Source of the DNA: Deuterostichococcus epilithicus
Lineage: Eukaryota; Chlorophyta; Trebouxiophyceae; Prasiolales; Stichococcaceae
Reading direction: 5' to 3'
Assembly (NCBI GenBank): GCA_033439295.1
Contig: JAVTLE010000018.1
Coordinates: forward strand, 496,001 to 560,000
Length of the DNA: 64,000 nt
Position 1 is the first letter of the stretch. Each line of letters opens with the position of its first letter. The notes below the pieces were generated by a model. The model made no database searches, had not been told where the DNA came from, and saw only the letters and a program-made list of their open reading frames with translations. This document shows positions 1-64,000 of this stretch, in pieces. Both the position numbers and the translations under genes were made by a program.

Positions 1-2420
1 GTCCATGCGGCTTGCTGACGACGCTGCCGGCGCGCCGCAGGCTCGGGCGCGGGAACTGCAGGCGCCGAGCGCGACCCAGCAGCTGGTCTGCCCAAGGTCG
101 GCCACGAGTGGCTCCCGCAGCGATGCATGTGCCCCTGCAAATCCATACACTAAGGCGCACGAACCCTAAACCCTACGCACCTGGACCATGACCAGCGGGT
201 TGGAGGCCTTCATGGAGAACAGGAAGTTGTGGTAGTCCAGGTCGCGGCACATGTCCGCAAACTCGAAGGCGGACTCCACCATGCCGCGGGGGGTGTCGCC
301 GTAAAAGGACAGGATGCGCGCCGACAGGGAGCCGTGGTTGGTGCCGATGCGCATCGCGCGGCCCAGGCGCTTGCACTTCTCCACCAGCGGCGTGAACTTC
401 TGCGGGCAGCAGGGCAGAAGGGCGGGTGCGTGAGGGGGACCCAGCTCGGAGCGTGGGAACAGCCCGCCAGCTTGTGCTTGCAGGGCGTGCGTGGGACTTC
501 AGCAGACTGTGCCCATTTGGGCAAGCACGGCTGCCTTCTCAACCGCCAGCTGCATCCTTGCAGAGGGCGTGCTCCAGTTTTGATGACACATGTGTGCAGG
601 GGGCTGCCGAATAAGGTGCCATGTTCACTCCGTGCCTCCCTCCTCGTGCCTGGCTCCTCAAGACGCTGCGAGGGCGTCCACAAGGTTGAAGCTGATGCGC
701 AGACAATGTGCTTAGATTCACCACAAAACTGAAACTATTTTATTCTATCTACCTCCCGCATGTACTCGCGCTCAGCGACGAAGGCCTTGGGGTCGTCGTA
801 CGTCATCTCCTCGAAGGTCTTGCGGCCGTCTGAAAAGTTCCCGGGGTTGATGCGGATCTTCTCGAAGGCGTCCGCCACCAGGAGCGCCACCTTGGGGTTG
901 AAGTGGATGTCTGCCACCAGCGGGGTGTCGTAGCTGCGGCGGGTCAGCCAAGATTTGGTTGTCACGTTTCTCGCGTGAAAGAGTGACAACGTCTGATGTG
1001 CAGTGAGGAGCCCTTTCTGAGTTGAAATGGATGTCTGCCACCAAGGGGCATCGTGGCTGTGTGCAGGGGTCAGAGAGAAATCGGACGCTGCGGCCTGCTC
1101 TGGCGGGCATTTCCTGCGGACACTTGCGGATGCTGCCAAGCCTATAAAGCGGTCGGCTGCACATTGTGCTCAGCGCCGCTGCGGTCTCACACCGCACGAA
1201 ATCCTGTCCCCTCCCGCCGGGCAGCAGCTCCTTGCAGGCGCCAGTTGCAGCATCCAGGGCGCAGGCGCACTCGAGGGCACCAACAGAGAGCGTCCCCCAG
1301 CGACCGGAGCGCACCCGTCCTGGAAGAGGCGGTCGCGGATCTTGCCGCAGGCCTTGGCCTCCTGCATGCCCTGCACCGTGATGCGCACAATGTCCGCGCC
1401 CACATCCGCGCACCGCTTCACCTGGTGGACACGAAAAAGCTGCTCTCAGGAGGCTGAAGGTGTAGGGTTATGTCCGTGGGGCGGCCCGTCCGCGTGCCTC
1501 TCGGTCCCATCAGGGATGTGCCGGGCAGGCGCAGCTGGGAGAACGGAGTCTGCGCGCCGCACTGCATGCGCTGCCTGTCGCGCAACTTCATTTCGCACGC
1601 AGCCCACGACACGCCGTGCGGTGTCGTGGCGACTGCGACCGCCCGTGGACGGCTGGGCTGTCTCCCTGCTCACTGCACCAGCCGCCCGCTCACCTGGTCG
1701 ACTGTGCCTTCGATGTCACGTGTGTCTGTGGTCGTCATGGTCTGCAGCGCAATTTTGTGCTCGCTGCCGACCTTGACGTTCCCGATCTGCGCAGGCGGCA
1801 ACCTCTCACTCTTCCTGAAAAAGCGCTTAGTGCATCGCACGCAGCTTGCTTTCTCATGATCTCGTGCAGGGGGATATCCGCTGAGGTGGTCCACATATCA
1901 CAGCGTCTGCAGCATACAACCCACGTGAACAGTGCGGGTCGGGCGCCGCCTCGTCTGCCATGTGCTCTCGCAGTATTTGTGGGTGCCCGAGGCAGCGGCA
2001 TCCGCTGTCGGCGACTCCCGCTGGGGCGGCGCTGCCACTGCCTGCATTCGTGGTTCGACAAGACGTATGAGGCGAGGCTGTTCCGTATAAAGTCAGTAGT
2101 AAACGCTGATGCTCCGGTGCGGACAGCGTGTGAGGCTGGGCGCCGTGGGCTACATGGAGCATATTTGCTGTTGCAAAACCTCCGGCCATCAGATGGTTGG
2201 CTGAGAAGTACTTGTCCGGTCTGCCCCAGATGCTGCCTGCGGCTTGATATGCAGGTTGCGCGAAGCATCAAACATGCCTGCTTGCAGGTGTGCATCCCAC
2301 CTGAATTGCAAGCCTGTCTCGCCTCCGCAGGGCCGCAGGGCGTCCCGAGAATCCGAACGAGTCCCTGGCCTTGGGCAGAATGCTGGCCTGCCCGCCACCG
2401 CAGGATGCCGCGCCCTGCAT
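1..2420 (-). CDS. HDS: 4-hydroxy-3-methylbut-2-enyl diphosphate synthase (HDS/IspG), plastid; 5' part
   Basis: This Fe-S enzyme makes HMBPP from MEcPP in the plastid MEP isoprenoid pathway. Exons in transcript order: 2301-2420, 1925-2041, 1786 down to about 1692, about 1421-1315, 933-753, 400-181; the gene continues past base 1. All junctions keep phase. The first exon (ATG at 2420) codes a Ser/Ala/Arg-rich peptide like a transit peptide. The body carries IspG landmarks in order: [94 protein letters not shown] and [11 protein letters not shown]. The C-terminal region with the [4Fe-4S] cysteines lies outside the window. The intron at 934-1314 holds a decayed copy of the next exon's start. Family assignment is near certain; the first exon is inferred. 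Confidence 0.93.
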
Positions 2421-2792
2421 GGCGGGCGAGCTGTTGCGGTGCTCAGATGTCCGCTACTGTGGAGGCCGTGAAGGTCAAGCTGCGCCTTTCAAGCACCCAG
2501 TTCCTTCCTACCCCTTCCCAAACAACAAGCTGCACCCTGCGAATGCTGTCGAGCTTGACAGTCTACAGATGCGTGCACCTCTTTGCAAAGATTGCAGATG
2601 AGCCCATAATAGACCCTTCCAGTTCTCCCGCCAATCTACATGCCACGCCATCATGCCTTTTCGTTAGTCAGCGTTACGAAAGGGTGCTCACATGCGTCAT
2701 CATTGGAGGCAATTGTAGCCATCCAATCACACAACTATGCCAATCTTTCAGTTTTAAGCACCTCAAAAAGGCTGCCGATACTACTGCACACG
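2421..2792. promoter_or_regulatory. Divergent HDS / MAPEG promoter region
   Basis: These 372 bp separate the start codons of two genes transcribed in opposite directions, so the region must hold both promoters and 5' leaders. I see no convincing TATA box or named operator. Confidence 0.5.
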
Positions 2793-3721
2793 ATGTCGTC
2801 GCTGACGCCTGTGCTGGGCGCCCCCGTCACGAGCCTCTACGCCGGCCTGCTCGGCGTCTTAGGCATCGCTCTATCGCTGCGAGCCGTGATGTATCGCAGA
2901 AGCAGCCGTATATTGTACGAATCTGATGGAGACAAGCTCATGCAGGCCTTGGGCAGGGTGCGCCGAGATTGCCATGTGCACTACAACTGGATGTCTTTAT
3001 GACGGACCTGTAGACGCCGTTACCGCGCGTGCTGTCTCTGCACTCAATTCTTCCACAATGCAGAGAACTGTATCTGTTTTAGTACTTTGCCAGTCCATCA
3101 AATATGCGTGTGCTCTCTCATCAAGGCCACATGGCGCCGCACCGGCATGACAGTGGTACAGTGGACAGTGGCCGTTGCTGTGACAGCCTTCGAGTTATTA
3201 CGATTGCTGATCTGCACGACTCTCGAAAGCGCAGGGTCACGGAAACTATGCGGAGTATGCACCCATCGGCATCATTCTTAGCGGGCTGGCCGAGATGTCC
3301 GGCCGCGCGCCATCGAAGCTTTTGCATGCCCTTGGCGCGCTTATGCTGATCGGACGGAGCCTGTATGGCTACGCCAGTGGCGTGCCGGTGGATCAGATGG
3401 TGAAGTCGCCCGGACGGGTCTACAGTCGCATCTGGGGTGAGTCATGACCGCACCCTCTGAGACTTGCTCCCTGGAGCCATCCAGATGTATAGTCGAGCGG
3501 GCTGCACCACCTAGCAGCGCTTCGTTCTGGCTCTCAAGTCCCACTGCACTGCTGGCGCAGGTATGTGCATGACCTACGCCTCCGTGGCCGGCAGTAGTGC
3601 GCTGTGTATGGGGATGCCGCCCGCCAGCGCATGGGCGTGCATTGGCCTGTGTGGCGTCATGGCAGTAATGGCAGGACCAGCGAGGAAGTCGAAGAGGCAC
3701 GCTGCCAAGAGCGACAAGTGA
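2793..3721 (+). CDS. MAPEG-family membrane protein
   Basis: Small four-helix membrane protein of the MAPEG family (microsomal GST / eicosanoid enzymes; closer to the bacterial YecN-like branch by eye). Exons 2793-2957, 3235-3436 and 3561-3721 join in phase to about 175 residues. Helix 1 starts around residue 8 (APVTSLYAGLLGVLGIALSL). The family signature is split across the first intron: QALGR then GHGNYAEYAP, followed by a second hydrophobic helix (IGIILSGLAE). A Lys/Arg-rich tail (RKSKRHAAKSDK) ends the protein, as in ER membrane proteins. The ATG at 2793 is the first in a frame with a MAPEG-like N-terminus. The substrate cannot be told; glutathione transferase or peroxidase activity is a family inference. 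Confidence 0.85.
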
Positions 3722-3799
3722 CAACGCGAGAACCAAGGCCGAGCAATTTCGACAGGTGGATCACCGGTGGTACCTCTCTAGGAAGGGGTCAGATATAGA

Positions 3800-4078
3800 T
3801 GCCTCGTTAGGAGGCTGAGTGTTTTCAGAACTGTGCATGCAAGCATGCCAGAGACTGTTTTCTCAGACCTGCAACCCATTGAGCCAACATGAAATCTCCT
3901 TCAAAATGCGCTGCAGACGTTTTGCACCCAGGCGTGCCCAGCAGTGCGCCTGGAGTGGGATCGCCCACGCACAGCAGTCGTTCCTCACGGCCCAATCCTG
4001 GCTTGGGCACCCGATGGTTTCCCACACGTCAAGCACCATTTGCTGTGCCGTTGGTGGTCACGGTGTCCGCATCCATGG
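3800..4078 (-). pseudogene. Decayed copy of the FKBP gene's last exon and 3' flank
   Basis: About 280 bp here align directly with about 5258-5540. Shared pieces are a TTTGCTGTGCCGTTGGTGG block, GGTCACGGTGTCCGCATCCA, a GGGCACCCGATG block and CATGCCAGA. The last part of 5481-5639 encodes the FKBP C-terminus ([14 protein letters not shown] plus stop), and the same peptide with its own stop is readable here on the minus strand. The copies have many substitutions and small gaps. It is best read as an old partial tandem duplication of the 3' end of the FKBP gene; no FKBP or TPR sequence lies upstream. Confidence 0.65.
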
Positions 4079-4799
4079 GCCCATGCTTCGGGGGGCTACA
4101 CGCCAGAAGGGCACCAGGTCCGCCACGATACCGTCGTCCCCATAGCCATCCTTGGTCAACAATATGTCGCACACAGCCGGCAGCTGCGCCGGCGCAGGCG
4201 CGGGCAGTCCGAAACACCTGCTGAGCAGCATGCCATCGCCGTCCGAAATCTCTTGCGCGGCGCCGATATGGTGGTTGACGGGCATGTACCGTCTGGCCAC
4301 CCTGCAATAAAAGGAACGGAAGCCGCTCAAGAATTGCTGGCATTGGCAGATCGAGATGTCTCGAGATGGCGATCGGGCGAGGTGGCATCGTGCCTGCTTC
4401 CAAAGCTCAGGGTATTACACGATGTATATGCATCATTGGGCGACAGAGCACGAAGCTCACTCCTCACTGCGCTGGGCAGCTCTGATGCCCGCAAACGCCC
4501 AGACATCAGGGTGGTACTGATTTCTGCCGCCGATGCTCCGCATGTTGGCTGTCAGCTGCGCCTGCATGGCCGCCTGATGCGCGGGGGTCAGCGAAGTGCC
4601 ATCGAGCGCGGCGATGCCCCACCGCTTCGCAGCATGCCCTGCGGAACCCTTCGGACCATGCTTGCACGGCCTCACCACGCTGTTGTAGCTATTTGAATTT
4701 ATGTCACCGCATGAAGCTTGACAGCAGTCAGATAGTGCAGCTGCATGCGCAGCATCTGGCATGCCCATTCCCACATGCCAGTGGGAAGATCCTGCACTA

Positions 4800-5130
4800 A
4801 CCAGGCTACCTGTGCAGCCAGCAACCTTCTGCAGGGATGCAAGAGCGAGGCTTCGCTCGTGAAGCAGCCCACCCACACACCGGGACAGATGCACCACCAC
4901 GCCGTTGACCCCGCCCGCCTCGAGCTCCCTCACAACGACATCCTCAAACGCAGCACGCAGGGAGCAAGAGCTGTCCTGCGAGCGTTGTGAACCTCATGCT
5001 GCGCTGCGCAAGATCCTGCAACCCGTGCAACAAGGACGCGGCGACGGCCTCCCGCAGGAGTGTCGGCCCAGAACAAAGGCGAAAGGCACAGCAGCGGGCC
5101 AGGCAGGAGGGCCTGGTCTCGGAGCAAGGA
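4800..5130 (-). other. Possible minus-strand coding segments, unrecognised
   Basis: The stretch 3722-5480 otherwise holds no clear gene. On the minus strand two adjacent segments look coding in composition, with readable pieces LLREAVAASLLHGLQDLAQ and FEDVVVRELEAGG, and could be joined by a very short intron near 5000. I recognise no family and see no good start or end, so this may be chance or the remnant of a gene. Confidence 0.25.
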
Positions 5131-5480
5131 GTACTACTTCGATACCCCTCGTCATAGCCTGCTGTGAACTTGATACTGACCCACGCAATCGCTATTTAAA
5201 GTGAGGCCGAACGGCCGATGTTTTTCACGGGAGGGTCACCTCGAGGAAGCGAGGTCAACAAACAAACAGTCAGAAGGCTGTGTATCTTCAGAATTTTGCA
5301 TGCGAGCATGCCAGACACTATGCAGATGCGCTACCCACTGAACCAAGATGGCGTCGTGATGAAAATGTGCAGCAGACGCACTGTACCCAGGCTGCCTCGG
5401 AACCGTGACAGCCTGTGACAGTCATTCCCGACGGCCCAGTTCGCTACAAAAGTTGGGGCACCCGATGAGTGTCCCACGGG

Positions 5481-8400
5481 TCATGCGCTGCCATTTGCTG
5501 TGCCGTTGGTGGTCACGGTGTCCGCATCCATCGGCACGGCTGCATCCTCGTCCTTCGCAGCCGCGGCCACTTCCTCTGCCTTCTGAACTACAGCGTCGAC
5601 GTCGGCTGGGCTGCTGACCGGTGCAGCTGCCGGCACCTCCTGCATACGAGCAGCGTCCCACTGATATATCCAAAGCTCATCAGTCAGCTAGGGTCGCCAC
5701 ATCCACGAACCTGTTGTACATGTGCCACACTGCATGGCCGTGCCACAACACGGCCGCCAGTCTCAATGGACATGTGAAACCGCGATATACGCCACAGCCA
5801 GGTGAGGTGCGCCACACTTGACATCAAGCATGGTTACCTTCGATGGCTTCTTGAACATCCTGCTGAAGACCGCCTTGTCCTTCTTCGTGGCCGCCGCTGA
5901 CTGCGTGCGCAGGCCCAACACAAGGGTTTCAGCAAGATACACTGGTCACTCCGCTGATGGCTTCGAGACCAGCTGCGGGCACGAACTGCAGACATGGCAT
6001 GCGCCGCTGCGGCTCCGACCCACTGCCGGCCAGCAGCGGTCCGCGCAGTGGGACACAACGCACTCCTGCTGCTTGTGTGCATCGCTGGCCTGCCTGAACG
6101 ACATCTGCAGCTGTGCTGGGGTTGACAGCAAGCACCTGCTGCCGGTACTGCTTGTGCAGGGTGCGCACGCCGGCGTTCGCCGGGTCCTCCGCCAGAGCGC
6201 GCTTGATATCTGCGGTCAGCAGGGTGTGGTGTCACAGGCTTGGCTGAGCAGAGCAGGAGCCGTCAGGAGCGGATTACGCTGCGGCAGACTGGACGCACAT
6301 CATGGGGCACTGCATCGGGCAATGTGCATTTGGGCGGCCGCGGCTGCCGACAGCGCAGCACAGGGCAGTCAGTGCTTCGAGATTGCGGCCAGCCGGCGCC
6401 ACAGGGCGAGACAGCCGTCGGCCGCGGACTACACGTGCAGCTCAGCGCCGTGCAGGACCACGCATCAGCACCAAGCTCACCGGTCTCGGCCTCCACAAAC
6501 TCGCTGAGCGCCAGGTAGGCCTGCGCTCGCCGGTACAGCGCCTTCACGTTGCCGCTGTCCTTCTCAAGCACCTGCATCGTATTGCAAACGTGCAACTCAT
6601 GATCCAGCGAAGCTGAGGAGATCTCGCAATTGCTGCTGCGCGCCGGGAGGGATCCAGCCGCCGGCGCGGGCTCTCAGGAGGCGAGCAGATCCAGCTCCCG
6701 GGCTGGGCTGGCAAGACAATCTGCTGCACGGCTCGACAGCATGCAAGGCAACACCTCCGTGATTGAAGGCAGCGACGTGCCCGCTCACGCTCGCGGCACA
6801 TAGTGAACCCCACAAACCCTGCGTGCAGACCAAGCAGCGCATTCGAGGGAGAAGCGGCGGCACCTTGTTGGCGGCCGCGATGGCGTCGCGGTTCGCGCCC
6901 AGCCTGAGGTGGCAGGCGGCGCTGTTGAGCAGCGCGCTCTTCCGCACCTCCCGCGCCGCCGCCCTCACCTCCTCCTTCTCCTTCGCAAAGTTCTGCGCCT
7001 GCTCCGCCAGATCCGCCGCCGACTGCGGGTCGAACAGAGTGGTCGGTTTGCAAAAGCAGGCCGTTGCTTTTGAGATGGTCGTTTGACCAAGTCACGGCAG
7101 CCTCGGCCTCCTCCTGCTGTCCCACTGCTTATAAGAAGCGCCTGCACCTGCTCTTGCAGGTCGCCTGTTGACTGTCGATTGTCAGTAATAACACTGCATA
7201 TCTGCACATCACGCCTTACACTGGTGTGAGGTGGGTTGTCGGATTAGGTGGGTGTACCATCCTAAAGTAACTCCCTTAGTAAACGGGCAGCAGCATACAG
7301 CGGGCTGGCTGGCACTCTCATGCACCTGATGAGATCTATGGTGCCGGGGCTCGCGCCGCAGCAGGCGCTGCAGCCCTGCCCACACACGGCTCGGTCTGGC
7401 AGCACATTAGCACAGCCACACCTGGCCGTCTACCAGTCACTATCCCTCCAGCCTGCGGTGGCGCAGGCCTGCAACGGGGCCGCTGCCGGCAGCCAGCACA
7501 GCCCCTGCGGTTCCACCCAGCAGGCGGCCTCACCTTGTACTTGGCGAGCGCCGCTGCCCACTTGCCGGCCTTGAAGCGCGCGTTGCCCTTGTCCTTCCGC
7601 GCACCCGCCTCCGCCACCTTCTCCTCGTCCGACATCGCGTAGGTGTCCTTCGCCTGCCATACATTTCCACGAAATCCCTAGCAATAAGGTGTTTTGAAGG
7701 CAGCCAGAGGGCGTTCAGTGGGTGGCATTTGGTGGGAATCAATGCACGGCAGCAAGGCGCGATGGGACGGCCTGCCCATAGCGGACGAGTGATGCTGTAG
7801 GGGCTCGGCTCAGTCGCGGCAGCCTGCTGCCAGCCGGCTGCACGGCTGGGCAGGCGAATCGACAGCACATCCGCCAGCCGCCGCGGCGCTGCGGCAGGTG
7901 GCTGGCCTGGGAACCGTGGCAGGCGGGAAAAGCCGGCACAGAGAGGTGCTGTGTACTGCCCAGGTGTATGCAATCAATTCGAGGCGGTAACATGGCACGT
8001 CCTCACGTTCTCAAAGTCCTTCAGCTCGACGGTGTACACGACAGACGCGCCAGGCGGCACCGCGCCGCTCTGCCGGGTTGCGCCCTCGTCGCCGAAGGCG
8101 TACCGCGGCGCAAGGGTAACCTCCGCCACCTCCCCCTTCTTCATCTTCTGCACCGCCAGGTCCAGCCCCTCCGGCACTTGCTCTGCAGCAGGCAAGGAAC
8201 ATCAAGACCCAAGACTCAAGTGGGAAGGGGTGAGCGTCTGCAGGAGACTCTACCGTGTGCAAGCGGATCATTCTGGTTGGACTGGCTGGGCTGACGGTCG
8301 AGATCCACCTCCTGCACTGGCCCGGTTGCTAAACCCCAGCGAGCTGCGCTGCAGTGCTCGAGTGTGGACAGCCCCGCAACGGCCACGTAGCCTCCCCTGG

Positions 8401-11400
8401 CACGGGTCGCCGCCCCGACAGTCCATCAGGCGCTGCCCTGTCGGCTCGCAGCGCATGTGTGCAGCGCAGCATGCGCGATTCCCGCACCTTCATCTGTCAC
8501 GAAGTCGACGTCCTGGTCCTCGAACACGGTGCCGTCCTGCAGCCGGCCGACCAGGTGCGCCTGCACCCTCGCCCCCTGGTTGGGCTTCTTCCACTCCGAG
8601 GTGTCCGACGATAGCGTCTGCGTGCATGCATGAGACAATCAGCTCGCCACCCGTCCGCATGCCTCTGTGTGGCAGGTCCGGCAGAAACGAATGTCCTGGC
8701 GGTATGCCCCCCGCCCCATGCTCGCGGCTGCAGAGTATGGGTGCAGCAAGGGAAGCCCTGCTCTATGCTGGGCTCGAGCTGTATTCCAGAGCAAATGTGT
8801 GGCAGCATGCGATGACGCACTGCATCAGTCGCTGGTCCTGCTGCGGGTCCGGTCCCTTCACAGCGCAGGCAAGATCTGGGCAAGCACAGCCCGCCTTTCA
8901 GACCACGGCAGCGTCGTTGGGCGCATATCCACCGACTTGCAAGACAGAGCAGCTCCAGCCGCGACACTGACCACATGGAAAATAGGCAGATGCAGGCTTG
9001 CCTTCTTGACCACGGCGCCGTCGTCGGTGACATCTTCAACGGACTTCCAGGACAGCAGCTCCAGGCGCGCCTCCAGATCGGCATCCGCCGCCACATCTGC
9101 CGGCCGCTCCGCGTCAGAAAAGCCGTCTGCGCACACGAGTGAGCAGCCAGACCGGCCGGTCAGCGGGCGCGTCTGTCAGCATGTCTTTCGCTGTGTCATT
9201 TTTGACCACGCTGGTGTGGAGCTCGCAGCAAGGGTGACAAGACTTGACTTGACATGTCAATGGCTTCGGCCTCAACTGCACAGTGGCAAGGCCTTGACAT
9301 TGCGAGCACAGGGGATGCAGCTCTCCCAGACTTGAGCATCGAACAGGCACGCACAGTCGGAACGGACGACGAGATTCGCCGCCTCGCCACGCTTCATCGT
9401 TGGCAGCGCGACGCCGAACGCGCGCAGCGGCCCAGCCTCTGACAGTGGGAACTCCGCGCCGTTTGGCGGCGAGGACGCCACCACAGCATCGCTGCCCTTC
9501 ACTCTAATCTCGTACTTGACTGCGCATGCAGGCGCGCAGGAGGATGAGGTTGGGCGCTTCGCGCACAGGCTACACATGTACAGTCTCTGTACAGATCATC
9601 TATAGCCGCCGTGTGACCTGCCACCAGGTCTCTTCAGGGTCCCCGGCCAGCTGAGACGGTGCAGCACCGCCGTTTGCAGGCCGCCGCAACAACAGCAGGG
9701 ATTGCGCAGCTGGTAGGCAGAGCTGCAGCTGCACCGCGTGCAGGGTGCACATATGTGCAAAGAATCTGGACTCATCGTGCAGGCGCACGGGCAGGTGATG
9801 GTCAAGTGGTGCGTCGGCAGGACTGCTCTGGTGCCGCTGGGTCCATTGACACTCACCCAGGACCTCGTCCCGCGCCTTGGAGCGCTCCCAGCCCTCGCCC
9901 GGCGAGTCAGGCACTGTTGTCTTGATGACGCCTGCGGACACGACGGTCGTGAACCGTCAGCGGCTGCCTGATTGCGCAGCCCTGCATGCCGCGCGCTCAG
10001 TCAGTGGAGGGTGCATGACGCGCCAGCGGCAGGCAAAGCGTGTGGGGCGGTCAGGTGTGCCAATTCAAGGAGTCGGGCGACCTGCCTCCATCGTTTGAGA
10101 TGTCCTTGGAACTCTTCCAGCTGAGCAGCTCGACCTGCGGGTGGCGAGGCACGCACGGGTTTGCATGCCAGCCTGCGCCGCTGCAGCGGTTGGTAATATC
10201 ATGCAATAGCGCAACCCAACAACTTGCAGGTGCCGATCTGCAGAACCACTCACCTCGAAGTGAAGCGTGGCATTCGGTCCGATTTTCGGCGGAGACCCCC
10301 GCTCGCCGTAGGCATACTCCGCCCGGCAGATGAGCAGCGCCTGGAATGTGCACGGTCACACCAGTCAACGGTTCGGGAGGCCGATGACCACTCGGAGCCA
10401 CTGCCACACTGCATGCGAATGTGTTCAGGCCCTGCAGGACAGAGGCTGACTCACCTTTTCCCCCCTTTTGAATGTGGCGACCCCTTTGTCCCAGCCCTTG
10501 ATGACCGAGCCTGAGGGCAAGAAATCATATGCATCACAGGTATGCATCAGGGGTATGGCATGCATCACAGGTATGCATGCATCAGAGGTATGGCATGCAT
10601 CAGAGGTACGGCATGCGTAGGGGCTTTGCCATGCGGTGTCAGAGCGTAAGGACCAACCACGCCGACTACTTCTGCTCTGTGCACATGCAGCTGACAGCAG
10701 CACAGCAATGTTGAGTTGACTGCAGGCAAGGTGCACAAGCACGATCGGAGCTCACCCTGGCCCAGCGTGAACTTGAAGGGGTCGCCGCGGCCGCGGGAGC
10801 TGTCAAACTCGGAGCCGTCCTCCAGCGTGCCGACATAGTGCACTGGGTTGGAGCAACGAGGTGTCAGTGGCTGCCAGGTCTCTCGCAGCCAAGCGGTGTG
10901 GACGGCGCTGCGGATGCCGCGTGTGCTGCTGCATGGCAGCACATGCATGTCGACCCACCTGTGACCTCGTCACCGGCTTCAGGCGTCTCCCAGCCCTCTC
11001 CCGGTGTGATAATATTCTTGATCAGGCCGCCGTCTTTCTGCAGGTTGGAGTTCGGATGCCGCCCCTCAGCAGCAGCAGGTTCTTTGCGACGTGCAATAGC
11101 GATAGCGAAACAGATGCCATGCATGCTGCATCATGAACATCTGCACTCACCGTCAGCTTTTGCTCCTGGCCCACCGCCGGCTCGTCAAATGTGTAGTCCT
11201 CATCGCCCTCTGGCAGTCGGCCGACAGATCGTCAGCAAGTCGATTGTGGAAATGCAATTGCAGTACCGCACACGCCACACAATCAATGATGAAAAGGACA
11301 TACATGACTCCAGTGGCCAAGGCGGTCGTGCTCTGGCGTCCAACAGCGTGGGACATGCATCCAGCACACCGACAGCAAACGGGCCGACCATGAAATGCAA

Positions 11401-11574
11401 GAGGCTTTCGCAATGGCACCACGCCGAGCAGCAGCAACTAATGCTTCAGACTGAAGCACAGTTCTGATCAACAAGGATCCATTCTTCGGCATTCTTCCGC
11501 ATTCTTTGCTTCTCGAACGTTCGATCACCTGTCGTAAACTCCTCCGGCTGCATGACCGCGTCAGCATCCGCCAT
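5481..11574 (-). CDS. FKBP62/65-type peptidyl-prolyl isomerase with three FKBP domains and TPRs
   Basis: Plant-type large immunophilin: an Hsp90 co-chaperone with prolyl isomerase activity in the cytosol or nucleus. Eighteen exons in order: 11529-11574, 11151-11209, 10959-11037, 10756-10842, 10455-10510, 10254-10340, 10086-10134, 9857-9931, 9355-9519, 9002-9126, 8488-8617, 8007-8182, 7534-7653, 6864-7022, 6481-6571, 6136-6209, 5838-5900, 5481-5639. All phases fit, giving about 590 residues. FKBP domain 1 keeps the canonical core ([40 protein letters not shown]) and should be active. Domains 2 and 3 are more diverged ([28 protein letters not shown]). The TPRs show clamp-like residues ([33 protein letters not shown]). 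The tail is acidic and Ala-rich. Two introns use GC donors (10085, 9001). Confidence 0.95.
7120..7175 (-). repeat. Exon echo beside FKBP exon 6864-7022
   Basis: Intronic direct copy of the start of the downstream TPR exon. Minus-strand reading gives [10 protein letters not shown] where the true exon has [10 protein letters not shown]; the two lie about 130 bp apart. No open frame continues. Confidence 0.5.
8881..8963 (-). repeat. Exon echo of FKBP exon 9002-9126
   Basis: Direct copy, about 110 bp away, of 8993-9069, which codes the end of FKBP domain 2. Shared blocks include GACCACGGC, GCGTCGT, CCACCGACTT versus CAACGGACTT, and AGCAGCTCCAG. On the minus strand it reads [17 protein letters not shown] against [16 protein letters not shown] in the real exon. 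It lies in the GC-AG intron that follows that exon. Confidence 0.7.
10528..10610. repeat. Short tandem array of a TATGCATCA-type unit
   Basis: An intron of the FKBP gene holds about six imperfect copies of a 13-22 bp motif built on GGTATGCATCA / GGTATGGCATGCATCA. It is microsatellite-like with no coding potential. Confidence 0.7.
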
Positions 11575-11938
11575 GCCGATTCGATCGAGCACACGCAGCA
11601 GTGCACGGTATGCAAGACTTGATTGGTGCGATGGCTCGCCGTTGCAGAAGTATGATGAGTTGAAATGTTGAATTGCTCGGATGACAGCGAAGCATGACCA
11701 CCTGTGTAGGGTTTCACCAGCTGGCGGGAACAAACTGCGCACCGACCGCTGATTCCAAAGTACTGCAGCGTGCCCAGAATAATTCCTGCCTCGTGTGGCA
11801 AGCACAATTGTATGAGCCGGCACAGCCACTGCTCGAAGCTTGCAAGTCGCACCTCTTACTCCAAGTACATCAGCGGTAGCACCGGGGTTGGCAAGCGGCC
11901 GATCCGCGCTCCCTGGCTGGCAGCAAATAGGGTGCAGG
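11575..11938. promoter_or_regulatory. Divergent FKBP / ANTH promoter region
   Basis: The start codons of the two divergent genes are 364 bp apart. The interval must carry both promoters. No named element is visible. Confidence 0.5.
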
Positions 11939-14900
11939 ATGGCGATGGTGCAAGCTGCACCTGCAGGCTCGATTCAGGGCATAGGGCCTAACGGCCCGAA
12001 CGCGCCGTATGGCCCGCCATCTGGGGCGCCATACTACGGTCCTCCTAAGCCGGAGAAAGGGCCATCCATGACGGAAGTGATGAGCGACAACGTCGCGGTT
12101 GCCGTGGCGAAGGTCACGGGCGGCTCCCACAAGGTGAGCGCGAGCTGCACCGGTCCGACCAAGCTTTGAGGATCCTTACGAGGCTTTCGGACCGACAGGT
12201 GGTCGGGACTGCGGGTGCAGAGGCTGCACGATGACGGGTCGGACGGTCGTTGGATGCTTTGTGTAATAACGCTAGTGACGCACTGCTAGGTGCCCGAATC
12301 GCGTAGGACTGCGCCATCGTGCTGCACAGCAGCTGTAAGAAATGCGCGTCGGCTCGTTGCTGGTCCCTCTCGGCCGGCTCGGCGTCGAAGCACCGCGCGA
12401 GTTGCAGTGTCTTGCATCTGTGATCTCAGGTCGTCTGCAAGCAGGTCAGCTCGTAGCTTTGCGGCTCGCAGTCGCCCTGCATGCAGCTGCCTGGCCGCGG
12501 TGTTGCAAACGCATGGTGCTCGAGCCTTGGTTCACCATTCTGCCGGTGTGATCACTGGCAGTTATGTGCACTCAGGACTCGCAAGCTTTGCTATGGTAGC
12601 ATCACTGCTTGCGCAGCGTGTACAGAGTAGCATCTGCAACCGACCCGGGCTGAGCACCCTCGTGCAGCGAGCACCCACTCACTGGTAGACCTGATGGGAG
12701 GCAGAGATCGGTTCTGCTATGGCTGCCCTGTACTTTGACAGCATTAGTGCTGACAGGCTCCGGCATCCAGCAGTTTACAGCGGCTACTGCGAAAAAGCGG
12801 CAAGCACGCAGGGCCAATTTGCAGCGTGACGCCTTGTGCCGCGTCCACCTGGCAGCCACTTGCGCTTTGTGCTGCTGACTGCAGGCCGTGGACATCGCAA
12901 TCGTCAAGGCCACGACCGCGAAGTTCTCGGTGGTGCCGAAGGAGAAGCACGTTCGTAGTGCGTTCCTGCGCTCTTGCGGCTGGCAATGCGCATGCCTCGC
13001 GACCTCTCAAATTGCGCTGCCTGCCCACGGGGGCTGTCATGCTTCTCGTGCACCATCCTGTACTGATGCAGACTTGAGACGTCCCTTGTGCATTGACTAC
13101 TGCCTCCATCTTAATGCAGCGCTCAAGATGGCAGCACACGGCGGGCAGCCGGGCAGCTATGCGGGCTATGTGATCACAAAGCTCGCTGAGCGCCTGCACG
13201 GCGCCAAGCACTGGCTGGTGCGCCGCATGGCGTGATTGCTGCTCGCCTTTCCCCGAACTCCGCAGCCCCTGCACCAGATTGCCTGCAGCAGGAGCGGCAC
13301 ATTGCTGCGGCCCGAGAGCAGGCGGCCGAATGGCCGTTGGAGGAGCTCTGTTGGCACAGCAAAAGGCAGCATCGCATGTAGAGCACTCAACCTCACATTT
13401 GTCCCGCGTTCTCTGCAACGCTGACCAGCCTGCTGGGCCTCCTGCTGCCGCAGTGCGCGCTCAAGACGCTGATGGTGTTCCACCGGCTGATGCGGGAGTG
13501 CGAGGGCGCCTCCTTTGTGGCGGAGCTGCTCCGCTTTTCTGACCACACGCGTGGCCACCGCGGCCATGCGCTCAACATGGACAACTTCGTGGACGCCGGC
13601 TCCTCCGAGGGCCGGTGCGTCGACAGCCGCCGGCATGTGCAGCTGCAGTTCCTCTGCTCAGCCCGCGCCAGCGTCCCGTCGCGCGGGCCTATCGTTCGGG
13701 TCGCGCGTGCAGGCCCTAGCGGCAGCCGCCTGCGGCCTCAGCCGCGTCCTGTGCACCATCGTGCGGTGCTGTGCTGCCAACCTCCCGCGAGTGTTCCTAC
13801 TACACCTCATGACACCGTGCTGCAGTTTGCGACCCGCTATGTGCGTCTGCTGCTCCGCAGGTTCGACTACAGTGAGTGGGTGCGCGTCTATGCGCGGTAC
13901 CTGGACGAGCAGCTGGAGGTGTACGCCAAGACCGCCTTCTACCAGGTGTGCTGGGGGTTAAAGTTTTGATTTGAAAACCCAGCGCAGTGCTGACGCCGAA
14001 GCGCTTCTGTGCCGCCGAGTGCCTGTGTCCATTGCAGCACATGTGACTGGGCAGCATGCTACTGCCCAGCTGTCGAGGGTCAAGACCTGCACAGGACCTG
14101 CACAGGGGCTCGCACCCAAGTCTGCCTTGCCGACCAGTCACTCTTCCTCAACCTGCCTCCTCAGGAGTCGGACGGTGCGGCGCCGGCGGAGAGCAAGATG
14201 CGCAACCTGCCGCCGGCGGACCTGCTGACGCAGCTGCCGCCGCTGCAGCGGCTGCTGGAGCGGCTCATGGACTGCCTGCCGCGCGGCGCCGCCGCCCGCC
14301 ACTACGTTGTGCAAGCCGCGCTGCTCACCGTGGCGAAGGAGTCTTTCCAGGTAGCTGCCATGCAGAGTGCTTGCGCAGGGATGAGATGGGCTGTTTGCGT
14401 GTGCCCACAAGAAAGGGGGGTGGGGGGTCATCAGCAGCATCAGTCCTAGGCGTGCTCAGGCAGAGGACCCACATGGCCATTGAGGGCGCCATCCCCGCTC
14501 TGCCTGACGTCCCAGTTCATTCATAACCGCCCTGCAGCGCAACACCCTGAACGAGCTCCGGGTGTTTGTGCCCCGCAGATCTACCGCGCCATCAGCGAGG
14601 GCATCATCAATCTGGCGGACTGCTTCTTCGATATGGAGTACTCGGACGCGCAGAAGGGCCTCGACATCTACAAGCAGCACACGCTGGACAACGACAAGCT
14701 GGGGGTGCGTCCCGTCCACATTTTCGTTGCTATCTACTTGTTCTTCATCGTTGTCTCCGCATGGCTGCATCTCACGTCAGCATCTGCTGTCTGGTGCACA
14801 GACGTGCAATGTCCTGTGGTGGAGAGTCTGCCAGGCTCTGGGTGGGCCCAGGCAGCCGCAGCAGCTTCTCTGGCGTGAAGTCCTCGGCAGTCCTCGGCTT

Positions 14901-16018
14901 CAAGGCTCACCGCAGCGTCCCGCGGCGTGGAGGCGCCTACATGGCACCGTCAGAGGCTGACGTGCACTTGCTCGGTCGGCGCAGGCGTTCTATGCACAGG
15001 CGGAGCAGATCGAGGAGCTGAAACGCAGCGCCACCTTCCCCAAGCTGACGCCGCCCAGCCCCGACTTCCTGGGCATGATGGAGGAGTATGTGCAGGCGGC
15101 GCCGCGCCCCGCCGACGAGTCCGGCTACAAGGTGCGTAGATAACAAAAACCAAAAGAAATGCGTGTGAGAAAGCGCACGGCCTCGGCCGCAGCCCGCTCG
15201 CATGGCGGACGCCTGAGCGGCATGGACAGCCTCTGAGCAGACCGCTGCGTCTGCTTGCAGTCAGGGCATGCGCTTTTGCAATCACAGCGGCGCACCATCC
15301 GTGCATCGCCGCACCTGGACGGGGCACCTCGAGCGGGAACGCGCCGCCTTGGTCAGCCTGCACGCAGCCTGCAGCGAAGCACCAGCTCTCCACAGCCTGC
15401 AGCGAAGCACCGGCTCACCCGCCTGTGCATCCCTTGCGCGCCCCGCAGAAGACGACGCCGCTGCGCAAGGGTCGCAACGCGCCAAAGGACGGCGAGCGGT
15501 CTGGCGAGCTGCCGCCGCCCATCGACAGCGGCCTGAGCGGCGTCATCCACCCGGAGGAGAAGAAGGAGGAGACTCCGCCGCCGACGCCGCCGGCGCCAGC
15601 GCCCGAGCTCGACCTGCTCAACTTTGACGACCCCGAGGAGGCCTCCGTCTCGGTGAGGGTCCCTCTTCTTCGTCGCTTCGTGTTGCTGCATCTGCCACAG
15701 ATGCATTAGCCACCTGCTGCATGAGCTGGGTTGAAGTCGAAGCTGCGCGCCTGGAGTGCTTCCATGTCCCGCCAGGCTGTCGCGACTCTGTGCATGTCGT
15801 GGCGACCTGGTCTCAAACCTGCGACACCTCCTGCTTGGTCTCCTTGTTTCGTCACTGTCAGCAACAGCTGCCACGGTAATTCAATGCTGCCACGACAACT
15901 CACACCGCTTGTGGCTCGTGTACACAGCCGCAGCCGCCGCGGGAGAAGACCGCGACAGAGCTGCTGGAGGAGGAGCAGGCTGCGGCCGCCGCCGCAGCGA
16001 CGCCGACAGCGCAGAACG

Positions 16019-16052
<34 letters not shown>

Positions 16053-17682
16053 GTTTGCGCCGGCCTCCAACAACCCCTTTGGCGAGGGCGCCAGCTTCGG
16101 CGGCCCGGGCCAGCAGCAGGGGCAGCAGCAGGGGCAGCAGCAGCAGCCGAGCGGGTTTGGCGCTGGCGCTGTTGTGCCCTACGGCCAGAATACCTTCGGT
16201 GGTGAGTGCGCTGGCAACACGTTCGGCCTCGCAGTGCTATCCAATGCATGCCGTACACAGTGCAGCGCATCAATACTGGTGCACAGGACTCATCAGCGCT
16301 GGCACCTGTCAGCCATGTGCACCGTCTTCACACACCCTCGCCAACAAACCTGCGCCAGCATTTTGCGCCAGCCGCCAGGAGCAACAAGAGCCCCGGCACG
16401 GCTGACGCCCGCTGATGCGCTGCCCCGCAGGCGGCCCTGGCTGGGGCGTGCAGCCACAATACGGCTACGGGCAGCAGCAGTACGGATACGGCATGCAGCC
16501 GGGCTACGGCGGCGGCTACGGTGGCGCCCCCGTGCAGCCGGGCGCCATGGTGCCCTACGGCCTCAACGGTGCGCTTTTGTGGCACGCACCTTCTCTGGCA
16601 TGCGCTTTTGTGGCATGCGCTCTTATGGCAACCGGTTTAGCCTGCCGCCGAGTCCGACTGCAGCGGCGCTGATGCTGTGAAGCGGCCGCGCTCGGGCCTC
16701 TGCAGCCTGCGGGGACACGACAGGATGTCGCCGGACACATTCGTCTGACACTGTAGTTGCATGGCACCCCGCTGAACCTGTGATGCTGCTGATCGCAGGC
16801 ATGGGCAGCCCCGGGTATGGCATCCACGGCTCGCCGGGCTTCGGGTCGCAGGCGGGCGCGCCGTCGCCGCAGGGCTCCTTCAACCGCTCACCCACGCCTT
16901 ACGCCACCACGCCAGGCATGTCTCCTGCAGGGCCTCCTGCGGGAGACTCTACGCATGCTCTGCGACTCGACGCGCCCCAATCCGCTGTGCGGTCGAAGCG
17001 CCAAGAGTTGTGCGGCTGAAGCGCCACGAGCCGTGCGGCAGCACCCATGGTGAGGTGCTTGGGGGCCGGTCTGCGGGCATGCACATTGCATCCAACACGG
17101 CTCGCGGGTGCACGCAGGCGGCAACCCGACGGCCTCCTTCAAGGAGGCCGCACTGACGGATCCGTTTGCGGACCTGGGTGCGGTGCGCCCCGCGCCCGCG
17201 CAGCCGCAGCAGACGCCGCCGCTGCGGGAGGTGTCGCCCACCCAGCAGCGCATCAACCTGGGTGCGCCACCTGCCATGTGGCAGTCACATGGTTTCCCGC
17301 ACACCTCTCAGAGCCCAGCTGCCGCCCATGTGACATGCTCCTGGCACAGCATCCGGGGAACGTTGCCTGCCTGTGGCCTTCAAGTGACGCAGAGCTTGCG
17401 GCAGCAGCCGGCAGGCCACGGCAGGTTCATCCACTTGCGGTGCTTGCTCCCACAGGCTCCCGGCCGGGCTCCGCGCACGGGTACCCGCAGCAGGGCGGCT
17501 ACGGCGCCCCGCAGCAGCAGTGGCATCAGCAGCAGCAGCAGCCAGGGCAGGGGCAGCAGGCGCCGCAGCAGCAGGGGCAGCAGAATGGGTGGGGCCACCC
17601 CGGCGCAGGCTTCGCGAGCTTCCCGCCGCAGAGCTCGCCCGCGCCGCAGCAGCCGCAGCAGCAGCAGGGCTGGGGCCAGTAG
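11939..17682 (+). CDS. ANTH-domain clathrin assembly protein (AP180/CALM-like)
   Basis: Endocytic adaptor that binds phosphoinositide membranes and clathrin. Exons: 11939-12133, 12885-12954, 13120-13217, 13454-13614, 13861-13945, 14165-14350, 14579-14704, 14985-15131, 15449-15652, 15928-16201, 16431-16568, 16799-16915, 17118-17261, 17456-17682. The ANTH domain begins with AVDIAIVKATTAKF and PKEKH (a near match to the lipid-binding K...KxKH motif), then ALKTLMVFHRLMREC, DYSEWVRVYARYLDEQ, HYVVQAALLTVAKESFQ and AEQIEELKRS. The tail has a clathrin-box-like LLNFD, an NPF (ASNNPFGEG), a DPF (TDPFADLG) and long Gln-, Gly- and Pro-rich stretches, including a CAG tract near 16021-16050. About 660 residues. 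The exon 2/3 junction gives KHVP where KHVR is usual, so that edge is uncertain. The donor at 16916 is probably GC. Confidence 0.93.
15366..15417. repeat. Direct repeat in an ANTH-gene intron
   Basis: CAGCCTGCAGCGAAGCACC occurs twice about 33 bp apart in the intron before the exon at 15449. There is no coding content. Confidence 0.7.
16021..16050 (+). repeat. CAG trinucleotide tract coding poly-Gln
   Basis: A run of about ten CAG codons inside the ANTH adaptor tail gives a poly-Gln segment just before PFAPASNNPFGEG. It may be length-polymorphic. Confidence 0.85.
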
Positions 17683-18797
17683 GCCGGCTGCAATCAAGCA
17701 AGCGAAGGAGCCTCGTCCAGCCGGCTGGGCAGTCGGTGTGCTGCAGACTCTGCAGCAGGGAGCGGCGGCAGTGCTGGGTCCGCTGGCGCCTCCGCGGCGC
17801 TGCCAGGGCCACGCCTCTGCTCGGCAGCCGCTGTGGCGGCACAGGCGGCTGCGGCGGAACGGGTCTGGAGCGGCGCCGGAGACACAGCGCAGCTGCAGCG
17901 CCTGGCAGGGGTGCTGGGTGTCAGCGGGCGGCCCGCGCACGAGTGACGTCGCTGTCAGCCGCCATGCCCTCGCTGGAACAGGGAACACGGCTGTCCGCCG
18001 CAGCGCGTTGACGGCGTCGTGACTGTTTCGGTCCAAATGCTGGCTCAGGTTGTGTCGGGCTATACCTTCTAATCCTGCCAATGTGGCGTGCGCAGAGTGT
18101 GGGATGTCCCTCCTGCCTCTATTGCATGCGTCAAACGGTAGCTAGGTAGCTGGTGTGCATCCTCGGCGCTGTCTCAGAGGTTTGGGCTGGGAGGTGCACG
18201 AGAGCCTCAACCCTAGGCGCTGCCGGGCGTGCATCCCCTGCCTTGGGAATAATTGTAGGTACTGGGTAGGTACTTGGACGTTGTTCCCGGTGGATTGTTG
18301 CTTTGTTGGTCAAAATAAAGGTATGTAAGCGGATGATGCAAAGGTTGAGCCCAATGCCGGCAACAACCCAACACCACCTCAGTCCGGGACACCCACCTGC
18401 TACCGATACTTAGAGATAGTGCCGTAACAGGTCTCAAGTTGACACCATCAGCTGTGCGGTTACTTCATTCACATCGATAACATAGCAGCAATTGGGCACT
18501 TCGTCTACTCTTGCGTCGCGGGCAAGACGTTGTGACGGGCCGGCGGCTGCCCTGATCAGTTGTTTGCGACAACTTCCGTGTTGCCAATCCAATGCCTGCG
18601 TCAGTCCGATTCATCGATGGCACAACACTGCAGAGTGGCTGCAGGCTGCAGCAGCAGGACCTGGATCAACTGCCACAACGTCTGGTAGCAGTGCCATCCC
18701 ATTCCCCCGGCGCAAGCTTGCAGCAGGTGCACCCAATCTCCGTGCTGCCTTGCAGACTCCCTCCTCACTCCCTCATCCCCCGCTTCCGATTCTCATC
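17683..18797. other. Convergent intergenic region (3' ends)
   Basis: This stretch lies between the 3' ends of the ANTH (+) and zinc-finger (-) genes. I see no convincing gene. A TGTAA motif near 18324, the usual chlorophyte poly(A) signal, could end the ANTH transcript. Confidence 0.4.
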
Positions 18798-19689
18798 CTA
18801 CATGCGGCGGCTGTAGCCTGTCCCCTTGCAACGGCTGCAGACCAGGAGGCCAGCGCCACGGCACGCGCGGCACTCGCCACGCTTGGGCGCCCGCGGCCGC
18901 AGCCCGCCGCTGCCTGCAGCCTGCGAGGTGCATCCACAGCAGCAGCGCCGTCAATGGCGCCATCGGAGAGCTCTTCCGAGTCGCTACACATGGTGCCGCG
19001 ACGTGCGTTGGAGCTGCATGTTATTGAGCCCCGTTGAACCAACTGTCAGCATGTAGGCAACCTGGCTTGCACCTTGCGAGCCTTCTGCAGGGAGGGGTCG
19101 CCCTCGTCGCCGGGGCCTGCCGCCATGATCCCGGTGCCGCTGCAAGCGAAGCACCGCACGCCGCCCGAGCCGCCGCAGGCCTTGCACACCTCCGGTTCGC
19201 CCTGCAGCCGCCACGGAGCTCTGTTCTCGAAGAGCCGTAAGCATCGCGACCAGCACGACAGTTGCAAATCAGCGCCCCTATCCGCCTGGGAGACGCATGG
19301 AGTGGCCACTAGGTAGGTGTTGTGTTGTGGGAGGCTACTGGGAGTCAGCTAGTTGGCCCCACCTTTGCGCCGTAGAAAAGCGCAAAGGCGATCGCGGCGA
19401 TCACGGAGCTGCCGACGAGGACGTCCTGCACGCTGCTGGGTCCGATGGCTGCACAGGTGGCGACGCCGCGACGCCTACGGCGCAGGGTTGGCGCGTGGCC
19501 GCAGCCACGGCCGCAGCCGTGGCCACAGCCATGGCTGCCAGGAAACCGCTCTGGCTCACCGCCAGGCATCAGCCTGGTAGCGGTTCGACCTGGTGCGCTG
19601 AGTGGGGGACGGCAGGCAGCGTCTTGCGCCGTAAGCCCATCAGGCGCACAGCTGCAGTCCCGCCGCCCTGGCCGCGGAGCAATCGGCAT
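18798..19689 (-). CDS. Membrane-anchored DnaJ-type zinc-finger protein (LQY1/ORANGE/BSD2-like)
   Basis: Small protein with one membrane helix and a DnaJ-type zinc finger, a layout found in plastid proteins that assist photosystem or carotenoid-enzyme assembly. Exons: 19689 to 19363, 19201-19073, 18920-18798; phases agree. The first exon has an Arg/Cys/Gly-rich leader followed by a hydrophobic helix (VLVGSSVIAAIAFALFYGAK). The next two carry four CxxCxGxG motifs in two pairs: CKACGGSG and CFACSGTG, then CRACRGAG and CSRCKGTG. It ends at TAG shortly after GYSRRM. The start at 19689 is the most upstream ATG in frame and is uncertain. The plastid location and chaperone or disulfide role are inferred from the family; there is no J domain. 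Confidence 0.8.
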
Positions 19690-21222
19690 GAGCCGCGTTC
19701 CGCCGCCAAAGAAATTGCTGGCAAAGCACAGCCTGCACAGGGGGGACAGCCGCGATTGCCAGCAAGCTCCCTCGGACGATGCTGCTTGTAATCAGATCCC
19801 TTCACCGGCAGCCTCGCCACCAGCAAGGTGCGAATTGAGTGTTCCTGTTTATGCACGCTGAAATGTTTCAACATGCCAAAAATGCCACAACATGCAACTG
19901 TTTCCTGCGGTCAAGGTGCTCCTGCTCGTTGAAAGTCGGTAATCCTGGAAGCGCAGATTTGCAAGGTGCTCCTGCTTGTTGAAAGTCGGTAATCCTGGAA
20001 ACGCAGGTTTGCAGGGGCTGAGGGAGGTCTCGCACCTGTGGTGGGTGGCGCTGAGCGCTGCCGCCAAGCAGCATCCATGTTGCATGCTGTATGGCTAGGC
20101 CGCTCCGGCGTCGGCGGCGCCCTTGACAGCAAGCACTGGCACGGAGCAGGCCGCAGCGACGTCCCCCACTCGTAGGGCCGGCTGCAGCAGGCGGCTCCTG
20201 CGAGGCGAGGCACAGCCACCACAACAGGGTGACACTGGGCTGACGAAAAATAAAGGGTGCCGGAATGGTTGATACGAGCTCTTCCGCGGGCGAGATGGAG
20301 CGCGAAAGTGATGTCACGCACCTCGCCACTAAGCGGCGCGCTTGCGCGCAGTCTGCAACCCGCGGTGCACCACAAGCTGATCCGGCAAGCGTGCAGCAAT
20401 GGTGGATCACAGGAGATAACTTGCAAATCTGTACCAACGGATTCAAGGCCGCATAGCCTATTACAAGAGCTTATTATTGTGGTTTGCTGCGAGATCATGC
20501 ACGCGGATGCTGCCAGTCTCGGCCAGGATGCGGTCACTGGTCACAGCGCATGATCGCGTTTTCGGTTCAGGTGCGTGATGCCGCAAGCGTGCCAACGTGC
20601 CTCGATATATCATACCTACAAATTGCACCTCGATCAAATGTAGATTTTGCCTTGAAATGCGTGTCGGCCACGTCACGCCTGGTGCCAATGCCGCCTCACA
20701 ATTGTGCCGCGGTGTGTAAGCGATGCACAACGTGCCACGGACACTGCCTCTGCAATGATGGGAACGAATCCCAATACGAAGGCGGACAGCACAATCAGGG
20801 TCGAATCGAAGGCAAGTGGATCGAGGCAGGGTGCGCAAGCGACAGGAGGTACAGACTGTCACAAACTGTCCCCACACAAGCGCGAATGTTTCGCAGGCTC
20901 TCTGACCAGCGATGTTGAGCTCGATCATGGCAGCGGTGCTGCAGCGGCATTCGCCAAGCCTGAATTACTGAGTCACGAAACGCATGTTTGTGCAAGCACT
21001 CGAACACAAATCACTACATGCATTGTGCGCGCATCTACCAACTGTGTTTTTGTTACCACATACAGCATTCCAGCAAGCTGAACCAGTCTTATCTGAAAGT
21101 GGCTACCGTCTACGCATGTGCTCATTCCTGTCTGCCCGCTACCATGCGCCAATCTGCTACTGACAGCGTTGCATCTGCTGCTGCAACCTGAGCCATCGAT
21201 CTCGCTATGCGCCGGGCAACAG
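19690..21222. other. Intergenic region without recognised gene
   Basis: About 1.5 kb between the zinc-finger gene start and the GST gene stop. It contains the 50-bp tandem repeat at 19912-20011. Several 60-150 codon frames are present on both strands but none resembles a known family. Confidence 0.5.
19912..20011. repeat. Two tandem 50-bp repeats
   Basis: Units 19912-19961 and 19962-20011 differ at about three positions. Each begins CAAGGTGCTCCTGCT and contains GAAAGTCGGTAATCCTGGAA. Non-coding. Confidence 0.95.
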
Positions 21223-23984
21223 TTACAGCCCCACGTAGTCCGTCCCACGCGGCGTGTCCTTCCAGTGCGGCGGCCTGCGCATTGACCAGAAGCGGTGTCG
21301 TCAGATCCATCCGGGTGCTTGTGGCTGCCTCCTAAGCCGGTGCCGTCAACCCGATGTGTTCAGCTGCTGCGACGCTTGCGCGGTCAACCGGCATGCATGG
21401 CAGGATAAAGAGGCGAGTGGAAGTAGCGAGATTCAATGATTGAAAAGCAAGGGAGACGGTGCCGCCGCACCAGGTCTCGGCGACGGAGGGGCGCTGCGCC
21501 ACGACGCCAATGTATTTGGCGATGTGCGGGAAGCTGACGAAGTCTGCGCCGAAGCGCTGCGCCGACAGCAGGCTGGGGGCTGCATGCAGCACGGCAGAGA
21601 GATGGTGAGCAGGACAGGGCTGCCTGGTCAAGGGAAGAAACGGAGAGGGGGACTCCGAGCGGGAGGCTGCGTGAGTCCTGGCGAGGACAGTGATAAGCTG
21701 ACAAGGCCCGTGCTGCAGCGCTGCGCCAGCGGCCGGCCGGGGGCTTGGGGCTGCTCGCTGTAGGGCAGCAAAGGGAGGTGGGTTCGAATTTGCAGGCTGG
21801 GCATGGCGTCGGAGGTTTTGTAGGCACCCGAATAGCTGCTCCGGATCTGCCAAAGACAGGGGCCCAAAGAGTATCGAAGCCGCGCAGAGGGCTGCAGAGC
21901 AGATGTCCCGCAGCCATGCATGCCCTGCCGAGGAGCAGTGCCGTGCAGGCGCCGGTTTTTCATCTTCGGGCGGCTCAGTCGCCCGGTGCACTCGAGACGC
22001 ACGACCTCGAGTCCACAGCCCGCATCCTGAAGCAGTCGCACAACCGTCCCTCACCTGCGTAGGCGTCCGTCAGCGTGAAGGCGGGCCCCGCCAGGTATTG
22101 CGTCTTGGACAGGTACTGCTCCCAGTAGCCGAGCTCCACGCGCAGCTCCTCTACTTTTGCCGCAAACTCCGCCTCGTCTGATGCAGGCAAAAAGCAAAGC
22201 TGTGAGCGTGTCGGCCTGTGATTTTTGTGCTGTCATGACGTGAGGGTGCCTGGCAGGTGCTGCTGCCGTAGACTGCGTGCTGCTTGTGCAGTGAGGGTGC
22301 AGGCGCAATCTGGTGCATGGAAGCAGGGGTTAGGACAGACTGCTCGTCGTTCGCACAGCGTTCTAGAGGCCGATGCTGCACATCGCCGGCATGGCTCAGG
22401 CCCATACATCAGGGTGGTGCTGGCAGCGCGGCAGACTGGCCGGCAAGGCTCATGGACTTCCAGACACACAGCACGGGCCCTCCGTCACAGCAATGAAGAG
22501 AGGTTGAGGCGCACCCAGCGTCTTGTCGTTCCGCTTTGCCATCATTTTCAGCCTGAAGGGCGCGGAGATCTTTGTTGCTAGCACCTGTGGCATGCACATA
22601 GGGTTGTGTCGCCTGGAGCAAGCAGCTGTGCTTTTAACGTCAAAGCACAGTCGCTGCGTAACAGGGCTGACACAGGTTCAATGCACACAGTGGGCATGCA
22701 GTCAGGAGAAAAGACTCGCACCTCTGCCTCTGCCAGGCGCTGCCACACCTGCAAACTCGGCATGCGCACATCGTACAGCGGAAAAACCAAATCAGCAGCA
22801 GCTTGGGGCAGTTCAGCGATAGCCTGTGGGTGCACGCACCAATGGCTCGGGCAAGGATTAGGACTCCCAGGCCTCGAGGCACGTGCCGGGGAGCGATGGA
22901 GTGGCCGCCAGGCGACGGAAACCCCAAGCAGCAGCACGTGCGAGGCAGCAGAAGGCACCCGTCCACGGGCAGAGGAGAGGCAGAGGGTGGGAGGTCGAGC
23001 ACCATCAGGAAGGGCCTACTGACCAGAGCGCGGGCGTCGGGTGCGCTGCGGGCTGGCAGCAGCTGGTTGCCGCTTCCCTCGTAGGTCTCCTCCAGGTAGA
23101 TGCAGGCCGCCAGCGACTCGTTGACAACCACCTCGCCGTCCTTCAGCGTGGGCACCTGGCCCCTGCGAGTCGTGTGGCGGCAGGGGCGGGTCGGGCGAGG
23201 CGAGGTCATGCGCGGTGAGGAGCACGCTGTGACGCGCGTCGCAGGAGAGGTTTCGTGCAGCGTGGCCGAGCCGGACGAGACGTGCCACAGACAGCGCATG
23301 ACGAAGCTCATGCGTGCGCGTCTTCACCAAGGGTTGACTTTGACTTCAAGCTGGCAGTCGCATTGTGCCGGCGCCTCACCGGGGGTTCAGCGCCAGGACC
23401 TCCTCGCTTTTGTGCTCGCCTGCAGGGTGGCGAGGAAGTCAGTACAGTTATCGCGGATGCAGTATCGCTACTCACAGAGCTGATTTGCGATGACTGCCGT
23501 CGCAGGGAATCGGTGCCCGCTCCTGCACATGGTCCTGAGTGCAACCGCCGATGCGATGCAGGCTTGCAGGGAAGCTTCTTCCGCACTGCTATCAACAACA
23601 ACTGGTCAGATGTGGTAGCAAATGACACAGAAGATTCCGTCGCTGCCATCTGAGGCCGTCTACAATGCAGATGAACGACGAGCTGGCGCATCATGCCGCA
23701 TGCGAGCAGGATGGTAAAACGATCAGCACGATAGCTCTCGAATTGCAAGTTTGATACATTAAGAAACCAGATCCGCGTTGAGATATCCCTGCATTGAAGG
23801 AAAGGGTCTCCTGCGCGTGCATGCAGGGGAGCTGGCCACGGATGGCTCTGGTGGCACCTTTGGAAAACTCCAGTAGGCGGCTTTCGAAGTCGAGCTGCTT
23901 CTCTTTCAGCGTGATGAGGACACGCCAGGCCGGCCCCGACCCGCTGCCCCAGTAGATCACGCGAGTCGAGTTTGCAGCTGCCAT
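21223..23984 (-). CDS. Glutathione S-transferase
   Basis: Soluble GST with an N-terminal thioredoxin fold and a C-terminal helical domain; conjugates glutathione to electrophiles or acts as a reductase. Exons: 23984-23858, 23419-23380, 23162-23024, 22823-22749, 22584-22515, 22177-22055, 21579-21471, 21274-21223. All phases agree, giving about 243 residues. The N-terminus reads RVIYWGSGSGPAWRVLI, with Ser rather than Cys at the usual active-site position. Then come LALNPRGQVPTLKDGEVVV, NESLAACIYLEE (the ES pair that binds the glutathione gamma-glutamyl group), ELGYWEQYL and AGPAFTLTDAYA (N-capping box). It ends PPHWKDTPRGTDYVGL. The class cannot be fixed by eye. The ATG at 23984 leaves a minimal leader, so it is probably cytosolic. 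Confidence 0.9.
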
Positions 23985-24227
23985 CGTGAGAAGGGTCCTG
24001 TTGACGAGATCGGTCAATCACCGTATGACGTGATAAAATCGTGCACGGGAGCGATTGTGCGTTGTGTTTCCTGTATTTCCTGCTGGCCCCCCAACATTCC
24101 TACTCTGCTTTCAAAAAGGCATCTTCATGACACTCTAGGCCCCCCAGACACTCTAGGCCCCCCAGTAACGCTGAAAGCTCGCGATCGACAGATATCATAG
24201 TTGTCGTGCATACTCGCTAGTGGCCAG
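23985..24227. promoter_or_regulatory. Divergent GST / PAQR promoter region with an 18-bp direct repeat
   Basis: Only 243 bp separate the two start codons. Two perfect 18-bp units, GACACTCTAGGCCCCCCA, lie head to tail at 24129-24146 and 24147-24164, about 65 bp upstream of the PAQR ATG. Confidence 0.6.
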
Positions 24228-26089
24228 ATGGCGGACAGCAATGCAGCATTACGAGCCACTGTGTATGACCTGCACGCAGAGAAGCTGCGACAGCGGCACG
24301 ACTGCAGCTGCAGCAGCCTGGAAACACTCAGTGATGGGTCGCAGACCCCGCCTCCCGGGCCGAAAGCTCCAGGGCTGAAGTTTCGCTACCCGGGATCAAA
24401 GGCTGGAAGTCATCCGCGCATGCCATGGCACCACAGTAAGCGCCGGATTGCCCAGCACGCTGTCCGCCACGGCGATTTCATGTCTTTTGCAGCGCCTCTC
24501 AGCGGCCCCACACTCAGGCTACGCAAACCCCTAACCCGCAGGCGCCTTCCGGGACGCCTACGAGCGCGTGAACGTGTGGTCGCACGGCCTGCCGGGCGTG
24601 CTCTTCCTCCTGGCAGCGTGAGCCGCCCGTCTCACGGGAACCACCTGCAACAGCATGCCCGCCGCAACACGTGTGCCTGCCCTGTGCCGCTGTATGCAGT
24701 GCACAACCGAGTCAGCCGACGCCCGCGGAGCGATCTCACACCGTACGCTTGCACCTGCACGGAACAGCACCATCGCCGCGCCCTGCCGCCGCCGACTGCC
24801 TCGCCGCGTGTGCCCGCGCAGGGCGATGGTTCGGGTGTGGGGCGCCGCGGCGCCAGGCCCGCTGGCCTTCTTCTGCGTCGCTGCGGGCACCACGCACCTG
24901 CTGTCCGCGCTGGGCCACGTGTATCCGGACAGCCACAGCCTTGAGAAGGCAGACCACCTGGGCATTGTGATGCTCATCATTGGGAACCCGCTCTCCAGCC
25001 TCATGGTGAGCAGACATCCGACTCTGACTGCGGACACCGCACGGCTCGTCAGCTCTTGCCATGCTTCCAGTGCAGTCGACGTCCTGCCCATTCCATTAGA
25101 GACTGTCCAATAGCTGCTCGAGCTGTCGGCTGAAGTGTTGCTGGCGCGCTCAGAGAAAGAATCGGGCGTCCGAAAGCGGCTGGCGCTTTGTGGGTCCATA
25201 CGGTCTGGCGCAGAGGCCAGGGGTGGGTGAACAGTGCTACCATCGGCGCAGGCGATCGAGCATGGGCACGTGCCGGTGCCCATGTACATCATCGCGGCGC
25301 TGCTGTTTGGCGGCGCGTTTTTCCCGCCGGCGCCACGTGTTGCGGCCTTTACCATTGGCATTGTCGCTATTATTGTGGTCTTCGGCAAGGAGGTGCGGAC
25401 GCTTGCTGCCAGCCCTGTTGCCTGGGCACGCGTGTCAGCTCGTGCCGCCAGCTGCTTGACCACATTGCAGACCTACCTTGCTCAAGCCGTCCCTCTGCAT
25501 CACAAACAGACACCACACGTTTGTGCCTGGGACAGTTGCCTCTTTGATGTGCAAAACTCACAAGCATGTGCTGGAGTCGCCCCGCAGCAGTGACGAATGA
25601 CCGCGTGCGAGCCGTCCTCCCTAGCAAACGACCCTTCTGTGTGCTGTGTGCAGATCTACACCAGCAACTTGGGCGTGCAGCTGTTTCTGTTTTCCATCGC
25701 CGCAGTGACCTTCCTCAGGCGCGCCTCATACTGCCTGCATGCTTCCAGCTGCCATTGGCCGCCTGAGCCGCCGGTCGCACTGCAGGCTGCACTATCAGCG
25801 CACTGCTTGCTGGCCAGCCGCAAGTGCCGTACTGCCTCCCTCTGCACCCTGCTGCAGCCTGGCGAACCGAGTGCTGGATCGGCACTGTATTGTCGTTGCA
25901 ACAGTACACAATGCTGCGCATCACCAGCTCTTGCTGAGGAAAGCAATTCCTCAACTCTGCTGCAGGAACTCAGGGCACAATCGGTTCGTCGGCCTGTCCG
26001 ACCACCACATCCTGCACTACGTCGTCACCGCAGCGTGCTTCCTGCAAATCGGCAACCTCTTTGCGCTCGCCCGGCGCAACCGGTACTAG
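24228..26089 (+). CDS. PAQR / hemolysin-III family membrane protein
   Basis: Seven-helix membrane protein of the adiponectin-receptor/HlyIII superfamily (putative zinc-dependent lipid hydrolases or receptors). Exons: 24228-24435, 24542-24617, 24822-25005, 25252-25392, 25654-25718, 25966-26089. The family entry motif is YERVNVWSHGLPG (compare E-N-x-N-x-x-S/T-H). Zinc-site candidates are SALGH (SxxxH) after helix 2, the Asp of ADHLGIVMLI in helix 3, and HHILH (HxxxH) near the C-terminus. Hydrophobic helices include PLAFFCVAAGTTHLL, VAAFTIGIVAIIVVF and VQLFLFSIAAVTF. The fifth donor (GC at 25719) is weak, so that junction is uncertain. About 266 residues. The N-terminal 70 residues are cytosolic-like and not conserved. 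Confidence 0.82.
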
Positions 26090-27540
26090 GCGGGCTGGCT
26101 CTTTCAGGTTGCTCCTCCCGGCCAGCCGCTCGACGACCATCCCCACCGTGGTGGTTGCTCCCGCGGGCCCCCTGGCCGGCTATCAGCTCAACCCGGCAGC
26201 AGCAGATGCATTGGCTGCCCGGGGCGGGGCACAGCCCGTGGCGCAGCAAGCCGCACAGGATCGGGCCTGTTTGCACCGGTCTGTGCAGCCACCAGGCGCC
26301 GCAGATGCTCCTCCAGACCTGTGACTCTCTGCACAGAGTAGGCGGCGTCGACGGGCCGATTGCGGGCAGCTTTCGTAATCCAGGCACGTTTTGTAGCTGC
26401 GTCATTACGTCTTAGCTTTGTATCGAATTGGCAAATCTGTTGTGGCGCGGGGTCGGATAAGGGCTTGGCCCATCACGGTGCGGCGCTGGACGATGCGGGG
26501 ATAGGGGAGCGCAACAAGTGGGTCCTGGACAATAAATCGTGGCTTGTGAGGGCTATTCAGTCAGGAGGGCATTCCTAAGTTTATTGGGACAACCTGAAGT
26601 CGCGAAGTGCGTCGGGAGGAAGTGTATTAGGCAGTCGGGGAACGACTGTGTAGAGTCGTTAATTGTACTACCATCAACGGCATGTGTCTTGGAAACATTC
26701 AGCGGTATCACCTCCTCGATGGTGCATGGTTACAATTCATTCCTACCCCGAGAGAGATGCTTGCACAATGCTAAAACCATAGGACTCAATCCTACACTGG
26801 CCAGGCGCGAGCGAAAAGCTGTCTACAAACTACATCTCCGGGCAACAGGGCGCACCGGCAGCAGGCCGCTGCCTCTCAAGTGTCTGGCGCACCCCACTGC
26901 AGAAAACAGTGGAGTTGGGGCCTCCTAGACTGCGGTCCACCCGAACGTCTCGAGTCAAGCCCTCACGAATGAAGAATCGCCACCACACAGGAAACCAACT
27001 TGGCCATTGTGCAGTTGTTGCCCCCAACACCGCAAGGCAGTTCAACGAATTGCGGCTGCGGTCCACCCGCTTTTGCTCCTGGGGCTTGCAAAACATGTTC
27101 TTTCAGACGGCGTGTTGATCTCGCATGACAGGCGCCACCGAGAGGCGCCGCTCGAAAGCTGCCACATATAAAACGCCTTCCGTGTCTGACTTCGGCGCCG
27201 CTGATACCCCTGCCCTCCTGCCTCGTTCATGCTGCCCCGCCTCTATCGCCTTGCGGCAGCCTTTGTTCAGTTTGGCTCCACTGCGGCGCTTGAGAAAACA
27301 GCACTCGGGATCTGCTGAGTCGAACACGCCTGCCTCTGTCATACGCAGCCGCATACGCGACTGCCAGATCCGAATCATTGCCCTGCTCTGGGTATTCTCT
27401 CTTGAGTGTCCTCCTCCTGCTGCCAAGCGCAGCGCCCCTGCACCGCTCGCTGCTGTCGCCTCATGTCGCCTCACGAGCTACACTCCCCAAGCCTGGATCG
27501 GCCTGGCAACGAGCTTCCCTCGCAATCCTTTGGCCGGCGC
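26090..27540. other. Convergent intergenic region without recognised gene
   Basis: Lies between the 3' ends of the PAQR (+) and Mpv17 (-) genes. It is AT-richer from about 26430 to 27110. No family is recognisable in any frame and no TE ends were found. Confidence 0.4.
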
Positions 27541-29563
27541 TCAGACCACGTTGGCGGCACCGGTCAGTGTGGCGATGGGGTCCTCATCGGCGGTCTCAAT
27601 GCACAGTGGCACGACGGCGCTGCCGCTCGCAACTGCGCGCTGAGGCTTGTCGGCGGCCGTCTTGCTGAGGATGCAGGTCCACAGCACCTGCGCCGCAGCC
27701 GCAGACGGCTAAAGTTCATGACCAGAGCCAGCCATGCAGGTCTAATTTAGCTCCTCCCGCTGTCACGACCGTCCCGACAGCCCCAGCATGTCAAGCACAG
27801 GCATCGCTCGCAGCTGCAGCCACCTTGCAGACGCGTCACTGCTGATGACCATGCAGGCTCACGAGCGCCGCGCATGCGGGCGCTGGCCCCTTCTCCACAG
27901 CAGGACCGGCAGCTTTGCGCACACAAACAGCACGGCAGTCTTCCCTTGGGCAGGGTTTATGGTTTAGCAGCAGCGCAGGCGCACCGAGACGGCATTGGTG
28001 TACAGGACCCGGTATGCCGGCGGCACAAATGCAAAGTTGATGATGTGGGCAGCCGGCCACAGCTTGTAGCTGGCCTGCAGGGCAAGCAGGGAGACGCGTC
28101 AGGCTACCATTGGCTGGACCAGGCGCTGCGCTCAAGGGTGGCCCCATGAGTTTCTAGCCAGGGGCAGGGGTTTACAGGCCTTGGCATGCCTGCCAGTGGT
28201 GGCGCAGCACCGCAGCCGCTGTGGCCGATTCAAGGCTGCCTCACAGGCACAGGGCAGCTCTGCGTAGGCTCCGCCAACAGCTGGCGCAGCCCCTGTGCAT
28301 GTCGAATTGCTGCTGCTGCTGTCACTGCAGCAGCGGCTGGCCTGCAAGTACCTACAGGGGGCCGCTATTAAGCCGCACCGAAAGTGTGGGCACAAACTTC
28401 TCGCGCAGTGTGGGTGTGATGGCCTCAGGTGCCCCCGCCAGCACGCCCTGGACAGCGTAGAACAGCGCGCAGCCAAACGGCGCCATGAACGTCTGGTCCA
28501 GCACGCACTTGAGCGTCACTGCCGACACGCTGCGGAGACGAGAATCCGACACGACCTCAGAAGCATTTATATCCGGCCAGGCCAGTAGGCGCATGTGTGC
28601 AATGTGACCATTGATTGATGCTGGCGCGACGCTACGCTCGGCTGAGCGTCAGTTGCCCATGTCGACTGGCACAGCGGGCTGCACCTCGGCTCTAGCAGCC
28701 ATGGCATGGCACATCAGCTGACGCATGCCCCTTCATGACGACAGGAACCACCACGGCAGGCGGCCCTCACAGCCAGGATCCGGGGTCTAGCTGTGTCCAG
28801 GCGGTCACCTGCGGGGCGCGTGAGGCAGGACGCGCGAGTCGAGCAGCTGGAACCAGGCGTGGCCCATGGGGCCTGCGATGGCGCCGCCAAAGGCCGCCAG
28901 CCGCGCGGTGCGCTGCCAGTCGTACTCGAAGGGCGGCGCCTCCGGCTCGTAGCGCGGCCGGAACACGCGGCGGTAGGCGCGCACAAGGCGCCCGTCGCGG
29001 GTGCGGCACTCCGGCCGCGTGCTGAGCATCTGCGCGACGACGGGGTGAGGGACGCTGTCAACAAGTGTTACAGCATGTCGCAAGGTCCAGCAGCTGGCCA
29101 TCGTGAGGCACACCTCTCTCGTTGCTGCTGCAGAGCATGCTACAAGCTGTGCAGAGAATGCCATCTGCTGCTGTAGGGAAGCTGATAAGCGCAGATCAGC
29201 TGTACTACAGCCAGGATAAGAAACTAGCAGGAGAATCTAGCAGTACAGCGTGTGAGCACCTGCGCGCAGGCATCGCCGGCGGCGAAGCCAACCACTGCCG
29301 TGAGGCTCTGAGTCGCCAGCGGCGAGGTCACCAGCGCGTAGCTGTATGCTCGCCAGAGCTGCCGCAGCAGCTGCTGGGGACTGCAGAGCACAGGTGATGG
29401 ATGTGTGAGCAGCAGTTTGTCCAGCAGTGGAAGACTGTTGCGTCAGCTGCGGCATGCAGCACTTGCAGGGGCCAATGCGGCGGCAGAGGGCGCTTGGTGG
29501 TGCTCACCTGGGAATGCCGCCACGGCTGCCGGCAGGGAACGGGGCGGCGACGGCGGGTGCCAT
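27541..29563 (-). CDS. Mpv17/PMP22 family membrane protein
   Basis: Four-helix protein of peroxisomal or mitochondrial inner membranes (plastid in some algae), thought to form a small channel. Exons: 29563-29508, 29380-29260, 29029-28809, 28529-28379, 28074-27985, 27687-27541; every junction is in phase. The N-terminal helix has LWRAYSYALVTSPLATQSLT and GFAAGDACAQ. Then follow the signature TARLAAFGGAIAGPMGHAWF, LKCVLDQTFMAPFGCALFY, and YKLWPAAHIINFAFVPPAYR, which is the family's most conserved block. After it comes VLYTNAVSVLWTCILSKTA and a 35-residue acidic tail not typical of the family. About 262 residues. The first exon (MAPAVAAPFPAGSRGG...) is short and could be extended upstream. Organelle unknown. 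Confidence 0.92.
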
Positions 29564-31327
29564 GCGGCCGGTTGTTTTGGCTGCCTAGGCCCGGTGCTGC
29601 AGCGTGCTGATGGTCTCCGGGCCACTGGCTACTCAGCTAGGAGCAGCGGGGTGGCGAATCTCCGGCTGGGACTGCTCCCCTTGCAATGCTGGCGGCGTGC
29701 GGCGCCCGAGCGGCAGCTGTTTCTGCGCGGCAGGCTGCAGGGACGGTGTTCGAGGCAGCGCTGCAGGTCTGTTCCGTGAGAGGTGATTGCTCGGCCCGCT
29801 GAGCGACCGGTGCCGCAAGAAGTTGCCGGGCTGCCAGCTGCCCAGCAGGAGGGATGGTGATCTGAAGCCTCGAGTGGCCAACGGAAAAGCCGCGCGCTGT
29901 TCCTATGCAGCGTATTAGATGAATCAACGGTACCAACCTGAGTGCCTGCGGCCAAAGCGCGACTTAAGTCAGCGTTCGAACTGCGAAGAAGCCGGTGACC
30001 GGCGGTTTGTAGGCGGCTGCATAATCTGCCCGGCACCTGCTGACATGCTGCTTCAGCTTATTTGCGGCAGCATTCGAGAGCTGCGCGAGCCTCAGTCAAT
30101 ATCCAAGCGGCGGCGCACCTTCCTCTTTCAACGCCTCCACCGGGCGGAAAGAAGTCGCGGGCGTCAGCAGAGTCCTCTAACAAGGCCGGCCGGTCACACT
30201 GACCCAGCAAAGAACTATGTGAAAAGCAGCTACTGGCACATGTAATGGTCGGGCTGGTGCACACTACACAGCCTCGCGGGCGGCCTGCTGCACGAATGAC
30301 AAAGACTGTGCCAGCTCTCGCTCGGAATTCTTGGCTCCCCTGCTTTGAACCGTTCAACGAATATGCCATGCTCAGCTGATGGTCAGAGGCAGTTGCACAG
30401 CATCTTTACCTGGTTGAACCCCACCTGAATAGCCATTTTCGTTGATAGACTTGCTTTCTATCAGTACCGTATCGGGTGCACTTTTGATGGCAGCGGCGGC
30501 GGCGACAGTGACGGGAGCAGGTTGACGATAGAGATGGACGTCCTAATGCAGCGTATCAACAGCGTAGCGCAGAATGTGGCTTTGACGAGTAGGACTATGC
30601 TAGGCAACATACAGATGGAGTGGACCTGGCTGGACGCATTTTGCACGTCAACCCAGCGGTCTGCAAGACAGATACCTGAGATGCCGCGCCCATCCTGATC
30701 AGCGGCCCCAGCCGATCAGGATGGCTGTACGACCAAGTGCCGCGGTGCTGTGAAGCTGAACTGCCAATGCTGCACTACTGCCTAATGAACGCAATAAACC
30801 AGACGCCGGTCGAGCGGCCCTCTCGCTGCCCGCAAAACACGCGTCGGCCGCTGTGCCGGCGGCAGATAAACCTATTCACTCACTCTGGTTAGTCGCACGC
30901 CTGCTAGAACCCTCACTGTCGCTGTGCCTACAGCTGACGTGCCGCCCGAAATCAGTGTGCTTCTGCCATCGAATGCAACGTCCTGTGTGCATGTGTGTGT
31001 GCTTGTCACAAACGCCCTGTGAGCTGCTGTCCGGCATAATCAATTCCATTCATTTGTCCCACCCGAGAGCTGCCAGAGAGGAGAGCCCGAGCCCGGCAGC
31101 CCACGCAATGCGCATGGCAAACCCATGCAGCCCCTGCAGCGCCCCGTGCGCCGCTGGCGGCTGCCGCCAGACGATGCGACCGTGGTCAGCCGCCATCGCG
31201 GACCCGCCCGGCGAGCTGCCGGTGCTTTACGTGGCGCCGCTGCCAGCGGCGCCGCGTCTGCTGCCGCCGGCAATGCAGCCTGAGACGCCACCGCGGCACC
31301 GAGGCGGCTGAGCAACACTTCAAAAGC
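29564..31327. other. Intergenic region without recognised gene
   Basis: About 1.8 kb between the Mpv17 start and the KCS stop. It must hold the Mpv17 promoter and the KCS 3' UTR. No frame shows a known protein, and I find no terminal repeats. Confidence 0.4.
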
Positions 31328-34300
31328 CTAGCGGAGCGCCTGCTCGTGCTCGGACCAGCAGGCGTGCACGTCCTTCACCGGACGCAGCGCCTTCCACACG
31401 GCGCTGTTGCACTTGAAGCCCGAGCCAAAGCCCACCTGCGTGTGGAGATGATGGCAACAGTGACGCCCTGGGTGCCGTCCGGCCCTGAGTGCCGTCCGGC
31501 CGGTCATGATGGCGAACAAAGCGCAGCAGACGTGTAAACAGCAGTCCTGAAAAGCAGGCAGGAGGGGCAGCTGCGGCTGGCGGATGGCAAACAGGACAGG
31601 GTCCGACAGTCAGCAGGTGGGATGCAGCCAGGATGCGGCAGCGACAGGCGGCCCAGATACAGGTGTCGCCAGGAGGACAACCGTACCTGCCACACGGTGT
31701 CGCCACGGCGGATGCCCTGGCATGATTCGATGAAGCCCAGCGAGTACCACACCGTGCTGCTGCTGGTGTTGCCTGTGGTGCACATGGCAGAGACAACAGC
31801 GTCACCGGGCAGAGCTCAAACTCAAGCGACAGCTGGGACCCAGGCAGCACCATTACCGCATGGTACCATATTGTCGGATGCGCACGTCAGGACGAGGAGC
31901 GGCGTGTCCTTGCAGCAGCGGCATGGATCCAGAGGAGCAATCAGACCCCAGACAGACAAGAGGCGACCTCGTGGCGCCGGGGCTGCATCAGGAATCCGCA
32001 TGCGACAGGGGACCAGGCATACAGCGTAGGTTGTGCAAGGGGAACATTCCAAAACTGCTCACCGTAGTGGCACAGCGTCTGCGCCGCCGGGGCGCGTTGC
32101 CGCTCATCCAGCCTCAGCTGCGCGCCCAGGCCCTCGATGACGCCGCGCCCGCCTGCGGAGTCGACGAGCCATATGCATTTGTTACAGTGCTCGAGGGGCT
32201 CATCGACGATGCGCACAAGCTGCCGCAGAGACAGCGGCTTGAAGGCAAGCCTTGTTTGGCAAGATGAGGCGCAGCATGAGGCTGGCAGCTTCCATCGGGG
32301 AGGGGAGCATGCAGTATCAGACAGGCGCACAGCCCGAACCAAGAGGCAGGACGCGGAGAAATCCCCAGGCAGTAAACAAGGCGGCGGCGTTTCGCGTGCC
32401 ACCAAGACCGCACCTGCATGCAGGCAGAAGTGGTCGAAGGCGCGGCGGAAGTCGGGGATGTAGGGCTTGAGGCCGGGGCGCACTCGCCGCGCCAGCCAGT
32501 TGAGCACGAACAGCGCCTTCTCGCCCGCAGGCAGCACGTGGCGCCCCATGCGCGTCATGTTGGCCTGCGCCGCACAGGGTCGGTTTGTGAAGTAATTTGC
32601 TTCCGGCAGCTTGAAAGCGCATCCCCGCCCGCCGGCAGCGGGTAATTCCCAAACTGCCCCATGTGCATCATGTTGGCCTGTACGCGAACGAGTGGGGCTA
32701 AGCAGACGTTTGACTGGCGTCTGGTGAATCAACTGCGCAATGCCGGCTCCAGCCGCCGCAGCTCGTGCGGCACAGGCGCACACCGCACCTCACCCGCTCG
32801 AGGCATGCCCCTCATCTCGATGTGATGCGGAGCGTGACACGGCTGCCTCAGTGACCCCACATCAAGCCAGCTTCCCATGGCCTCAGGCATGCCTCAGCCC
32901 CAGCAGGGTTGCAAGGCAGCAGCAGGCCCGCTCACGAGCATCCAACCCTTCGGCATGTGCATGGAAAACAGAAGATACATGACTGTTCGGCACCTGTAGC
33001 GCCCGGCCGGCGACGTGCACGAGGTTGCGGTCCAGCGCCACGCCTGTGGTCCCCTTCTCGTCCGCGTGCTGGTACACGCACCTGCAGGGGGGTGCAAGGC
33101 AAGGCGAGGATGCGTCAGATGCTGGAGGGACAGGTTGGGGGATTTCTGCTGCCGCGTTGCTCACGGATATGCCCAGAAACGAGCCCTGTTCTGCGATATG
33201 CAGAGGACATTACAGGGAGGCAAGACCAACCACAGCATGAGGCCCATGCAGCCAAGGCACGTGCAAGGCTGGACTGGGCACCTGTACGCGGTCTCGTCAG
33301 CGCCCAGGTGGACGCGCGTGACGTGCTGCAGCTGGTACTTTGCGCGCCGGCGGGCGGCGCGCTTGTTGGTCAGCACAATCGCCGCGCATCCCATGCGGAA
33401 CAGCGTGTTGGGGATGAGCATGCTGCGCTCGTCGCCCGCGTACCAGTTGAGCGTGATGTTCTCGGTGGAGACGACCAGCGCCACCGCATTGCGCTCCACC
33501 TGCACCCCGAAAGCAGAGATGGTGGTGGTTTGTTGTTGAAAAGTGCGAAGGTGCAGTGTGCGTTGGCGACCCCAGCAACATGTGCGTCCCCGAATACGCA
33601 GAGGTGTTCCTCGGTGACTGCTGCCGGTGCCAGCCCAATTCCTTGACCCACAACCAAAGCACGCTAGCCGCCCCCGCTGGCCCAACTGGTTTTGGTTCAC
33701 GGCCGTCTGACAGGGCCACATCAGGAATGGATGCCGGAACACAGAAACACTGTCGCCAGCAAGCGGGGTTGCCGCCGCCGGCCCCACCTGCAGCAGCTTG
33801 TCCGCCAGGCCGATGGCGATGACGCCGGCAGAGCAGCCCATGCCGCCAAGGTTGTAGGACACAATGTCGGAGCGCATCTTGAAGTGATTGACCAGCATGG
33901 CCGACAGGCTGGGCGTCGGGCAGAAGAGCGAGCAGTTGACCACCAGGATGTCGATGTCGCGCGGCTTCAGGCCTGCGCCACATGGGAGGGCGGGCGGAGC
34001 TGAAAGCACGCGGCAGAACCATATGGGGCATGCGCCATGCAGTGGTGCGAACGTGCACATGGCGTTCATAGATGCCCAGACACAGCTGTACAAGTGGCTG
34101 CTCCTGCCAACAGGGACTGCTGCTCTCGCTGCCATGGTTTTGTAGCTGGCAGGCGTCCGAAATCAGGTTTGACAAACACGCACGGGCCTCTGGGCAGCCG
34201 TCCGAGCTGCAGGACCAGGGAAATCAGTCTCAAGGACGGCACCTGTGCGCTGCAGAGCGCGCTCCACCGCCTCAAACATCACCTGCTCCGCCTCCTCCCT

Positions 34301-36406
34301 TGCTGCCTGCAACGCGCCAGCTGGAACGTCTCAACCCAGCCACATATGCTGAGCGTATTCCCACCGAAGATTGCGTCACCTGGTCGATTGGCCTGTGCAT
34401 CCAGTCGCGCTAGGGCTGGCAGCGGGCGGTTCTGACACCCACGACCTGGCGGCGCCGCCGGGGTGCATTCCAATGACAGGGATGCTGCATGTGAAGAGTT
34501 GATGCATGCGGCGATGCAGGCCCCATGCTCGTGCAGATGCCAAAGTGTGCCCACGTGGTGGCGCTGGCAGGGAGTTCGACTTGCACCATCGCAGAGAGGC
34601 ACCGGAGTCTCCGCGCCTGCATGGTGATGATGGGCTTGGGCAGGATGTGCAGCGCCGGGGGGAGGCAGGCGTGGCCGTCGCCCAGGCCGCTGCGAGAACT
34701 GATGCGCTCCTGGAAGTCCAGGCTCTCCGGGCTGAAGCGCTGCAGGGGGGTGGGGAGGCACAAGGGTTTGGAGCTGTCTTGCCGCAAGTTCACTGACCTT
34801 GCTTTGCGTTGACGCAGAAGATATTATCGAGCACAATGAGGCCATCACGAGGCTGGCAGCGCGCTACAGCGGCTTTGCGAGGACCGGGAGACGAGAGGCG
34901 AGACAGCACGACATGTGGATGCGGTCACCTCGCACGCGATGGAGCCCTGCATGAAGCGCTTGAGGGAGACCTTCAGCTTGGGGTCGCAGCACCAGCAGTC
35001 AAAGTCCAGCAGGTACACAGGGCGCCGCCGGCGGGGTCCCCACCGCCACACCGCCAGCGCCAGGGCCACCGCCGCCGCAAGCGCCGGCACCTGCGGCGTG
35101 GGACCCGAGAACGTCGGCATGGCTGCCTGGTAGTTCGGCATGCAGTCGAGCTGTGCAGGCGGTCAGAACACGAGGGTCCAAAACACAAAACTGCTGCGCG
35201 GGCGGGACGTGCAGGTGGCCCCAGCATCAGGAGGGGCTGGGCCCTGATGACAGCACCGGCACCCGTGCACACCCTGTGCTGGTTACTTCATAATCAGTGC
35301 CGGGACCCAGCCATGCCAGCGCCACAGCACGGCGGATGCGGCAACAAGGGCGGACGTGGCAACAGGGGCTGGCGACATGCGCTGTTTTGTTTGCACGCCG
35401 TCTACATGGTCGTCAGTGAGACGCGTCAGGCCCTGCCATGCTGCATTCCTCGCACTTCCGCTTGCTGCCGCCTCAGCATGAAAGCAGTGCCACGTCACAT
35501 GAGGACTGCCCTCGTGTGTCGTGGCAGACGCACCGCTTGCAGCTCCAGTCGGTGGGTCCAGGCTGCCTCCCAAGCGTGCTGCAGCTTCCCTGACCGATGA
35601 GCAGCCTGCAAGCCAGGCATGCACAGGAAATGTAGCAGCTGCTGATACCTGTGACATGGCAGCTTCAGTGCTGCAGGACGACACAGACCTGTTAGGCCTC
35701 GGTGCAGCTTGCATGGTGGCCACCTTGTGGAAGGCAAGCAGCGGGACGCAAGAGTGCTATGTATGAATGGCTGATGGACTGCAACACACGGCAGCCTTGC
35801 CTGGAGCCACACAGACGCGCTGCCAACGGCCTTCAGCAGCACCAGCGCAAGCGTGAACTGCAGCAGGCGCCCTGCCATCCGCAGCCGCTGCGCCAGGAGC
35901 TCAGAGGGGAACTCTGCACAGAGTGCACAGCAGACAGTCGTAACCTGGCCTGACCTCAAACAGCCTGGTTGGCATGCGCGCTGCGACACACATGTCGAGG
36001 CTGTGCAGTCCCTGTTGCACCCACCCGGCCGGTTGTCAGACTTTGGCGCCGGCTTGCCGGCAGGCTGCGGCGCGTCAGCTGTCTGGCTGCCGTTTGTGGG
36101 CCGGTGGCGGCTGACGACCCCGTTCTGGTGCGGCGCGTTCTGCTGCGCGCAACCATTTCCGCCCCTGTGGCTGCCATCGCGCGCCCCATTGGCATGGCCG
36201 TTGGCATGGCCTTCTGCCAAACCATTCTTGGCGACGCTGCCATTCAGGCCGTGCTCTACGCCTCCGTTCGTGGCTGACTCCCCGTAGCTGGAGGCCTTGC
36301 CGCTGGCGCCATCGACGCGGCTGCGGGTGTAGTACCCATTGGAGTAGGTGCCCTGCTGTTTTATCGCAGGCGTGGGCGCGCCGCTCTTCGGCATCGGCAC
36401 CGTCAT
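31328..36406 (-). CDS. KCS: 3-ketoacyl-CoA synthase (very-long-chain fatty acid elongase, FAE1/KCS type)
   Basis: Condensing enzyme of very-long-chain fatty acid elongation: acyl-CoA plus malonyl-CoA, in the ER. Exons: 36406-36025, 35913-35801, 35150-34929, 34739-34617, 34306-34243, 33972-33788, 33499-33282, 33081-32994, 32564-32414, 32152-32063, 31772-31687, 31435-31328. About 610 residues. It has [35 protein letters not shown], the active-site Cys in [18 protein letters not shown], the catalytic His in [14 protein letters not shown], and Asn in [11 protein letters not shown], so the Cys-His-Asn triad is complete. It ends [12 protein letters not shown] plus a short tail. Hydrophobic segments sit at [15 protein letters not shown] and [15 protein letters not shown]. 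The first exon adds about 127 hydrophilic residues rich in Asn, Gly, His and Ser. Two introns start with GC (35800, 34616). Confidence 0.95.
32625..32690 (-). repeat. Exon echo beside KCS exon 32414-32564
   Basis: Copies the 5' end of the next exon together with its acceptor: CAG|GCCAACATGATGCACATG here against CAG|GCCAACATGACGCGCATG in the exon, followed by CTGCCGGCGGG versus CTGCCTGCGGG. The units are about 115 bp apart. It reads [18 protein letters not shown] against [15 protein letters not shown], so the start is still open and could be spliced. Confidence 0.7.
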
Positions 36407-39400
36407 TGCGTCAAGCCGCAACGGCGCCGCCGGCGGTGCTGCGGCGCAGCCTGCCGCAAGTGGGGGAGAGTACTGCCACGCGACCGCCGCAGCCTACCAG
36501 CCCCCTGCACGCAGATGCGGAGATCAGCGTCCACTTTGCACGCTGGGTGCTGATTCTTGATTGCGTCTGCAGCAGAACAGCCTGGGCCGAGCGTGCACAC
36601 ACCGGCACTGCAGCACAAAGGCGTGCTGCAGATGAACCTTGCACGAGATGATCTACTCCAGGATCGATGGCTTTCAACGCGGTTGTTCTCCTACAGACAC
36701 ATCAAAGAGCGACAGCAGGCCCCCTCGTCCCCTTCGATGGCCGCAGTCCACGGAACGCTGATTCCGGATCGCAGCGTGCATAGATTGATTTGACACGTGC
36801 CGAGACCAGCACGAGCGCCATCATCGACCATCCAGCTGCCGACCGCGTTGCGTCAAGCACCACAACTGACGCCGGCTATGACGCGAGCAGGCTGACGAAA
36901 CTATGGCGAAGTCACTTTTGAAACTGGCCGGTGGCACTCCAGCTGGGCGCCACCGCGTTGCCGAAGACCCACCGAGATGGAGTGTCAAGATCTCCAGTTG
37001 CATGCCTTGGCCATCTCACCGTGCCACAGGCGAGATTGCCACCGCCCGGCGCCGCTCGTACAGACGTGTGGCTCACAAAAAGCTCATCGTGACGCGCGAC
37101 TGGACGGCTCCGCAGCACGCTACCTGTGTCCACAGGCGCTGCTACGTCTGTTCTGACAGGTGATCCGGCCTCGGGCAGCAAGGGGCCTACGGACGTGCGA
37201 TATTGTGGCTAGAGCGGCCTTTTGGCGGTTCGTGTTAGTAAAGGGCGGCTTCGGTACAGGGCGGCTAAACGTGGAAGTGGAAATATTGGCGGCTGCTGCA
37301 GCATTACTGTCCTCGGAACTATGGACGAGCACCAAAGCGCGAGCAAGTGGGCTGCACTCAAAGTGTGATTAAATTATAAAAGCAGCTCAATCAAGCAGGG
37401 TCAGGCTGAGAGAAGGTGGGCTCTGCGCAAAAGGATAGCGGTTGGTGCAGCATGCTGAGGGTCTGAGCTCTGAGGGACTCCACCGCGACGTTTGAATGGG
37501 TGAGGGAGAGAGTTGACAAGCAGTCGATGCGCACGTCCCGAAAATCACTGATGCCACTGCCCTTCGCGGCATGGAAATCCGTTGTTGAGATGTTAGGGGG
37601 GCTAAGATAAGTAGTCTGGCGGCGGCGTCCGTCCACCACGGTCACCGTGTCTCCAAAGCCAAGTGCTGTTGATGCTTGATGTAGGCAGGAGGAGCATGGG
37701 TGCCCCAAGACCACTTGCCGCCCAGCAGTGTCCAATGCAGCGGCATCCCCATGGTGCGTGGCGTGACTCGCACGCTCAACTGTCTTTTAGTTTGATCACC
37801 TTCGGTGATTCGAACTTTTCCGCCTGGCCGTAGTAAACCCTAAGAGTCGTCGACGGGGAACCTCCTCTGCCTTCTGTCGGTGCCACCCTGCGTCTTCAGG
37901 TCTTCCGTGGTCCGTCAGCCCTTCCTTGGGCCAGTCTGCAGACCTTGCGCGAGGCAGGCGCCTCGCGCTGCGGCTGGCCGTGCAAACGGCGCCCCGGCAG
38001 CCGGCGTTGTAAGATTTGACGAGTTGATGTAAGAATCGTTTCCGCGCCCTTAGTACGATTTTCCATAGAACGGGGAAGCACACCGGGACTAACCCCTCTG
38101 GTCCTTTAACGAGGGTGATACTCGCGATTGCCAGACGCAGACTGTGATTCGGAAGCCTTCGGACTGCAGAGCAGTCCGCACGCAGGTTGCACGGCTGCTG
38201 CAGCTGGCAGCCACTGCGCGCTGCAGCAGGTCGCAAAAGGGGCGTTTCGGAGAGATCAACGACGAGGGAAATTTAAGGCCAAGTGTAACTTTTGCTCAGC
38301 TTCCGCTCGTGGGTAATTTTACTCGCCCACCAGCTAAGTACGAGGGGGACTGTTCACGTCCAAGCTGGGGATGTTCGCCGTCTGAGCTGCATGCGGCAAC
38401 TTGCGCCTGCTTGTTCCAGCAGATGTCAGAAAGGCTTTTGCAGTGATGTGCGAGTGCTTTCGGCGTGGAAACTTCATGTCGCCCTGATTCTCATGCACAT
38501 CTCGTGAACTTTTCCCACGCCCCGAGCCGTCAGGGTCCTGGAGCGTGCTGATGTGCTGTCTGTAAGAGTCCTGCGATCGTACTACCATGAGCATGGCATG
38601 CCAGCTGCGGCATGCTGCGGTGCGTCGTCCTGCTGCGGCCGTTTTCGCTACAGGGTGCTGCCATTCCTCGGCCCGCCCCATCAGCGACCTGGCTGCCCCC
38701 CTTTCCGCTGGCCCCTTCCGATCAAACTCGCGTCTCGCCCCGGCGAGCGCCATTGTTTGCGTGGTGTCTCACTTGCTTGATTGGAGGTTGGGATTGGGGA
38801 TCGCTAAGATCTCATTGTTAACAGCAGGAAGCAGTTCCGAGAGTGGGAATCAAAATGAGCTCCGAAACGAGCGTCGGCTGACGAAACGACAGACAAGTAG
38901 TGCCGGCTGCGGCTTCGCTTCAAATTGACACTTGCAGCCCAACAAGCCGCCCCTGCACAGCGATCGTTCTTTCACTACAAGCCAACTGCACTAGGTAACG
39001 CCCGTTCGTGTGTGCAAGTATGCAAGTTATAATACCAATGATTTCGTTTCGTCACGCTCGCCCATAGCACGATCTCGCACCCGCACGCATTCCGCCTGCA
39101 TGCCGCATACCTGTGCGCGGCATCATGGACACCATCAATCACGCACCCGACGTTGCCTTTTGTGCCTGCCTACAGCTTTTCGTCTCTGGGCCGAGCCAAG
39201 CGATATGTGTGCTAGTGCTGAGGGCAAGATGACGTCGTCAACCCTGGAGGTGATGGAACACACCTGTACCTGCAAAAGATCACACAGTGCTGCGTGCAGT
39301 CGTGCGTGCGTCAATGCTGTGCACCGCCCATACGTGGTCCGGCTTGCCGGTAGTATATTAGCACATATATACATACAGGCAGTAGCCAGACAGAGCGGCT

Positions 39401-39756
39401 GGCCCGTCCAACGTTGGCACAACAATGTGCTAGCGCTGACGGCGAAGCGTCACCAGAAAGGCTGTCGGCTCTCGAGTTGCAGGAGCCGAGGTCGGTTTGT
39501 CATGAAGCAGCACAGTGCCGAGTTGTAAGCAGCAGTCGCGTTAAAGACCAGCCACGGCATCAACCTGTGTGCAAGCAGTTGGCGCGTCGTTCTTGCTTGC
39601 AGGGGCTCGAATTGCCCGACGACCTGACGCTTTCCCTGCTCGGTTGCTTCTTTGGAGTGTCGTTCCTGTTCATGCATCATTACCACTCGATCCTTTCGCC
39701 GTCATCATGTTCTACTACAGCACAAGGCGTGCAATCTCACTGCGTGACCAGCATCA
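36407..39756. other. Long intergenic region with a hairpin-rich core
   Basis: No recognised gene in 3.3 kb. 36407-37790 is featureless apart from unassigned frames. 37795-38177 carries clustered perfect hairpins (listed separately). 38200-39750 has only unassigned frames; some of 39120-39730 may belong to the membrane protein that follows. Confidence 0.4.
37795..38177. repeat. Cluster of short perfect hairpins (1)
   Basis: Visible stems: ATCACC-TTC-GGTGAT (37795-37809), GTCTGCAGAC (near 37934), GCGCGAGGC-AGGC-GCCTCGCGC (about 37947-37968), and GGACTGC-AGA-GCAGTCC (38161-38177). Stems are 5-9 bp with tiny loops and the intervening sequence is unique. Such dispersed palindromes are typical of some chlorophyte organelle genomes. 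Origin not proven. Confidence 0.6.
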
Positions 39757-40510
39757 ATGTTTCTGCCCTCTAAGTGTATACCGCTGCCTGTGGACAGGGA
39801 TGCCGCTGCAAACTCCACATCGCTTGCCGAGGTCGGCTTGAGCTGTATAGCAGCCGCAGCTGGATTTTGGTCTGCATTGCTGATGATGTGCCAAATCTTC
39901 AGCACCACAATCATACTCCCGGCAAATAAGCGAATGTACAAGTGGTGGTTTGTGCTCGTACATGTTGTTGCCCTGTCTGCAAGCTCACCTGGGCATTCAG
40001 CACCCTTGCGCATGCTCGAAGGAAGGTATCAAGGCTCAGGTGCACATCAATATGCCGAAATATGTGGCGTCCTCTTAAAAACTGCAGGAGACGGTGCATC
40101 GACCTCTGATGCATGGGGACGGTGGATCCTATTCGTTCGGTGTTGTAACCCACGGCATGCTGCTGTCCTTCATCCTTGCACGCTTCACCGCCGCTGTGTA
40201 CGAGCGTGCTGAGACGGCAGAGGGAGCAGCCTGGCTGTTTTGCTTCCTTTCGGCAGCTTTGTGGTCCAGCGCTGTTGCTGTCGCCGTGATACTCGCTAGT
40301 GGCATTGGCTGTGGCATTGCGGCAGCATTTATTGTATGCGAGATCATCCCCTGGGGGCTCAAGGCCGCCGCAACAGGGGTTCAGAGCCTCTGGGAGAAGT
40401 ATGTCGGTGCTTTCGTTCCCGGTGGCAGCATCGCTGCGTGGCAGCATCCTTGGCGGCGCGGTTGCAGGCACGGTTGCGGGAGGCATGAGTGGGTGACACT
40501 AGGTCACTAG
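39757..40510 (+). CDS. Unrecognised multi-pass membrane protein
   Basis: Two coding-looking blocks carry strongly hydrophobic helices. 39780-40000 contains LAEVGLSCIAAAAGFW, ALLMMCQIF and MYKWWFVLVHVVALSAS. 40094-40510 contains FGVVTHGMLLSFILARF and a long stretch through WLFCFLSAALWSSAVAVAV, ILASGIGCGIAAAFIVCEII and PWGLKAA. The frames differ between the blocks, so at least one intron near 40030-40090 is needed; I could not fix its edges. Earlier exons may lie at 39124-39730 (for example LTLSLLGCFFGVSFLFMHH). I do not recognise the family. The last block ends at TAG 40508-40510. Confidence 0.5.
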
Positions 40511-40858
40511 CAAGTGAGGGCCACCAGTAGTTGCTACCGAGCTGCCATCACAGTACGTATGGACAGTGCTTTGCACGTTGCTTCCTGATTGTTGCTTCTA
40601 ATGCACATGTATGGACGAAATGCCGCTGCCTGTTAGACCCAGATGAAAGTGGCGTCATCAATCTAGTAGATGCACAACGACGAGGTCAACCACACACGTG
40701 TAAACGAACTCTAATAATGCAACATCGGTGTCGCTGCCTCTCTTGCACTCGCTCCTGTGCGTGCTATTGCAACCATTTGCAGGCAAACTCCGGCTTGCCT
40801 GCCGCCACTTGATCATGCAGTGGACGGCAGGTTCTGGGAGCATCCCTGTTTGTTCCTC

Positions 40859-40861
<3 letters not shown>

Positions 40862-40915
<54 letters not shown>
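40862..40915. repeat. (AT)n dinucleotide microsatellite
   Basis: An uninterrupted AT/TA run of about 27 units, in the interval between the membrane protein and the 3' end of the first coiled-coil gene. Confidence 0.98.
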
Positions 40916-40918
<3 letters not shown>

Positions 40919-41151
40919 CAACGCTGCTGTGCATCATGACAAATGCAGCTCAAACCAGCGAGCCTTCCTTGACCTTCTCTTTGGTCACCTCATCTCCTTC
41001 TGTCCCTTTACGCATGTCGTTCTGTCTCCGGATACGACGCGATTGGTTCCTTGCTCGACCTCAATTGGCAGCGGCGGCGCCCTGCTTACAGCGCTGCACA
41101 CCATATCTGCGTCTCTCATCAGCCCATGTAGCGAAGGTAGTGTCACACGAC

Positions 41152-44100
41152 CGGCTGCGCCGCCTCCGCCGACTTCACCGCTTGCTCCACCAGCCGTTCG
41201 GCGGATTCTCCGTGCTTTTTTGCCTCCCGCCACGCCGCGTCAGTCTCGGCCTGCGTGGCACGAGAGCCAAAGTCGCACTGTGCAGGCGGACCGGGCCGCA
41301 GGCTCGTGAGCGCAGCAGCTGCTGTGCTTGACAGTGGCAAGGCTTGCCGCGCACTGCAAATTGTCATTGCTTCCAGTAGTAGATGTCGCAAGTGAAACGA
41401 CATCATTTGCATGCTGATGTATGAGTAGGCGGACTCAATACGTTCTGGTTATGCTATGCATCATCGTCGGCTTTAGTGCTCAAAGAGTATGCTGGCGCAC
41501 CGTGGCAGCGTCAGCCTCCGCCTTGGCTCGCTTCCGGCGCTGCATGAGGTCCTCCGCCGCCGCCTCCGCCGCCACCGCCTGTGCGTGCAGCGCTTCCTTC
41601 TCCGCCTGCGCCGCAAGTAATCGGAGGGTTAACAGCGACTATCAAAAGAGCACAGCGTACGCTCTGTCTTCAAACTGCGCGCAGGCCGCCAGCTGCTGCG
41701 GCATCCTGCTTCCTCTCTGCCTGTGCCCAAGGGAACGGCGTGGCATCCCGGTGACACCGAGTGGCGGAAAGCCGCACGGCGTGCGGTCTCCAGCTGTCAC
41801 ACATACAGCTTGCTCCTCAAAACGCTGCTCGACAAACGCCTGTGCGGGATGCAGCGTCTCCTATGTAACTGGGAAGGCCAGCGCATGCATGGCTCCCACC
41901 TAGTCGCTCAGCTACCTGTGCGACAAGCAAGCACAGGGTATAGGACGCCGTGCCGCTTCCAGTGTCCAGCAGCCGCCGATGACACATCTGGCGCTGTTCC
42001 GCTCTCTGATGCACCAGTCCTGCTCAGTGCCTTTGAAACGCATTTGCTGACCTGATGCCCTGACGTGCCGCCCTGGATTAGTAGCTGACTTGCAAGGTCA
42101 CATGAGCAGTGGGTGTATCAGAGACGGCGCACCTGCACCTCTGCAGCTACTCGTACGCACACGCGCCAGCCCACATGTTACTCGGCAGCGGCCATTACTG
42201 ACATATTTTCTTACGTTCAGCTCTTGTGCGCGAGCAGCTGCTCGGGGGTGCACGCCAGGTCGCCTTTGCGGTGGCGCAGCACCCAAAATCAGCCTATGCA
42301 AGGTGGTTGCATGGCCAACTTTTACAGCTTACACCCTCCGAAACCTGCAAGAGACGCGCCTGCAGCTTGAGCAGCTGCTCGTGGGTGCGCGTCAGGTGGC
42401 CCTTGCGGCGCAGCACCTCCTCCCGCTGCGCTACCAGCTTCGCCTCCAGCTGCGGCGGCGATAGCGAAGTGGGGGTCAGCGCATCACCAAAAATGCGGAA
42501 TTCCGGAAATGTCGGACGAGTCACTCGCGGACCCAGCCGCACAGCTGATGCATTTTCGCGACGACCAGCAATTGTACACTGCCCTTCAACACCGCGAGAA
42601 TCGAGCCGCGGTTCGAAGGCGTCCGCGTTCGTGCCCTCAGGCTTCCAGCCGTCGTGATCAGTCATGTACACAGGGGTAGTGCTTGCTCGTATTCCTCTGA
42701 GCCTATGCCCAGCCTTTCCAGGCTGCGCCCAACGAGCAGCCAGTGCACTTGCAGTAAGTCAGCCGATGTAATACCTGCGCCAGCGCGGCGCGGTCGGCCT
42801 CCGCCTCGGCTTTCAGGCGCTCCGCCTCGGCGACGGTCTGGTTGGTGTCAGTGGTGGCGGCCTGCAGACGGTCGCGGGCCGTCGCCAGCGCAGCGCGCGT
42901 GCGCTGCAGCTCGGCCTCCAGCTCGTTGGCCTCCTTCATGCGCGCCTGCGCCACCTCCGCCTGAAGTGAGAAATGTGTGTAGCTGGCTTAGAGACATCTC
43001 GAACGACAGGCTGCCTTTCAATGAATACTCCACTGCAGCTCGCCGGCCTCCTTCATGCGCGCCTGGGCCGCCTCTGCCTGAAAACGGAAGAAAACTGGTG
43101 TCATCGGCTGGAAGCCTCCTGTGAACGTTGGCCTTGTAAGACACATCGCCACAGCTCTATCGCTGTCTCCACCACGCATGCCGCCTTGGCCGCTTGGAAG
43201 TGCCGCTGCTCGACATGTGCCTAACCCACGACCGGACCTGGGACGGCTGCGCCCCATGGACATATTCCTAACAGAATCGGGTTTCAAAAGTGTAGCAGGC
43301 TACAGTCGGACCAATCGGTCGCATGCCGGACATTGGTGTACATGGCTGGGCAAACTGCATGCAGCGGCAGATGTCTCAACCGCCAGCAGCTGCGCCCGCA
43401 TGCTCAACCGCCCCCTTGCATCAGGAGTCAATTGTTGACGAGCGCATATCACAATCTTGCGAGTTGGCCACACAAGAACCCATCCCTGGGGTGATATGAA
43501 AAGCGCCATGGAGTGTTGCGACAAGCTTGAGGCACTACTGGTCTGGTAGACCGGCATTGCCGGCAGCTGCAGGCAGTCGCCCTATGCACACCCGCTGAGG
43601 TTTGTTGCGACATCAGCATGCTCAAGTCTTGCTACTGCTTCAGGCGCGCCTGCCAAGCAAGAGGCAGGCCGGTGCCTCTTTCTGGGGGAAGTTCTGCTGC
43701 TCGTAAATTTGCTCTGCAGCGTCCGGTGCGCTCAGAGGCTCTGCGCATCCATGCCACGGCAGCATCATTCGACTCGTCAACATGAGCAGCGCAGCCAGAC
43801 CTCCGGCACAGCGCAAGGCTGGACGCCACTGCATTCCTTGAGGCGCCGGCCACCACCAGCCTCATGAGCCCTGCGGGATAATCACGCTGCTGCAAAGTGG
43901 ACGACCGCCCGCCAAACGTCATTGCGAGTGCGAGATCCAAGGCCAATGCCCTGCACTGCCCTGCACTGCCCCGTCTTGCGCAAGGCAGCCATGTCGGCCC
44001 CTTGCAACCCTCCGAACCCTGGTGCGATGTCAATGATGACCATTACAGCGAAAGGAGGCCTCCACTCCTCCCCGCGCATCTCGGCCGTTTCCACCCCCAG

Positions 44101-47100
44101 CCCTGCCGGTCCAGGGACATCTTCCAGCGTCATTCATGCTATGCAGTCATTCTTTAGAATTGCAAACGGTTGTTCCTCGCTTGCATCCCACTGGAAGCAG
44201 CAGCACCTACCTTCTCGCGCTCGGTGGCCATGCATAACCTCCGCCTGTAGCCCTGGTCCCGTGATTGCTTCTGGCCCTATCGATTGTAAGCATTGCAACT
44301 CTCTGGTCAATCGTGACACTGGAAGTAGCAGTACCAAATAGGCACCTTCTCGCGCACGGCCGCCATCTCCGACTCCAGCGCGCGACGCGCCGCCTCGAAC
44401 TTGCGCTTGGCGGCGACGGCGGCCTCGCGGGTGCCGCGCGCCGCCAGCAGCGCTGACTCCAGCTGTGCCCGCAGGTCCTCCACCACCTTCTCCGCGGCTT
44501 CCAGCTCGCCGCGCTTGGCCTCGAACGCCGCCTGCGCAGCCGGAGCGTGAGCATGCAGCCTCAGCAGTGATGAAGCAAAAACCATTGCTGGAACCAGATG
44601 CGTGTGCAGTGCGTGCGGCCCACATAGATGAGGTACCCCAGATACCATGTTGCGGCTTCCAGGTCGCCGTGCTTGGCATCCAACGCAGCCTGCGCATGTG
44701 TCGCGCCACAGCTTAGTGTCAGACATGGCGAGAGAAATGAAATTTGTTCCTGCCAAGGGCCCTTTTCATCAGGACGCGTCTTCTCTGCGGCTGAATGTGT
44801 GCTGCGCTTGGCCTCAGAAGGGCTGCACAACAATACAGAATTGCGCAATCGTACACCTTTCAGAATGTATGGCCAGTTATGCAATCGCAGGAATGCTGCT
44901 TGAGAGCCCGAGTGCATGTCCAGGCATGCGCAACATGCCCGCCAGGGCATGCAGAGTCTGCTGGCGCTGCAAGGTCAGCCTACACGCCACACAGATTTGA
45001 CGTCGAGGCTGTTGCGACTAGCGCATGTGTACACGCTGCAAGCAACACCTTTGCAGCCTCGCTCACGGTCCTGGCTGCAGGCACCAAGAAGGACGACTCG
45101 CCTGCGCAGCCTGCTCGTCCAGCGTCTGATGTCAATCATGTCTGCTGGACCCAGCTGCTCGCTGGCGACTCCTCGCGATGCACTGCGGCCATAGCCGGCA
45201 GCTCCGTCTCCCCACCCGCATTCGCAACAACCTCATCCCTAACCCTAAAAGTTCGTGGGTTGTTGGTAACGTTTATCGACTTGCAACAATCAAACTCCAT
45301 CCCAGTCGAGTGCCTGACCTGGGCCTGCTCTGCCTCGCCACGCACGGCGGCCATGGCCAGCTGCTCCGCCTCAGCCGCACGCTCCGCCTCAGCCTCCAGC
45401 CCTTTCACCTGCGCGCGCGGCAGCCAAATACACATCATATAACAGGTGGCGCATTATGTCATACCAGGCGCGTCTCAGGGCCGTCCCTGCGCTCTGCTGG
45501 TTTGAGCCGCACCGGCGCTTTGCGTGCATGCAGCGCGGTGCTGGCGGGGCATGTTGCGCAGAGGGACAGGGGTGTAGATAGAGATAGCGCAAGCGCATCA
45601 GGGCGTGTGCATCGACACAGCTGGCAGGGACTGTAGAGCCAGCTCCTGCGGCACTGTCATAATGTTCACAATGCCAAAGCGACTTGTCCCAGGGGGCAAG
45701 CACGTGGACGAGCTGCGCCTCCAGGCCACCAGAGGGAGCAGCAGCGGCGAGGTTGATGCAGCATAAGCACAACCGATGCTTGCACAGCGCGAAGCAGCCG
45801 TCTGCAGCATCAAACTGCTGACTCGGAAGCAAGAACTCGGCAAGTGAAACCGCGGGACTCACGCGGGCGAGCTGCGCCTCCAAGGCCACCAGGTGCTGCT
45901 GCAGCAGCTTCGCCTCCTCCACTGGCCCCGCCAGCTTTCTGGCCTGCGCGGTGTGGGGAGCTTGGCGTCTATGCAAACACTACAGTGTCACGTGCAAGAA
46001 GCTGCACTGTTTGGATAACCGCATTTCAAGCGGCAGGGGAACGGCAGGGCCCCTTATCAATCTACTTGTCAGGATTGGACCGAACAAAAGCGCCCCACGC
46101 TGCGGCCCTGCCGCTCAGGCAGCGTGCAGCACGGCGCTACAATGACACTTGGCGTGCAGAACAGGTGCCGACAAGGAGGCTTTCAGATCAGGCCGAGATG
46201 AGGCGCATGCCCCGGCTGCAACATGCGGCAGTTGCACGTACAGGGGATCGCTGTACAGCACATGTGCGTGGTTCGGCAGGCTGCGATGAGTTTTGACGCG
46301 TGTGGACGATGTATGTATGTTCGGTGCCTTGGGCAGAAGCTTCGAAGAATGTGCAGCTTTGACGAAATCATCACTTTGAGGTCGGCCTCCTTCTGCAGGC
46401 GCGCCAGTTCGCGTTCCTCCTCCGCCAGGCGGCGGGCCTGCGCCGCCTCAGCCGCCTTGACCTCTTCCAGCGCCTTCGACTTCTCGGACAGCGACGCCTG
46501 CAGCTCGTCCTCCTTGACGGATGCGATGCGCTCCTGCGGGCATTTGCAGGGATGCATTCGTATGTTGGGATTCGTCAGGGCCAGCAGGGGCGAGGATGCC
46601 GCCTTGACATCCGCCTCCAGCGCCTTAGCTCGTTCCGCCAGCCGCGCCTGCCGCTCGCCCTCTTGGAGCAAGGTCACGACGGAAGAGGTGCGCTTCTGTG
46701 GTTACTGGAGACAACGGACAGACCCCGGGTGAAGATGCTAGTTGACATTTGAGATGATTCGACCTTCTCGATTCGATCCTGCATAGGGCTCCACTACAGC
46801 TGCAGCCGTCCTCCTTGTTCAGCAGCAGTTTGCACTCCTGCGGGGATTGCGACACATGTGATAACCCGAATGAGGACACCGCGGTAGCAGTGCGGGGGTC
46901 TCAATGAAGTGACATTTCCGATGCAGGTCCATGCAAGGAAGAGGGCAAAAAGCTGCCGTGTTATCATAACCACATGGTTTGATGATGCATGGCATCGCCC
47001 TCATTGCATGGTGCTGTTGCAGTTTTCGCGAACCACTCTGGATGCGCATGCTGTCGAGGAGACCAGCTGACCGTTATGTCATGCCGCGCGCCAGAGCTGC

Positions 47101-49338
47101 GCCTGAGCTACATGCATGGGCAGCGAGGCAGAGCGCGTTGAAGAAGTTCCACTCAGGCTTCGGGGAAGAGCATTCCAATCATATCGAGACACAAGCTCGG
47201 ATGCCCGCCTGCGCGTATTTTGCCGGCGAGCTTCCTGTCGAGTGGTGGCCCGGCAGGCAACAGCCTTCCTTCATGCTGGGCCCGATCTCACGGCATCCAG
47301 CTATTTTGGGGACCACGATGTCCACAAGAACAAAATGCACGACGCACCTCCAGCTCGATCTCGGTGAGGTGGTACTTCTGCGCCTTGCCACGTGCCGCAT
47401 CCGCCAGCTCCGCCAGGCGGGCGCTCTCCGATGCCTTGATCTGCGGGGCCAATGGTGGCGCTGCAAGTCGGCAGGTTCACATTATAGCTGCTTCAGAGCG
47501 AACAGTGAGACGCCACCTGAGCCTCGTGTGCCTAGGAGAGGCGCTTTCTGCCGCATTGGTCCGCGCCCACGCAGCAGCGAATAACACCTCAGCCGTCAAG
47601 AAGATGATTGCGACCCAGCGCCAGGGTTGCACCGCACGGCGCACGCGTGCGCACGCGCACGCGTTCCGCACGCGTGCGCACGGCCGCACGGCTGTGAGCA
47701 CTGCCGTGCGCACGTTGTCAGACGCTGTCAGACAGTGATGTAATCCAGCTAGACAACAGTTGCCGGCATGCTACTGCGGCTGCAAATGAGACGCAACTGC
47801 ACATCACCGCCGTTTAACATGTTGCATACATCATATCAACGCATAAGATATATGTGCAGTGAGGTTGTATGCATTGTTCAGCCTGTTATGGCCCAGCGCA
47901 GCCTGTTTCTTCATTCCCCTGGGGGATTAACATAAGCAGCCGTGCGAAAGTGCCGTTCCCTGCCGTGCGACGTGCGCACGCGGTGCGCACGCGTGCGCAC
48001 GGCCGCACGTCAGTGTAAAGTGACGTGCGGTGCAACCCTGCCCAGCGCTCCTGCTGTTCGACACTACTAAACGAGGCGCCACATCTCGGAAATGCAGAGC
48101 ACCTGACGAGCGAGGTGGACCTGGCAATATCATGCACACCTGCTGCCACGAGTGTGCGGCATCGGTCCGCCTGCCTCATATCTTGCTTGAGCCGCAGTAC
48201 TGAGCGAGCCCAAGGCGCCTGCGGCGCCAGATCTAGATGAGTGCATTGCAACGTTGACAGGGCGTGCCTGTGCCTGGTGGGACAGCTGCTGTGCCCGGTC
48301 CGTCCATTCCTTTGCCTTCTTCCATTCCACGTCCGCCTCCTGTGCATGCAACAGCTGCTTTCTGGAGGCCTGCTTGTCTGGGACGAAAAAAATTCGCAAC
48401 GACGAAAGACTGCAGACATCTGTGTGATGTGTTGTTGCATGCTGCTCAGCGACAGACACATCACAGCAGCATTTGATATGGCACGGCAACGCCGCCATGA
48501 TCGCTGAACGCAAAGAATGGAAGCATCATGGGCGTGCCAGTGCGGGATGACCTGACATGGAGCCTCACCCACTGCAGATGTTGCTCTCTCGACGAAGGCA
48601 AACAGATAAGTGTCGAATTGCTGCTGCAAACCGCACAAGACCAGTCACCTTCTGCTCGGCGGTAGTGCGGCCACCGATGCCGATCTTGGCCGCCACCACC
48701 TCGGTCACCACCTCCACCTGTTTCAGACATTTGCTGCCGTCTCAGCACGTCCGCCTGTGCTATGACATGAATTTTACATGTGCTGCCGCAGGGTGAGTTG
48801 CCGTTTGCGCTGGTCTGCCATCCAGTGCCCCGGCTCTCATTGATTTCTGTGCGCTGCAAACCCCAACGAGAACATTCTGATGTCAGAACCCTCGCCTTTT
48901 CCACCATCTTTGCGATGGGCGCCGGGGCTGAGCCGCCAGAGTAGGCCTGCTGCTGCTCGGTGACGCCGCTGCCGGCTGCGGTGCTGCCGATGGCGGAACT
49001 GCTGCCGGCATGCACCCCTGTTGTCTCTTGGGTCGTTTCGGTCTGCATGCGTGCACAGACATGATCGTTCCAACCAGTGCACGAAGTGTACCTGACTCTC
49101 TCCTGATGCTTGTGGCCGAGTTGTAAAGCACTAGCGGATGTGTGCGTCCAGCAGGCGAGCCAGCGTCAAGATTGCAGCTGGTTTGCACAACAAGCTGAAG
49201 CACTCGCACCACTGCTGCAGTGCATTGATGTTTACGGACCTGGTGCTCCCCCTGCTCGCCCCGGCTGTGCCCATGGCCGTGAATGCCCATGCCGGCAATT
49301 TTCTGTCCCAGCACGTGCAGGCGGCCTGTCTTAGGTTC
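41152..49338 (-). CDS. Large coiled-coil protein 1 (unrecognised), many single-segment exons
   Basis: Series of minus-strand exons, each a whole number of codons in one heptad-rich Ala/Glu/Lys/Arg segment. Exons: 49338-49240, 49042-48890, 48717-48649, 48339-48268, 47440-47348, 46694-46375 (perhaps split), 45942-45863, 45408-45319, 44531-44346, 42960-42775, 42449-42360, 41605-41501, 41250-41152. The N-terminal part is Gly/His then Ser/Thr-rich (GMGIHGHGHSRGEQ, TETTQETTGVHAG). The body is helical, e.g. DVEWKKAKEWTDRAQQL, SARLAELADAARGKAQK, ERQARLAERAKALEADVK and AKRGELEAAEKVVEDLRAQ. No enzymatic motif. Both ends are uncertain: no clear start codon exon upstream of 49338 and no clear terminal exon below 41152. 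Introns at 48267 and 42359 seem to use GC. It may be a structural or LEA-like protein; function unknown. Confidence 0.7.
41675..41730 (-). repeat. Exon echo of coiled-coil exon 41501-41605
   Basis: CTGCTTCCTCTCTGCCTGTGCC here resembles the exon's GCGCTTCCTTCTCCGCCTGCGCC, with the upstream GCCGCCAG block also shared; about 115 bp apart, same orientation. Confidence 0.45.
42225..42283 (-). repeat. Exon echo of coiled-coil exon 42360-42449
   Basis: Direct copy about 137 bp away: GAGCAGCTGCTCGGGGGTG then CGCCAGGTCGCCTTTGCGG, against GAGCAGCTGCTCGTGGGTG then CGTCAGGTGGCCCTTGCGG. Close to 85 percent identical over 48 bp by eye, with a 3-bp gap near the end. Confidence 0.85.
43028..43084 (-). repeat. 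Exon echo of coiled-coil exon 42775-42960
   Basis: Copy of the exon's 5' end with its splice acceptor: CTCCTTCATGCGCGCCTGG then GCCGCCTCTGCCTGAA, against CTCCTTCATGCGCGCCTGC then GCCACCTCCGCCTGAA. It reads AEAAQARMKEAGEL against AEVAQARMKEANEL, with an intact acceptor, so it could still act as an alternative exon. Confidence 0.85.
44155..44245 (-). repeat. Exon echo of the 3' end of coiled-coil exon 44346-44531
   Basis: Copies the exon end, donor and following intron: CACTGGAAGCAGCAGCACC then TACCTTCTCGCGCTCGGTGG, against CACTGGAAGTAGCAGTACC then CACCTTCTCGCGCACGGCCG at 44318-44360. About 145 bp apart. Confidence 0.75.
44655..44705 (-). repeat. Exon echo of the 5' end of coiled-coil exon 44346-44531
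   Basis: GGCTTCCAGGTCGCCGTGCT then TGGCATCCAACGCAGCCTG, against GGCTTCCAGCTCGCCGCGCT then TGGCCTCGAACGCCGCCTG in the exon. It reads AALDAKHGDLEAAT against AAFEAKRGELEAAE and keeps the CAG acceptor. About 165 bp upstream in transcript sense. Confidence 0.85.
45165..45220 (-). repeat. Exon echo of coiled-coil exon 45319-45408
   Basis: GCGATGCACTGCGGCCATAG then CCGGCAGCTCCGTCTC, against CACGCACGGCGGCCATGGCC then AGCTGCTCCGCCTC in the exon. It reads GETELPAMAAVHREE against EAEQLAMAAVRGEAE. About 160 bp apart. Confidence 0.7.
45693..45747 (-). repeat. Exon echo of coiled-coil exon 45863-45942
   Basis: GACGAGCTGCGCCTCCAGG then CCACCAG, against GGCGAGCTGCGCCTCCAAGG then CCACCAG. It reads GGLEAQLVHV against VALEAQLARV and keeps a GTG donor-like triplet. 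About 160 bp apart. Confidence 0.75.
46764..46840 (-). repeat. Probable echo of coiled-coil segment 46460-46545
   Basis: Shares CAGC-CGTCCTCCTTG, TTCTCG and GCACTCCTGCGGG-like blocks with the exon. It reads ECKLLLNKEDG against ERIASVKEDEL. It could be taken for an extra exon, but the similarity and lack of heptads suggest a decayed copy. Confidence 0.45.
47622..48040. mobile_element. hAT-type MITE with perfect TIRs and 8-bp target duplication
   Basis: 419-bp non-autonomous DNA element inside the intron 47441-48267 of coiled-coil gene 1. Terminal inverted repeats: CAGGGTTGCACCGCAC at the left end and GTGCGGTGCAACCCTG at the right end, a perfect 16-bp match. The flanks CCCAGCGC (47614-47621) and CCCAGCGC (48041-48048) form a perfect 8-bp target-site duplication. 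The CAGGG terminus fits the hAT consensus YARNG, and 8-bp duplications are typical of hAT. Subterminal regions hold repeated GTGCGCACGCGTGCGCAC-like tracts on both sides. No transposase is present. Confidence 0.93.
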
Positions 49339-50174
49339 CTGCCGCGCAAACACAGCCGGAACTAAATCCAAGATACTCTTTGAAGGCAAATGCCTGCAAC
49401 TGTGAGGAGACCACATCGAAGTCTCCAAGTCATTGCTGATGTGAACGCCGGCCCCTGCTGCTGCAGTGCATAAGTACTGGGGCATTCCATGGAAGACACG
49501 TCAATCTGCCAACTGCATGAGACTTGGGAAACGTCAGGGAGTGAGAGCCCTCGATTGCAGAGTTACAGCTGTAGAGTCGTGGTCGGGTTTGTTCTCAGCG
49601 GAATGTGCCTTAGGGGGCGGGCAACACGGATGAGGCAAAGACCACGGCTTCCTTTGCCTCGCAGTTTGTGTGATGATGCTGTGTTGCAGAAGCGGCATCA
49701 GTTCAGCATTTTGTGGCTCTTGGAGACTATTCCAACGTGCCCACCTGTTGCTGAGTCGACATGCTCAGCCCTCAAGGTTGCCTGCCCTCCGCCGAAAAAC
49801 TGTTCGGCGTCAAAAAGGCTTCTACGTTTAGACTGGTCAGGTCGCGCTGTGCATGCCTGGGTATTGTGTCTCTCTGATGCTGGCCCAGAGCAAAGGTGAC
49901 ACGCGGAGGGTTTTGACAGATTTCCGGCATTGTGGTTGTAGTATGCTCGTGCTGCCACAGTGTGACCTGACCTCATTTCATTCACATCCAAATTGCATGC
50001 CAACAACGCCAACAACATCTCAACGATCATTTTCAACCAATATTGTGCCGGCAGACAAGCCTTCTTGCAACTGGGGTTCACGAAACCTCAGCTCACGTTT
50101 CGTCAGCGGTAACAGTGGTTACACTAAAATTTTCATCATCAGATATCAAATCAGCAGGCAGATCATACGCAGGT
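49339..50174. other. Intergenic region between coiled-coil gene 1 and the TPR gene
   Basis: Both flanking genes are on the minus strand, so this holds the TPR gene's 3' UTR and the promoter (and perhaps a first exon) of coiled-coil gene 1. No recognised protein in any frame. Confidence 0.4.
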
Positions 50175-53098
50175 TTATCGCGCCATAAGCATGCTGCTGG
50201 CCAGCTGTCGGTCTGCTGCTTTCTGGGCCTCCCGCGCCCGCTGCAGCGCCTCCAGCAGCTCCGCGGCGGCGGCGCTTCCGGGCTCGATCTTGAGCACCTC
50301 CCCCAGGTCCTGCTGTGCGCTCTGCGTCGTGGGAACATAATTTCTGGCGTTTGCGCCAGCTTGTCGTGTCCACGTGCCCTGCCTGCCTGACGGCTGTGAC
50401 GACCTACTGTGCAGTGCCTCACCTGCACTCGGAGCCGCCACGCGGGTGCATGCGCTGTTGCCTGAAATTGACGATCCCAGGCACAGCACGGGACTAAGAA
50501 CCCACCACGAGTTCCAATGGAATAATGGGACAACGTACGCAATGCTTTTCACTGCAGATACCCACGAATCTGCACGGCAGCTCCTGGCCCCCAGGAGCGT
50601 TTTGGGCGCAGCAGCAGCGCTCTAGGTCTGGCTGTGTGGCGTGCTGCAGCAGCACCGCAGGTTTGCCAGCCACACCGTGAAACGTCCCTGTTGAAATGCC
50701 AGACCACGCTGCAGCTGCCGACCTGCAGCTCGTGGCGTCCCATGTGCGCCCTCGAGCGCCGCAGCAGCGCCCTGACGCAGCGCGGCTCCAGCGCTAGTGC
50801 CCGGCCGCAAAGCGCCGCCGCGGTGCCGTACTGGCAGCGCGCCATCGCCACGGCGGCGATGTTGAGCAGCACCGCCACGCGGTTGGTGTCCACCTCCGCC
50901 TGCATGCGCTTGTAGGGTTTAGGGGTCTGGTGGGGCCAGTCATGCTTGGTGTGCCACGGACATGAGGCCGCCCCCGCCTCAGACGGCACCGTCTGCAACG
51001 ATGTGCAACGTCCGAAGCTGGTGTGGCACACAAGGTATCGATCGCAGCTCCAATATCGACATCCTGCCACACGGCTGTGTGGCGACCACTGCCGTGAGGT
51101 CCACCCCGCTTGGGCGAGTGGATGGAACCAGCAGCGTGCCGCCAGGAGTGGCGGCACTGGGGACTGCTTACCCACAGCAGGATGGCAATCATCCAAAGCC
51201 CACTTTCATACTCCCCAGCAGGGTGCTCTGGTGTTTCGCAAACTAGGAACTGGAAGTGGAAGTGGAACTGCAAACGCACACGCGCCTGCTCCGCCGCCGA
51301 CACGCCGCGGACATAGTCCACAATAGCGAGCGCGCGCTCGTAGTGATGCAGCGCTCCGTCTAGATCCCTCGCCCTGTACTTTTCGTTCCCATGTCGCCGC
51401 TCCTCCAGCTGCGAGACATGAGGATAGCAACAGATGTTTCGCTAGACGATTGTCGTGAGTTGCATGTAGAGATTGACAGGTGAACCAGTGCAGCGCATTG
51501 TCCGGGTCCTCGCCCTGTACTTCTCATTGCCCTGCAGGCTGCCGCTGCTTCTTCAGCTGCGCATCATGCACCATAGAGTGTGAGTATATTTCTACCGCGT
51601 GCTCCGGTGATCGGTGTTTGCAGGTTGAAAGGTGAACATTCGCCCATGGATCGCGCGGTCAGCTCAGGCTTAGAGATGTCGATGCACGGTTTGGCTGGCG
51701 GTTTCGGTGCGGCAGCGAAACCACATGCTGCTGGTGGATCACCTGTCAGCGCCAAGGTGTGGTTGCCGCACCACAGGCCGGTGGCATGGCAGGGCAAAGC
51801 ATGATGCGTGACTGACTTTCGGGATGTGCAGTGCCAGCGACATGAGAAAGACGTGGCTCACATGCTCGTTCAGCGCGCCGACCAGCTGGTCGATCGGTAG
51901 CCGCACAGTCTGTTCTGCTTCCACCTTCCGCTGTGCCTCGGCATCCCGCGCCGTCTGCGCCTGGGAAGGCAGGCGGTTCGATCAGATCAATGAGACGGGT
52001 CTTCCATTCAATTCAGCGCCAGGCGCTGCCGCCGTACCCGCCTGCATGCAGGCGATGCAGGTCAGAGCAGCGCTGCTCCCACATATCGAACCCAGATGTA
52101 CGGCTGCACCTCATGCCAGACCCTCCATCACAAGCCTTCGATCGTCGGTTCATTTCAGGTCGTCAAGCAAAGGGCAACCACCTGCAAATTGATGCTGAGG
52201 TTGCGGTCCAGTTCTGCTGCGGTGATGCTCCCCTCGTCGATCATGCGCTTCGCCTCGCCGAGCATCGCCAGCACCTGTGGAGCAGATGCATGGTGCTGAT
52301 CGGCATTGTTGACTGCTCGCCTGGCGCAGCAACATGCTGGTGCCTGCGAGGCACAGTGCATACGTCTGAGAGGCTCCTCGGTGGCCAACGCCTCAAACCG
52401 AGCGATGCACACGCCTTGAGAAAGCCAAGCACGATCAATGCCAGTGCTTCAGCTATGTTGTATTTAGTCGGTTTGCCTGCGGATTCGTGGACCAGTCGGC
52501 AAACTCTCCAGACGGGTTGTTGGCGAAGGTGCTGATGACGCGCCGCAGCGCGGGGATGGCCAGGAACTCTGCGATGCACCGTTTCGACTCGCGCCCCGAG
52601 TTGAGCACCTGCGGACGAGGAGACTGAGATGAACTACACTCATGCTAACAAGGCGCTGACTTGCTCTTGAGATGCCAACCCTGCAGCGGCTGAGCTCCAA
52701 CGCTGCGGGGCGTGCCCAGACGTGCACACACGCATGCGCCGTACCCTTGCCAAAGCTGTTGTGGCCCTATCTGCTGGTGTATCAAAAATCATTCTGACGA
52801 CTCACCGTGGCACGAAATTCCCGGTTCAGCTGCTTGTCCCGGGCCCGGTGGAACCGTTTTGCCTCCTTCCGCTGATGCGCCTCAACAGCCGCCTTGTTTT
52901 GCGGCTGCTGCAGGAAGGCCTTGAAGCTCGCCTCCTGCTCGTAAAAGCATGCATGAATAAAAATCACTAATTGATTCTTCCTAATTAAATTGTCTGCTGA
53001 TGCAAGGAAGATGTTGGTGGCGTGACTGGCAATATCAGATCTGTTTTGCGCACCATGTCGCTCATGCCCCCGGACCCCATGCCCACGGCACCATCCAT
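50175..53098 (-). CDS. TPR-domain protein (co-chaperone-like)
   Basis: Complete small TPR protein, about 310 residues. Exons: 53098-53054, 52934-52806, 52608-52477, 52274-52182, 51960-51862, 51408-51280, 50899-50723, about 50310-50175; phases all zero. The start exon reads MDGAVGMGSGGMSDM. It is followed by a basic helical segment (KAFLQQPQNKAAVEAH, RKEAKRFHRARDKQLNREFR), CIAEFLAIPALRRVISTF, then a STNPQVLAMLGEAKRMIDEG segment resembling the DP/STI1-type motif of Hsp70/Hsp90 co-chaperones. The C-terminal half has three TPR units: RRHGNEKYRARDLDGALHHY, RVAVLLNIAAVAMARCQYG, and RALALEPRCVRALLRRSRAH with LGEVLKIEPGSAAAAELL. The intron at 52476 uses GC. A chaperone-adaptor role is inferred from TPR plus DP-like pairing; the N-terminal 80 residues are unfamiliar. 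Confidence 0.85.
51485..51634 (-). repeat. Exon echo of TPR exon 51280-51408 plus its flank
   Basis: Copies about 51333-51483. Shared: CTCGCCCTGTACTTCTCATT versus CTCGCCCTGTACTTTTCGTT, GCCGCTGCTTCTTCAGCTGCG versus GCCGCTCCTCCAGCTGCG, and the downstream GATTGACAGGTGAAC versus GTTGAAAGGTGAAC. This is the longest clear echo in the coiled-coil/TPR cluster and is a true tandem duplication of about 150 bp covering exon start and intron. Confidence 0.8.
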
Positions 53099-53419
53099 TT
53101 ACAGCAATAGCAATCGAAATCTTCTTTCGTGATCGTCCCTATGTAGGGCGCGTGCACTGGAAGGCCTATGACGCCAGCCGACGTTCAAGGCGCAGCCAGG
53201 CTGCGTGTCAAACGAGTCGTCCGGCAGACGCGGCTTATCAAAGGCTAAAGCACTCGACTGAAGCTTATCCTTCGCTGTAATGTCTGTGTCACGAGGAATC
53301 AGGCCAGCTTACAGACCGCGTGCGACTGTCCGAATGCCACTGGCTGTGGCGTGACGAAACTCGAAGAAGAGGGACTTGATGATGTGCAAATAGGCTCGTA
53401 GGCTGACCGAAAGTTTTTG

Positions 53420-53770
53420 CAAGCGATTTTGCGGGCAAAACCGGCCGGGAAGCACTATGACCGGGAGCAAGCTGATCGGTGCAGGGACTACATGCTTGCA
53501 AGCAGTGTAAGGTCCCACCAGGCCAAGAAATGGAGGAGATGTTGGCTCCTTAGACAAGTGGGATCTTTGGGGGTCTTCCGTCAGCGCGCATGGGCATCTA
53601 TCTACGGCTTCGGCTGGGCTGTAGCGATCTGCCAGTGGTGATGGGCAGATAGAAGGGACGGCACGGTCAGGCACCTGCGGCGCTGCCAGCGGTGCGATGA
53701 TGCGGCGGTGGGCGACGAGCTGCACATTGTTTCTGAGTTCTCAGACAGTTTAGCTTTGCAGTGAGGAGAA
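53420..53770 (+). mobile_element. Possible LINE (non-LTR retrotransposon) 3' coding fragment
   Basis: The plus-strand frame contains RHLRRCQRCDDAAVGDELHI then VSEFSDSLAL. This matches the layout of the CxxC...DExH finger near the end of many LINE ORF2 proteins (RxCxxC...vgdExH). Nearby plus-strand pieces are rich in Arg and Trp. No reverse-transcriptase core motif (YxDD) is visible. If real, it is a short decayed remnant. Confidence 0.3.
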
Positions 53771-53790
53771 CACCCCGTAGCTGGCACCCA

Positions 53791-53872
53791 TTTAGCCCCT
53801 CAGGGCTTGCGACATGGTGTAACATCTGTCCCGCTCTCTCTCCTTCAAGGAGAGATTTACCAAGTTGGTAAA
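53791..53872. repeat. Cluster of short perfect hairpins (2)
   Basis: Three stems in about 80 bp: AGCCC-CTCA-GGGCT (53794-53807), TCTCTCCTT-C-AAGGAGAGA (53837-53855), and TTTACCAA-G-TTGGTAAA (53856-53872). Stems are perfect with loops of 1-4 bases. Confidence 0.85.
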
Positions 53873-54812
53873 TGTGAGGAGCCAAGGCCGCATGGCCGGC
53901 AGACTGGCTGTCGATCGGAGCTCCTGTTTCAGCTGCATCCAGCAACAATTGGCGTGGCAGCCGTGCAGCTAGCTGCAGCGTGCTAGCGCGCCAAGGAGCG
54001 TCAGAGACGGCAGGCTTGCCAACGTTGATGCGTCAGCTATCGCGGCCACGGCGGTGGCAGCGACGGTGGCGCCAGTGAGGACATACGCCGCGACTGCAGT
54101 CAGGACGCGTTCTTTACGCCATGCCCGACATCAGCTTGCAGCACTGGTCGGCTCGAAGGCCTGGCAGAGCTATGGCGTCAAGGCGCTCAGAGCTGTTAGC
54201 TGGGAAAAGGTGCTTTGCAGCACATGCGGAAGAATGGGGAGGCCTTCGATAGTGCAGCGTGCAGCTCCAGGAGCTATGAGATGGATAAGCTGGATGCGGC
54301 GGGCCCGTTACGGCAGCAGCTGCGGCAGTCCTATGGAGCAGACGTGCCGCAAGTGAAGTTGCAACAGAATGCCATCTCTTCATGAAAACAGAGGGTCATG
54401 GGTGGGCGGTAGAAAGGAAGATTGGGATAGAAAGAAGGCTGAGTAAAAGTTTTGGCGGCGAAAGGCATAAGAGGCACTGACTTGCATCGAGGCGAGAGAA
54501 GAACAATCGTGCAGCAAGGGGAGTGTTGTTTTGTGTATTTGTAGAACTAGAAGCTGCTGGAATTACTACAATGGCCGCTATAGGTGATGAATTATGAGCT
54601 CATACTCGATCAGCCTGAAGTCCTGGATGCGATACCTAGTCATGCGATAAGCAGCAGCCCTGCTTGTGCTAGCAGGAGCCAACACAATCAAATTTTGTCC
54701 GCCAAGATAGTTGCGTCGCGTAGGCTTGTGCTGCTTTGACCTAATCTTTGGGTTCCAGCTGTTTTTGTTGCCACGGTCCTGTGTTGGCCTCCTGAATCTG
54801 CTGCAGTCCTTG

Positions 54813-57800
54813 TCAAATCTGCGGCGGGTTTTGCACAGTGCCGTCCTTCTGGTTGTGCAGGATTCTGTCTCCACCTGCAACAGCGCATTCGTATGTGTCA
54901 ATCGTTCATCTATCTTTCTAGCTTTTCTTTGCTCGCTTTGGAGCTTCCGACTCGCTTTGGAGCTTCCGACTTGAACCAGCAGCATCTCCCACTCATTCAT
55001 TTTATAGCGCCGGCACCATCGTCGCTTGGTGTCGAGCTCAGTTTGTCTGACTCACCGTATGGAATCTGGCCGGCGATAGCCTCTGTGTGCTCCGACTTGT
55101 GAACCATCTGGGACGGATCCTCGCCGTGCGGCAACGCAACATTCTGGGCGTAGTGCTCGTCTGACATCTTGTCGCCAGCGCTGCCTTCCGCCTTTGCCAG
55201 CGCCCAGAGTTCTTCCTACATCCGCATCAACGAGAGCCTGATCAGCATCGCAGGAGGCGAGGGACTGCAAAAGCGAAGATAGTGGACAAGTGCAAGGTGT
55301 TTACTTGCGCAAACTGCCGCCACAGCAGTAGACAAGCACAGGTTGCCGGCTTGGCGCACAGCTGCAGCAAGCTGTCACCTTCTTAGCCTGCGCCAGGTCG
55401 ACACGCTCCTTGGCAGCGCGCAGCTCAGCCTCCATCGCAGACGCCCGCTGTGCAAACATGATTGATGACTTCAGTTGGCCAGATCGGGCAGGGCGCCTGC
55501 AGAACGCATGCGTCGAGGCTGGGGTGAAATTGCAATCAATCCACATTCTGCGCAGTAGCGCGCGCTCGCCAGCAGGCAAACGCCGGCACCAAGCTGACGA
55601 AGGCACGGGCAACACACCCCGGAGTCTGATTGTGACTGCAAGTAGAGTCGTTCCTTCTTCTCAGGCACCATGCATCCTCCCAGTTGCATCGATTTGACAT
55701 CGCCAAGAAAAACTCTCTCTGCACCTGGGCGTAATCCTCCACGCTGCCGGCAGTGGAGCGGGCGGCGCCCTCCAGCTGGCGCTGCTCTGCAACGGCGGAC
55801 GACAGCGCCTCGCGCGAGGCGTCGACGCTGCGCTCCGACGCCGCGATCTTCTCCTTGGTCTGCAGTGGGGTGGAGCAGGGGACATCTGTCAGTGGCAGAA
55901 TGGGGAGGCCATGTATGCTCGTTGAATGTTGCAGCTTATTTGCCCGCAACTCGCCTGTATACAGAGTAGGCAGCAGGGCAAGGAGCGAGAGGTTGCAGTT
56001 ACAGCTGAGGCACAATCAGCAGCCGAGGGGCGGTAGGGCAAGGGGAGGCGGCGGCCAGCGGCAGGAATGCGGCAGCAGTTCGACGCACCTGCTGCAGGTC
56101 GGCGGCCACGGCGTCGGCTGCCTGCGACTGCGCCTGCGCCTGTGCCATCGTCTCCTGTGTGTCCTTGGTCATCGCCGACACCTGCAGCAGGGAGGTGGAG
56201 GTCGGGACCGCGACATGACATGCCTGCCCACCCTCGGGGTGTTAAAATCACAAGTGGTCCGACCAACAGGGTGACACAGGATCTCAGCCGCCCTGGCGGC
56301 AGACGGAGAGGCGCTCGTATGTGAGAGCAACTGGGCACAAACCAATATCGTGCGAGCTCGTTCCAGGGGATGGACGACTGCGCCTGGACAGCAGTCGCAA
56401 GCAATGTCGACGACCAGTCTGCTGGGGGCACGCTGCAAGGCCGCACTGTACAAAGGTGCCCACCGTCTGGCGGTGCTGGCCCAGCAGCCCCAGCAGCTCC
56501 TCGCGCTGGCTGGCGATGTTGTCCAGCTCCGCGCGGTGTGCCGCGCGCTCCTGCTCCTGGGCATTTTGGAGAGGACGTGATCGTTAGCAGCGCTTGCAGC
56601 AATGGGGCTGGACATCTGATGGGCGACCGGCCTGGCTGCCGAGGACCCGCACGGGTGCCCACGCCGCTGATGCGTCAATGGCTGGGGGGAGGGGGATGCG
56701 GCGGAAACGATGCACTAGACTTTGTCACTTGCACAGATGACTGGGGAGAGGTCCCACAGTGGAGGTCTCGCATGGCAAGGTCAGATAGACCCCGGAACCA
56801 AGCAGGCCGCCCCAGCCGAAAAAGCACAGCGGCGCACCCTACGCTGCAGGGACGCCTCCAGGTCGGCCAGCTCGGCGGTGAGGCCCTCGTGCTCGCGGCG
56901 GTGCGAGTCCAGCTTGTAGGTGGCGTCGTTCTCCCGCGCGCGCACCTGGTCCAGCTCCGCCTGCAGCTTCGCCAGCGCCGTCGACAGCCGGTCGCGCTCC
57001 TCCTGTGAGCAGGTGTGCAGGGTTCAGGGATGGCGGGTTTAGGGATGGGGAGGCTCCGGCGGCAGCACAGCAGCGGCTCCGCTTGACGCTTCGCCTGCAT
57101 GCTCGACGGCCTCTTGCATTCCCTCTGGTTGGCAGGGTAGCACCCTGTCTAGCAGGGGTGATACGGTTGAAGACAACTGTGGGGCGGGAGGACGAGCCTC
57201 GAAGGTTGTCGGGCCAGCAGAACCCGCTGCCCGCAGCGGGCCTCAGTTGCCCGCCATGATGACCTCCCTCGTTTGCCAGGGTGCTGCAGGATGCTAGGCC
57301 GTCAGAAGGGGAACCAGCTCGCAGCGAGCGCCGGGAATGCAGCAGAGACGAACGCAGTCAAGGCGCGCAGCAGGCTGCGGAACACGGCGCACCTTGTGGT
57401 GGCGGTGCTTGTTGCGCAGGGGCTCCAGCTCGGCGAGGTGGGCCTGGTGCCGCTCGCGTGCCTGCTGCTCGGCGGCGCGCGCCTCCGACAGCTCGGCCTC
57501 CAGCGCTGCCAGCCGATCTGAGTACAGCTTGGACTCCTGCACCTGCGCCTCCAGCTCGCGGCCCTGCAGGTTTCAAGAGATGTGCGTTGGAGGTGAGACA
57601 GAAATACATGTTAAGAGTTCAGGACGGCACGAGTCAGCAGGAAATGACGGGTTGCATGTTGTGGAAGACTTGGAAGTCGGCGCTTGCTTTCAGGTAGTGC
57701 TTGCGCGGCGCAGAGCGCGCTCCAGCTGCTGGTGAGAGGCGGGAGGGATGGAGGATCGAGGCAAGACAGAGGAGTTCTTCCCTGACGACTGCGCAGCAGT

Positions 57801-59290
57801 CTATGCGCAATCGGTCAGAAGCTTTCTTCTCCGCTGTCTTTCGCACAGAGTGATTCGCAGCTCCATGTCCACAGTGACAAATGGACGCATGTCACGCTCG
57901 GCCGCGCACCTTCATGTTGACGTCGTCCTGCACGGCGTCGGCCTTGGAGCGGGCGGCGTCGGCGGAGGAGTAGAGGCCCGACAGACGCGCCTTCTCCGCC
58001 TCGTAGGCGTCCCGCGACTGCTTGAGCCGCGCCTGCTTCGCCTCCAGCCCCAGGTTGCGGATCCTGGTCTGCGTGCAGGGTGTGGCAGGGGGCGACAGTC
58101 AGCACAGGACGGGACGAGCCCACAGATGCGGCAGCAGCGTGCGACATGTGATATCAGGGGGCAGGGATTTTCAAACACACGCACATAGCTTCATTGGCAT
58201 TCGAGCTGCAGAACAGCGCTGAGGAGCCGCAGCGCCCAATGACAACACGGGACATGACAGGTTCAATTGCTGTTGCAGAAAATGCTCCAGCAGAACATAG
58301 CGCACCTCGATCTCCTCGACGGTGTGGCGCGCCTGAGTGACCTCGCGCTCAGAGCGGTAGTACTGCTCGCTGGCCTCGCGGTGCGATCGGGCGCCCTCCT
58401 CGACCAGCTTGGCCTGTTCTTGGTGCATGTGCAAAGTGTTTCAGAGGGAGCCGATTTGCTGCACACAAGGCAGATTGCCAACCAGCCAGATGTTGGTGAG
58501 GGTGGTTGCGGCAGGGTGGTTGCTGCACGGATCCCTCGACTTAGATACAAGAAGTCATGGGGTACGAACACGAAGACGTGGACTGGTTCATAGGCACAGG
58601 CTGCTGCTAAGATGTATAGCACCAGGGGGGTCCGAAGCGTGTGAACTGATCGCACCTGGCGGCGAGCCTCCTCCGTTGCTGCCGCCGCCTTGTCCCAGTG
58701 CTCGTCGGATGACACCAAGGTGCTGCGGTCCTGCGCGCGTATCATGAACTGTCTCAGCATAGCACAAGGGTAGCTATGGCACAAAGGCGTAGACAGCAGC
58801 CGCCTTGCAGGATGACTGACAGAGGCTGGGCGCAAGAGCTGGCTGCAGAGAGCAGTGGCCACATAAAGCAAAGCACTAGCCAGTGCGACAGGCTGCTGTG
58901 AGAAGAAGCACAGACCGGCAGGTTGGACGTCGTGGTCGAGGTGCTGGCAGGGATGCCGGTGCTGGCGATGGTGTTGCGGCTGGTCGTGTTGCTGGTGGTG
59001 TTGGTGACACCGCCATCCCGCAGGTTGGCCGTGTGGCCGGTGGGTGCGCCGGAGCCGCCCTCCCGCAGGTTGCCGGTGGTGCCAGAGGCTGCGTGGGTGC
59101 CACCGGAGGCAGAGTGTGTGTCGGTGGACTCCTGACTGGTGCCCGGGCCGACGGGGCTGGCTGCTGTCGAAGGCGCTGCGCCGGTGGCGGTGCCGCCGGT
59201 CACGCCGGTTGTCTCGCCCTGCTGCGGCGGGCCGCCAGCCTTCATGTCCAGGTGCAGCGCATTCTTTATGCGCCCGGTGATACCCTCCAT
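54813..59290 (-). CDS. Large coiled-coil protein 2 (unrecognised)
   Basis: Twelve exons in phase: 59290-58916, 58730-58656, 58413-58306, 58068-57910, 57563-57393, 57002-56844, 56556-56464, 56181-56089, 55859-55725, 55447-55379, 55215-55056, 54874-54813; about 550 residues. The first exon starts MEGITGRIKNALHLDMKAGG, then a 100-residue Thr/Ser/Gly-rich low-complexity part. Ten exons follow that are almost entirely heptad coiled coil (for example EARAAEQQARERHQAHLAEL, AKLQAELDQVRARENDATYK, AAHRAELDNIASQREELLGL). The C-terminus is non-helical: DEHYAQNVALPHGEDP, HTEAIAGQIPYGGD and the ending DGTVQNPPQI. The ATG lies exactly at a splice-acceptor-like CAG, so an upstream exon is possible. I do not recognise a family. 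Layout resembles coiled-coil gene 1. Confidence 0.82.
54932..54969. repeat. Two tandem 19-bp repeats
   Basis: CTCGCTTTGGAGCTTCCGA is repeated exactly at 54932-54950 and 54951-54969, in the last intron of coiled-coil gene 2. Confidence 0.95.
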
Positions 59291-61327
59291 CTGCGACAGG
59301 ACAGGTAACAAGTTTGGTCACGCCGGGTGGGGATAGATCATCATGCTGAGAAAGCCATGTGAGGTGCAGGACTGTGCAAGGTTGTTGGCAACTCAGCTCT
59401 GCAACAGCTCCTAAGCCAGGCGGTCGGTAGCAATACAGCCGGGTAATCAGCAGCGCAACACGGCCCGCAGGTGCAAGAGCGAACGTCATTCTCAGCCCCG
59501 ACACGCGCCGATCGACGATTGCCCGCTTGAAGTGATGCAGAAAAATGCAAAAAACCGCTTGATGCGGTCACGCGGCCGTCCAAAGCCGGCAGAAGGGGTC
59601 TGCATGATGACTTCGGTGCAACTTCAAGCACCGGAGCCGCGACCCAGGGATGTTTTTACCCTGATTGCACCTCTACAGCCTCCTACACCTCCAAAATCGT
59701 CGGCTAGGATGATGCAAGGACATCGTCAGCACTGAAGGGGGGCGCAGGCGAGTCGCAGGAGCAGGCACGGGAATGCTGAACAGGTGCACGCAGCGAGCCA
59801 GCGCTCCTGCTTCGGGACCGAGCACTGCAACCCGGTGTTCTTGTGAATCGAAGTCTACGGCGCGTTATACGTGCTGTCACACGATAAATGGTGCGGAGAA
59901 ATGTGGCCCCCACCCAGCCAGCCGACTGGCACCAACCGAGAGCGAGCTCGCCCAACTGTGGATCAGGCCCATTGCGTATTGCAATTCAGAGCTCTCCATG
60001 CGCGGCTAGTTCACCAGTGCAAGTTGGTGAGGCGCATCAGCGTCAGCGACAAGTGCGGTTCGCGGTCTGGCAGACACAACTCAGCACGCACCTTGCTGTT
60101 CGACGCGACGGCTCGGATCCTGATAGTAGCAGGTGCGTGAAATTCCCAATGCCGGTGTTGCAGAATGTGTAGTCTCGCAGCCTGTGTTCACCTCCTGGAA
60201 TCGTCAGCGGAGCGCGTGAAGGCACAGCTTCAGTGCCGCTACGGGCCTTGCTGGTAGGAAACTTTGAACCCGGTCATCCTTTAAGGAACTTCCCTTTGGG
60301 AATCTGCCTTTCCGAGGGGAGGGTCAAAAGGCAGTAAAGTACTGCTCTTTCATTTCCCCTGCCCCATGAGCAAGGGGAAAGTTCGCAGTTTTGATGGATA
60401 CAGCGGCGCCCCCCGTGTACGAGACTCTTGGCTGTCTCAAACTCTCTTGCGGAGGTAAAGGTTTAGCCCTCCAGTCCCATACCGCGCTGGAGGTCCAAGT
60501 TGCTTCGGCACGTCGGAGGCTTTGCCTCTGTACGGGAGCCGGTGCAGCTGCCCGCAGGTAGTATAAGCACCGGAATCAACCAGTCAAAGCATTATCCAAT
60601 GCTGGGTTGCACTGTGCCAGCAAGTGCATACGCTTCGGGGTGGACGAACTGCTGGGTCCCAGAAGCCAGCCTCTCGCTGCGTGTGTCTTGCACCGCACAA
60701 GTGGAGCGAACGCCAATATTGCCATGTGCTCTCACACAGTTACGCTTTCATTTTGAGTTGGGCTCAAGTCGACTTCGGCCGCCGAACCTTCTGATATCTG
60801 ATATTTCCTCTGCAGGTTCCTTGCCAGCTTCTCGGCCAGCGGTTCTCGATTACTGCGCCACGGTCGGCCCTCAGCCTCCCCGACGCTAGATGCAGACGGA
60901 TGCAGAGCTGCGTTTTGCATCATCGAGCAGGTGTGTTCGACGCCGTGATGCGAGCAGATGACCCGTCATTACATTCCAAGTGCCAGATATTTGCTGTTTG
61001 CCGTCTGCTACCTGCTACGTGCTATCTGCTGCGTCTCTATGCAAGGTCACACACGACCCATCTTCACTACGCCCCATCATCACACGCGCACACAGGCACA
61101 GAGAGCACGCGGGAGATGCGCGGTGTGCCGCAGGAGCGCATGAAGGGGCCCGCGCAAGCCTTGCCAAGGTGTGGCCCAGTGAACCCCAGTGGACATCACC
61201 CAACACAGATTCAAATCGACCTGAATCGACATTCCTGCTGTGTTTACTTTTCGGTTCGGGTTCCAGCAGCTGGCCCGGTCTCCAGGCACAAGTCACCGTG
61301 TGCGACCGCTGATGGTGCTGACACCTC
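59291..61327. other. Divergent intergenic region with hairpin cluster
   Basis: Two kilobases between the starts of coiled-coil gene 2 (-) and the small coiled-coil gene (+). It must hold both promoters. Contains hairpin cluster 3 at 60278-60528. Frames present match nothing recognised. Confidence 0.4.
60278..60528. repeat. Cluster of short perfect hairpins (3)
   Basis: Stems: CCTTTAAGG (60278-60286), GCAGTA-AAG-TACTGC (60331-60345), TTTCCCCT...AGGGGAAA (60353-60380), CCTCCAG...CTGGAGG (60468-60493), and GAGGC-TTT-GCCTC (60516-60528). The sequence between them is AT-richer than the surrounding genes. An organelle-derived insert or a small hairpin element family are both possible. Confidence 0.8.
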
Positions 61328-63185
61328 ATGAATGCGCAGTCTGCGGCTGACAGCTCTACACGTTCTGACGAGCGGGCGTGCGAGGCGGAGCTACAGCTTG
61401 AGCTCGCACGTGTATTTATTGCCGAAGCCAACGTACGCCAGGCAGCTGCCAACGAGCAGCAGGCACTGGGGGATGTCAGGTGAAATTCACCAGCGGCATG
61501 CAAGTGTCTGGAGGACCACTCGCTGTGAAAGTAGCTTCGTAAACATGCAAAGCTGAGATGCATGCGGGCAATCCTGACATGTGTATGTTCATAGGTTTGA
61601 GGAGGTGACTGATTCGTGCATGTCTGGCGTTGCGCAGGGATAGCCAGCGCACCCTAGACCTTATTGCGGCAGCCAACCAGCGCGCGGATGCGGCCGAGGA
61701 GCGGGCTGACAGGGCGGACCTGCAACTGGCGTCCGTGGCGGCAGCGCTGAGGTGATCGCTTGCAGCCGATGGCAAACATCGATGGTTGGGCGACGGCAAC
61801 CCGCAGCCTGTGCACAAGCGCTTACACCTGGTCGGACGATTACATCCCCCAAGCGAATCCGCACTGCATGAAGTCAGCTGATTTGAAGCGTCACCTGCTG
61901 TGGACCTCACCAGCACAGCACCCGGCTGCCAGCTGCGGGGCTGTGTCTGCTGCCGACCAGGACAAATCCACTCTTGACAGTGTCGACCGCCTGCACCCAG
62001 GGTTCCCCATGTGCAACTGGTGTCGGTCTTCGAGGGTGCCGGCAAGCCGCTGCCGGAGCCCTCGCTGCCGCACACCCAGCCAGGGCAGCTGCACCCCGCC
62101 TCCGTGGCCGCTCGCCTGCAGCACGAGAGCGCCGCCACCGCCAGCGGCTTCAGCACGGACTCGGGCGTGAGTTGCTGCAGCACATGCTATCCTCATGAGC
62201 ACCGCTCCATGGGGTCATCGCCACACAGACCGCACTGCAGGCTGTCGCCTAGGATGCAGTCCGTCAGCGTCCTGTCTGGCACTCGATAGCCAGAAGGGGT
62301 TGTGCAGCGAAACCACTGGGCAAACCGGAGTCTGCATGCCAGCTGCCAGCGCCACAGCAGCACAGTCGAGGTGCCGGCGCACAACCAGGGTTTCGACAGT
62401 CGGCGCCCGTTGCTCAGCGAGGCTTCTCCGCACGGTGCCGGCGCCAGGCAACCACAGCGTGAGATCGGCTCAATTCATGTTCAACTACCTGACGACGCCC
62501 TGCTGCCCTGCAGAGCTGGGAGGCGGCGTCGCGCGCCGACTCCTTCGACTCCAATTGGGAATCGGGGGCCCCGCTGGGCGCGCCGCAGGGTAGTTGGGAC
62601 TGGTTTGGCTCCCGCGGCTCCGTGGGCTCCGGGGGCATGCCCTCCAACTTGCGCCCTGTGGATGACGCCGTTGTCGCCGAGGTGGGTCCGCTCTTTGTCG
62701 CGCACCTGTTGCAGAGTCGGAGGGGGGTGCAGGGGCATTGCATAGAGGCTCAGCAGCCTGTGTAAACTGTGGCATGGAAGATGCTGTTGTCAGGCGGCTC
62801 ATCTGCAATCTCTACAGCAGCTTTCGACACTTTACGTGGGCTGGTGGCTGGGCGTCACCCTCTGAACATGCGCTGCCCCACCCTGCAGCGGCGTGCGAAC
62901 AAGGTGGTGTGGCCGCCGCCAGGCTTGGATGCCTCGAACGACCGCCCAGGCGCCCTGTCTCCGGCGGCCACTGCCGCCGCCTTCCGGCGGGCCAGCGCGT
63001 CGGACAGCTCCGGGCTGCCGCCGTCGGCGAGGCGACCGAGCAGTGCAGGATCTGATGCAGTTCGCCGCGCCAGCTTTGGGCGGGCAGCGCATCAGTACCA
63101 GATGCTGGCGCAGCAGGAGCACCTGCCGTCGTTTGTTGGCGAGGACGAGGGTCAAGCAACCGGCATGGCCATTGGAAGGGAATAG
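61328..63185 (+). CDS. Small coiled-coil protein, unrecognised
   Basis: Five exons in phase: 61328-61479, 61638-61751, 62001-62166, 62514-62681, 62889-63185; about 298 residues. The N-terminal 90 residues are helical and Ala/Glu/Arg-rich (CEAELQLELARVFIAEANVR, AANQRADAAEERADRADLQL). The middle is low complexity with QLHPASVAARLQHESAATA. Exon 4 is Ser/Gly/Trp-rich (SWEAASRADSFDSNWES, GSWDWFGSRGSVG). The last exon has Ser/Arg/Pro-rich sequence with RRASFGRAAHQYQML, possible phosphorylation sites, and ends at TAG. ATG 61328 is followed closely by CAG, so an upstream exon is possible. No enzymatic motif; function unknown. Confidence 0.72.
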
Positions 63186-63893
63186 GGATGCAGAGTGGAA
63201 GGCAGCAGAAGAGGGGATCATGGAGGCTGGGAAGCCGTCTCCAGATCGAAGTGCACCAGCCCTCAATGGCGAGACACGAGCGCTGCACGGAACTAGCAGC
63301 CGACGGCTGCATTAATCATGAGCAATTGTTTGAGACGGCCAGCTGTGCTGGCTGTCGATCTGGGATCTTCCGTTTTAGTTCAGCAACGGCGTCGCAGCTG
63401 CTGCACATCAGGTCTTCAGGTGGCATATCTCTGATTCGGGTCGAAATTGTTTCCAGGGACAGGAAGACGGGGCTAGGCCTGTGACCGTCATTTTTGACCG
63501 TCAGCAACCTGGTGCGCTGCCTTTGCCAGCAACGCTTTCACCTCTGTCGATCAGCGATGCATCCGTCGATTAAACTACTACAGAAAGACCTTTTATGTAT
63601 GGTTTTCGAGCACTGCTGGGCGTCGTTGCGAGGACAATTGAGGAAGAGAGCTCCCTACTGGGAACAGCTGTGGTGCATCTACCCGCTTGCGCGTTGGAGA
63701 CACTCTCGTCGTTGCGAGGACACTGTACTGGAGCAGCTTTATCTTGCCGCCGTTTGATCCGCGACTATAGTAGCCTAAGCGTCGTTCCAATCAAAGCACC
63801 TAATCACAAAGGGTGATGTGTGCCAGCGTGGACGCCGCAACAGTCGATCGTGAGAACAGCGGCCACCTGCAACAGCGCACACAGCCCGCGACC
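63186..63893. other. Intergenic region without recognised gene
   Basis: Between two plus-strand genes. It holds the 3' UTR of the small coiled-coil gene and the promoter of the next gene. I see nothing else that can be supported. Confidence 0.4.
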
Positions 63894-64000
63894 ATGGCGT
63901 CCGCAATGATGTCTCGCTGCACCTGCCCGCCCGTCGCAGTCGCGAGGCCGCAGCTGGCACGCAGCGCGGCGCAGTGGAGTGCCCCAGCCAGGACATGTAG
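63894..64000 (+). CDS. 5' start of a probably plastid- or mitochondrion-targeted protein (partial)
   Basis: ATG at 63894 in good context (CGACCATGG) opens a frame to the window end. The first 35 residues (MASAMMSRCTCPPVAVARPQ, then LARSAAQW) are rich in Ser, Ala and Arg with no acidic residues, as in algal organelle transit peptides. The mature protein lies outside the window, so no function can be given. Confidence 0.55.
   Translation, partial: MASAMMSRCTCPPVAVARPQLARSAAQWSAPARTC

What the first reader, a model, noticed from the sequence alone, without database searches (positions are those of the whole stretch)
893..51634. Recurrent 'exon echoes': introns carry diverged direct copies of neighbouring exon ends
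In at least five unrelated genes (HDS, FKBP, KCS, coiled-coil 1, TPR) an intron holds a 45-150 bp direct copy of part of an adjacent exon, usually 110-170 bp from the original and often including the splice junction. I count about a dozen. They range from clearly recognisable (roughly 85 percent) to faint. This suggests a genome-wide process of short local tandem duplication that either builds introns or seeds alternative exons.
Basis: partly seen in the sequence, partly recalled or inferred. Interest (0 to 1): 0.85.

Follow-up and report, generated by a model that had tools for sequence, protein, structure and literature searches.

The report
Exon-end copies stranded in algal introns
In this green-alga-like genome about a tenth of the introns examined carry a worn copy of the end of a neighbouring exon; the copies are real, far commoner than chance, appear to have lengthened existing introns without changing the protein, and show no sign of working as alternative exons.

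Summary
Confirmed. In 224 kb (window plus 160 kb; five contigs) 54 local direct pairs join an exon to nearby intron, against 3-9 in each of four control bands. An intron matches its flanking exon (score >=20) in 36 of 634 comparisons, against 3 of 3385 for distant exons and 0 of 634 on the opposite strand. 45 of 457 predicted introns carry an echo.

In the 52 strict pairs aligned copies are 26-98 nt and 65-93% identical; 37 offsets lie in 90-170 nt, none in 40-89. Echo introns are longer by about one offset (mean 398 vs 241 nt). Echoes decay like neutral DNA. Five echo regions searched are single-locus.

Best reading: duplications at exon-intron junctions, tolerated because splicing keeps the exon-side site, leaving a decaying copy that lengthens the intron. 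Intron creation and alternative exons are not supported. Unexplained: plain tandem duplication predicts copied spacers, seen in 9 of 46, and exon-intron pairs are about tenfold commoner, relative to intron-internal ones, than random duplication predicts.

The parts
880..947 (-). HDS (GcpE) exon end, exon copy of pair 1
1006..1073 (-). echo of pair 1 in intron 934-1314, acceptor side, offset 126, identity 0.76
   Evidence: region single-locus in the genome
9000..9069 (-). FKBP exon end, exon copy of pair 2
8893..8963 (-). echo of pair 2 in intron 8618-9001, donor side, offset 106, identity 0.75
21531..21581 (-). GST exon end, exon copy of pair 3
21695..21745 (-). echo of pair 3 in intron 21580-22054, acceptor side, offset 164, identity 0.76; spacer similarity p=0.02
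32503..32567 (-). KCS exon end, exon copy of pair 4; this copy is the one present in the relative's protein P0001
32608..32680 (-). echo of pair 4 in intron 32565-32993, acceptor side, offset 113, identity 0.69
35043..35125 (-). KCS exon copy of pair 5 (faint)
35300..35384 (-). echo of pair 5, offset 259, identity 0.66; the predicted intron 35151-35800 misses a KCS exon
42369..42417 (-). coiled-coil gene 1 exon copy of pair 6
42232..42283 (-). echo of pair 6 in intron 42141-42334, donor side, offset 134, identity 0.85
   Evidence: single-locus
42916..42965 (-). coiled-coil gene 1 exon copy of pair 7 (outside the strict set)
43033..43082 (-). echo of pair 7, offset 117, 88% identical; partly called an exon by the gene finder
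44494..44538 (-). coiled-coil gene 1 exon copy of pair 8; 44487-44522 also pairs with a second, older echo
44652..44696 (-). first echo of pair 8 in intron 44532-45101, acceptor side, offset 158, identity 0.89
44780..44815 (-). second echo in the same intron, offset 293, identity 0.75 (serial array)
45333..45403 (-). coiled-coil gene 1 exon copy of pair 9
45171..45240 (-). echo of pair 9 in intron 45126-45318, donor side, offset 163, identity 0.75
46498..46544 (-). coiled-coil gene 1 exon copy of pair 10 (faint; could be a protein repeat)
46800..46848 (-). echo of pair 10 in intron 46696-47347, offset 304, identity 0.76
50725..50773 (-). TPR gene exon copy of pair 11
50577..50623 (-). echo of pair 11 in intron 50322-50722, donor side, offset 150, identity 0.76
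51347..51420 (-). TPR gene exon copy of pair 12
51489..51568 (-). echo of pair 12 in intron 51409-51861, acceptor side, offset 148, identity 0.69; spacer similarity p=0.04
56931..57013 (-). coiled-coil gene 2 exon copy of pair 13 (faint)
57054..57136 (-). echo of pair 13 in intron 57003-57392, acceptor side, offset 123, identity 0.65; telomere-like motif at 57019-57046 in the spacer
31133..31296 (-). doubtful pair 14 (31243-31296 / 31133-31185, score 19): the exon predicted here lies outside the KCS coding region and may not be one

Best explanation
The echoes are local direct duplications formed at exon-intron junctions. Each event added about one offset (mostly 90-170 nt) and left two copies of an exon end. 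Splicing goes on using the exon-side site, so the protein is unchanged; the other copy is stranded in the intron, which becomes longer, and decays without constraint. Shown: the excess, its restriction to the adjacent exon and to direct orientation, its position beside that exon, the longer introns, the neutral-looking decay, the single-locus nature of the five regions searched, and for one gene the exon copy in a relative's protein. Inferred: that the events come from repair of staggered breaks, by fill-in of overhangs (which duplicates the exon end) plus non-copied filler (the spacer). Not resolved: why exon ends are so favoured, why no offset is below 90, why young copies are scarce.
For: Flanking exon 36 of 634 against 3 of 3385, 0 of 634 and 0 of 1902 in controls; direct 69 against inverted 3 and 8/5/6 further away; exon-intron 54 against 4/9/4/3. 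46 of 51 echoes lie in the half of the intron next to their own exon. Echo introns (42, <=650 nt) average 398 nt against 241 nt (375 introns), and 250 nt after subtracting the offset. Neutral decay: codon positions 183/885, 172/878, 229/872; gaps not divisible by three in 33 of 52, nonsynonymous 319 to synonymous 108; identity level along the copy, no clustering of mismatches, drift from G/C to A/T. Serial echoes at steps of 112-152 nt in five introns. KCS of a relative uses the exon copy. Small tandem duplications from fill-in at staggered breaks are an established process (PMC8355091, abstract and introduction read).
Against: A plain duplicated unit should carry its intronic part, yet the spacer has a recognisable partner in 9 of 46 pairs (1 of 8 with identity >=0.84), where simulations give 61-92% in the latter class (91-97%). 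In serial arrays spacers resemble each other in 2 of 5. Random duplication predicts an exon-intron to intron-intron ratio of 0.26-0.34, observed 54 to 17. With events spread evenly over time about half or more of the detected pairs should have identity >=0.84; 8 of 46 do. Exon bounds rest on my own gene finder.
Confidence: 0.55

Rival explanations
1. Plain tandem duplication of a unit spanning the junction (exon end plus adjoining intron), with nothing special about the spacer, which merely diverged faster.
For: Some pairs show it: spacer similarity p<=0.05 in 9 of 46; C1 19493 is a triplicate with the spacer included; the pair C1 78382/78480 aligns over 75 of 98 nt; lengthening by one offset; a published boundary-crossing tandem duplication exists (PMC4974935).
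Against: Simulated plain tandems keep a recognisable spacer far more often at every indel rate tried. From observed and simulated fractions I estimate that a quarter to about a third of the pairs can be of this kind.
Confidence: 0.25
2. Old tandem duplications whose exon part is kept similar by gene conversion from the exon, while spacers have diverged beyond recognition.
For: Would explain at once the unlike spacers, the exon bias and the scarcity of young copies.
Against: Mismatches are not clustered into tracts (mean shuffle p 0.49 over 50 pairs, 6 at p<=0.05); conversion between 40-90 nt repeats at 75% identity would be unusual (recalled).
Confidence: 0.1
3. The echoes are functional: alternative exons, alternative splice sites or splicing decoys kept by selection.
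For: Copies carry exon sequence and in 20 of 32 cases a splice dinucleotide; the gene finder sometimes calls part of an echo an exon.
Against: Copies are partial; 33 of 52 hold a gap not divisible by three and nonsynonymous changes outnumber synonymous 319 to 108; offsets show no preference for multiples of three, 13/19/20; splice dinucleotides are neither kept nor lost beyond expectation; in KCS the relative's protein shows the exon copy.
Confidence: 0.05
4. Artefact: coding repeats (coiled-coil, CAG runs) or gene-finder errors that split protein repeats into 'exon' and 'intron'.
For: 22 exon-exon pairs exist; five strict window pairs lie in a coiled-coil gene without found relatives.
Against: The excess also appears in a scan that ignores genes and in Pfam-confirmed HDS, FKBP, GST, KCS and TPR genes; most echoes are frameshifted.
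Confidence: 0.05

Closest known systems
Boundary-crossing tandem duplication in the potato RdRp gene (PMC4974935; abstract and results section read)
   Same: A tandem duplication crossing an intron-exon boundary, with two copies of the acceptor and exon start.
   Different: One recent event; the whole unit including its intronic part is copied, and it made a new intron. Here most spacers are not recognisable copies and the pre-existing intron is lengthened.
[quoted passage not shown] described in PMC3443670, passages read)
   Same: Local direct duplication of exon sequence involving splice-like sites; protein can stay unchanged.
   Different: The model makes the intron itself from the duplicated exon, so offset = intron length; found in 2 of 52 here.
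Internal gene duplication and intron creation (Gao and Lynch 2009; recalled, seen here only as a citation)
   Same: Internal duplications of exonic and intronic segments as a common source of gene-structure change.
   Different: From recall that survey concerns larger internal duplications and new introns, not a class of exon-end copies inside introns.
Staggered double-strand breaks in new Daphnia introns (PMC4202315; passages read)
   Same: Direct repeats shared by an intron and an adjacent exon end, read as traces of staggered-break repair; insertion lengthens introns.
   Different: Repeats there are 4-12 bp and lie at the opposite end of a new intron; here 26-98 nt and beside the parent exon in established introns.
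Small tandem duplications from fill-in at break ends (PMC8355091; abstract and introduction read)
   Same: Fill-in of both overhangs before joining duplicates the overhang sequence in direct orientation.
   Different: Products described are mostly under 100 bp and tandem; exon ends are not singled out and long filler is not the rule.
Direct repeats near intron splice sites (PMC11782384; abstract only)
   Same: Direct repeats at exon-intron borders read as traces of insertion and break repair.
   Different: 4-30 bp repeats pairing the two ends of an intron.

Membership tests
[quoted passage not shown]
   2 of 52 within 10 nt, at least one of them at a doubtful predicted intron
[quoted passage not shown]
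   46 of 51 lie in the half next to their own exon
Junction-spanning tandem duplication (as in potato RdRp) | Direct copies, with the intron lengthened by one unit | tested here: met
   direct only; 398 vs 241 nt, 250 after subtracting the offset
Junction-spanning tandem duplication (as in potato RdRp) | The intronic part of the unit is copied too | tested here: inconclusive
   9 of 46 at p<=0.05, fewer than simulated
Alternative or mutually exclusive exon duplication | Reading frame conserved in the copy | tested here: not met
   gaps not divisible by three in 33 of 52; nonsynonymous 319, synonymous 108
Alternative or mutually exclusive exon duplication | Copy is spliced into mRNA | not testable with these tools
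   no RNA of this alga; one relative's protein (KCS) shows the exon copy
Introner elements or other dispersed repeats | Many similar copies at unlinked places | tested here: not met
   five regions match only themselves or their own partner (the tool calls its counts lower bounds); 40 spacers all-against-all show a slight excess over shuffles (19 vs 4 pairs >=12, best 15.5 vs 14.0), partly telomere-like motifs
RNA-templated copy (spliced transcript) | Copy continues into the next exon of the mRNA | tested here: not met
   5 of 47 at p<=0.05, about 2 expected
Staggered-break fill-in duplication | Direct duplication of a break-sized segment | tested here: inconclusive
   direct copies of 26-98 nt fit; break origin itself not testable on decayed copies

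The most novel reading that the evidence does not exclude
Exon ends in this lineage are specific sites at which a repair or copying process repeatedly inserts a 40-90 nt copy of the exon end together with unrelated DNA, with a floor of about 90 nt between the copies set either by the process or by splicing. It has lengthened roughly a tenth of the introns and differs from ordinary tandem duplication, which in the same sequence gives near-contiguous intron-internal repeats with offsets of 47-66 nt.
Probability: 0.35. Interest if true: 0.75.

Novelty: new variant of a known kind. Interest (0 to 1): 0.58.

Why it matters
How introns grow is usually put down to transposons and small indels. Here a countable class of events seems to lengthen introns one step at a time at the junction itself without changing the protein. 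If confirmed in a relative it would let one measure how often duplicated splice sites are tolerated, which of two like sites is used, and how close two may lie before selection removes them (the floor at 90 nt). The exon bias and the uncopied spacer are not accounted for by the models in the papers I saw.

Tried and rejected
An ungapped scan of the window alone showed the direct excess but mixed in AT and CAG repeats; its 1000-1469 band was raised too (7 hits >=20). I replaced it by gapped scans with a complexity filter. My first filter was too strict and dropped good pairs (seen); it was relaxed, after seeing results.

Rows dropped: labels 54 exon-intron pairs by majority label; one search keeps 52 by a stricter rule, so the sets are not identical. 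One search scored 46 of the 52 (six lie more than 25 nt from the exon edge). Spacer all-against-all used 40 of 52 (25-140 nt). Intron lengths used introns <=650 nt. mRNA continuation used 47 of 52.

Rejected: Rogers intron creation, alternative exons, spliced-RNA template, dispersed family, spacer taken from the rest of the exon (2 of 43 at p<=0.05). Telomere-like filler looked promising because two of the most alike pairs (C1 35875/35965 and C1 78382/78480) have telomere-like spacers, but only 3 of 21 motif sites lie in strict echo units, which cover 11.5 of 224 kb; it stays a note. A protein search with the coiled-coil prediction found nothing at E<=1e-10. A paper search for exon duplication remnants gave one paper, not about this.

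Searches behind the statement that I found no report of this class: (open PubMed Central papers only; listings seen, six papers opened in part).

Full report
WHAT WAS EXAMINED. The window is bases 496001-560000 of contig 16 of a 46.8 Mb genome in 21 contigs. Its proteins resemble those of green algae: KCS is 63-64% identical to Trebouxia, Parachlorella and Coccomyxa proteins and FKBP 53% to Apatococcus. I added 160 kb from contigs 1, 3, 5, 11 and 16, 224 kb in all. No annotation is held, so I trained a gene finder on the sequence: 457 introns; exon median 116 nt and intron median 245 nt in the first 194 kb. Pfam confirms the domains of five window genes. The gene finder merges neighbouring genes and misses or adds some small exons, as the KCS comparison shows.

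Matching introns against the exons of their gene, the flanking exon scores >=20 in 36 of 634 comparisons, the exon one step further in 4 of 556, exons five or more segments away in 3 of 3385, the reverse-complemented intron against flanking exons in 0 of 634, shuffled introns in 0 of 1902 (194 kb). A scan that ignores genes agrees: 69 direct self-matches >=20 at 40-400 nt, against 3 inverted and 8, 5 and 6 direct in equal bands further out. At >=18, 54 direct pairs join exon and intron, 17 lie within introns, 22 within exons, 1 between genes; exon-intron counts in the four control bands are 4, 9, 4 and 3. Some exon-exon pairs, and some pairs in the coiled-coil genes, may be protein repeats.

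ANATOMY. Of the 52 strict pairs 20 lie on the donor side and 32 on the acceptor side; aligned length 26-98 nt (median 58.5), identity 0.65-0.93 (median 0.75); 37 offsets lie in 90-170, none in 40-89; they fall in 45 introns. In 32 of 46 examined the alignment crosses the exon edge, by 1 to 41 nt. Between exon and echo lies a spacer, mostly 30-120 nt. Five introns hold two echoes on the same side, 112-152 nt apart.

LENGTH AND DECAY. Introns with an echo average 398 nt (42 introns), others 241 nt (375); subtracting the offset leaves 250 nt. So the event seems to have added the whole offset to an ordinary intron, though longer introns also offer more room for chance pairs. Echoes then decay freely: differences at codon positions 1, 2, 3 are 183/885, 172/878, 229/872; 33 of 52 aligned stretches hold a gap not divisible by three, 3 an in-frame stop, and 319 changed codons alter the amino acid while 108 do not; identity is level along the copy, mismatches are not clustered, transitions equal transversions, 326 each. 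The echo's splice dinucleotide survives in 20 of 32 cases, near the 0.58 expected from an identity of about 0.76 (my arithmetic). In KCS, the protein of a close relative on a 2177-base contig (too short for the unspliced gene, hence taken as a transcript) continues with the exon copy and not the echo (the echo's reading by eye).

WHAT IT IS NOT. Five echo regions searched in the whole genome match only themselves or their own partner. Spacers all-against-all (40) show a slight excess over shuffles, 19 against 4 pairs >=12, with a best score of 15.5 against 14.0; this is too weak for a family. Echoes sit beside their own exon in 46 of 51 and offset equals intron length in 2 of 52, so introns were not created this way. 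Echoes do not run on into the next exon of the mRNA (5 of 47 at p<=0.05).

WHAT REMAINS ODD. If a unit spanning the junction were simply duplicated, the spacer should have a partner beyond the echo. In simulations with six settings of indel rate and size, 61-92% of pairs with identity >=0.84 show it (91-97%); observed are 1 of 8, and 9 of 46 overall. From these fractions I estimate that a quarter to about a third of the pairs can be plain tandems. In serial arrays the two spacers are alike in 2 of 5. Random duplication with loss of exon-internal events predicts exon-intron to intron-intron detections of 0.26-0.34; observed 54 to 17. With ages spread evenly, about half or more of the detected pairs should have identity >=0.84; 8 of 46 do. 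And five intron-internal pairs are near-contiguous with offsets of 47-66, while no exon-intron pair is below 90. These facts point to a process or a filter acting at exon ends. The simulations rest on my choice of rates and on my exon calls.

MECHANISM. I prefer duplications made at junctions in the repair of staggered breaks, with filler between the copies, kept because the exon-side splice site goes on working. The repair part rests on known processes (PMC8355091, PMC4202315), not on a test here. The floor at 90 nt may reflect the need for working splice signals in the spacer or for distance between competing sites; that is inference. Old duplications maintained by gene conversion would explain the oddities too, but the copies show no conversion tracts. 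A closely related genome would decide.

COMPARISON. The nearest published case crosses an intron-exon boundary in a potato gene (PMC4974935) but makes a new intron and copies the whole unit. New Daphnia introns show staggered-break repeats shared with exons, 4-12 bp (PMC4202315). I found no report of a genome-wide class of exon-end copies in introns; the library lacks subscription papers. I rate it a new variant of a known kind.

Noticed in passing
224 kb sampled; 12 introns in the window, e.g. 400-534, 8618-9001, 44532-45101: GC-AG introns are unusually frequent: 60 of 457 predicted introns, 12 in the window. They rest on gene-finder calls; the one in FKBP (8618-9001) joins sensible protein sequence.
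   Followed up: partly
window 161-176, 1459-1469, 27952-27967, 57019-57046 and elsewhere: Short telomere-like motifs lie inside the chromosomes: AACCCTAAACCC occurs 933 times in the genome, chromosome ends included, against 6 for the backwards control. In 224 kb, 21 sites were found (7 unmerged hits in the reversed control), and 10 of 17 intronic ones lie within 20 nt of a predicted exon edge.
   Followed up: partly
window 35151-35800: The gene finder missed a KCS exon here: the relative's protein P0001 has about 23 residues between the flanking exons that can be read on the minus strand near 35530-35630 (by eye). The predicted exons of 35800-38230 also belong to KCS (its start matches P0001).
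   Followed up: no
window 47639-47710 and 47974-48029: Two GC-rich copies, 56 nt and 84% alike, 319 nt apart, rich in GCGCACGCGTGCGC, in a predicted intron of the coiled-coil gene.
   Followed up: no
window 19912-20011: A contiguous 50-nt tandem repeat, 94% alike, an example of the ordinary young tandem class within introns or between genes.
   Followed up: no
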